This document shows, piece after piece, positions 1 through 35,764 of a DNA stretch of 35,764 nucleotides. Numbering within the stretch: the stretch's first letter is position 1; the number at the start of each line of letters is the position of its first letter. A program made the position numbers and the translations under genes. The stretch is from Pseudobacteriovorax antillogorgiicola (lineage in GTDB: Bacteria > Bdellovibrionota_B > Oligoflexia > Oligoflexales > CAIYRB01): contig CAMAXT010000020.1 of assembly GCA_945862295.1 (NCBI GenBank), positions 1 to 35,764 of the forward strand, read 5' to 3'. The notes below the pieces were generated by a model. That model saw nothing but the letters and a program-made list of their open reading frames with translations, was not told the origin of the DNA and ran no database searches.

Positions 1-2555
1 TAGAGCTGACGTCTCCGCAGTTGTTTCTTGTCGATTCAGGATCGGTGCGGATTACGCAATCAGGCTCTTCCAGCGAGATTTCGACATTGCTAACCGAAGG
101 TGCTTGGTTCGGCGGTGTGTCTATGGAAGCACCTCATATATATCCCTACACTTGCACTATCGTTGAACCCGCGAAAATTCGAACTCTTGATCTCACCCGA
201 GAAATCACAAGTGAATTTGAACGCCTCCAACTTGTCGAGTCACTACATGATGAGCCTTGGATTCAATTCACTAATAAAAATGGAACCACAGATAACACAA
301 TTTCGCCGCAGCCAGGAATCCGATTGGGTTTGCCTGATTTGATTAAACTCGGAGTAAAATTCAATCCAGAGGATCTGCATTTTAGTTCCTCAGATCATGG
401 TTCTATTGTCGCTTCCATAAAGAACGTCGCAGAAATTCATCGGACTCCCTATAACCGCCATAATATCTCCGTCGAAGCGGGCCAATTTCCGATACTATCT
501 CCGCTAAAGGTAGCAACGATTCTTGAAGCCTACGGACTGGTTGGAATGGCATTGAAGACTAAGTTCGAAGATCTTGCCCGCCAGGAAATGCCTTTGCTGA
601 CAGTTTACGGAAGCAGGTACGTAGCAGTCCTGAATGCGACTAAAAATTATGTAATCATTGCCGATCCCTGTGTTGGATTCGTGCTTGTTGACAAATTAGA
701 TTTCGAAAGTAGGTGGAATGGTCAGGTCATAGAAGTTCAACCTGATGAACTTGCTACTATTCGCGTTAACACAACGAGCGATGAGGGAAAACCAGAGTCA
801 GAATTGCTCAAAGGTTTAATGAGAAAAACTCGGCAAGCTATCGTTCGAGTAGCTTTAAAACAAAAAAGCATGCTGACAAATATTGTCGTACTAAACATCA
901 TCTTGTTGCTGATTGGAGCGATTGGCCCGAAGATTACGGAAAAAATCGTCGATGATGTCCTGTCTCTACGGGACTGGAATGCAGTGGTAACTCTCACTGT
1001 CGCGACGGTTCTAGTCATGTTTACCACTTTAATAATATCGGTTCTTCAGACGGCAGCGAGGATTGAATACACGCACCGATTGAATCAAAGAATTTTCGAT
1101 CTATTCTATCGCCACTATTTACGAATAAAAACTTCTGATCACAGTAAAAATAGGGTTGGAGACTTTGGAGCACAGTTTTCGGAAATCAACACACTGAAAA
1201 GTTTCTTTACTACTGCACCCATACAAATTGGCATGCAATTAGCCTCAATCATTCTCTATAGTTTTCTTCTAATGCAGTATGATACCCAGCTCGCACTCAT
1301 GGCTTTCGGGCTTTTACCAATAATTGTTGCAATTCGTTTTGTCCACCTTGCCCGCGTCAAACAAAATTATGAAAAGCAATATGAAGTCGGCAAAGAAGGC
1401 GGCAGTCTTATCACTGAGGCTGTATCCGGAATCGCGACCATTAAAAGCCTAAATGCAGAAGACATCGTTCGAAAGAAACTGGAAAAAAATAACGTCGCCG
1501 GTGGAATATTAGAGCGTCAGGTGGAAATGGAAGGCGTCACCATAAATGGATTTGTAACGATTCTTACAACAGCAGTTTCAACAGCAGCTATGTGGATCAG
1601 CCTTAAATTAGCCAGTCGAGGAGAAATTAGTATCGGTGAAGTGGTTGCGATCAATGCTTATTTCGGTTCTCTTGCTGGACCTATTATTGGTTTAGCTGGG
1701 TTCTTCACTCAAATCGAACAGATTAAGGTTTCTTGGAAACGAGTCGCTGAAACTCTTGCTAAGCCACCGGGCGAGAGTGAGCTCAAGTCAGTCGCAAATC
1801 AATCGGTTATTCTTAAGGGAAAAATAAAAGTTGAAGGATTGTCATTTCGTTACGACGCTGATGCGCCATGGGTTCTTAAGGATATAGATTTTGTGATCTA
1901 TCCGGGCCAAACGGTTGCGATCGTCGGCAGAAGCGGCTGTGGCAAATCGACTTTGGCGAATATTATAGCCAACAATTTGACTGCTACGATTGGGCGGGTT
2001 TTCTTTGATGGATACGAATCAAATCAGTTAAGTGCATCGAGCAAAAGAAGTCAGATAGGAGTTGTTCTCCAAGAAAATGAGCTGTTTGAAGGTACTATTG
2101 CTGCCAACATCGCATATTCGGACGATGCCCCTTTAGATACTGATGTTGTACATGCAGCTGTCGGATCAGGCGCATCTGAGTTTATTGACGGCCTCCCTGG
2201 CCAATACAATTACTATCTCGGAGAAGGTGGTAATGGTCTTTCGGGGGGGCAGAGACAACGGGTTTCTATTGCTAGAACACTTTTCAAAAATCCACGAATT
2301 TTGATCATGGATGAAGCGACCTCAGCTCTAGACTCAGAATCAGAAAATCTTATTATGCGAAACATGAATCCCATTACTCGGGATAGAACCTCGCTGATTA
2401 TTGCGCACCGCTTGTCCACAATCAGACACGCAGACCGTATTCTGGTGATGAAAGATGGCGCGATTGTGGAAGATGGTTCGCACAGCACACTACTAGCAAA
2501 ACAGGGCTACTACTCAGAGCTGTTTGTTGACCAAATATCATCAGGAGTAGCATAA
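1..2555 (+). CDS. ABC exporter with cNMP-binding-like and degenerate C39 domains (5' truncated)
   Basis: Inner-membrane type I secretion/PCAT-like ABC exporter. The frame is open to the left edge (first full codon at base 3), so the start lies outside the window; the TTG at 21 is only the first possible internal start. Counting from that TTG: end of a cyclic-nucleotide-binding-like beta fold (about 1-80), a C39-like domain (about 95-250), a six-helix membrane domain (about 280-570) and a nucleotide-binding domain with Walker A GRSGCGKST (636-644), signature LSGGQ (740-744), Walker B ending MDE (763-765) and H-loop His796. The C39 domain has no catalytic Cys, and the position matching the catalytic His is Arg199; the Asp (Asp215, ADP) remains. 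It is therefore probably a non-cleaving substrate-binding domain, as known for HlyB. It is followed 3 nt later by a second exporter with an intact C39 domain, which suggests a heterodimer. Confidence 0.92.
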   Translation, partial: ELTSPQLFLVDSGSVRITQSGSSSEISTLLTEGAWFGGVSMEAPHIYPYTCTIVEPAKIRTLDLTREITSEFERLQLVESLHDEPWIQFTNKNGTTDNTISPQPGIRLGLPDLIKLGVKFNPEDLHFSSSDHGSIVASIKNVAEIHRTPYNRHNISVEAGQFPILSPLKVATILEAYGLVGMALKTKFEDLARQEMPLLTVYGSRYVAVLNATKNYVIIADPCVGFVLVDKLDFESRWNGQVIEVQPDELATIRVNTTSDEGKPESELLKGLMRKTRQAIVRVALKQKSMLTNIVVLNIILLLIGAIGPKITEKIVDDVLSLRDWNAVVTLTVATVLVMFTTLIISVLQTAARIEYTHRLNQRIFDLFYRHYLRIKTSDHSKNRVGDFGAQFSEINTLKSFFTTAPIQIGMQLASIILYSFLLMQYDTQLALMAFGLLPIIVAIRFVHLARVKQNYEKQYEVGKEGGSLITEAVSGIATIKSLNAEDIVRKKLEKNNVAGGILERQVEMEGVTINGFVTILTTAVSTAAMWISLKLASRGEISIGEVVAINAYFGSLAGPIIGLAGFFTQIEQIKVSWKRVAETLAKPPGESELKSVANQSVILKGKIKVEGLSFRYDADAPWVLKDIDFVIYPGQTVAIVGRSGCGKSTLANIIANNLTATIGRVFFDGYESNQLSASSKRSQIGVVLQENELFEGTIAANIAYSDDAPLDTDVVHAAVGSGASEFIDGLPGQYNYYLGEGGNGLSGGQRQRVSIARTLFKNPRILIMDEATSALDSESENLIMRNMNPITRDRTSLIIAHRLSTIRHADRILVMKDGAIVEDGSHSTLLAKQGYYSELFVDQISSGVA

Positions 2556-2558
2556 AAA

Positions 2559-5500
2559 ATGGAAGGATCGAAAGCTTTAGATTTGCAGGATGTTTCGCAA
2601 GACTTACTTGCTACGGAGTTTTTTTTAAAACTGCGTTCCAAATCGATCTTCACGTTTCTAAAGCTTAACGAAGCTAAAAAAATTCTGCAGAAGACAAAAG
2701 TCGAAACATATCTTCCAGGCCAGACTATTCGCCAAACATCCCCAAAGCAGGAACTGATACTTGTGGCCGCAGGAGCGGTAGCTGTTTGGGAAGATCAAAG
2801 CAGGGTTGGTCGGAACAGCCGGAAAGTGCGTGAAGTAACTGATGGTCAAACAATAGAATTGGATAGATTTCTAACCGGTGAGAATGAATGGGCAACGAAA
2901 TGGGTTGCGGAAACTGAATGCACTATTCTTCGAATAGGCTCGCAAGCTTTGCTCGCCTCTCTTTCCAAGACCCCCGATCTCCTTGAATACCTGACTATTA
3001 TTACGCAGAATCCGGAAATCCAGAAACTTAACCGTGATTTGAAGTTAGTCGGTGTTACGCAGGCCCAGGCACAAATCGTTGTTAGAAGCTTGTCGAAAAT
3101 GGAATCTGAGGATATCAAGTCGATTAATTTGAATTCCGGTGCGCTAGTTATCTCAATAGCCGGTGAATTAATTGTTCGTGGCCGCGTGGGCCAACACTTT
3201 CGCTCAATTGGCCACGCAGTCGGGGGAAGTTACCTATACATAGTAGAAAAAGATCATGACCTACAAATAGATCCTAGCCCCGGCGCACAGTTTTGGGTTT
3301 TAAAGAGAGAGCAATGGGAAAAATTCTCTTTCAAAGAACAATTCGAAAGCTTTCTTGATGACGTAGATACAGTAAATTCTGTTCTAAAGTCTTTTGACAA
3401 ACTTGCAACGAATGACGACAAGAGAAGCCGGACCAAGAATTATGAGCAATACGATGACGGAGAAGATCCGTCTTCATTTTTGTCCGACGATGAACAACCT
3501 ATTCCCTCAAAAAGAAAGATGAGAGGACTTAAGCAGCACGATGAAATGGACTGCGGTGCAGCGGTCATGGCGACAATTGCCAAATTCTATGGGAAGCATA
3601 TTGGCATCCCCCGGTTTCGCTCGCTCATACAAGTGACCCGCGAGGGCGCTACATTATTGGGACTAAAAAGAGGCGCGGACATCGTTGGATTCCGAACCTG
3701 TGGCATCATTGCCAAGCAATATAAATCTGTTTCGAAGTTAAAGCGTCCATTCATAGCGTTGATGCGGCGGCATTACATCGTCGTTTATCATGTCTCGAAA
3801 GAGTCGGTATCTGTGTTTGACCCCGCAATAGGTCCAAACACGATTACTTGGAAAGAATTTTTTAACGAATACAGCGGTAACTCCTTTTGCCTAATACCAA
3901 CAGAGGAATTTTACAAACAACCAGACTCCAAACCGTTTTATTGGAAATATTTTACGATATTTAAAGGATTTGGTCGGCAATGGGGCGCGATCAGCTTACT
4001 GGCGATCATTAGTTTTGTCGTTGGTCTGGGTATGCCGCTTATACAGCAATTTTTATTCGATACTGTGTTGCTGGACCGTGACTTCAATTCGATTGACCTT
4101 ATGGCAGCAGGATTGATGTCGATTGCGGTGTTTAGTCAGGTTCTAAGCTGGATGCAGTCCTATCTCACGACCCATTTCACATCAGCTGTAGATGTGAAAT
4201 TTACGTCCCTATTTCTGCAAAAAATAATGTCGTTGCCGATGGGCTACTATGCAGTGAGGCGCGTTGGAGATATTACGACCAGAATCGGTGAACTGAAGAA
4301 GATTCGCGCCTTTTTCAGTGCAAAACCCTTGCTTCTGTTTTTTAATTTCCTGTCGGTCTTCGTCTACGGTTCTGTTGTTGCGTTCTATAACATCTATATA
4401 TTTGCAGTTGCGTTGATCTTTATTCCTATTATGTCTGGTTTGGTAATCTGGATCACGCCTCGGTTAACGGAATTGCACGCAAAAAAATACCGAGCGCAAG
4501 CCCGATCGTCATCAACAGCTGTCGAGCAGATTCGCGGATTAGCGACATTGCAGTCACTCGGAGCGGAAACAGCAGCTCGCTGGAAGTGGATGACTAGAAT
4601 ACTTGAGACATTCGAGCTTGATCGTAAGATGGGATACCTTGGATCCAGCTTCAATGTAACAGCGGGACTTTTGAACCAGTCTATTTCATCTGTGATTCTT
4701 TTAATGGGTGTCTACTTTTACATTCAAAATGAACTTACTTTTGGTCAGGTCATGGCTCTTACAGCGCTTTCAACTCAAATGATATCACCTGCAGTTGCCT
4801 TGGTGAACGAATATGCCCAGTTTCACGAGATGGGTGTTAGTTTGGCACGCGTTGACGACGTGTTTACTGCTGCTCCAGAACGCTTGCAGGAAGTAACTAC
4901 TAAAGTTAGTCCCGATCACTTTCTCGGTGACATTGTTTTAGAAAAAGTTTCCTTCAAGTATGGAGGTGAACTTTCTGACAATGTTTTGAATAACATCAAT
5001 ATGACAATAGCTGCTGGTGAGACAATCGCATTAGTTGGTCGCAGTGGATCTGGGAAAACAACACTTGGTCATATGATTACCGGTCTTTATCAGCCTCTCC
5101 ACGGTACAATACGCTACGGCGGGATTGATCAAGCTCAGATTCCTCTTGGACAACTTCGAACAAGTGTTGGTGCCATAATTCAAGAAAACACTATTTTTAG
5201 CGGCACGATATTCGATAATGTAACTATGGGTGATCCCCAAGCTACCTATCAGAAAGCTGTCGATGCGGCAAAAAGAGCTGATTGTCTCGATTTCATACTA
5301 GAATTACCCAATGGTTTTCACACCGACCTTTCCGAAAACGGCGGAGGCCTATCGGGTGGGCAACGGCAGCGTCTAAACATTGCAAGAGCGCTATATCGCG
5401 ATCCACCTATTCTCGTTATGGACGAAGCGACTAGCGCACTTGATTCTTTGTCGGAGAAAGTTGTTATGCAAAATACCGGTCAAAGATCAGGAAAAACGAC

Positions 5501-5654
5501 AGTCATAATTGCGCACCGGCTCAATACTATTATCAACGCTGATCGAATATATGCTCTGGATCAAGGGGAAATAGTTGAGTTTGGAACGCATCATGATTTA
5601 ATGGCAAAACATGGTCTCTATTTCAAACTTTTCCGCAATCAGATGACGATGTAA
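2559..5654 (+). CDS. Peptidase-containing ABC transporter (C39 peptidase, cNMP-binding-like N-terminus)
   Basis: Bacteriocin/leader-peptide processing ABC exporter of 1031 residues. Two successive cyclic-nucleotide-binding-like folds occupy about 20-145 and 160-290, and a charged linker covers 290-325. The C39 peptidase domain (325-455) keeps the full catalytic set: oxyanion Gln326, Cys332 (DCGAA), His405 (RRHYIVVY) and Asp421 (FDPAIG). A membrane domain (about 470-770) precedes the ATPase: Walker A GRSGSGKTT (827-835), LSGGQ (931-935), MDE (954-956) and His986. C39 domains of this family cut leader peptides after a double-glycine motif during export, so a secreted peptide substrate is expected. 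None was found in the window. At about 1000 residues it is longer than classical PCATs (about 700) because of the N-terminal folds. An AGGAG at 2542-2546 lies 12 nt before the ATG, and translation is probably coupled to the upstream gene. Confidence 0.94.
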   Translation: MEGSKALDLQDVSQDLLATEFFLKLRSKSIFTFLKLNEAKKILQKTKVETYLPGQTIRQTSPKQELILVAAGAVAVWEDQSRVGRNSRKVREVTDGQTIELDRFLTGENEWATKWVAETECTILRIGSQALLASLSKTPDLLEYLTIITQNPEIQKLNRDLKLVGVTQAQAQIVVRSLSKMESEDIKSINLNSGALVISIAGELIVRGRVGQHFRSIGHAVGGSYLYIVEKDHDLQIDPSPGAQFWVLKREQWEKFSFKEQFESFLDDVDTVNSVLKSFDKLATNDDKRSRTKNYEQYDDGEDPSSFLSDDEQPIPSKRKMRGLKQHDEMDCGAAVMATIAKFYGKHIGIPRFRSLIQVTREGATLLGLKRGADIVGFRTCGIIAKQYKSVSKLKRPFIALMRRHYIVVYHVSKESVSVFDPAIGPNTITWKEFFNEYSGNSFCLIPTEEFYKQPDSKPFYWKYFTIFKGFGRQWGAISLLAIISFVVGLGMPLIQQFLFDTVLLDRDFNSIDLMAAGLMSIAVFSQVLSWMQSYLTTHFTSAVDVKFTSLFLQKIMSLPMGYYAVRRVGDITTRIGELKKIRAFFSAKPLLLFFNFLSVFVYGSVVAFYNIYIFAVALIFIPIMSGLVIWITPRLTELHAKKYRAQARSSSTAVEQIRGLATLQSLGAETAARWKWMTRILETFELDRKMGYLGSSFNVTAGLLNQSISSVILLMGVYFYIQNELTFGQVMALTALSTQMISPAVALVNEYAQFHEMGVSLARVDDVFTAAPERLQEVTTKVSPDHFLGDIVLEKVSFKYGGELSDNVLNNINMTIAAGETIALVGRSGSGKTTLGHMITGLYQPLHGTIRYGGIDQAQIPLGQLRTSVGAIIQENTIFSGTIFDNVTMGDPQATYQKAVDAAKRADCLDFILELPNGFHTDLSENGGGLSGGQRQRLNIARALYRDPPILVMDEATSALDSLSEKVVMQNTGQRSGKTTVIIAHRLNTIINADRIYALDQGEIVEFGTHHDLMAKHGLYFKLFRNQMTM

Positions 5655-5656
5655 AT

Positions 5657-7108
5657 ATGGAAAAATTTCTATTCACATGGATCACTACTATTTACCTTTT
5701 TACCGCGCCTTCGTTAGCGTCAGCTTCTGACTTCGATGCGTGGTTCAAACAGGTGTGGGTACCTATTCAGGCTAGTCCACAATACGAAGGCCTGGATTCC
5801 AGGATTAAATCTGCGAATTTTGAGTCCGAAGCAGCGCTTTTGCGATCGCCGTGGACGACGACCTCGACCCTTTCAATCGATGAAGCACGACCCATCGAAA
5901 CTGAAAATGAGACGAGGGAAGTTCGTACACATATATTTTCGAACGAACTAAAATATGTTTTCGATGCGGGCACATTGGCCTCAATGAATTTAGGTGTCAA
6001 CTATGTAGATGCAAAAAATCAGAAGAACCCCTTCGTACCAAATTCAGCGACAGACGCGAAATCGCGTGTCTATACAACATCTGCTAGTTTAAGCCATGAC
6101 ATTAATCGAGAAGGTAACCGCGGTTTTTCCAAGACTTCCAGATCAAGAAATCAGGACCTATCGCTTTCAAACAAATGGAATATCATCCAGGCAAAACTCG
6201 ACCTAGAATTGCAGATATTTCGGCAACTTCTTGATTATTACGTTGCTCGATGCAAGTTGGAACGACTAGAAGATTCCAAGGAGCTCGTAATATGGGTACT
6301 GAAACGAGGCGAGGCTCAGGTCAAAGCAAATCTCATCTCTCAGACAAATTTTCTCAGTTTTAAAGATTTGGAGACCTCGGTAGAACGACAGATTTCTGGT
6401 CAAATGTCTATTGTCGACGGCTATGTAGTTAATTTAGAAAGAAACGGTACAAAGTTTGTAAGTTCTCTATTAAAAGCTTCGGAAAAACATCGTTTTTTAT
6501 GCAGTTTCCCGTCGTCAAAGGACCCTTTCGCCGAAACAAAAAATTTGTTGAATGCGACCAAGATTGAAGGAACGGAGTTTCCTTCAGCAGTAAGTGCTGG
6601 CTACCGGAAACAGGCAACAGAAAAATCAGCAAAAATTCAACGACTAGAGTATAAACCCAGCGTTAGTCCGTTTGTCTCGGGCCAATGGAACAATAGTATC
6701 GATTCAGAAACAGAGACTGGGTCGGTGTCTCTAGGTGTTTCGTTCTCGTGGAATATTCCTGGACGGAAGGGCGATCTTTTGCAGCAGTCGACTCGCGAAG
6801 AACTCGAGTCCGCGACAAAAAGTTATTACTCCACTGTCGACCTGAACAATTCTATTATTGCGAATCTAAAGGCACGTTTAGTTGCTGCGGAAAGAACTTA
6901 TCAAGTGATTAAAAAGTCGGAAAGTTCGTCTGAGTTGCTTTTGACTGCACTCAAACAAGAACTAGCGATTGGAACAATAGATCCACTAAATTATGCCAGT
7001 GCCGCTTTAAATAAGATTTCAATTGAACAATCATCTTTGGAAGTTTGGTCAACTATCACCTCTCTCCATTTTGAAGTAGAGAGATATTCTCAAGCCTCTA
7101 AGCTTTGA
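5657..7108 (+). CDS. TolC-like outer-membrane efflux protein
   Basis: Outer-membrane channel of the TolC/OEP family, 483 residues, the usual size. A signal peptide is visible at 1-23 (hydrophobic core, then SLASA). The mature part has long, hydroxyl- and charge-rich helices with beta-strand stretches, for example SVSLGVSFSWNIP, arranged as two related halves. It starts 2 nt after the stop of the C39 exporter gene, so it is almost certainly in the same operon and supplies the outer-membrane exit. No HlyD-type adaptor gene lies in the window. The 3' end overlaps the convergent glycosyltransferase gene by 19 bp. The family call rests on architecture and context more than on a single motif. Confidence 0.85.
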   Translation: MEKFLFTWITTIYLFTAPSLASASDFDAWFKQVWVPIQASPQYEGLDSRIKSANFESEAALLRSPWTTTSTLSIDEARPIETENETREVRTHIFSNELKYVFDAGTLASMNLGVNYVDAKNQKNPFVPNSATDAKSRVYTTSASLSHDINREGNRGFSKTSRSRNQDLSLSNKWNIIQAKLDLELQIFRQLLDYYVARCKLERLEDSKELVIWVLKRGEAQVKANLISQTNFLSFKDLETSVERQISGQMSIVDGYVVNLERNGTKFVSSLLKASEKHRFLCSFPSSKDPFAETKNLLNATKIEGTEFPSAVSAGYRKQATEKSAKIQRLEYKPSVSPFVSGQWNNSIDSETETGSVSLGVSFSWNIPGRKGDLLQQSTREELESATKSYYSTVDLNNSIIANLKARLVAAERTYQVIKKSESSSELLLTALKQELAIGTIDPLNYASAALNKISIEQSSLEVWSTITSLHFEVERYSQASKL

Positions 7109-8196
7109 TCGATAAAAGCGAAAACAACTTTCGCTGCGTCAGCCACAGTAGGGTAATCAGATAGGTCCAAGGGATCGATGTCGTCTATCGTCTCTAAAGA
7201 TCGTTGAATCAGATCGCTGAATCTTTGCTGAGAGAAGAATTGGGGTTTGATGACTCCAACAGCGTTTCCCCTCACCCAGCAAGCCTGCGCTAACATTTCT
7301 TGATCGGCAAACTGAGGTAGGCATACCATCTTTAGTCCAAGCTTGAGTGCCTTCATAACAACACCAGCGCTGCAATGTGTTACAAGTAAAGAACAGTGAT
7401 TGAATAACTCGCTGTGAGGAACACCACTAACGAAGGTGATATTCGGAGATGGAGCTTTCATCCCCCAATTTCCATCAATAATTACCTGTTGGTCGAGTTC
7501 GGAAAGTACGTTTAGTATTACTTGCAAATAGTCGCGGTCTACAAACGACGCAAATGAACCGAGACTTACTACTATCAGACCTCCCGGGCGTAGATTTACC
7601 TCATCAAACGTTGATACTGAGCTGAACGGAACTTGCTTTTCGGGCAGCCAGCTGTGTGAAAGGTGCCAATGCTTAGGAAGCGTTACTGTAGAACAGTCAA
7701 AAATACGGTCTATAGGCAGTGATACTAAGTTGGGAATTCTGCCGCAATTGGTGTTGATATCATCAAGTGGTGCCGGCGTTAAATGGAAAATACCAAGCTT
7801 TGTTTTGCTTTCGATTTTCTTCTGAAGGTCTTGCAGACAGTAAAGATAGAAATAGTGGATTAGTACCAGATCGTAATGAGTAGTCTGGAGGACGTTGGAA
7901 ATCTTCGATGGAACATCCATTAAGTTATTGCTGATGTTACGAATGAAGTGGCCGGTTCGTTCTGAGACAGTGGAAAAAGTGAAAGCGTACTTGAGTGCGT
8001 CTTCAATTGCCTGAGCAGGTAACAAAGGGGTGAAAGAGTGCTCCTTCGATTCATTGAATCTGAAATTATCAGGACCCATATGGTCGACTTGCACTCCGAG
8101 GGCTAGGAGACTATTCATAAGTTCTTGACCCTGGCAGAAATCGCCGAAGGTGCCGAAATTAACAAGTAATACTCGTTTTTGTAGTTTTCCTGACAA
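7090..8196 (-). CDS. GT1-like (MGT/UGT) glycosyltransferase
   Basis: GT-B fold glycosyltransferase resembling macrolide and UDP-sugar glycosyltransferases, 368 residues. The N-terminal Rossmann half opens with RVLLVNFGTFGDFCQG, matching the family's GxxGDxxP-type loop. The C-terminal half has the nucleotide-sugar site: a GLIVVSLGSFAS strand-loop, then ITFVSGVPHSELFNHCSLLV, THCSAGVV (family HGGxGT position) and PQFADQEMLAQ. The usual HGG is changed to HCSAG, so donor binding may differ. The start is a TTG at 8196 with AGGG about 7-10 nt upstream; no later start would keep the conserved first strand. It probably transfers a sugar to a small molecule or lipid; the acceptor is unknown. It diverges from the next gene across a 62-bp spacer. 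Confidence 0.85.
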   Translation of the reverse strand: MSGKLQKRVLLVNFGTFGDFCQGQELMNSLLALGVQVDHMGPDNFRFNESKEHSFTPLLPAQAIEDALKYAFTFSTVSERTGHFIRNISNNLMDVPSKISNVLQTTHYDLVLIHYFYLYCLQDLQKKIESKTKLGIFHLTPAPLDDINTNCGRIPNLVSLPIDRIFDCSTVTLPKHWHLSHSWLPEKQVPFSSVSTFDEVNLRPGGLIVVSLGSFASFVDRDYLQVILNVLSELDQQVIIDGNWGMKAPSPNITFVSGVPHSELFNHCSLLVTHCSAGVVMKALKLGLKMVCLPQFADQEMLAQACWVRGNAVGVIKPQFFSQQRFSDLIQRSLETIDDIDPLDLSDYPTVADAAKVVFAFIDQSLEA

Positions 8197-8207
8197 AGTC
8201 CGCCCTA

Positions 8208-8236
8208 TTGATCACTTTTTAAACCGATCTTATAAT
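8208..8236 (+). promoter_or_regulatory. sigma70-like promoter for the GT64-like gene
   Basis: TTGATC (8208-8213), 17-nt spacer, TATAAT (8231-8236). The perfect -10 and optimal spacing place transcription start near 8243, about 20 nt before the start codon. The -10 is part of an inverted repeat, TATAAT-TT-ATTATA (8231-8244), so a second TATAAT faces the divergent GT1-like gene. No good -35 was seen for that direction. Confidence 0.6.
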
Positions 8237-8261
8237 TTATTATACAACTTACAGGATCATG

Positions 8262-9200
8262 ATGTCCGATCAAATTAAGCGTCCTGGAATAATTCAGCGC
8301 TCCCAGTTTTGGGACTTAGTGCAACAAACGCGTGCGTTTGAGTCCAAACATCGCCTGCGGTTTTTCCGAGCTTATTTTTCATGGTTAAGCTCCCAAGTCA
8401 CCTACCGTGCTCCAAGTCTTCCTGAGAAATTCACGGTTATCCTATTGAGTTTTCGCCGCTACAGGAATATTTCTGCAATTGTCGACGCTGTACTAGCTTC
8501 CAACATCGCTTCTGAGATTATTGTCTCTAACAATAATAAAGACATACGAATTAAATCCTGGGTGAAATCAAAAGATCCTATCGTAAAATGCCTCGACCAA
8601 ACCGAAGATTACGGCCCTATCATTAGGTATTTCCTTGCAAGCCAAACTAGCTCTGACTATTTTATGTCGATTGATGACGACTTGTTTCTGTTTCCCCACC
8701 AAATTTATGAACTGGCGCGAGGTTTGCTTACAGAGCCGCAAGTTATTCACGGTGTTTGGGGTCAGGATATCGTAAGGATTCCCTCTTTAGAACCCCTAAC
8801 CGAGGAACAAGCGATCGCCAAAGGTTGGATCTACCAAATTGAGCAACGCGATTGCCGGGTTGATATAATGAATAGGGCTTACGCCTTCTGTCGATCGCAT
8901 GCGAAAAAAACCATATCAATTTATGATGATCTTGTGAGACAGCATCCTGAACAAAAACAAAAATACTCGCATTTGTCAGACGACATCTTCATGAGCCTTT
9001 CGGGAGAGGGAAAACCAATTTGCCACAATTTAGGGGCATTGCTAAATTGCCCATCCTCAAATCTTCCAACAAAGGCAATCAGCGGTAGTGAGATTTTTCA
9101 TAGCTTCCGGCATGATCTTTACTGCCGTTTGACAACGTCATCTGAATCGTTAAAGCTAACGAGAGATTTTGCTAAGTACTTTTTGAAGTTCAGCGCTTAA
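8262..9200 (+). CDS. GT-A glycosyltransferase, GT64 (exostosin)-like
   Basis: Putative glycosyltransferase of about 312 residues. A GT-A beginning FTVILLSFRRYRNISAIVDAVL is followed by EIIVSNNN and the metal-binding DxD-type motif in SIDDDLFLF, all in the order found in the exostosin-like GT64 family. A late HLSDDIFMSL segment may carry the catalytic acid of the second half. The upstream ATG at 8259 is in frame, but AGGA (8253-8256) sits only 2 nt from it and 5 nt from the ATG at 8262, so the second was chosen. GT64 is best known from animal heparan-sulfate enzymes, with scattered bacterial members; the family call is from motif order only. The last 45 bp overlap the convergent GT2 gene. Donor and acceptor are unknown. 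Confidence 0.78.
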   Translation: MSDQIKRPGIIQRSQFWDLVQQTRAFESKHRLRFFRAYFSWLSSQVTYRAPSLPEKFTVILLSFRRYRNISAIVDAVLASNIASEIIVSNNNKDIRIKSWVKSKDPIVKCLDQTEDYGPIIRYFLASQTSSDYFMSIDDDLFLFPHQIYELARGLLTEPQVIHGVWGQDIVRIPSLEPLTEEQAIAKGWIYQIEQRDCRVDIMNRAYAFCRSHAKKTISIYDDLVRQHPEQKQKYSHLSDDIFMSLSGEGKPICHNLGALLNCPSSNLPTKAISGSEIFHSFRHDLYCRLTTSSESLKLTRDFAKYFLKFSA

Positions 9201-9983
9201 CTTTGAACTAGTGCTTTCTGCATATAGCTTGCAATAGTACTCCACCACTTTTTCGATGGTATGTTTTCTCACCTTTTCCTGCTGTTCAGTCCCTCGATAG
9301 ACTCCTAAAAATTCTCTTTCAATCAGATTGCTAATCGCCCGAAAGGAAAACTCGAGATCGAGGGATCTGCTGTCGTTGCCTTCATTCCGTTTAAATAAGT
9401 GAGGCGAACTGATAGCCCCGAATCTTGTGTTGGTTCCCATTCGAAACCAGAGGTCAAGATCTTCCATGTGGTCGGTACCTTCGACAAAACCGCCTGATTC
9501 CAAAAAAATCGATCGCTGAATGACCATGCCGCTTGGGAAAGCAACGATGAACGGGTTTCGTTCATCAAGGAAATCGTCAAAAACTTGGAAAAGTGGTCCT
9601 GTTGCACCGATATTCTGATTTTCTCCCGGCGCTCCGTAAAGCATATCGAGCGGGTGCGACGCAAGAACGTTCTGAAAAGTTGCCAGGGAATACGGATAAA
9701 GTTCGTCATCGCTGTCAAGAAATAGCAAGTATTGCCCGTTAGCCACTTCCGCGCCACGATTTCGCGCGCCTCCAGGGCCAAGATTTATTGATAAATCGAC
9801 ATAGGTATCGGACTTGATCCGTTCAGATAAAAACGTTTTTGTCGCAAAGTCGGATCCATTCTCAACTACGATCAACTCAACCGAAACGTTTCGGCTTGCT
9901 CGCACTGATTCCATTGCTTGTATAACTTTTGTTGTTCTTCGAAAAGTAGGTACAACGACTGAAAATGTGACCGGTGTCGTCAC
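9156..9983 (-). CDS. GT2-family glycosyltransferase
   Basis: Family 2 (GT-A) glycosyltransferase, 275 residues. The N-terminus TFSVVVPTFRRTTKVIQAMESV, followed by VELIVVENGS, NLGPGGARNRGAEVANGQYLLFLDSDDEL (DxD motif) and a downstream MEDLDLWFRMG segment (family ED/DLWLR-like motif), is diagnostic. No membrane segment is seen, so it acts in the cytoplasm. The GTG start shares a GTGA overlap with the stop of the upstream radical SAM gene, so the two are translated as a coupled pair. Its 3' end runs 45 bp into the convergent GT64-like gene. The sugar and acceptor cannot be told; coupling to the radical SAM enzyme suggests both act on the same intermediate. Confidence 0.9.
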   Translation of the reverse strand: MTTPVTFSVVVPTFRRTTKVIQAMESVRASRNVSVELIVVENGSDFATKTFLSERIKSDTYVDLSINLGPGGARNRGAEVANGQYLLFLDSDDELYPYSLATFQNVLASHPLDMLYGAPGENQNIGATGPLFQVFDDFLDERNPFIVAFPSGMVIQRSIFLESGGFVEGTDHMEDLDLWFRMGTNTRFGAISSPHLFKRNEGNDSRSLDLEFSFRAISNLIEREFLGVYRGTEQQEKVRKHTIEKVVEYYCKLYAESTSSKLSAELQKVLSKISR

Positions 9984-11047
9984 AGAAAATCCAAACTTAA
10001 AGCATGATGGGACGGAGTATAACTCGATAGATGAGTAAGGTTTCCAAGATCAATACGTGGGTCATTAAAAACCGGATCTTGTAGAACTTCCACCAGCAGG
10101 TGATGTTCAGGATGTGAAGCCTGATGGACGGCTCGTTTGATATATTCTGCTGAACTTAGATTACCCCAGTTATCTATATGGGTGAAGATGACATTAAAAT
10201 CGAGAATTTCTCGTCCGAGACGGGCAAATTCCTTCATCTCCGAATAGTTATTCTGCTGCACGACAAAACTGATGTGAATCTTCGCCCTAATATCTTTTAT
10301 GAATTCGAGATTTCGCATCAGTCTCTTGAAACTACCGCCAGGTCGGTTTATTCGGTAGGTCGCACTGGTCGCAGCGTCGATTGAAATGTGTGCGGATTTT
10401 ACAAGAAAATGAATATGCGATAACTTTTTCCAATTTTCTTCATTCCACATCTGCGCATTTGTGTGCAGATGAATCAGTTTTAGATTGGGATATTTCTCAG
10501 GGTCTAATTCAACAAGTAGTTTGTTGAGTGTCGGACTACTAAACGGGTCACCGTCTCCCGATACATAGAGCTCTTCAATTGACTGGGAAAAGGACGAAAG
10601 TGCATCGTTCTGAAGTACTTCGAGTCGGTGCTGCTCTTTTTCATTGGCGCGAATGAATCCGTTCCGGCAACTTGGGCATGCTAAATTGCAGGTCCGGTCA
10701 TGGCTGAAGTAAATCTTTTTCGGACCCGAAGGTAGCATTGTGGTTTTTTCTTCGATATACATCCGCAATGCGGGATCCTGGATTTCCGACACTTTCTTTA
10801 CAAATCCGGATTTTTTAGTAAGGTGCGGACAAGTCGGCTTGCATAGCGAGAATGTTCCGTCATGAATGGAACTGCGAATCTGTTGCGCAGCAGACGAATT
10901 CCAGTCAGCCGATAAAGAGCCTTTGATTGTCTTACCAACGGATACCGGAAGCCATGCAGGACAGCAGATCCAATTTTGACCACCATTCCCGAACATTAAC
11001 AGCTCGAATGGTGCTGTACAAAACATCTTGTCAACTTTACAAGTCAT
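9980..11047 (-). CDS. Radical SAM enzyme with N-terminal SPASM-like domain
   Basis: S-adenosylmethionine radical enzyme, 355 residues. The core [4Fe-4S] motif is CNLACPSC (Cys120, Cys124, Cys127, CX3CX2C), followed by SIEELYVSGDGDPF (the GGE-like strand) and HISIDAATSATY. Ahead of it, residues 3-76 have the cysteine pattern of a SPASM auxiliary-cluster domain: Cys10, Cys28/Cys29 (ICCPAWLP), an LSADWNSSAAQQIRSSIHDG segment resembling the family's 'iWns..aq.iR..i..G', then Cys69 and Cys73. SPASM normally follows the radical SAM core; here it precedes it. Relatives modify peptides, sugars or protein cofactors. The gene is first in a pair with the GT2 gene (4-bp overlap). AGGA stands about 10 nt before the ATG. 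The substrate is unknown. Confidence 0.88.
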   Translation of the reverse strand: MTCKVDKMFCTAPFELLMFGNGGQNWICCPAWLPVSVGKTIKGSLSADWNSSAAQQIRSSIHDGTFSLCKPTCPHLTKKSGFVKKVSEIQDPALRMYIEEKTTMLPSGPKKIYFSHDRTCNLACPSCRNGFIRANEKEQHRLEVLQNDALSSFSQSIEELYVSGDGDPFSSPTLNKLLVELDPEKYPNLKLIHLHTNAQMWNEENWKKLSHIHFLVKSAHISIDAATSATYRINRPGGSFKRLMRNLEFIKDIRAKIHISFVVQQNNYSEMKEFARLGREILDFNVIFTHIDNWGNLSSAEYIKRAVHQASHPEHHLLVEVLQDPVFNDPRIDLGNLTHLSSYTPSHHALSLDFL

Positions 11048-11067
11048 GTCACAGTTGATCCTATGAT

Positions 11068-11148
11068 TCAGCAGCGAGTATGTTGGAAAATTCTCGGTAG
11101 TTTTTCAATTCGTTCGGGTATTCTATCAAAGTAGCGTATTTCAATCAT
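11068..11148 (-). CDS. Candidate 26-residue mini-ORF upstream of the radical SAM gene
   Basis: Reads ATG to TGA on the radical SAM strand, ending 20 nt before that gene's start. The peptide begins MIEIRYFDRIPERIEK and ends in HTRC; it has no double-glycine leader motif. No convincing ribosome-binding site precedes it. Radical SAM/SPASM maturases often have very short substrates encoded next door (PqqA is about 23 residues), which is the only reason to list it. It could equally be a chance frame in a leader region. A longer in-frame reading, back to 11370, would run into the opposite E1 gene and is rejected. Confidence 0.15.
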   Translation of the reverse strand: MIEIRYFDRIPERIEKLPRIFQHTRC

Positions 11149-11183
11149 GTTTTTTCGGACCGAAATGTGATTTGTGGCTATTG

Positions 11184-11204
11184 TAAGAAAAAGTATTTTT
11201 CTTA
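11184..11204. promoter_or_regulatory. 21-bp perfect palindrome, candidate operator
   Basis: TAAGAAAAA (11184-11192), spacer GTA, TTTTTCTTA (11196-11204): nine paired bases with no mismatch, in the middle of the 270-bp divergent spacer between the radical SAM/GT2 pair and the E1 gene. Size and symmetry suit a dimeric regulator controlling both directions, although the AT-rich arms make chance more likely than for a mixed sequence. It has no T-tract or G/C stem of a terminator. No regulator gene is in the window. Confidence 0.35.
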
Positions 11205-11317
11205 GAAAAAATCGATTGTTGAAGGTACTTGGGGAATGGCTCGGGACTAAACTCCGGCGCGGTACGTTTGAACATTTGATAATATAAAACGCCTGTATTG
11301 CGCACGGAGGATCGATA

Positions 11318-13621
11318 ATGTTTGTGGCTTCTCTCGATAAAATGAACGATTTTCTGCTGCAGTCGATCAAGAGCGGGCGTTTCCCTGAACGTCAGACCGC
11401 ATTTTACAAGGGTAATCCAATCAGTCGTAAGTTGGTTATTGATCTATTTTGTTCTCAATTGATTTCTCGCAATATCGATATGGCTGCAAGAATTCTTCGT
11501 TCGCAAAATCTTTGTTACTACACAATTGGCAGCGCAGGACACGAGGGTAATGTATGCATCGGTGAAATTGCTCGTTTGCAAGATCCTATGTTTTTGCATT
11601 ATCGGAGCGGCGCGTTGTTTGTGCAAAAATCGCGGAAATTAGCTGGAAAAGATATTGTCGACGATCTCGTACATTCTCTATTGAACGATTTCCGGGATCC
11701 AATAGCGGCTGGGCGACACAAAGTTTTTGGAAGCTTTGGAATGAATGTTCCACCCCAGACAAGCACCATCGCTTCCCATTTACCAAAAGCGGTCGGCGCG
11801 GCATTAAGTATCGAAAAATCGAGGAAAATGAATCTCGCCAGTCCCTGGCCATTGGATAGTGTCGTTATCTGTTCCTTTGGCGATGGATCGATTAATCATG
11901 CTTCAGCGCAAGCCGCATTTAACACGACATCTTGGTGTCAGCATCAGCATATTCCAGTTCCAATTCTCTTTGTTTGTGAGGATAACGGATTAGCTGTTTC
12001 AGTTCGCACCCCTCCAGATTGGGTAAAAACGGCAACAGAATTCAGACCATATCTGAACTATTTTCAGGCTGATGGAACAGATTTGTTCGAGACTTATGCC
12101 GAAACCCTTGAAGCCATTGCTCATGTAAGGACGACGAAAAAACCGGCGTTTCTTCATTTGAAAACAGTTCGATTGATGGCGCATGCCGGCTCCGATCTAG
12201 AGAGCCGATATCGTAGCCAGGAAGAAATCCTTCGTGATCAAGAGCAAGATCCTTTGCTACACTCAGCCCGTATTTTGCTCGAAAGTAACTATATCAGTAG
12301 TCTAGAGATACTTAGTCTCTATGAAGAGTGTCGGGACCGTGTTGCTAGTTCGGTAGAGAGACTTTCTGCCTCTGTTATTCTAGCTCCTAAGCACTCTCTA
12401 GTTGGAGAGATGCGCATCAAAGGAAAAATTGGCCCGAAAGCTTTGCCTGTTTCTAACGAGGAGCGAGAAGAAAAATTCGGTGCAGAGTATGCACTTCTGG
12501 ATAGGCCTCAAACTTTAGGCAGATTGATTAATTGGGTCCTAATTGACACATTGTTACATTACAAGAACACTTTGATTTTAGGCGAAGATGTCGCAGAAAA
12601 AGGTGGGATCTATAATATTACTGCTGGTCTCGTAAAGAGATTCGGAACTCACCGCGTTTTTAATACACTTTTATATGAGACTTCGATTCTTGGCGCAGCC
12701 ATCGGATTTGCTCACAACGGCATTCTGCCGATTCCAGAAATTCAATTTCTGTCTTATGTTCATAATGCCGAGGACCAAATTAGAAGCGAAGCCTCAACTC
12801 TTCTCTATCTTTCTAATGGTCAGTTCTCTAATCCGATGGTTATCCGAATTGCAGGTTTGGCTTATCAGGGCTTCGGTGGGCACTTCCACAATGAAAATTC
12901 TCTTGCGGTTTTTAGAGATATACCTGGAATCGTGATCGCTTGTCCCAGCCGCGGAAATGACGCGGTAAACATGTTTCGACGTTGTGTTGATCTCGCCCAG
13001 ACAAAAGATAAAATATGTATTTTTATTGAACCGATTGCCCTGTACGCGAAAAAAGACCTTTATGATGAAGGCGATGGTGCTTGGCTATCACGGTATCCAG
13101 GGCCGGATGCTATTGATATGGATATTGACAGCATAAGTGTTTTTGGTTCGGGGGAAGACATAGCAATTTTTACTTATGGAAATTGTTTACCGATATCCCT
13201 TCAGGCGACTAAAATTTTGAAAGAAAAATATGACTGCAATGTGAGAGTCATTGACCTTAGATGGTTGAAACCTCTCCGTATTGATCAAATAGCTGAACAA
13301 GTGCAATACGTAGAGTCGGTTCTCATAGTTGATGAGTGTCGACCGCAAGGATCTGTTTCTGAAGAAATTTTAGCCGAGCTTGCGGTTCGCGGCTTGCTTA
13401 AAACTCGCAATATAGCTCGAATAACCGCTGCCGATGCATTTGTACCGATTGGTAGTGCAGCTGAACATGTTCTGCCTCAGGTCGAAGATGTGATAAAAAA
13501 ATGTCTCGAGATGACTTCGGGGCAAAAAATAAAATCTATGATCGATCGTCCTGAAATAGCCACAAGTGATGTAGTAACGGCTACAGTGATTTTCGCCAAT
13601 AAATTGCCTGCCAGTTTATAA
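11318..13621 (+). CDS. Fused 2-oxoacid dehydrogenase E1 (alpha-beta), branched-chain type
   Basis: Thiamine-diphosphate enzyme that decarboxylates a 2-oxoacid, 767 residues, with alpha and beta E1 subunits in one chain. The alpha half (about 40-370) has YYTIGSAGHEG, HYRSGAL and the ThDP motif GDGSINHASAQAAFN...CEDN (from 188). The beta half (from about 395) has LILGEDVAEKGGIYNITAGL, FNTLLYETSILGAAIGFAHNG, EIQFLSYVHNAEDQI and the transketolase C-terminal segment DIAIFTYGN...VIDLRWLKPL. It resembles 2-oxoisovalerate dehydrogenase E1 more than pyruvate E1. No E2 or E3 gene is present, so it either uses subunits encoded elsewhere or passes an activated acyl group to a product-specific acceptor. 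GGAGG (11306-11310) lies 7 nt before the ATG. Its last 41 bp overlap the convergent methyltransferase gene. Confidence 0.9.
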   Translation: MFVASLDKMNDFLLQSIKSGRFPERQTAFYKGNPISRKLVIDLFCSQLISRNIDMAARILRSQNLCYYTIGSAGHEGNVCIGEIARLQDPMFLHYRSGALFVQKSRKLAGKDIVDDLVHSLLNDFRDPIAAGRHKVFGSFGMNVPPQTSTIASHLPKAVGAALSIEKSRKMNLASPWPLDSVVICSFGDGSINHASAQAAFNTTSWCQHQHIPVPILFVCEDNGLAVSVRTPPDWVKTATEFRPYLNYFQADGTDLFETYAETLEAIAHVRTTKKPAFLHLKTVRLMAHAGSDLESRYRSQEEILRDQEQDPLLHSARILLESNYISSLEILSLYEECRDRVASSVERLSASVILAPKHSLVGEMRIKGKIGPKALPVSNEEREEKFGAEYALLDRPQTLGRLINWVLIDTLLHYKNTLILGEDVAEKGGIYNITAGLVKRFGTHRVFNTLLYETSILGAAIGFAHNGILPIPEIQFLSYVHNAEDQIRSEASTLLYLSNGQFSNPMVIRIAGLAYQGFGGHFHNENSLAVFRDIPGIVIACPSRGNDAVNMFRRCVDLAQTKDKICIFIEPIALYAKKDLYDEGDGAWLSRYPGPDAIDMDIDSISVFGSGEDIAIFTYGNCLPISLQATKILKEKYDCNVRVIDLRWLKPLRIDQIAEQVQYVESVLIVDECRPQGSVSEEILAELAVRGLLKTRNIARITAADAFVPIGSAAEHVLPQVEDVIKKCLEMTSGQKIKSMIDRPEIATSDVVTATVIFANKLPASL

Positions 13622-14744
13622 AATGTATCGGTTCGCTGATGGAAAACTTTCTGCGAAAGTGTGTAACCGCGTCGCGGCACTCGGGTATCGAACCAAAATC
13701 ATCAATTATCACAAAGCCGCCTGGGCTAACTTTTTGATAAAGGTGAATCAAACTATCCCACGTCGAAGAATACAAATCGCCGTCAAGTCGTAGCAGCGCA
13801 ACTTTCTCGATCGGGCTGGCGGGCAGTGTGTCAGTGAACCAGCCTTCAAGGAAATCAACTTGCTGATCGAGCATACCGTATCGTCGAAAATTATTCTCAA
13901 CGGTACTGCGGCTAACCGCTAGGAGATCACGGTCTTTTTGCGTCATTTGACGGACAGAATCAGAATCCGGTAATCCTTGAAAAGAGTCACATACCCAAAC
14001 TTTTCTACCGCAGTCACCTAAAACCTTCAGAATAGCTCTCATCAGAATTGTACCGCCGCCGCGCCAGACTCCAGCTTCGACTAAGTCTCCCTCTATTCCA
14101 TCTTCTATAATGGATTGAACACATGATTCGATGTTATCTAGTGCATACAATCCCATCATACTATGAGCGCGGAGAGGCCAATCTAGACCATGGCATCTTA
14201 GTGAGATAGTTTCAGGCTCATCGTATATTAGGTCGGTAAGAGTCCGTTTAATTAAATCAATGTACATTGAAACGGGATCATTTTTTTTCGACGCGAAAAC
14301 TTCTCCACCAGTATTTTGAGCGCTTAGCAATTTTAACGCCTGGGTCTGATATTTGATGACTTCTTCTCGTTCAGTCAGCCAGTCAAATACTACAGAAAGT
14401 CTCGCCCAGGGCTCCCATCTTTCCGAGCGCAATTCAATGCAAGTCTTGAGATAGCGAATGGCATCATCTCTCTTTCCCATTCCAATCGACAGCTCTCCCA
14501 AAAGTAATAATGCTTCGTAGCTCGTATCAAGCTGAAGTGAGCGTTGAAGTGCTGAAGTTGCATCAGCGACTCTATCTGCAAGCATCAGATACTTGCCGAG
14601 GTTGAGCCAGTTCCTGCTGCTTTCGGTGTTTGTCGAGCATTTGGATTGGATGCTAGGAATAATTTCGGATAGAAATCGCTGTGAAAGCGGGCCAAAATTT
14701 GCGGAATCTGAACTAATTTCCATAGAAAAGTAAGCCATATTCAA
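13581..14744 (-). CDS. TPR-TylF/MycF-type methyltransferase
   Basis: SAM-dependent O-methyltransferase of the TylF family with a helical N-terminal extension, 387 residues. Residues about 45-140 form TPR-like repeats (ADATSALQRSLQLDTSYEALLLLGELSIG, then DDAIRYLKTCIELRSERWEPWARL). The methyltransferase (about 170-387) shows GDLVEAGVWRGGGTILM for SAM binding, WVCDSFQGLP, and the metal-binding LRLDGDLYSS (Asp321, Asp323) and VIIDDFG (348-349). TylF and MycF methylate sugar hydroxyls on macrolides; TPR fusions are common in polysaccharide and natural-product clusters. The listed start is TTG at 14744; an ATG two codons later (14738) is equally possible, and neither has a clear ribosome-binding site. 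It probably methylates a sugar added by one of the neighbouring glycosyltransferases. Confidence 0.88.
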   Translation of the reverse strand: MNMAYFSMEISSDSANFGPLSQRFLSEIIPSIQSKCSTNTESSRNWLNLGKYLMLADRVADATSALQRSLQLDTSYEALLLLGELSIGMGKRDDAIRYLKTCIELRSERWEPWARLSVVFDWLTEREEVIKYQTQALKLLSAQNTGGEVFASKKNDPVSMYIDLIKRTLTDLIYDEPETISLRCHGLDWPLRAHSMMGLYALDNIESCVQSIIEDGIEGDLVEAGVWRGGGTILMRAILKVLGDCGRKVWVCDSFQGLPDSDSVRQMTQKDRDLLAVSRSTVENNFRRYGMLDQQVDFLEGWFTDTLPASPIEKVALLRLDGDLYSSTWDSLIHLYQKVSPGGFVIIDDFGSIPECRDAVTHFRRKFSISEPIHFINWQAIYWRKSL

Positions 14745-14833
14745 AATTGGGGGAAGACGGAAGTTTCTTATTTGCTGGCTATAAGTTAAAGTATGGCAGA
14801 TTACCGAGCAAGTTAAAATATATTGGAGTTTAG

Positions 14834-15514
14834 GTGAGTACGATCCACAACGATGTTAATTTGGTCGCACTCCAAAAACTAATAATTGAGGCTGACGCCG
14901 AAATTATTAGTCAGCCGATTCTTGATGCTATGTATCAGGGTTCATATGAATATCGGGAAGCTCACATCGTGTCGAGGACTTTGTCTGCAAATGATAGGGT
15001 GTTAGAAATAGGAGCTGGCATAGGATTTTTAACCTGTTTAATGGCGAAAATCCTTCAAAACAAAGAAACTTTAGTGTCTTTTGAAGCAAGCTCGGAACTT
15101 ATTGCTGTCATTGAAAGAAACCTTAAAAGAAACGCCGTTCAGGCAACCATTTTTAATGGTGTCGTGAGTAATACTTGTAATGCATCGGAAGATTTCTATT
15201 TCGGTCGTGATTTCTGGTCTAACTCTGTCTTGTATCAACCAGATGCGAGAATAATTTCCGTCCCGAATTTCAATTTCGAAGATTTGATTCAGCAATTCAA
15301 GCCAACATACCTTACCATCGATATAGAGGGCTCCGAACATGAATTGCTACTATCCAGCTCTCTGAATGGTGTCCAAAAAATCTGTTTAGAAGTCCACCCA
15401 CTACATCTTAGTTCTGTCCAGATGCGTGAGATTTTTGCGCATTTGGATTGTTTAGGATTTTCAGCTGATATGAAGTTATCGTGGGGACAAGTCTTCTACT
15501 TTGAGAAGAAATAG
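14834..15514 (+). CDS. FkbM-family methyltransferase
   Basis: SAM-dependent methyltransferase, 226 residues. SAM-binding motif I is DRVLEIGAGIGFLT (54-65), followed by the acidic strand VSFEAS and a late TIDIEGSEHELL, the FkbM signature. FkbM proteins O-methylate polyketide or sugar hydroxyls. The start is GTG, with GGAG (14825-14828) 5 nt upstream. It is divergent from the TPR-TylF gene (89-bp spacer) and 50 bp before the OYE gene in the same direction, so the latter two probably share a transcript. The substrate is unknown. Confidence 0.87.
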   Translation: MSTIHNDVNLVALQKLIIEADAEIISQPILDAMYQGSYEYREAHIVSRTLSANDRVLEIGAGIGFLTCLMAKILQNKETLVSFEASSELIAVIERNLKRNAVQATIFNGVVSNTCNASEDFYFGRDFWSNSVLYQPDARIISVPNFNFEDLIQQFKPTYLTIDIEGSEHELLLSSSLNGVQKICLEVHPLHLSSVQMREIFAHLDCLGFSADMKLSWGQVFYFEKK

Positions 15515-15564
15515 AAACTCAGTGAACATATATATTCTGATTCGGTAAATATAGGGCTTGTGAA

Positions 15565-16602
15565 ATGTTGTTAACAGATAGATTTTTGAGCCGTGAGCTG
15601 GGCAGTTTGAAAAGTAGAATCGTAATGTCAGCGATGACACGTGGTTTTGCTGACAGCAACAAATGCGCTACATTTGAAATGGCGGAGTACTATCGACGCC
15701 GAGCTGAAGGTGGAGTTGCACTTCTGTTGACAGAGGGAATCATCGTTGATCCGGCCGGAGACGGTTATAGAAATGTCCCGCATCTTACCAATGATCTTCA
15801 AGCACAAAGCTGGACCCAGGTTGTAGATAAAGTTCATGCTGTTGATAGTAAGATTTTTGCACAGCTATGGCACTGCGGACGAATATCGCACGGGGACTTT
15901 ACCGGTGGCATTCAACCAGTATCATCTACTGCCCGCGCTGCTGACGGAATTAATCGGCAAAATAATTTGCCTTATGCTGTTCCGCGTTTTCTCGAGTCTA
16001 ACGAAATACCAACTGTCATTCAGTCCTTTATTCGGGCAGCCGCGTTGGCTGTGGGTGCCGGGTTTGATGGTGTTCAGTTGCATTGCGGCCACGGGTATTT
16101 AATAGATCAATTTCTCGATAGCAACATAAACGACCGTACTGATGCCTACGGAGGCTCAATTGAAAATAGATGCCGTTTCCTTACTGAATTGGTCAAAGGA
16201 GTTATCGATCGGATAGGGAGTAATCGCGTCATTGTAAGACTATCGCCCATCAGAGACATGTCGGGCCTTTATCAGTGGCCAGATTTGATGGCTATGCTGG
16301 AATATATGGTACCGAGATTAGAATCAATCGGACTTCGTATGCTCGATGTAAGCTGCGCTAGAGCTGACTACTTTCAAACTTCTGGTCTTGTTGTAAGAAA
16401 AATCAGGCCGATGTGGAAACATTTAATAATGGGTGGCGCATCGCTCGTGACCGAAGAAGCTGAAACCGAAGTTGCGGACGGTCTTCTTGACATGGTTACA
16501 TGGGGTCGTTTATTGATTGCGAATCCTGATCTCCCCCTTCGCATTGAATCTGGGTTACCTATTTCGCAGTTTTCTCCCGACCTTCTTGGTACTTTATTTT
16601 AA
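15565..16602 (+). CDS. Old Yellow Enzyme-family NADH:flavin oxidoreductase
   Basis: FMN-dependent ene-reductase or related oxidoreductase, 345 residues, a TIM barrel. The N-terminal RIVMSAMTRGFAD phosphate-side strand is followed by LWHCGRISH and the diagnostic GFDGVQLHCGHGYLIDQFL (168-186) with active-site pair His173/His176 and Tyr178 as proton donor candidate, then NDRTDAYGGSIENRCRFL. A C-terminal MGGAS and VTWGRLLIANPDLP complete the FMN-phosphate site. The length suits the single-domain OYE class, with no Fe-S or second flavin domain. It would reduce an activated C=C bond in an intermediate. It closes the accessory cluster and ends 13 bp from the convergent DUF971 gene. Confidence 0.93.
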   Translation: MLLTDRFLSRELGSLKSRIVMSAMTRGFADSNKCATFEMAEYYRRRAEGGVALLLTEGIIVDPAGDGYRNVPHLTNDLQAQSWTQVVDKVHAVDSKIFAQLWHCGRISHGDFTGGIQPVSSTARAADGINRQNNLPYAVPRFLESNEIPTVIQSFIRAAALAVGAGFDGVQLHCGHGYLIDQFLDSNINDRTDAYGGSIENRCRFLTELVKGVIDRIGSNRVIVRLSPIRDMSGLYQWPDLMAMLEYMVPRLESIGLRMLDVSCARADYFQTSGLVVRKIRPMWKHLIMGGASLVTEEAETEVADGLLDMVTWGRLLIANPDLPLRIESGLPISQFSPDLLGTLF

Positions 16603-16615
16603 CACAGCAAAAGTT

Positions 16616-16903
16616 TCAGTTTAGGCTGCGCAGCATCTGGTAGGTATAGATGCCTGTAGAGTGTCCGTCATTAAACGCAATCTTCATGGCGTAGGAGCCG
16701 ACGCTCTCAATACTGACTGGTCTAACACTTTCCGGTATCTGCTCAGGCTTGAGTATGGGCTTGTGCGTCCATTCATCAATGCAACCCGCGCATGGACATT
16801 TAAGTCTGAGTTTAACAACGTCGAGATTCTGGACTTTGTTGTCAGTCCAAAGGATCGAAAGCGTGCGGTCGTTCTTCTGCGAAATGTCTTTGACTCTGAT
16901 CAT
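16616..16903 (-). CDS. DUF971 (GBBH-like N-terminal domain) protein
   Basis: Small single-domain protein of 95 residues. LSILWTDNKVQNLDVVKLRLKC-type strands, CPCAGCIDEWT and VSIESVGSYAMKIAFNDGHSTGIYTYQMLR are the hallmark of DUF971, the zinc-binding fold at the N-terminus of gamma-butyrobetaine hydroxylase. The same domain is fused to an Mrp ATPase in plant HCF101, so the adjacent mrp gene supports a role in Fe-S cluster transfer. The ATG comes 1 nt after the mrp stop codon, pointing to translational coupling. The exact biochemical role of free-standing DUF971 proteins is unsettled. Confidence 0.9.
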   Translation of the reverse strand: MIRVKDISQKNDRTLSILWTDNKVQNLDVVKLRLKCPCAGCIDEWTHKPILKPEQIPESVRPVSIESVGSYAMKIAFNDGHSTGIYTYQMLRSLN

Positions 16904-16904
16904 A

Positions 16905-18053
16905 TTAGTTTTTCCACGTTAAAGAAAACGAAGAGAGGCCGCCGTCATCGTTTGAGCTGAGGATTGCAATCTGTTGAGCAACTGCTCCCGCAGCTTCTTT
17001 GTAGGACTTGGCAGTGATCGAATCTGGATAATCCCGTACGTGCGGTTTGCCTTCGTCCCCACCTTTTGAAACCATCGGGTCGACTGGAATTCCAGCGAGA
17101 AGTGGCACACCGAATTCACGGACAAGACGCTCACCGCCACCTTGATTAAACAGGTAATGTTTTTTGTCGCAGCCGTCGCAGATAAAGTAGCTCATGGTTT
17201 CGATGACACCGAGAACCGGCACTTTCAATGTCTTAAACATCGAAATCGCTTTACGCACGTCCAAGAGGGAAACTTCCTGCGGCGTTGTAACGATCACTGC
17301 GCCTGTAATTGGAGCAGTTTGCGAGAGGGTTAACTGAATATCGCCTGTTCCTGGAGGGTAGTCGATAATTAAGTAATCGAGATCACCCCACGCTACTTGC
17401 GTTAGGAACTGTTTGATTAAGCCGGCTGCCATCGGTCCACGCAGGATCGCAGCCTTGTCGCCATCATTAAACATGCCGACCGAGATGAGCTTAATGCCGT
17501 CGCTTTCTGGTGGAACAATGATGTTACCTTCAGCAACAGAAGCCTTTGTATCGATCTTGATCATCTTTGGAATCGAAGGACCGTAAACGTCAGCGTCAAG
17601 TAAGCCGACTTTCGCTCCGGTTTGGCGAAGAGCAAAGGCTAAGTTGACCGCCGTCGTTGATTTACCAACGCCGCCTTTTCCTGAAGCGACCGCGATGATG
17701 TTTTTAACACCACGGAGTGCAGGTGCTCGGGTATCCGTATCGGGTTTAGTCGATCTTGTTGTCGCCGTCATCTCGATGACTGCTTTCTCAATGCCAGGAA
17801 TTTCAAGAAGAGCCTTTTCAGCTTTTTCTCTGAATGTTTCCTTAACCGGACAGGCCGGAGTCGTTAGGTTGATTTCAAGACTAACGCTAGTGCCCGTAAT
17901 CTCGATGTTTCTAACAAACCCAAGGGAAACGATGTCTTTATTTAGGTCAGGGTCAATGATGACAGAGAGCGCCGCATTAATCTGCTGCTCGCTGACGGCC
18001 ACACTCTTTGGCGCGCCCTTGAATTTTTCCATGACGGATTCGAAAATACTCAT
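16905..18053 (-). CDS. mrp: Mrp/NBP35-type Fe-S cluster carrier ATPase
   Basis: Cytoplasmic Fe-S cluster carrier ATPase (ApbC/Mrp), 382 residues. A DUF59/MIP18 domain at about 22-97 (INAALSVIIDPDLNKDIVSLG, TTPACPVKETF) leads into the deviant Walker A P-loop GKGGVGKST (125-133), VGLLDADVYGPSIP, IIDYPPGTGD (Walker B) and the cluster-binding CDGC (Cys292, Cys295). The order and length are those of full-length bacterial Mrp. It binds a [4Fe-4S] cluster as a dimer and hands it to apo-enzymes. Three nt separate it from the trxB stop; AGGA lies 8 nt before the ATG, inside trxB. Confidence 0.96.
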   Translation of the reverse strand: MSIFESVMEKFKGAPKSVAVSEQQINAALSVIIDPDLNKDIVSLGFVRNIEITGTSVSLEINLTTPACPVKETFREKAEKALLEIPGIEKAVIEMTATTRSTKPDTDTRAPALRGVKNIIAVASGKGGVGKSTTAVNLAFALRQTGAKVGLLDADVYGPSIPKMIKIDTKASVAEGNIIVPPESDGIKLISVGMFNDGDKAAILRGPMAAGLIKQFLTQVAWGDLDYLIIDYPPGTGDIQLTLSQTAPITGAVIVTTPQEVSLLDVRKAISMFKTLKVPVLGVIETMSYFICDGCDKKHYLFNQGGGERLVREFGVPLLAGIPVDPMVSKGGDEGKPHVRDYPDSITAKSYKEAAGAVAQQIAILSSNDDGGLSSFSLTWKN

Positions 18054-18056
18054 TCG

Positions 18057-18977
18057 TTAGTCCTGCTCTTGAGAGAAACGCAAAGCTTGAATTGCAGCTT
18101 GGCATCCCATGCCTGCGGCGGTGATTGCTTGTCTAAATTCAGAATCGGAGATGTCACCAGCGGAAAATACTCCAGGAGTTTTTGTTTCGCGGTGATGGGT
18201 CGTGATGATGTAACCGTTTTCGTCGGTGTCGACGAAGCCTTTAAAGAGGGATGAGTTTGGTGTGTGGCCAATTGCCATGAATAGACCGTCGAGTTTGATT
18301 TCTTCGATTTTCCCTGTTTCAACATGCTTAAGGATGACGCCAGTTAAACCAGTTGCGTCTGAAACAGGACGCTCTATGCCGTATGGAACCATGAATTTGA
18401 TCTTTGGATTTTTCTTGGCACGCTCAAGCATGATGCTCGAAGCTTTGAAGACGTCACGGCGATGGATAAGAAGGACTTCTGAGCACATTTTTGCGAGGTA
18501 TGTCGCTTCTTCCATTGCGGAGTCACCGCCACCGACGACAGCAACTTTTCTATTTTTGTAAAAGAAACCGTCACAGGTTGCGCAAGTAGAGAGGCCGCGG
18601 CCCATGAGAGTTGCTTCTTCTGGAAGACCTAGGGTCTTTGCAGTAGCACCTGTAGCAATGATGACAGTTTTTGATTTTATCTCGCGGTCACCTGCCCAGA
18701 GGCGGTGCGGGAGTGAGCTGAAATCAACGCGGGTGATTTCTTCGTAAATAATCTTTGCGCCGATTCGTTCTGCTTGCTCAGTCATATCAGCCATAAGCTT
18801 TGGCCCCATGATTGGTTCAGCAAAGCCTGGCCAGTTTTCGATTTCTGTTGTTGTAGTAAGCTGCCCACCGTGTTGCATACCGGCGTAAATTTCTACGTTC
18901 TTCATCCCACCGCGTGTGCAGTAAATCGCTGCCGTAAGTCCAGCAGGTCCTGTTCCAATAATAGTAACGTCATTCAT
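18057..18977 (-). CDS. trxB: Thioredoxin reductase
   Basis: Homodimeric NADPH-dependent flavoprotein that reduces thioredoxin, 306 residues. The FAD motif IIGTGPAGLTAAIY (6-19) is followed by redox-active CATC (Cys132, Cys135), the NADPH-binding VVGGGDSAMEEA (from 147), and a C-terminal FSAGDISDSEFRQAITAAGMGCQAA FAD segment. An upstream in-frame ATG at 19019 would add 14 residues, but the one at 18977 was chosen because the FAD motif then starts at residue 6 and GGAGAG stands about 6-8 nt before it. First gene of a minus-strand operon with mrp and DUF971. Pairing disulfide reduction with Fe-S delivery is a plausible functional link. Confidence 0.96.
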   Translation of the reverse strand: MNDVTIIGTGPAGLTAAIYCTRGGMKNVEIYAGMQHGGQLTTTTEIENWPGFAEPIMGPKLMADMTEQAERIGAKIIYEEITRVDFSSLPHRLWAGDREIKSKTVIIATGATAKTLGLPEEATLMGRGLSTCATCDGFFYKNRKVAVVGGGDSAMEEATYLAKMCSEVLLIHRRDVFKASSIMLERAKKNPKIKFMVPYGIERPVSDATGLTGVILKHVETGKIEEIKLDGLFMAIGHTPNSSLFKGFVDTDENGYIITTHHRETKTPGVFSAGDISDSEFRQAITAAGMGCQAAIQALRFSQEQD

Positions 18978-19216
18978 ATCCGGCTCTCCGTTCAGTGGCT
19001 CATATGTATTCGTGTACAAAAAATAGATAGTGGGACCGACACCATAACAGGAACATGAGGCTTGAGCACTAGAATCCTTGGTAGTTATTTTTGTATGAAA
19101 TCAAGGCCTTACCCAGCGCATTTTCCGCTTTAGCAGCACAACTCTATCCGTGCTAAATTAAGCATCGTATAAAACACTAATATTTCAGAGAGTTTAAGAA
19201 AAATGGAGATGCGCTC
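18978..19216. promoter_or_regulatory. Divergent spacer between trxB and dacB
   Basis: 239 bp without a gene; it must hold both promoters. On the dacB side a TATAAA (19168-19173) is a possible -10 but lacks a good -35. Just upstream is an inverted repeat TTTAGCA (19129-19135) / TGCTAAA (19151-19157), a possible operator. The dacB ribosome-binding site GGAG is at 19205-19208, 8 nt before its ATG. No clear trxB promoter was found. Confidence 0.35.
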
Positions 19217-20686
19217 ATGCGTACTTTTATCTGCTCCTTGCTATGTGCGTTCAGTCAAATTGCAGTATCAGCAACTGCCAGTCCTTCCGATGTGCTTGAT
19301 AAGCTTTTAACCGACAAAGACCTCGGCGTCTCGCAGTCGGTGCATATTGTTCGGCTTAGTGACGGCAAGACTCTTTACGATAGAAACGCAGATCTAACTT
19401 TGGTCCCGGCATCTGTGACAAAAGTGCTGACGTCTGCGACTGCTCTCACGCGCTTCACACCTGTTCATACCTTTAAGACGCGCTTTTACGTCGGATCGCG
19501 CCAGGGAGAAGTCATCACTGGTGATCTCTATGTCAGAGGGGACGGCGATCCCTACCTGGTCTCTGAGCAGCTCTGGCAAGTCGCTGCTGATATCAAGCAT
19601 CTTGGAATTTCTGAGATCAAGGGTGGGATCATTATCGATAACTCGCTATTTGACGGTCCTGCGCGTAACGATACCCGCAAAGGAAGTACTAAAAACAGCG
19701 TGCACGCCTATGATGCGCCGGTGTCAGCGTTCGGATTGAATTTCAATACCTATGCAGTGGCAATCGCACCGGGAGAAAAAGCCGGAGCGCCTGCATTCGT
19801 AAATCTTGATCCCTATCCGCTTTCAAATGTTCAATTGGTCAATCAAGTCAAAACATCATCCTCGGCGGGAAAAGATTTAGCAGTTAACCGCATCACTTGG
19901 AAAAACGGCGACAAGATCACAGTTACCGGGACTATCGGTGTGAATGAGCCAATGGCTAAGGTCTACCGCTCTGTAGGCGACAACACTGTAGCGTCCGGTA
20001 TTCTCTTGAAGTCCTTTCTAAATGCTGCGGGCGTGACGGTTAAAGGTAGTGTCTCAGAGGGTCGTGTTCCTAATTCAGCCAAAGAGATCATTGTTCTTAA
20101 TAGCTACGAGATGCGCAAAATTGTTTCAGGTCTGAACACATTTTCAAACAACTTCATTGCTGATGTTCTAATCAAAAGGCTTGGCGCTGCGTTCCCAAGA
20201 ACTGGTGAACCAGACGCTCCTGGACAAGGAACCTACGAAAATGGTGTGGAGGTTATTAAGAAGTTTCTACGTGAAGACGTAGGGATAAAAACGGCCTATA
20301 CACTCAATGACGGTTCTGGGCTCAGTGAATCAAACAAACTTTCATCACGTCAGATCACGCAAGTTTTGGCCTATATGGAAAAGCGTATGGAAGTCTTTCC
20401 GGAGTTCTTTTCAAGTCTCCCGGCAACGGGTTGGGACGGAACGATGAAAAAAAGGTTTGTAAAGGGCGATGCCCTAGACATGCGCGGCTTGTTTAGAGCC
20501 AAGACTGGCACCCTATCGCAACCTGTTGCAGTTGCCGGCTTGGCAGGATACTTTCGTCATCCACAGCATGGACTTGTTGCATTCTCAATTATTGAGAACG
20601 GCAACCTTGGAAAGAAGCAACCTTCGATCGGTACGCTGCGTGAACGCCAAGATTTAGTGCTGGCAAATTTAATGACCGAACTTTGA
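19217..20686 (+). CDS. dacB: D-alanyl-D-alanine carboxypeptidase/endopeptidase (PBP4, peptidase S13)
   Basis: Periplasmic low-molecular-mass penicillin-binding protein that trims and opens peptidoglycan cross-links, 489 residues, the usual length for PBP4. A signal peptide runs to about residue 22 (IAVSATA). The three serine-peptidase motifs are present: SVTK with nucleophile Ser66 and Lys69, SNN (310-312) and KTG (429-431). The large insert between the first two motifs ([14 protein letters not shown]...[12 protein letters not shown]) is typical of S13. It has its own ribosome-binding site and is followed 40 bp later by maeB in the same direction; no functional link to maeB is obvious. Confidence 0.95.
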
Positions 20687-20726
20687 TCTAAGCTTTAGTT
20701 CTATTGAGCTAATAACAAGGAACCAT

Positions 20727-23018
20727 ATGTCAGACGATACCAAGAAAGCAGATATCTACGCCGAAGCTTTGAAATATCACGAGGCTTATCCTGCGGGCAA
20801 GATCTTCACCGGCTTAGCAAAATCTGTCGAAAGCCAGCACGACTTATCTGTCGCATACTCACCAGGCGTAGCCGCCCCGTGTCTTGAGATCGAAAAAGAT
20901 AAAGATCTTTCTTTTCGCTATACCGGACGAGGTAACTTAGTTGGAGTGATAACTAACGGTACAGCGGTACTTGGTCTTGGAAACATCGGACCAGAAGCAG
21001 CGAAGCCGGTGATGGAAGGCAAAGCGATGCTCTTCAAAAAATTCGCTGACATCGATGTTTTTGACATTGAACTCAACTGCGATGATCCAGATGCATTTTG
21101 CGCAGCGGTTAAAGCACTAGAGCCAACTTTTGGTGCCATTAACCTCGAAGACATCAAAGCGCCAGAGTGCTTCTACATTGAGCAAAAACTTAGAGCCGAA
21201 ATGTCGATCCCGGTGTTTCACGATGATCAGCATGGAACAGCGATCATCGCCGGCGCGGCTTTTTTGAATGCTCTGGAAGTTGCAAAAAAAGATATTACAA
21301 AAGTTCGCGTAGTATTTTCCGGAGGTGGAGCCGCAGCGATTGCTTGTGCCTCACTTTTCCTCTCACTCGGAGTGAAAAAAGAAAAACTCTACCTTTGCGA
21401 CAGTAAAGGCGTGGTTCATACCGGTCGAACAGATCTCAACGAGTTTAAGACTAAATTTGCAAATAAAACGGATGCGCGAACGATGATGGATGCGCTTAAT
21501 GGTGCTGATGCGTTTGTTGGTGTGTCTGTGGCTAATGTACTAACCCCTGACATGATCATGGGTATGAATGCGAATCCAATTATTTTTGCACTGGCAAATC
21601 CAGATCCCGAAATCCATCCAGACCTGGCTCGAAAGGCGCGACCCGACGCAATCATCGCTACCGGAAGGTCGGATTTTCCCAATCAAGTGAATAACGTTTT
21701 GGGTTTCCCATTTATTTTCCGCGGTGCCCTCGATGTGCGAGCGACCACTATCAACGAAGAGATGAAGCTTGCTGCCGTAAGGGCAATCGCAGCTCTAGCA
21801 AAAGAAAATGTCCCAGACGTTGTAATGCGTGCTTATCAAGATGCAGAAGTTTATCAGTTTGGTCGTGATTATTTAATTCCTAAGCCAGTCGATCCACGTG
21901 TCTTGTTTCACGTCGCTCCAGCAGTTGCTAAGGCGGCGATGGACTCTGGTGTTGCCAGACGCAAAGTTGATATTGAGCAATACACCCAGCAGATCGAACG
22001 TATACTTGGACCGACGCAGAGCTTGGTGCGGTCTTTGGTTCGCGATATTAAAACAAAATGCCGCGAGAAGCAGGTTAGACCTCATATCGTCATCCCACAC
22101 GCTTACGACCGTCGTATATTGCGGGCCGCAGCCCAGGTCGCAGCGGAAACAGATGTTAGAATCACTCTCCTCGGTTCGCAAAAGCGCGTTCTAGATAAGG
22201 CGCAACAGTTCGGTATTACCAACTTTGAAAACCTTGTTGAAGTCATGAATCCGTTTAAATCAGATCTCATGGACCGTTTTTCCGAAGAACTGTTTCAGAA
22301 AAGGCGCTTGCGCGGCGTTACCAAAACTTCTGCTGCTCAGCTGTTAAATAATTTTAACTATTTTGCTGCGATGCTGTTAGAAACAGGAATGGCCGACGCG
22401 ATGGTATCTGGTGTTGTTGAGCCATACGGCTCTTCAATCAAGCCAGTGCTAGAGATCATTGGCTCGAAAGCTGGTGAGACGCTTGCCGGTATTTACATGG
22501 TCATGCACAAGAGGCGTCAATATTTTTTCGCAGACTGCACGATCAATGTGAATCCTGATGCGGAAGCTCTTGCTGAAATTGCGATTACGACTGCTGCTGT
22601 AGCAGAGAAATACAGTGACGAGAAACCGCGTATCGCTATGCTGAGCTTTGCAAGCTTCGGCTCGAACCGCCATCCAGAGAGTACGAAAGTTGCAAAGGCA
22701 GTCGAGATCATTAGAGAGCGCAGACCAGATCTGGAAGTTGACGGTGAAATGCAGGCAGATGTTGCGTTAAATGAAGAGCTGAGAATGCGCGAATTCCCAT
22801 TCTGTACTCTTACGGGTAACCCAAATGTACTCGTTTTCCCAGACCTCTCTGCTTCAAATATCGCATATAAACTTTTAGCAAATGTGGCAGATGCACAGTT
22901 GATTGGGCCAATCCTTGTTGGCCTAAAAAAACCGGCGAATGTTCTGCAGATAAGTGCGACGACAGATGAAGTATCAAACATGATCTATCTAACAGCGCAT
23001 CAAGTAGTGACAGCGTGA
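20727..23018 (+). CDS. maeB: NADP-dependent malic enzyme with phosphotransacetylase domain
   Basis: Large bifunctional-type malic enzyme, 763 residues, matching E. coli MaeB. It oxidatively decarboxylates malate to pyruvate, making NADPH. The malic domain (about 1-410) has [46 protein letters not shown] and the nucleotide-binding [13 protein letters not shown], then [10 protein letters not shown]. The C-terminal phosphotransacetylase-like domain (about 430-763) includes [23 protein letters not shown] and [14 protein letters not shown]; in MaeB proteins it is usually regulatory rather than catalytic. AAGGA at 20717-20721 lies 5 nt before the ATG. The gene ends at a strong terminator. Confidence 0.96.
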
Positions 23019-23030
23019 ATTAGTCTAAAA

Positions 23031-23066
23031 AAAGCCCTCCGCGAATCAACTCGCGGAGGACTTTTT
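23031..23066. terminator. Bidirectional rho-independent terminator
   Basis: Perfect 9-bp stem CCTCCGCGA (23036-23044) / TCGCGGAGG (23051-23059), loop ATCAAC, preceded by an A-run (23027-23033) and followed by CTTTTT. It serves maeB on the plus strand and the convergent metalloprotease gene on the minus strand. Confidence 0.9.
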
Positions 23067-23076
23067 GTGTGAAAAA

Positions 23077-24603
23077 TTATTTACCGTTGATTTGCTTATA
23101 TGCCTGCGAGTAGCTGACTTTTAGCATTGAGATCAGAGCGGCTTGCGTTGTTCCAGTGAAATTACCGTTAACAAGTTGGATCGAACTTAAAAGATTAGTG
23201 ATCAATGAAGCGTTGGTGGTTGACTGGTTAATTAAGCCAAGAAGCGCTGAGAAATCTGGCAGACCGGCTGGAAGTGCTGGGACCGTAGGATTAGGTTGTT
23301 GTGGACTAACGCCGGAGATGCCGTTTAAGATTGCTTGGAGACCACCAACCGCTGCTGGACCGCCAACACCTAGGCCAGCAAGAGCTGCGATATTTGCAAA
23401 AGTAGCCACTGTAGGATTCGAAAGAATGCCACCAGCGAGAGATGTAATGTTACCGACCGCGCCTGCTGCACCAGTAGGTTTTTGGTTCGCCCCTGCTTGG
23501 GCTGCAAGGCCGACTGCTGCCAAGATTTTATCAAACTGTGGAAGATTGGTATTGCCTGCGCCTGCTGGAATGACAGCGATTGCTTGCGCAAGAAGTGTGT
23601 TGATATCTAATGGACCGACTTGAGTGATGCCTGGGATCAATTGGCCAAGGTTACCAATTTGGTTTAGACCAGGAAGATTTGCGAGGCCGTTCGGCAGATT
23701 AGCGATTCCGGGAATGACCGGAGCTGGAGACTGCGGATTAGTTGTCGCCGAATTCGCTGGTGTTGGATTTGCAGTGCCGGCGACGGCAGTACCGTCACCA
23801 AGAACGCTTTTTAAGATAGCTGGCGCGTCTTGAATGGCAGTACCTCTAGCGACGCGGCTGACTGTGAAGCCAGTGATTTCATTTGTTGATGAAGCAAACA
23901 TCAAATCTTTGCGGCTTTCGACGTGGTCTAGACCAAATGAATGACCAGCTTCGTGCGAAATAGTTTCAGCGATGATCGTGTTGCTGTTAGTGCCTTTTGT
24001 AAATGCGAAGCCGATATCGTTGCGGTTTGAGTTGCCTTGATCAAATGGAGCAACACCCAGGACGCCGCCACCGCCAACGCAACCGAGGTCGCTGTAGGAG
24101 CCGCCAACGTGAATTGTTGTGAAATCGCCAGTGGCTGGGCGTTCTCCGGTAACTTTTAGAAGTGCACCGACATTATTGTAGTGAGCTTGTACTGAGTCTA
24201 GGATCGTCTGTTTATCGGCCGGACTTAACTGCGGTGCTGCAATGACAGAACTTTGTTTGCATGGAATGAAGGACTGGGTTTTGCTAAAACCTTTGATAAC
24301 GGTGGCGCCGTCAAAGTTAACAAAAAGAATTTGCTCTGCGCCGGCCAAGCTAAAGTCTTTTTTGTCAGCATTGCCAACGGTCTCTGCAAAGAGAGTATCG
24401 TAATACTCTTGTGGTGGAACAACCACGTGGTCATACTCTACGTCTTCAGTTGATTCTTCTTCAGGAGCAGTTGCGTCGCCACTAGGTTTCTTTTTCTCTA
24501 CGCCTTTTACTTCTGGGCTTGAACCGCAAGAGCTTACGATGAAGCTAAGGGTAAGCACTGAAGCTGTCTGAGCGAAGGAACCGTATTTTTTAAAACCCAG
24601 CAT
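23077..24603 (-). CDS. Metzincin (matrixin-like) metalloprotease lipoprotein
   Basis: Predicted surface or periplasmic lipoprotein protease, 508 residues. The signal peptide ends in lipobox IVSSC with Cys26. A charged spacer follows (KKKPSGDATAPEEE). The catalytic domain at about 90-245 has the zinc motif HEAGHSFGLDH (217-227), exactly HExxHxxGxxH, with Met235 in DLMFAS as Met-turn candidate. The C-terminal half (about 270-490) is low-complexity, rich in Pro, Asn, Gly and Ala with many LPGLxxLxxLIPG-like segments and no recognised domain; it may be a stalk or wall-associated region. AGGAGA lies just before the ATG. It is a single-gene unit with a shared terminator. The substrate is unknown. 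Confidence 0.88.
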   Translation of the reverse strand: MLGFKKYGSFAQTASVLTLSFIVSSCGSSPEVKGVEKKKPSGDATAPEEESTEDVEYDHVVVPPQEYYDTLFAETVGNADKKDFSLAGAEQILFVNFDGATVIKGFSKTQSFIPCKQSSVIAAPQLSPADKQTILDSVQAHYNNVGALLKVTGERPATGDFTTIHVGGSYSDLGCVGGGGVLGVAPFDQGNSNRNDIGFAFTKGTNSNTIIAETISHEAGHSFGLDHVESRKDLMFASSTNEITGFTVSRVARGTAIQDAPAILKSVLGDGTAVAGTANPTPANSATTNPQSPAPVIPGIANLPNGLANLPGLNQIGNLGQLIPGITQVGPLDINTLLAQAIAVIPAGAGNTNLPQFDKILAAVGLAAQAGANQKPTGAAGAVGNITSLAGGILSNPTVATFANIAALAGLGVGGPAAVGGLQAILNGISGVSPQQPNPTVPALPAGLPDFSALLGLINQSTTNASLITNLLSSIQLVNGNFTGTTQAALISMLKVSYSQAYKQINGK

Positions 24604-24801
24604 GTATTGTCTCCTCTAGTTTCCAACCCTGATAAATCAACCAAGGGGGTGCTCGGGGATTTCTCTAGTTCCCTTGAGATATCCCGATAACTTGCTGTTA
24701 TATATGCGATATAAATCCCCTATTTTCAATTTTGCTAAAAGAAATAGACTGGTCGTGGATGAATTTCCGGACCCAAAAACGAGCGCTATCGAAACGAAAT
24801 A
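24604..24801. promoter_or_regulatory. Divergent spacer, metalloprotease / FAD dehydrogenase
   Basis: 198 bp, AT-rich around 24690-24760. On the minus strand a TTGAAA is followed 19 nt later by TATATA, a weak promoter candidate for the protease gene. No clear plus-strand promoter or structured RNA was seen. Confidence 0.25.
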
Positions 24802-26211
24802 TTGGACAAATACGTGACGCAAAATCATATCGCCTTCTTTCAATCGGTTGTCGGATCTACTTATGTTCTAACGAGCGCATCAGATCTTGAGAGCTATGGG
24901 CGTGATTGGACAAAGGTTTATAAACCAGACCCGATGGCTATCGTCCTTCCCGCTTCAACCGACCAAGTGTCGAAGATTGCGCGCTACTGCAGTGAGAATC
25001 AATTATCTCTAGTCCCTAGCGGTGGACGTACCGGTCTAGCTGGCGGTTCGGTTGCGACAAATAAAGAAGTTGTGATTAGCCTTAACCGCATGAGTAAAAT
25101 TGAAAAAATTGATTGTATCGGCATGACAGTTGCCTGCGAAGCGGGAGTGACGCTGCAGCAGTTGCAAGAAGCTGCGGCAGACAATGATGTTTACTTTGCT
25201 CTCGATCTGGCGGCAAAGGGAAGCTGCCATATCGGTGGAAACATCGCAACTAATGCTGGCGGTGTTAAGTTTGTGCGGTACGGTGGTATGCGCGAACTTG
25301 TTCTTGGACTCGAGGTGGTGTTGCCGAGCGGTGAAGTTTTAAATATGAACCACTCGCTGCGAAAAAATAATACCGGCTACGATCTAAAGCATTTGTTTAT
25401 TGGCTCAGAAGGAACTCTCGGCATCATCACACGTGCGACGATGAAGTTAAATTCAAAACCTGGAAATCTTGTTGTGTCACTTATGGCCACGTCATTCTTT
25501 GCAGAGGTTCCAAAGATTTTGGAGCGTTGCAATATGATGCGAGCACCTATCACTGCCTTTGAATTTTTCACCGACATCGCGCACAATGTTGTTTTAGACA
25601 ACAACCCTAATTTAAAAACACCGTTTGCTGAGAAGCATGCATGTTATGTTTTACTTGAGATTGATGCAGGTAAAGGCGGTGATGACGTCATTGAGCCGAT
25701 TTTAGAGTCGCTTTTTAATGACGGCCTGATCAATGATGCGGTAGTTGCTGGGACAGCCGCTCAAATGACTGAGTTCTGGTCACACCGTGAGAACATCTCA
25801 GAATCGATTGCCGCCGCCGGCTTTGCTCATAAAAACGATATTTCAATCCCGATTGACCAATTGGGTGCTTTCATTGCTGGACTAAATGCGCTCATTGCAA
25901 AAGAAGCCTCGGATCTCATTTGTATTGTGTTTGGACACATTGCCGATGGCAACTTGCACCTTAACTATTTGGCACCTAAAGGCACAGAGCTCAGTCTGTT
26001 CAAAGATTCCGTAAAAGTTTTGGAGAAGAAGGTTTTTGATCTGATAAAAGCTCATGAAGGCAGTATCAGTGCTGAGCACGGCATCGGCCTTCTTAAAAAG
26101 AAAGATCTACCCTATTCGCGCACTGCAAGTGAGATTGAAATCATGCGCGGTATCAAAAAGATTTTTGATCCCCAAAATATTATGAACCCAGGAAAGATCT
26201 TCGATTGTTGA
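24802..26211 (+). CDS. FAD-linked 2-hydroxyacid dehydrogenase (GlcD / D-2-hydroxyglutarate type)
   Basis: Flavoprotein oxidising a D-2-hydroxyacid such as glycolate, D-lactate or D-2-hydroxyglutarate, 469 residues. The FAD-binding PCMH domain (about 45-220) has VLPASTDQVSKIARYC, PSGGRTGLAGGSV, HIGGNIATNAGGVKFVRYGGMRELVLGLEVVLPSGEV and GSEGTLGIITRATMKL. The C-terminal cap carries the metal-site signature HIADGNLHLN and SAEHGIGLLKK, ending in DPQNIMNPGKIF. No Fe-S domain is fused, unlike the long YdiJ-type enzymes. The start is uncertain: TTG at 24802, or GTG at 24814, which gives MTQNHIAFF; neither has a strong ribosome-binding site. The substrate cannot be chosen from sequence. Confidence 0.9.
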   Translation: MDKYVTQNHIAFFQSVVGSTYVLTSASDLESYGRDWTKVYKPDPMAIVLPASTDQVSKIARYCSENQLSLVPSGGRTGLAGGSVATNKEVVISLNRMSKIEKIDCIGMTVACEAGVTLQQLQEAAADNDVYFALDLAAKGSCHIGGNIATNAGGVKFVRYGGMRELVLGLEVVLPSGEVLNMNHSLRKNNTGYDLKHLFIGSEGTLGIITRATMKLNSKPGNLVVSLMATSFFAEVPKILERCNMMRAPITAFEFFTDIAHNVVLDNNPNLKTPFAEKHACYVLLEIDAGKGGDDVIEPILESLFNDGLINDAVVAGTAAQMTEFWSHRENISESIAAAGFAHKNDISIPIDQLGAFIAGLNALIAKEASDLICIVFGHIADGNLHLNYLAPKGTELSLFKDSVKVLEKKVFDLIKAHEGSISAEHGIGLLKKKDLPYSRTASEIEIMRGIKKIFDPQNIMNPGKIFDC

Positions 26212-26292
26212 ATAAGTTCCTTGGTTGACGTGGGGTTCGCTGACGAATCGACAAATTCTAAGTTTCATGAGAATTGCATAATCAGAAAAATA

Positions 26293-26320
26293 TTGTTTTC
26301 TGAGCCGCAAGACTTATAAA
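26293..26320 (+). promoter_or_regulatory. Candidate promoter for a small RNA
   Basis: TTGTTT (26293-26298), 16-nt spacer, TATAAA (26315-26320), giving a start near 26327. A second -10-like TATAGT at 26335-26340 would start near 26347. No protein-coding start follows before the terminator at 26399-26429. Confidence 0.35.
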
Positions 26321-26326
26321 TTTGCC

Positions 26327-26430
26327 ACCATCGCTATAGTAAAACGGAATCAGTGTCGTCCTCCTTAATCGGTGATTTGTGTCCCATCCCGTTGTTGAAA
26401 AGGCGCCTGTTTCGGGCGCCTTTGTTTTTA
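26327..26430 (+). ncRNA. Candidate small RNA with exposed CCTCCTTA
   Basis: About 85-105 nt between a plausible promoter and a strong intrinsic terminator, with no credible reading frame. A foldable element lies inside: AACGG (26343-26347) pairs with CCGTT (26389-26393), and AATCA (26348-26352) with TGATT (26373-26377), leaving a 20-nt loop with CCTCCTTA (26360-26367). That octamer equals the anti-Shine-Dalgarno end of 16S rRNA, so the loop could pair with ribosome-binding sites. The segment could instead be just the 3' untranslated region of the upstream dehydrogenase gene. Confidence 0.35.
26399..26429 (+). terminator. Rho-independent terminator
   Basis: 9-bp stem AAAGGCGCC (26399-26407) / GGCGCCTTT (26415-26423), loop TGTTTCG, then GTTTTT. 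It lies 188 bp after the dehydrogenase stop, far for that gene alone, and insulates the AsmA/YdbH-like operon downstream. Confidence 0.85.
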
Positions 26431-26565
26431 TCCACCCATTATTAACATTTTGCCGGCAAATTTTTCCATTTCGGCTGTTTCGCATTTGTAGAAAAAAGAG
26501 GATATTTTGTTATCGTTTCTGTGGGTTTCGGGTTGCGGTAAAGGAGTCGGCAAAAATCGCCCAGA

Positions 26566-26594
26566 TCGAAAAAGAAGTTCCGGCCAGTTATACT
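26566..26594 (+). promoter_or_regulatory. Candidate promoter of the AsmA/YdbH-like operon
   Basis: TCGAAA (26566-26571), 17-nt spacer, TATACT (26589-26594). It would start transcription near 26601, leaving an untranslated leader of about 80 nt. The -35 matches consensus in four of six positions. Confidence 0.35.
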
Positions 26595-26682
26595 TATATC
26601 ATTGAAAAGACGGCATTTTGTTATTCTTGCGCGCCCAACTTCGACCTTGAAAAACTGTTGCAACCGTTTGTTGAATTGAATC

Positions 26683-29600
26683 ATGGAAGAAAAGTCACAC
26701 GATAAAAAAAATTCTCTGCAACCAGAGAGCGAGGTTCCAACAAGAGCCAAGCCTCGCTGGTTAAGTGGATTTTTTCGTCGAAAAAACAAATCAAACAAAT
26801 CTCTCCATAAAGAAGCCGAAGCTGTTTCTGCCAATTCCGAAGAACAAAGTGATGTTGCAGAACTTATCAGCGATGCCGCTGATCTCATTAGTGATGCGGC
26901 CGCTGCGGTGCCTGAAGTCATTAAAAAGAACCGCTGGGTTTTGCTGCTCCTGTTTCGCGTTTTCTTCTACGGTTTCTGTGCGCTCGTGGCACTTCTTCTC
27001 GTTGCTTATACCTGTATAAAAATCTTCGTCAAACCCGATGACTTGAAGCGAATTATAAAAGAAAATGTCGAACTGCAGACCGGCGGCAAACTTGATATCG
27101 GTGCAGTGAAATTCGATCCGGCTACGGGTATTTTAATCTCCAACGTCGAATTCTATGCACCAGAACCAGGGGATGCGCGCGGCATGCTCGAGGGCGGCAA
27201 TATTATTCCTATTCCTCTCGCTAACTTCGAAGCGCTCAATATCATTTACAGCGTCCCTAAAATGCTAGCGGCAAAAATCAATATTAATGCGATGCAGCTT
27301 GTCGAACCGCAGGTGCATTTAAAAATGGTCGATGGCGTCTGGAATTTCCAAGGCATCATCGACTATCGGAACAGAAAATTCCCTCCGGAAGCAGCTCCCA
27401 TCGAAGAAGAATCGACTGGCAGCGCAATTGATAAGTTCTATTTAATAAGCCCAGCAGTCATTTACATGCCGATACAAATTCTTGCTCAGAATATCGGTAT
27501 TAAAAATCTTAAACTAGACATGATCGAGGAATCAAAAGGCAAGATTGCAAAGATCATCGTAACCAATGGGTTAAGTTTCGACATCGGTGCGTTTTGGCAC
27601 AAAAAAACTAGCAACTTCTGGTTTAGCGTACTCAGCCTATTCGATAGTCCATTCGAGCTCGATATGAAAGAAGCCAAGAAGGACGAAGAAGGAAATGTTG
27701 TCGGTGATCTTGAACAGACATTACTTCTTAGTACGGCCTTAGTTTTACGGGCTGAACTTTCGGACTTTGCAAATATCAAAGTCGACTTCGCGAATCGACT
27801 CACCAACCTTACGACTCCTATCGCTGGTTATCAGGACATCGGCAATTTCATGAAGGTCAGGGCGAAAGTTGCAGACACATTGAAGATGGTCGATATTGAG
27901 ACTCTTGAAGTCGACTTTGCCGACGCACTATCCTATTCCTTGAATGGTAAAATTGAGATTGATTCTTTCGAGTTGAAAGCGATCACTTTAAAGCTTGTTC
28001 AGAAATTTAACCTCGACATTGAAAATGCCGCGGTCTTAGCGACTCCTTTTATAAAAGGCATCAAGGGCGACGGCAGCATTAGTTTCGACAAATTTAAGAT
28101 AGACGGTGTCATCGAGCCAGAAAAACTTACAAATTTTGATAAAGGGTTCGCCCTCCCCTATGTTTCAGGGGTTGTTTGGCTGGAAAATATTTGGGCTGAT
28201 ATACCTGAATCTGGATTTTCCATGCAGCCGATTTCAGGCGACGTATCATTAGCAGCCGGACCGGCACTTAATGGTACCGGCAGTCAGGCTGACATTGCGA
28301 TGAATATCAATGTCCCGAAGTTCAATTTAGAACAGAAACTTAAGTTTGGTTCTGTTTCCGCCGGCGTTGAAAATTTAGCAATGAATTCAACCATACGGGC
28401 TTTGTGGCCCGAGATGCTTGTTCCGGTCTTAAAAATGAATGTTCAAGCGGAACGAGTTGTGGCTAAGGGTACTAACATTGCACCGGTTGATGTACCGCTA
28501 TTTTTTGATCTCGACGCTGAGGGCGGAAAAGATCTGAGCCGAATTTCTGCAAACCTAAGCGCGGAGTTGACTGATCTCGCGGAATTTTCTTTAAACCTAA
28601 ATTGTTCGGATGTTTGTCAGCGCTTCCGAGTGAGCACTCAAAGCCGTTTGGAGTCGTTTGAAAAGCTTCACTCGATTATTTTTCCATTGGGCGCTAGTTT
28701 AAACCTTACAGAATTTATGCCGACCAGAATGTCGGGTTCTTTGGACTTTCAGTTCGCTGCTCGTGGCACGATTCCCGATCCTCTGACCACACCGGTGCCA
28801 GAGCTGCTTAAAAAACTTGATGCCAGGTTTAACTCGCAGGTCAACCTCAATAAACTTTCGGCGCAGGTACCCTTTTTCAATACGAATATAAAGGGCTTTG
28901 ACAACAGGATTGCGATTAACGGTAGTCATAATCAACAGAAGATCGATATCACTCAAAAGATCGACTCTCTAACGCTGACGCTTGAAAACAAAGAGACGAA
29001 GAAAAGTGTTCCTGTTGAGCTAAACAAATATCAGATCGTTTCTGAGATCACCAATGAAGTCACGGAACCTCTCGATCTTGTCCGCATCAAAGAAATTATG
29101 AATACCTCCATCGAACTGGATATTTATTTCGCGAAGCTTTCTGCAGAAGGTTTGCTGCCGATGCCGATTAGGGAGTTGCAGCTTTATATCGAAGGTAGTC
29201 AGAGCAAGCTTGTAGATATTACGGTCGATGAAATTACTCTTAAAATACCAAATCTCGGACTTGAGGCTTTGGTAAAAGCTGAGTCGACGTTGGGTCCAGA
29301 TTATATGCCGACCAAGGCGAAGGTCGATATTAAAGCCAACGTCAATCATAACGGCAGTCAGATTCTTCCTGATGGTGTCAAGACAAGTGGCGGGCTATCT
29401 CTTGAGCTCGTGGTTGAAACGCCGGACTTAAAGAATGTTTCTATCGTCGGTGAGACAAAATTTGACCGTTTCTACATCACCCTACCCGGGGCGACAGAGG
29501 CGGACACAATCATTGTTGAAGATATAAGGGGTCAGATTCCCTTCAAGCAGGTTATTAATATTCCAGACACCCTTGCATTAGTTGAGCGCTTAACAGCAGC

Positions 29601-30528
29601 TCTAAAAGTTGCGCCATCAACTACAATTGCTCCTGGTACTTCTGCTGTGCAAGCGTCGGCCGCTGAAAAGGAAGTTGACGTCGAAAGTATCGATCTTTCT
29701 GGCGTTGATGCGCGCAAAACGGGCTTAAACACCTCTGTAAATAAATATCTCGCCAAGCAGAGTAATACTGCCCAGAAAGATGCGAATAAGATCGCTATGG
29801 TTGACTACGGTGCTGTTCGGCCGTATTTCCCGGATCGTCGTCCACTTTCAATTCAAAGAATTCTTGCGCGAAATTTGGAGTTCACCCGAATGGAGTTTGA
29901 TATTGTACTCAAACAAAATTGGTTTGGTTTGAGTCAATTTGTCATGAACTTTCTCGGTGGTAAGATTCAAGGTGATTTACAGCTTTCATTTGACCCTCTC
30001 CCGCGCGCGCTAAAAACAGCCGTGCATATGACACGACTAGACACCCGAAAAATTCTTGACCGCTTTCCAGATATAAAAGGTAAATCTGGTGGATGGAATG
30101 TTTTCGGGAGTAACCCATACATCGACGGTACCATCCATCTTGATGTTGATATTCCGTCAAAAGATTTCTCGGGTGGCATTGAGATTACGAGCATTGGTAA
30201 AGAGCAGATGAAGATGATGCTCTACTATGTGGATCCTTATGAGAAGAACGAAAACATCGCCGATATTCGCAAAGCATTGAGCTTGGGTGAAGTCCGCAAT
30301 GTCTCCATACCTTTCAACAACGGCGAGATTGGTATGGATGTGGACGTCCGTCTACTAAGTGCGGTGCCTATTCCAACGCCAAAACTGTCAAGATTTCCAG
30401 CAAATCAGATTCTGGAAAATTTCGTTGACCTTAGTAAGGTCAATATGCGGCCCGAAGATGATGTGCCGGTAGAAGCAATACCGCCGGTAGCGACGACTGA
30501 ACCACCAAAGACAGAGGCGACCCAATGA
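26683..30528 (+). CDS. AsmA-like / YdbH-like envelope protein
   Basis: Very large inner-membrane-anchored periplasmic protein, 1281 residues. A charged cytoplasmic N-terminus with a short internal repeat (ELISDAADLISDAAAAV, about 60-77) leads to one membrane helix (about 85-114). The AsmA-type start follows at once: VELQTGGKLDIGAVKFDPATGILISNVEFYAP. The rest is repeated amphipathic beta strands, as in AsmA, TamB and YdbH proteins, which form lipid-conducting bridges between membranes. The next gene overlaps by ATGA and encodes a YdbL-like DUF1318 lipoprotein; in E. coli, ydbH-ynbE-ydbL form one operon for phospholipid transport, which supports a YdbH-like role. It is longer than E. coli YdbH (about 880). 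The specific YdbH assignment is inferred from context. Confidence 0.8.
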   Translation: MEEKSHDKKNSLQPESEVPTRAKPRWLSGFFRRKNKSNKSLHKEAEAVSANSEEQSDVAELISDAADLISDAAAAVPEVIKKNRWVLLLLFRVFFYGFCALVALLLVAYTCIKIFVKPDDLKRIIKENVELQTGGKLDIGAVKFDPATGILISNVEFYAPEPGDARGMLEGGNIIPIPLANFEALNIIYSVPKMLAAKININAMQLVEPQVHLKMVDGVWNFQGIIDYRNRKFPPEAAPIEEESTGSAIDKFYLISPAVIYMPIQILAQNIGIKNLKLDMIEESKGKIAKIIVTNGLSFDIGAFWHKKTSNFWFSVLSLFDSPFELDMKEAKKDEEGNVVGDLEQTLLLSTALVLRAELSDFANIKVDFANRLTNLTTPIAGYQDIGNFMKVRAKVADTLKMVDIETLEVDFADALSYSLNGKIEIDSFELKAITLKLVQKFNLDIENAAVLATPFIKGIKGDGSISFDKFKIDGVIEPEKLTNFDKGFALPYVSGVVWLENIWADIPESGFSMQPISGDVSLAAGPALNGTGSQADIAMNINVPKFNLEQKLKFGSVSAGVENLAMNSTIRALWPEMLVPVLKMNVQAERVVAKGTNIAPVDVPLFFDLDAEGGKDLSRISANLSAELTDLAEFSLNLNCSDVCQRFRVSTQSRLESFEKLHSIIFPLGASLNLTEFMPTRMSGSLDFQFAARGTIPDPLTTPVPELLKKLDARFNSQVNLNKLSAQVPFFNTNIKGFDNRIAINGSHNQQKIDITQKIDSLTLTLENKETKKSVPVELNKYQIVSEITNEVTEPLDLVRIKEIMNTSIELDIYFAKLSAEGLLPMPIRELQLYIEGSQSKLVDITVDEITLKIPNLGLEALVKAESTLGPDYMPTKAKVDIKANVNHNGSQILPDGVKTSGGLSLELVVETPDLKNVSIVGETKFDRFYITLPGATEADTIIVEDIRGQIPFKQVINIPDTLALVERLTAALKVAPSTTIAPGTSAVQASAAEKEVDVESIDLSGVDARKTGLNTSVNKYLAKQSNTAQKDANKIAMVDYGAVRPYFPDRRPLSIQRILARNLEFTRMEFDIVLKQNWFGLSQFVMNFLGGKIQGDLQLSFDPLPRALKTAVHMTRLDTRKILDRFPDIKGKSGGWNVFGSNPYIDGTIHLDVDIPSKDFSGGIEITSIGKEQMKMMLYYVDPYEKNENIADIRKALSLGEVRNVSIPFNNGEIGMDVDVRLLSAVPIPTPKLSRFPANQILENFVDLSKVNMRPEDDVPVEAIPPVATTEPPKTEATQ

Positions 30529-31076
30529 CAATAATACATCGCAAGACATCGCCGATGATGTTCATCTGCATGATCCTTATCCTGCAGGGCTGCGCTTTCA
30601 ATTTTGAGCTAACATCTCAGCGTACCGCCCTTGAAAATCAAGTGATGGGTGCTTACAAAGAACTTGAAGACGAACTTGTTCTTTCAGCGGCTGCCAGAGG
30701 ATCGGGCACGGTCGGAACAGCTAACAAACCTGCAGTCATAGCTGGTCAAAATCAAATGTATAATATCGACGAAATACAAGAATTAAAGAACGCCGGGCTC
30801 TTTGGCGAAGGTGTTGACGGCTATATCAAAAAGATAAACCGAAAAGATCCTGCTGCAAGCGTCCCGAAAGTCCTTCTCGATAACATCGATGCGCTGTTTC
30901 AAGCGGAAAATCGTGACCGGGAAGTGATCTGGCATCACATCATCGAAGAAAATAAAAATCTTTCCAATAGTGATCTCCCAAATATTCGCCGTACCTATGC
31001 TAAGGTTATGCAGGAGAAATCGCTGCAGGGACATTGGTATCAAGATGAGTCAGGTGTCTGGGTTCAGAAAAATTAG
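30525..31076 (+). CDS. YdbL-like DUF1318 lipoprotein
   Basis: Small lipoprotein of 183 residues. A signal peptide ends in LILQGC, with Cys23 as the likely lipidated residue. The DUF1318 pattern follows: IQELKNAGLFGEGVDGYIKKI, then VIWHHIIEENKNLSNSDLPNIRRTYAKVMQEKSL and a terminal GHWYQDESGVWVQK, close to YdbL's closing G.W..K motif. In E. coli, YdbL is a soluble periplasmic partner modulating the YdbH-YnbE bridge; here the lipobox suggests membrane attachment, perhaps combining the roles of YnbE and YdbL. It overlaps the AsmA/YdbH-like gene by 4 bp and ends 23 bp before the TolB-TPR-CHAT gene. Confidence 0.85.
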   Translation: MTIIHRKTSPMMFICMILILQGCAFNFELTSQRTALENQVMGAYKELEDELVLSAAARGSGTVGTANKPAVIAGQNQMYNIDEIQELKNAGLFGEGVDGYIKKINRKDPAASVPKVLLDNIDALFQAENRDREVIWHHIIEENKNLSNSDLPNIRRTYAKVMQEKSLQGHWYQDESGVWVQKN

Positions 31077-31099
31077 TGAGTAGAGTGAGTTGCTGACTG

Positions 31100-34000
31100 A
31101 TGAGACTGCACCATTCAATTTTGACCACCGCTCTATTGGTTTCCTGTTCGGGAAGCCAAATGCTATTCTTTTCGGAGCAAATAACCCCTGAATCCGAACT
31201 TTATAAAATCCATATTCCCGAACAAGTTACAGCTGGCAACGAAAGTAACTTTGCACCCGATCTGTCTACTGACGGTAAAATCGTCATTTATACATCCGAC
31301 CGAAAAGGCAATAAAGATATCTGGCAAAAGGCTGCTGGTGGCGGATTCGGTTATCAACTAACAAAACATTCTGCGGATGATTTTTCTCCTGTCCTTTCAC
31401 CTGATGGTGATGAAGTCGCCTTTGTTTCAAGGCGAGAGGATGCTGCTGGCGATATCACTATTATGGATATTGGCTTTACTTTTAGCCTTCCAGGAAAAAA
31501 CAAAGAGAAGCCGGTTGAGTCGATCGCTTCAAATACAACAGAGGATTCTTCACCAGCTTGGTTTCCCAAAGGTGATAAGATCGTTTTCGCATCGAGAAAA
31601 CCTGGGGAGACTTCGTCTGTTCTGATGTTTGCAGAACTATCAGACCGCAAAGCTCAGCCACTTTCTGATATTCGAGGTGAGCAGCCCAGTGTTTCGCCGG
31701 ATGGAAAATTTGTAGCCTATGTTCGTTCCGGGTCTATATATGTTTACGATATAGACTCCGACAAGAATGAGCGTTTAACCGAAAGTGGGATCGTGCAAGA
31801 CGGCCATCCGCGTTTTAGTAGTGATGGCAAGACTTTGGTGTTCGTTCGTTATAGCGATGACACGAATAAAGACGGAGTATTTAATGCAGATGACAGCGCT
31901 TCCGTTTGGACGCTCGATTTGGCAAAACACAGAAGTCAAAAGAATAAGAATAATTTCGAGATTGAGCCGTTAACATCGTCGGCCGTTCCAGCGCTCTATC
32001 CGCAGATTAGAGCGCCTTTTCTATATGTTGCACTCAGCACAGTTGAAGGCTTAGATATCTTCCGTTATCCTCAGTATGGACAGGTCCAACTCGGCCCAGA
32101 CAAGGCGAAGTTCGAAGCTCTGTACGCAAAAACAGCTGATCCTGATGATGAAATATTTCTACTTAGAAAAATGCAGCACCTGCTCTTCAACTCGGGCGAT
32201 CACTCCAGCTTAATTATTTTTGCTGTTAGGGAGATGGAAGCTCATTTGGAGAGAGGAAAAAATCTTGAGCTAAGCTGGTTGGCTGAGAAATTAAACTTAA
32301 ACTATCCCGAAGAATCCAATGTCGCGGTCATCTCGGAAACCCTGCAAATTGAGGCCGAGCTTGCTCCACTGATGTTTCCAGCATTTCAAGGTAACTTAGC
32401 CCCAGCGCGCTTACGTAACTTACAAACGCTCTACCAGCGCTCTATTGGTCTTGCCGGTAGATTAAAGGCAGACAAATTACTTTTTTACCGGGCAAATGCC
32501 GAGATTCTTCTTATCCAAGCGAAGCTGAAGGCTTCAATGCGAGAGTTTTTTGAGGCAAGTAAGATCCTTGAAAGTATTTCACTCGCATTCCCTGCTGAGA
32601 AAAGAACAATTGCTAAGGCCCACCTCTATGCTGGAGCTATTGCACCGGTAGTTACCGGTATCGACGCCGCGATTGTTATCTACCGTGACATCATTCAAAA
32701 TTTTGGCGAGCAATCTGATCTCGTTCAACTGGCAGTTGACCGGGCAGTAGAGCTGGTTGCGTCCTCAGAGAATCCAATTGAGGCCTTACAGAAATTAAAG
32801 ACTGATTCTGTCAGTCTGCCGATTCTTGCCTCTAGTGCCCATTTGCGAATCGCTGAGATCTTTCGAACAAAAAATCTCGAATCGGTTTACGCAAACGAGT
32901 TGAGGCAAATTGTTGAGCAATACCCCAATGCTGAGACAATTACGCTCCGTGCCGCTGATGCGCTATCGAGACTTGAAGAAGGTAACGACCGCTATGACGA
33001 TGCCGAAAGCATGCTTAAAACATTGGTCGACAACACAGGTGGCAAATCTGCTGATTTCGCCAAGGGTGCGCAACGAGTATATTTTGATTTTCTTCTACGT
33101 CTCGCTGAATTGAACATGAAAGACCGAGCTTTTGAAGCGGCCGTCGATATTTATGCGCGTGTTATTAAACAAGATCCAATTGAAATCAATGCCCACCGCG
33201 GGTTGATTGATGCGCACTACCGTAAAGGTACTTTGGAAAGCATCGGGGCTTACTACGAGAATCAGTATGACGATAATTCTAGTAGCGCCGAGTGGACCTA
33301 CTTTTGGTCTTACCTTCTTACCTACAAGATTGACACAGCCAAAGGTGTCCGAGATAAGATTGCTGCAATTGACGATGCTATAAGTGTCGCCGAAGAATCT
33401 CGCGTCATAAATGCGCAGGTTTTGCAGATTCATCAGACTCTTGGTTGGCTATATTTGCAAAAAGGTTACTGGCTAGGAAAGTACCACGATTCCGGTTCTG
33501 TTCTGGCGGAAATGCGAAGTAGCTTTGGGATCACCCGCTCTTTCTTCGGGTCTCCGGAACCTAATTGGTTAGAGCTCGGTATCGAATCATTTCAAGCAGC
33601 GTACTATTTAAGTAAGCCTGATTCTATAGAGCGTGCAGGGATTGCAAGAAACCTTGCTCAAACCTACTTTGAACTCAAAAACTTTCAGAAGGCTCTAACC
33701 TATTACAGCCAACGTATCAAACTTCTATCGATTGTTCCCATTCGTGAGCCTGAGGTCGAAGCCCTTTTGTTTCGCAATGCTGGTAGATCAGCCTTTCAGA
33801 TCGAAGAACTTGAACTTGCAGAGAATCTGCAACGTAACGCGCTACTAGCTTGGGAAAAACTCGACGATAAAGACATGATTAAGTACTCAATCGACGCTTT
33901 GGCATTGACTCTGCGCGAGAGGAAAAATTACAACGAGGCATACCTACTCTATGACCGCCTGCGTAAACTACACGCGTCAATGAAAGACCGCTTCAATGAG

Positions 34001-35764
34001 ATCGCGGCGGTCACCAACATGGGATACTGCGCATTCGAACTCAACCGCCTCGACGGATCACTGGCACTATTTGATGAAGCTGAGAAACTCCTGGCGGAAG
34101 CGGAAAGTTCAGGTGTCAAAGATACTGCTGCCGCCTCTGGAGCAATCCAGATTGATTTAGGTGGCCAGGGTTCATCAGCCAAAGGCTTCAATGTCTTTGA
34201 TCGCAAAAACCTGCTGCTCACCTTTAAAGGTAAGATCTTCGAAAAGTGGAACCGTCATGACATGGTTTATGATCAGTACCTCGCGAAGCTTAAACTTTTG
34301 AAAGACGAGCGAACATTCCAGATCAAAGAGAATGATAAAGATGACAAATTCCTAGCAGAAGAGGTCTCTGTCGCGGCAAATAACTTAGGTGAACTTGCCG
34401 TTCGGAATGGTCGGATGTTTCTAGCCGCGGAACACTTTAAAGAAGCGGTGGCATTCGCTGAATTCTCTCGCCCTGAAGGTCAGGAGGGTATGAGCAATCA
34501 GGAAGCACTTAATTACGTCAACTACCTGAAGATCCAACTTCGCAAATCTTCGATAGGGCTGCTCCCTCCAGCGGAACTGAAGATTCTTACTCAAGAGATT
34601 GATGCCCGTACCGCGGAGTTACAAGTCCGTTTTGATGCTGGGGACAAGTCTGTAGCTCGCTTTATTTCCCAACTGGTTTCAGTTGGCAATCAGATGCGAT
34701 TAGGTACCAGTGGTCTTGCGCCTAAGGCGCAATTGACTGCTGATAATGTCAAAAATATGCTCGCTGTTAGTAGCACCACTGATCCCGCAGGAAAGCAAAG
34801 CCGCAGCATGATGTTGGCCTTTAAAAACCTACCCGATGGATTGGAATCAGATGTTTCAACTCCGGCAAAGAGTGCGTACGAAGCTTTTAAAGACGAAGCT
34901 CTCAAAATTCCTTCACTAGCGTGGAAATTTCATGCGATGGGTAACGACTTCATTAAAGCCTACGACGTAGTTAAACTCTACATCGCTGGAGGTGGCGTCC
35001 TCGCATCAGCCGCTGACCGGCTTCTATTGCGCGTTGTTTTTGAAAAATCGTTCGATCAAGCAGGAAACCTAGAATCAGAACAGGGTAGTTTGCAACTTAG
35101 AGGCTACCTGCTGACTAAGTATCAAGAACTCGCGAATCGTACATTTGGAGCCACAAAGGTTGTTGAAGGAAAATCGGTCTTAGAACTTAGTCCTCGGATA
35201 AAAGCACTTCTTGATTTAAAGCCGACGGATGATTTAAAGGCCTCGTTATCAGGCGCAGGCGTGGTTAGCATGCACCGGATGATTAATGGAAATATCCTCG
35301 TATCTTACCAGTCCAGTAAATCATCCTTTTTCAAGATAGTAACCCTTAAAAACAGCACAAAACTGAATTTAGAGAACTATCAAAAAGTACTTGCAGACGC
35401 CGGTGTTCTAAAAAGTCTAGCTGATGATGGTGTCGGGGAACTCTACATTGTGCCCTCGGGTGAACTTTACAACGTTCAATGGGATCAAGTCGCAACTGAC
35501 AAAGGTAAGCTGAGCAGTCAGTATAATATCGCCTATCTGCCGGCAGTTGATTTTCTCCCTGCTCTCTACAAAAGACGCAATGTAAATAAACATTGGATCA
35601 GTCATGTTAAGTCAAAACTCAATCCAGTTGAGTTTAAAACAAGTTTAGGCAACCGCGACTATGAGGGATTCACTGACGAGCAGCCGGCAGATCTAGTTGC
35701 ACTTCGCAAAGCCGAAGTCCTGCATTTTGATACGCCTTTGATGCTAAATACAGTTGAAGCAATC
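31100..35764 (+). CDS. Giant lipoprotein: TolB-like propeller, TPR-like repeats, CHAT domain (3' truncated)
   Basis: Open frame of 1555 codons without a stop, running off the right edge. A short signal peptide ends in lipobox LVSC (Cys16). Residues about 45-330 form a TolB/PD40-type propeller (NFAPDLSTDGKIVIYTSDRKG, FSPVLSPDGDEVAFVSRR, SPAWFPKGDKIVFASR, QPSVSPDGKFVAYVR). Helical TPR-like repeats occupy about 370-1180 (for example AFEAAVDIYARVIKQDPIEINAHRG, ALTYYSQRIKLL). From about 1360 a CHAT domain begins: GELYIVPSGELYNVQWDQV, then YNIAYLPAVDFL and AEVLHFDTPL (1538-1547). CHAT is a caspase-like peptidase fold. The usual family motif is LHFATHG; here the second His is Pro1546, so the protease may be inactive. 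The Cys motif would lie beyond the edge. It is third in the AsmA/YdbH-DUF1318 operon (23-bp gap), with a weak ribosome-binding site. Confidence 0.85.
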   Translation, partial: MRLHHSILTTALLVSCSGSQMLFFSEQITPESELYKIHIPEQVTAGNESNFAPDLSTDGKIVIYTSDRKGNKDIWQKAAGGGFGYQLTKHSADDFSPVLSPDGDEVAFVSRREDAAGDITIMDIGFTFSLPGKNKEKPVESIASNTTEDSSPAWFPKGDKIVFASRKPGETSSVLMFAELSDRKAQPLSDIRGEQPSVSPDGKFVAYVRSGSIYVYDIDSDKNERLTESGIVQDGHPRFSSDGKTLVFVRYSDDTNKDGVFNADDSASVWTLDLAKHRSQKNKNNFEIEPLTSSAVPALYPQIRAPFLYVALSTVEGLDIFRYPQYGQVQLGPDKAKFEALYAKTADPDDEIFLLRKMQHLLFNSGDHSSLIIFAVREMEAHLERGKNLELSWLAEKLNLNYPEESNVAVISETLQIEAELAPLMFPAFQGNLAPARLRNLQTLYQRSIGLAGRLKADKLLFYRANAEILLIQAKLKASMREFFEASKILESISLAFPAEKRTIAKAHLYAGAIAPVVTGIDAAIVIYRDIIQNFGEQSDLVQLAVDRAVELVASSENPIEALQKLKTDSVSLPILASSAHLRIAEIFRTKNLESVYANELRQIVEQYPNAETITLRAADALSRLEEGNDRYDDAESMLKTLVDNTGGKSADFAKGAQRVYFDFLLRLAELNMKDRAFEAAVDIYARVIKQDPIEINAHRGLIDAHYRKGTLESIGAYYENQYDDNSSSAEWTYFWSYLLTYKIDTAKGVRDKIAAIDDAISVAEESRVINAQVLQIHQTLGWLYLQKGYWLGKYHDSGSVLAEMRSSFGITRSFFGSPEPNWLELGIESFQAAYYLSKPDSIERAGIARNLAQTYFELKNFQKALTYYSQRIKLLSIVPIREPEVEALLFRNAGRSAFQIEELELAENLQRNALLAWEKLDDKDMIKYSIDALALTLRERKNYNEAYLLYDRLRKLHASMKDRFNEIAAVTNMGYCAFELNRLDGSLALFDEAEKLLAEAESSGVKDTAAASGAIQIDLGGQGSSAKGFNVFDRKNLLLTFKGKIFEKWNRHDMVYDQYLAKLKLLKDERTFQIKENDKDDKFLAEEVSVAANNLGELAVRNGRMFLAAEHFKEAVAFAEFSRPEGQEGMSNQEALNYVNYLKIQLRKSSIGLLPPAELKILTQEIDARTAELQVRFDAGDKSVARFISQLVSVGNQMRLGTSGLAPKAQLTADNVKNMLAVSSTTDPAGKQSRSMMLAFKNLPDGLESDVSTPAKSAYEAFKDEALKIPSLAWKFHAMGNDFIKAYDVVKLYIAGGGVLASAADRLLLRVVFEKSFDQAGNLESEQGSLQLRGYLLTKYQELANRTFGATKVVEGKSVLELSPRIKALLDLKPTDDLKASLSGAGVVSMHRMINGNILVSYQSSKSSFFKIVTLKNSTKLNLENYQKVLADAGVLKSLADDGVGELYIVPSGELYNVQWDQVATDKGKLSSQYNIAYLPAVDFLPALYKRRNVNKHWISHVKSKLNPVEFKTSLGNRDYEGFTDEQPADLVALRKAEVLHFDTPLMLNTVEAI

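Follow-up and report, generated by a model that had tools for sequence, protein, structure and literature searches.

A C39 exporter operon and an adjoining block of putative glycan enzyme genes in a strain-specific stretch of Pseudobacteriovorax antillogorgiicola

Introduction

The left part of a contig assigned to P. antillogorgiicola raises the question of whether a peptidase-containing exporter operon and the enzyme genes lying directly beside it make and secrete one product, or are neighbours by position only. A preliminary description had proposed one biosynthesis and export locus for a glycosylated and methylated product, with a peptide as the favoured substrate and a lipid or polysaccharide as the main alternative. 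In this study, we report the gene content of the locus, its right boundary and its relatives in other genomes. The most economical reading, which we hold with moderate confidence, is that a module for glycan assembly or decoration (B, 7090-16602) lies beside an independent exporter (A, 3-7108).

Materials and Methods

The window, that is, the whole stretch of DNA analysed, is one entire contig of 35,764 bp, taken from a genome bin that totals 3.05 Mb across 157 contigs and is 78% complete (about 22% of the genome is missing). The contig edge cuts the first gene at the left end and, given that the window is the entire contig, nothing can be read to the left of position 1. A DNA search with positions 1-1500 returned neither a second copy nor an overlapping contig. 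Candidate left-hand contigs were also sought through other cNMP-binding matches, some of them near contig ends, and were rejected as carrying different proteins. Gene families were assigned by ORF calling followed by Pfam and NCBIfam profile searches. Literature searches on cNBD-C39 exporters, on twitch radical SAM enzymes in polysaccharides and on the fused E1 cassette retrieved nothing.

Results and Discussion

Gene content and organization

Eleven genes and the backbone that follows them are listed below. The family scores greatly exceeded what chance would give, with, for example, 284 bits for TylF, 239 bits for OYE and 109 bits for ABC_tran.

o1, 3-2555, + strand: ABC exporter half whose C39-like domain is dead, with a partial Crp-like cNMP-binding domain, N-terminus cut (PF00664, 115 bits; PF00005, 109 bits; PF03412, 37 bits; alignment)
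o2, 2559-5654, + strand: ABC exporter whose C39 peptidase is intact, with a cNMP-binding-like (Crp-like) region at the N-terminus (PF03412, 88 bits; ABC domains; Cys/His/Asp aligned)
o3, 5657-7108, + strand: TolC-type outer membrane efflux protein, OEP (PF02321, 59 bits)
o4, 7090-8196, - strand: GT1-like glycosyltransferase (PF00201, UDPGT, 36 bits; EryCIII-like, 33 bits; UGT/MGT structures)
o5, 8259-9200, + strand: GT2-like glycosyltransferase of a divergent family (PF00535, 25.8 bits vs. cut-off 23.3)
o6, 9156-9983, - strand: GT2 glycosyltransferase, operon partner of o7 (PF00535, 68 bits)
o7, 9980-11047, - strand: radical SAM enzyme carrying the CxxxCxxC motif, preceded by a cysteine-rich auxiliary domain at the N-terminus (PF04055, 43 bits; NF033640, 74 bits)
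o8, 11318-13621, + strand: fused alpha/beta TPP-dependent E1 (PF00676, PF02779, PF02780)
o9, 13581-14744, - strand: TPR-TylF O-methyltransferase (PF05711, 283.7 bits, above cut-off; MycF/NovP structures)
o10, 14834-15514, + strand: FkbM-family methyltransferase (TIGR01444, 57 bits vs. cut-off 37.7; PF05050, 37 bits)
o11, 15565-16602, + strand: Old-yellow-enzyme (OYE, NemA-like) ene-reductase (PF00724, 239 bits)
Outside the block, 16616-19019, - strand: conserved DUF971-Mrp-TrxB backbone, the right boundary (synteny in 8 relatives)

The spacing between o1 and o2 and between o2 and o3 is only 3 and 2 bp, respectively, and o1-o2-o3 are therefore considered an operon. The TolC-type gene o3 and the GT1-like gene o4 are convergent and overlap by 19 bp, which implies that the enzyme genes are transcribed apart from the exporter operon. 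Among the enzyme genes, o7 and o6 share one operon with an overlap of 4 bp.

The block ends sharply near position 16,610, so that the stretch extends over approximately 1-16,610 and is open to the left. DUF971, Mrp and TrxB, usually together with DacB, keep their order in 8 relatives, and a FAD oxidase is also conserved in the 4 relatives from the same family. Beyond DUF971 these relatives carry unrelated genes, and homologues of o1-o11 were found there in none of the 8, one of which could be read only about 2 kb past DUF971. A C39 match to o2 was present in only 2 other genomes of the 58 in the phylum (36 and 28% identity). No close relative of o7 was found in the class, and contig scans with o7 as the query gave no usable relative. 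Given the absence of the block from relatives, the few C39 matches and the lack of a close o7 relative, we consider the stretch variable. Its third-position G+C content (GC3) differs little from that of the backbone (0.41 vs. 0.44), and no convincing integration mark, either tRNA or repeats, was found at the right boundary. The ene-reductase o11 is an ordinary OYE, with some homologue in 40 of 56 class members.

The exporter

In o2, the C39, ABC membrane and ATPase domains all scored above the Pfam cut-offs, as expected of C39 ABC exporters (AMS/PCAT). Alignment with three related exporters placed the Cys, His and Asp of the C39 site in the motifs EMDCGAA, RRHYIVV and FDPAIG; in the same alignment, the Cys and the His of the C39-like domain of o1 were replaced. 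In the pair, therefore, one C39 half is active and the other dead, and the two probably form a heterodimer. It must be noted that the preliminary description spoke of a C39 exporter pair with TolC beside it. The TolC-type gene is indeed there, 2 bp after o2, and so are two ABC exporters with C39-type domains, but only o2 has an intact site. Of the parts of a type I secretion system, the ABC protein and the TolC duct are present in the window. A HlyD adaptor was also sought, but none of the secretion type was recognised in the 78%-complete bin, whose three HlyD_3 matches all adjoin RND pumps.

The closest matches to o2, at about 36% identity, were a cyanobacterial plasmid exporter and a Caballeronia exporter, both of the cNBD-C39 kind. 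The likeness comprises the N-terminal cNMP-binding-like region, the intact C39 domain and the ABC core, with 34-36% identity over C39 and ABC (31% in genome G249). These exporters are accompanied by HlyD and a PpiC-type isomerase in cyanobacteria, G313 and G249, the order exporter-HlyD-isomerase being the same in G313 as in cyanobacteria, and by the isomerase alone in view in Caballeronia. In contrast, tandem exporter halves and a TolC gene are found here, with neither isomerase nor HlyD in view. Tailoring genes as well as those for HlyD and peptidyl-prolyl isomerase surround the cyanobacterial relatives, a neighbourhood that resembles what we take to be a lanthipeptide-type cluster.

Two further systems were compared. 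The NHLP bacteriocin exporter (TIGR03796, TIGR03797, and TIGR03794) likewise combines two ABC halves, only one of which bears an active peptidase (PMC2887384). However, the first half here retains a recognisable dead C39 domain and no HlyD was seen, and the scores for the NHLP ABC peptidase subunit TIGR03796 (477.9 bits vs. cut-off 853.3) and the second ABC subunit TIGR03797 (332.7 bits vs. 709.4) lie below the curated cut-offs. By the features tested, this is a C39 ABC exporter and, by those cut-offs, not an NHLP system. With the ABC proteins of HlyB-type type I secretion it shares the non-catalytic C39-like domain of o1 and the presence of TolC, and the best score of o1 was to TIGR01846 (444 bits, below the cut-off of 725.6); it differs from them in that the partner half, o2, has an active C39. 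The dead C39-like domain of HlyB-type proteins does not cut and yet is essential for secretion (PMC6363468).

The enzymes

The radical SAM enzyme o7 had been described as of the SPASM type. It is a radical SAM protein, but it had no SPASM match, and the additional conserved cysteines (10, 28, 29, and 73) precede the CxxxCxxC motif (120, 124, and 127) on its N-terminal side. Its best NCBIfam match was NF033640, a twitch-domain model, with 74.2 bits against a cut-off of 170, while all peptide-maturase radical SAM models scored far below cut-off. The closest relative of o7 (42% identity), in genome G144, sits amid many glycosyltransferases and an ABC-2 exporter pair (ABC2_membrane/ABC_tran). An overlapping GT2 gene follows it directly, in the same order and with the same overlap as in the window, and this GT2 is also the best local match to o6 (30% identity, 1e-17). 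Other relatives of o7 lie beside GT25 and GT28-like genes in Paracoccus (35%), in an NDP-sugar/GT2 cluster in G111 (28%) and among several similar radical SAM genes in G325 (30%). With the NF033640 twitch proteins and its relatives in glycan clusters, o7 has in common an N-terminal cysteine-rich domain followed by CxxxCxxC and the proximity of glycosyltransferases, although it scores below the curated cut-off of that model. On the strength of these similarities, o7, which had been the chief argument for a modified peptide, is assigned to a putative glycan-associated radical SAM group.

The three glycosyltransferases previously ascribed to different families are three genes of only two Pfam types, one UDPGT/GT1-like and two GT2. 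No relative of o5 was found in plasmids. The TylF and FkbM methyltransferases and the ene-reductase were identified correctly; o9 is MycF/NovP-like with an added TPR domain. FkbM is reportedly mentioned in papers on flagellin glycosylation islands. As for o8, it is an E1, but a TPP-dependent decarboxylase/dehydrogenase component and not an acyl-activating enzyme. Its relatives among fused E1 proteins, from Shewanella, Legionella, Ruegeria, and Nonomuraea, align along 92-95% of the protein with 43-46% identity. Where annotated, these adjoin genes for an acyl-CoA dehydrogenase and an ACP S-malonyltransferase (the latter not in Legionella), whereas both partners are absent from the window and an ene-reductase lies nearby instead.

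The enzyme block contains the glycosyltransferases and putative sugar-modifying enzymes that a surface polysaccharide locus calls for, i.e., three glycosyltransferases, TylF, FkbM and the radical SAM-GT2 pair. Among the window ORFs, Pfam searches revealed no NDP-sugar synthesis gene, flippase, polymerase (Wzx/Wzy, Wzm/Wzt) or initiating transferase; a complete polysaccharide pathway is thus not seen, and the block lacks part of what defines a polysaccharide cluster. Export, polymerisation and NDP-sugar genes may be located to the left of position 1.

Co-occurrence of exporter and enzymes, and the search for a substrate

C39 matches were found in 10 of 383 sampled genomes, the source genome included. 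Homologues of o4-o11 were not detected by tblastn beside 15 other C39 exporter loci, whose flanks covered at most about 10 kb, and less where a contig ended, with a search that misses diverged members such as the FkbM gene of G125. Conversely, no C39 exporter was found in the flanks read around relatives of o7, o8 or o9. In this regard, the idea of a single locus keeps the observation that exporter and enzymes lie side by side in a strain-specific stretch, but the functional link between them finds no support. In G125, only 54 bp separate an FkbM gene from a two-ABC C39 exporter with two GG-leader proteins, and a glycosyltransferase lies nearby, while the second ABC of this genome had no match to the exporter C39 profile. 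Exporter-glycan adjacency therefore occurs at least once more, a single case that hints that it can recur; as a precedent for linkage it is suggestive and was set aside as a lone example.

The window yielded no leader peptide, and its only intergenic room for a precursor gene of normal size is the 270 bp upstream of o8, where the ORFs carry no leader. Over the bin, the GG-leader pattern, in the one double-glycine consensus form used, gave 6 matches vs. 7 in the reversed control, none of them an N-terminal leader. Precursors of the NHLP or Nif11 type were likewise absent from the window and from the matches to this pattern in the bin. Since about 22% of the genome is missing, the lack of a leader and of HlyD is weak evidence of absence.

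Proposed roles and alternative explanations

Given that the two halves normally live apart in relatives, a surface-glycan module beside a secretion pump is the most likely arrangement, and the two modules would have no functional link. We infer both the glycan role and the exported cargo. Module A would be a type-I-secretion-like machine, composed of the active C39 ABC protein, the C39-dead ABC protein and the TolC-type duct, which may cut the double-glycine leader off its peptide or protein cargo during export; neither the cargo nor the adaptor used is in view. Module B would assemble and decorate a glycan or glycoconjugate, with the glycosyltransferases attaching sugars and the TylF and FkbM enzymes (o9 and o10) presumably O-methylating them. 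The radical SAM enzyme o7, jointly with its partner GT2 o6, may alter the sugar or its carrier, and the E1 (o8) and the ene-reductase (o11) could supply or alter an acyl or ketone group.

It is rather unlikely, but deserves consideration, that both modules are one system: B would glycosylate and methylate a large protein (an adhesin, or an S-layer-like or motility protein) while it is still in the cytosol, and A would export it, the active C39 domain removing its leader. The direct adjacency of the modules in one strain-specific stretch, the intact C39 site of o2 and the FkbM gene adjoining a two-ABC GG exporter in G125 agree with such a system, and the lack of a flippase and a polymerase in view fits cytosolic glycosylation and, together with the missing left flank, makes a glycosylated exported protein possible. 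However, neither substrate nor adaptor was seen, and the window enzymes do not co-occur with C39 exporters in the sampled loci. A more elaborate version, in which the C39-processed protein would in addition be modified by the radical SAM enzyme in the cytosol and exported by the active/dead C39 heterodimer under cyclic-nucleotide-like control, is decidedly doubtful.

We regard as unlikely a pathway to a small molecule or glycolipid, with GT1, TylF, E1 and ene-reductase as tailoring enzymes of a lipid or ketide and with no relation to the exporter. TylF, GT1 and OYE types are known from antibiotic and glycolipid tailoring, and the gene partners of the fused E1 relatives also point in this direction, but no carrier protein, synthase or acyltransferase was revealed by Pfam in the window. 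Finally, a RiPP cluster, in which a small precursor would be modified by the radical SAM enzyme, glycosyltransferases and methyltransferases and then cut by C39 and exported, is highly improbable: the two-ABC layout resembles NHLP exporters and C39 exporters often serve RiPPs, but the NHLP scores fall short, o7 is above cut-off for no RiPP maturase and has its relatives in glycan clusters, and no precursor was seen in the window or by the GG pattern in the bin. The peptide product of the preliminary description is thus not borne out, and the polysaccharide that it named as the main alternative fits the evidence better.

In attention to the neighbours of the o7 relatives, which sit with glycosyltransferases, it must be considered that a C39 exporter and a radical SAM enzyme alone do not imply a peptide natural product. 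If the exporter and the glycan genes were one system, they would constitute a Gram-negative export route for a protein decorated by surface-glycan enzymes.

Genes at the right end of the window

Two features are located in this region:
window 26683-31076: AsmA/DUF748-like protein of 1281 aa, directly followed by a DUF1318 lipoprotein
window 31100-35764: large protein with PD40 beta-propeller repeats and TPRs, truncated at the contig end

The synteny comparison revealed that in relatives, too, the AsmA-like gene lies near the DUF971-Mrp-TrxB backbone. In the large protein, the PD40 repeats are followed by many TPRs and then by a C-terminal stretch which, judged by eye, looks CHAT-like. Pfam CHAT gave no match in the truncated part of this protein.

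Other loci

Three further features were recorded in the source genome bin (G000) and in two other genomes (G125, G325):
L084 (G000:C138) 2791-4914: multi-pass membrane protein of 708 aa with two C-terminal cNMP-binding domains
L136 (G325:C1) 9375-17374: several radical SAM-like genes in a run
L140 (G125:C106:25001-45000) 1-15925: two-ABC C39 exporter and GG-leader proteins

The 708-aa protein had no Pfam match besides its cNMP-binding domains, and the neighbouring gene encodes a lipoprotein in which arginine-rich hydrophobic motifs recur. Most radical SAM-like genes of L136 have an N-terminal Cys-rich twitch-like region, and the run lies among NTP-transferase and SGNH-like genes.

On plasmids (L090, L092, L093), the gene for the fused TPP-dependent E1 recurs in a cassette with those for acyl-CoA dehydrogenase and ACP S-malonyltransferase; the Ruegeria version has an aminotransferase in addition. 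A literature search found no paper on this cassette.

In L140, genes of the FkbM and GT4 types come after those for the exporter and the GG-leader proteins, and one GG-leader protein appears by eye to carry Hint-like sequence past its leader.

Follow-up and report, generated by a model that had tools for sequence, protein, structure and literature searches.

The stretch of DNA analyzed here (the window, 35,764 nucleotides) is the entire contig C20 of a 3.05-Mb genome present in 157 contigs with a completeness of 78%, and its right edge is the end of that contig. The rightmost gene encodes a chain of 1,555 residues that is still open at this edge. Given that the window is one whole contig, the gene is cut at the right edge, and the window would carry the first 60% of a protein of ∼2,650 residues. 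Full-length relatives (2,150-2,880 residues) are composed of a signal peptide, a propeller, TPRs, a dead CHAT module, further TPRs and a C-terminal CHAT domain. The features of the gene and of its two upstream neighbors are listed in Table 1.

Table 1. Features of the CHAT gene and of the genes directly upstream in the window
Feature	Position	Strand	Evidence and remarks
AsmA-superfamily-like protein, 1,281 residues	26683..30528	+	PF05170, 26.6 bits (cut-off 29.8); PF05359, 25.7 bits (cut-off 50); structural model
DUF1318 (PF07027) lipoprotein	30525..31076	+	PF07027, 43.8 bits (cut-off 27)
5' part (1,555 codons) of the propeller-TPR-pseudoCHAT-TPR-CHAT gene	31100..35764	+	Gene cut by contig end; relatives of 2,150-2,880 residues; probable rest at G000:C109:6434-9631 (-)
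Signal peptide with lipobox LLVSC	31100..31147	+	Cys16 putatively lipidated; Cys invariant in 8 sequences of alignment A1
TolB-like (PD40) beta-propeller, approximately residues 41-335	31220..32104	+	PF07676, 99.9 bits; TIGR02800, 96.2 bits
TPR/alpha-solenoid, approximately residues 560-1280	32777..34939	+	PF13424, 44 bits at residues 827-875; weaker TPR matches at 623-704
Internal dead CHAT module, first half only, from approximately residue 1375	35222..35764	+	hhalign; model of L048 and fold search
Pro1546 codon, at the position of the catalytic His	35735..35737	+	LHFDTPL, residues 1541-1547; alignment with relatives

The CHAT gene is the third in a conserved operon, preceded by the genes for the AsmA-like protein and the DUF1318 lipoprotein. 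The DUF1318 gene overlaps the AsmA-like gene by 4 bp, and the CHAT gene starts 23 bp after it. Both neighbors lie directly upstream at 14 of 14 loci fetched from the same class, the window apart, for which upstream sequence was present. Here, L039, at a contig edge, was left out of the 15 fetched loci, and L048, L050, L051, L052 and L054, which repeat contigs already counted, were not counted again; the DUF1318 match at L046 is weak (E = 0.001). Given that 14 other loci of the class share the gene order, a contig artifact was rejected. Within the class, PF07027 occurs in 13 of 56 genomes, as one copy each, and in 13 of 13 cases it lies just upstream of the CHAT gene. The CHAT gene itself was counted in 14 genomes (G006 by a fragment), and only G042, the DUF1318 protein of which is too divergent, has no Pfam match to PF07027; G007, which holds the very divergent L046, fell below the threshold and was excluded from the genomes counted with the gene.

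The same linkage was observed in a second phylum (that of G059). PF07027 is present there in 58 of 82 genomes, again as one copy each. It occurs together with the CHAT-type protein in 54 genomes and within 7 kb of it in 44, with the DUF1318 gene elsewhere or on another contig in ten (Fisher p = 1e-12 for co-occurrence, uncorrected for kinship). Among 40 loci fetched from this phylum, a same-strand DUF1318 gene precedes the CHAT gene in 32 of the 36 that have at least 900 bp of upstream sequence, and an AsmA-like gene lies upstream in 23 of the 33 that have at least 4.8 kb. The first of these counts drops L175, L176, L182 and L185 (<900 bp upstream), and the second also drops L170, L171 and L186. 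At L181, L184 and L187, the DUF1318 gene is found 1.6-1.9 kb upstream with one gene between. At exceptional loci in this phylum, the CHAT gene neighbors other genes, among them M1 peptidases. At two loci (L172:2738-5737 and L183:3150-6242), an M1-family peptidase gene precedes DUF1318 where the AsmA-like gene would otherwise stand. The Nitrospinota-titled L053 showed no DUF1318 or AsmA gene in ∼9.7 kb of upstream sequence.

Both Pfam scores of the AsmA-like protein lie below the respective cut-offs, and its character was assessed by modeling. An N-terminal transmembrane helix is predicted, and the AlphaFold2 model (pLDDT 74.5, pTM 0.50) contains two N-terminal helices and ∼50 long beta-strands. 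No PDB match under E 1e-3 was obtained for this model with Foldseek; similarity to the N-terminal fragment of Vps13 is weak (Foldseek probability 0.77, VIA Z 8.8), and beta-barrels score a similar Z. The protein lacks a match to PF11739 (YdbH), and comparison by hhalign with a single YdbH sequence from Escherichia coli gave E = 0.15. The window's genome (78% complete) yielded no TamB (PF04357). In E. coli, YdbL may act as a partner to YdbH or YnbE. YdbL is itself a PF07027 protein (108.9 bits) encoded with ydbH and ynbE, and the DUF1318 family matches it by hhalign with E = 1.5e-6. According to PMC11784454, YnbE and YdbH act together in the transport of lipids to the outer membrane. The resemblance to the YdbH-YnbE-YdbL system is that AsmA-type and DUF1318 proteins are encoded side by side. 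By contrast with that system, the window AsmA-like protein is not of the PF11739 type, the DUF1318 protein is a lipoprotein in its own right, no PF13617 (YnbE-type small lipoprotein) match was detected in the scanned proteins of the window cassette, and a giant CHAT protein is added. Given the type of fold and the DUF1318 partner, the AsmA-like protein may act as a lipid bridge.

Several other genes are present in the window. Positions 3-7108 (+) encode a pair of adjacent ABC exporters that carry C39 peptidase-like domains and, at each N-terminus, a weak cyclic-nucleotide-binding match; a TolC-like outer-membrane efflux protein follows. Between 7090 and 15514, glycosyltransferase, UDP-glycosyltransferase, radical SAM, TPR-TylF and FkbM-type methyltransferase genes form a small cluster around an E1 dehydrogenase gene. 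A possible exported metalloprotease is encoded at 23077-24603 (-), for which the archaemetzincin/fragilysin-type matches are weak (17-19 bits, below cut-offs).

The N-terminus of the CHAT-gene product (MRLHHSILTTALLVSC) contains the lipobox LLVSC, the Cys16 of which is invariant across the 8 full-length proteins of alignment A1. A hydrophobic N-terminal stretch is found in every member from the window's class with a readable N-terminus. Several lipoboxes within the class are non-standard, and most members from the second phylum have a signal peptide without a lipobox. Since the signal peptide of most second-phylum relatives is an ordinary one, lipidation appears to be a lineage trait and export the general feature. 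A first-pass annotation of this DNA had described an envelope lipoprotein. The window protein would be lipid-anchored in the envelope, on the periplasmic side.

The lipobox, TolB-like propeller and TPRs named in that annotation were all recovered (LLVSC with Cys16, PD40 repeats at 99.9 bits and Pfam TPR matches); the limits of the TPR region were taken from alignments. The likeness to TolB resides in the PD40 propeller repeats. Unlike TolB, the window propeller forms a single domain within a giant chain, and identification of the protein as TolB was rejected, the TIGR02800 equivalog score of 96.2 bits being far below the cut-off of 343.15.

The visible part of the protein gave no match to PF12770 (CHAT) with Pfam at E ≤ 0.01, and the window piece scored only 3.7 bits against an HMM built from C-terminal CHATs. 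With the same HMM, internal copies from distant relatives scored 144 (L057), 132 (L058), 125 (L056) and 50 bits (L053). Comparison by hhalign connected the internal copies of close relatives both to C-terminal CHATs (E = 2e-10) and to the distant internal copies (E = 9e-15), which in turn matched the active C-terminal CHAT (E = 2e-47). The window region is termed CHAT-like because of these links through full-length relatives and because of the fold of a relative's domain. Alignment with CHAT families upholds the earlier assignment by way of relatives, at E = 2e-10, but not by a direct Pfam call.

The replacement of the catalytic His by Pro1546 in LHFDTPL, as first read, was confirmed by the sequence and by alignment. 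An altered His is common to the window and six aligned relatives (for example, LLHIDLPL and LLHIELPL). In distant internal copies, the catalytic HlAsHGeF is replaced by HFERWIMA or HLERWSLL, and the position of TLSACetGL is without Cys. The internal His column could be read in 37 relatives; a His is present in 2 (L179 and L184) and the Cys in 0 of the 37. Given that no relative with a readable motif has the catalytic Cys, the altered His is a trait of long standing in the family. The prospect of a catalytic Cys further downstream in the internal copy finds no counterpart in these relatives.

The fold of the internal module was examined with the corresponding copy from L048. The AlphaFold2 model (386 residues, 10 sequences) had a pLDDT of 80.3 and a pTM of 0.86, and Foldseek returned 13 PDB matches under E 1e-3, all of them Csx29/TPR-CHAT chains. 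Alignment with VIA-align gave Z scores of 23.0 for Csx29 (322 residues, 3.2 Å), 22.6 for human separase 7nj1 (323 residues, 3.3 Å) and 20.0 for DdvA 8rot (304 residues, 4.3 Å). Features shared with separase are the fold seen in the internal module (Z 22.6) and the placement of helical repeats ahead of a caspase-like protease; unlike separase, the window family is bacterial and exported and has two full modules with TPRs between, and the match of L048 to PF03568 (separase, peptidase C50) is 19.4 bits versus a cut-off of 27.8, with none listed for the window protein. The protease region of Csx29 combines an active CHAT2 with a pseudo-caspase CHAT1 (PMC10028731). Given this two-part region and the span of the L048 match (Csx29 residues 303-750), a whole module is repeated in this family, and the window carries a dead copy. 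On this model, the internal module has a CHAT/separase fold that extends across the full protease region of Csx29 and separase. When the PDB was searched by sequence with a profile of the internal modules, no match was obtained at E ≤ 1, so the evidence for the fold rests on the model. In a phylogenetic tree, 24 internal modules fall on one side of a branch (support 60/22, recovered in 58% of bootstrap trees, with long branches), and a single ancient duplication is the likely, rather than the demonstrated, origin of the internal modules. The description of the visible CHAT-like domain as a pseudo-protease on an exported chain holds, and a sensor or scaffold role for this module is reasonable.

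To locate the rest of the gene, the window's own genome was searched with the C-terminal part of a relative. This search led to contig C109 (9,632 bases), which contains an open reading frame of 1,065 residues, open at the contig end, that is 39% identical to residues 1585-2611 of relative L033. The fragment carries a canonical CHAT domain after TPRs (PF12770, 202.6 bits), which is the sole PF12770 match within the assembly. Its dyad is intact, with His934 in HIATHGEF and Cys977 in LSACETG (fragment numbering). C20 and C109 share no overlap, and from the alignment to L033 a gap of ∼25 residues (roughly 75 bases) probably separates them. We infer, with good support, that the two contigs are physically adjacent. 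On this comparison of sequences, C109 is probably the continuation of the window CHAT gene. Assuming that it is, the C-terminal module of the window protein would be of the TPR-CHAT type with a His-Cys dyad; the module apparently is active and is a predicted protease.

The visible part of the window fits a protein that ends in a single CHAT domain with an altered His, the whole chain being a pseudo-protease sensor or scaffold, as the first-pass annotation had it. This reading was rejected and is hardly tenable. The CHAT-like domain does not end the chain, since relatives continue for ∼1,000 residues and the probable rest lies on C109, and a second CHAT with an intact dyad is encountered ∼1,000 residues on, in C109 and in most relatives, including those of full length. 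Domain order, the state of both dyads and gene linkage are given directly by the sequence, and the architecture of the protein and the operon, taken jointly, can be regarded as close to certain.

Some match to the protein was found in 50 of 56 searched genomes (the window's own and those of relatives), mostly to the propeller only. The 15 loci fetched within the class include 13 that align past the propeller (open reading frames of 1,729-2,747 residues, 11 of them uncut); L046 (2,150 residues) matches in the propeller only, and L047 comprises the N-terminal 415 residues only. The window's phylum holds 58 searched genomes, all in one class, of which 14 gave a match to the TPR profile. The family was also detected in Oligoflexales and Pseudobacteriovorax, the window's order, and in a Nitrospinota-titled and three other MAGs. 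In the second phylum the protein is present in 57 of 82 genomes at a threshold of E < 1e-25, with most open reading frames encoding 1,646-2,880 residues. The family thus spans at least two phyla and is near-core in the second. Literature searches found no biochemical or genetic data on any family member, no paper joining "CHAT domain" with AsmA and none relevant on DUF1318; among the matches listed, papers on TolB, propeller and TPR made no mention of "CHAT domain."

Some genomes of the window's class encode a propeller-TPR relative that has no CHAT domain (1,027-1,258 residues). It follows an AsmA-like gene in 9 of 10 fetched loci, L136 being the one without. The AsmA-like proteins of the CHAT-bearing and CHAT-less groups are homologous (hhalign E = 2e-39). 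The CHAT-less cassette (L127-L135) often includes a lipoprotein of ∼90 residues with the pattern C.P...IDR.T..E, for which no Pfam match was found and comparison with YnbE by hhalign was not significant; a match to the N-terminus of the DUF1318 lipoprotein (hhalign E = 0.0044) is suggestive only. Among the matches listed from the 56-genome search, the two types never occur in one genome, and PF07027 is absent from the searched genomes with the CHAT-less type. Given this exclusivity and the absence of PF07027, CHAT and DUF1318 appear to come and go together on a shared base of AsmA and propeller-TPR proteins.

Among the relatives from the class that were scanned with Pfam, four have a canonical C-terminal CHAT domain (206.6, 191.0, 207.6 and 221.4 bits), and L042 has one that scores lower (48.5 bits). 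Of 59 proteins, 40 have an intact C-terminal dyad and 8 have lost it; the dyad is unreadable in 2 (L046 and L200) and cut off in 9. The eight that have lost it retain the domain (L040, L041 and L042; L188, L194, L196, L197 and L199) and are apparently, as judged from their motifs, fully non-catalytic lineages in two phyla. The loss of the C-terminal dyad from 8 of 48 readable relatives, spread over two phyla, means that catalysis is not a constant requirement. Because these eight members have lost both dyads, the main rival to a regulatory protease is a non-catalytic envelope scaffold, in which both CHAT modules would only bind peptides or partners and hold a bridge complex together, the intact dyad being incidental or rarely used. 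The dead internal module in all readable relatives, the eight dyad-less members that keep the domain and the CHAT-less propeller-TPR relatives, which also follow AsmA-like genes, are consistent with such a scaffold. However, the C-terminal His and Cys are invariant in 8 proteins of alignment A1 and of A4, and, of the 48 readable proteins, 40 have kept the dyad, in two phyla or more, which would be unexpected without selection for catalysis; a pure scaffold is accordingly considered unlikely, albeit a serious contender.

TPR-CHAT proteins act in type III-E CRISPR (PMC10028731 and PMC9729208), and the C109 part of the protein has a weak PADLOC match to BovA (29.8 bits) and a TPR match (32.2 bits). 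An anti-phage or cell-death effector could be envisaged, in which a sensor on the same chain would release the C-terminal protease, as in Csx29 and other defense CHATs. Csx29 and its Craspase assembly share with the window family the fold of the internal module (Z 23.0) and the combination of TPR and CHAT; the C-terminal module is PF12770, and a profile of relatives matches Csx29 by sequence. In contrast to Csx29, the window family is exported, has an N-terminal propeller and an AsmA/DUF1318 operon, and duplicates the whole module with the first copy dead, whereas Csx29 has one module. The export signal and the operon with envelope genes argue against defense, as does a single near-core copy found across 57 of a phylum's 82 genomes, a pattern unlike that of patchy defense islands. 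With PADLOC, neither the visible CHAT part nor the DUF1318 gene was matched, and the AsmA-like gene had no more than a weak match to Aga1 (14.5 bits). A role in defense is thus judged very improbable.

DdvA (8rot) offers a further comparison, since it is an envelope-linked protein with a CHAT-type fold. The internal module matches it with Z 20.0, and the C-terminal CHAT profile finds the DdvA chain by sequence (E = 0.0012). An envelope stress sensor that signals inward, like this transmembrane anti-sigma factor, and for which lipid transport would not be the target, might be proposed on these grounds. DdvA differs, however, in being a membrane anti-sigma factor by its entry title, and we know of no tandem module in it. 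Moreover, no sigma or anti-sigma gene was present among the Pfam-scanned genes of the window, and the conserved partners are AsmA-like and DUF1318 proteins. Such a sensor is improbable here.

An envelope regulator of an AsmA-type lipid bridge is the best explanation of the observations as a whole, and we put its probability at about even. The mechanism, which would comprise docking, a dead platform and cleavage by the C-terminal module, is put forward tentatively. Here, the AsmA-like protein would span the periplasm as a lipid bridge, and the propeller and TPRs would dock the CHAT protein on this bridge or on its DUF1318 partner. The dead CHAT module may serve as a binding platform, and the C-terminal module would cleave a partner upon an envelope signal; the first substrates to consider would be the DUF1318 lipoprotein or the end of the bridge at the outer membrane. 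The CHAT protein would then be a regulatory protease of intermembrane lipid traffic. A more specific and rather doubtful version is a protease-gated lipid bridge, in which the dead module, as a receptor, would read the bridge via DUF1318, and the live module would cut a partner so that the bridge is opened, closed or recycled.

Most of what is known about CHAT and separase proteases comes from cytoplasmic defense and from the segregation of chromosomes. The operon linkage described here suggests that, in some bacteria, a protease-like machine may control the supply of lipid to the outer membrane, and it predicts a function for DUF1318 as the partner, substrate or gate of the protease. If this is true, the protease-gated bridge would be ancient, with a presence in two phyla or more, in one of which it is near-core.
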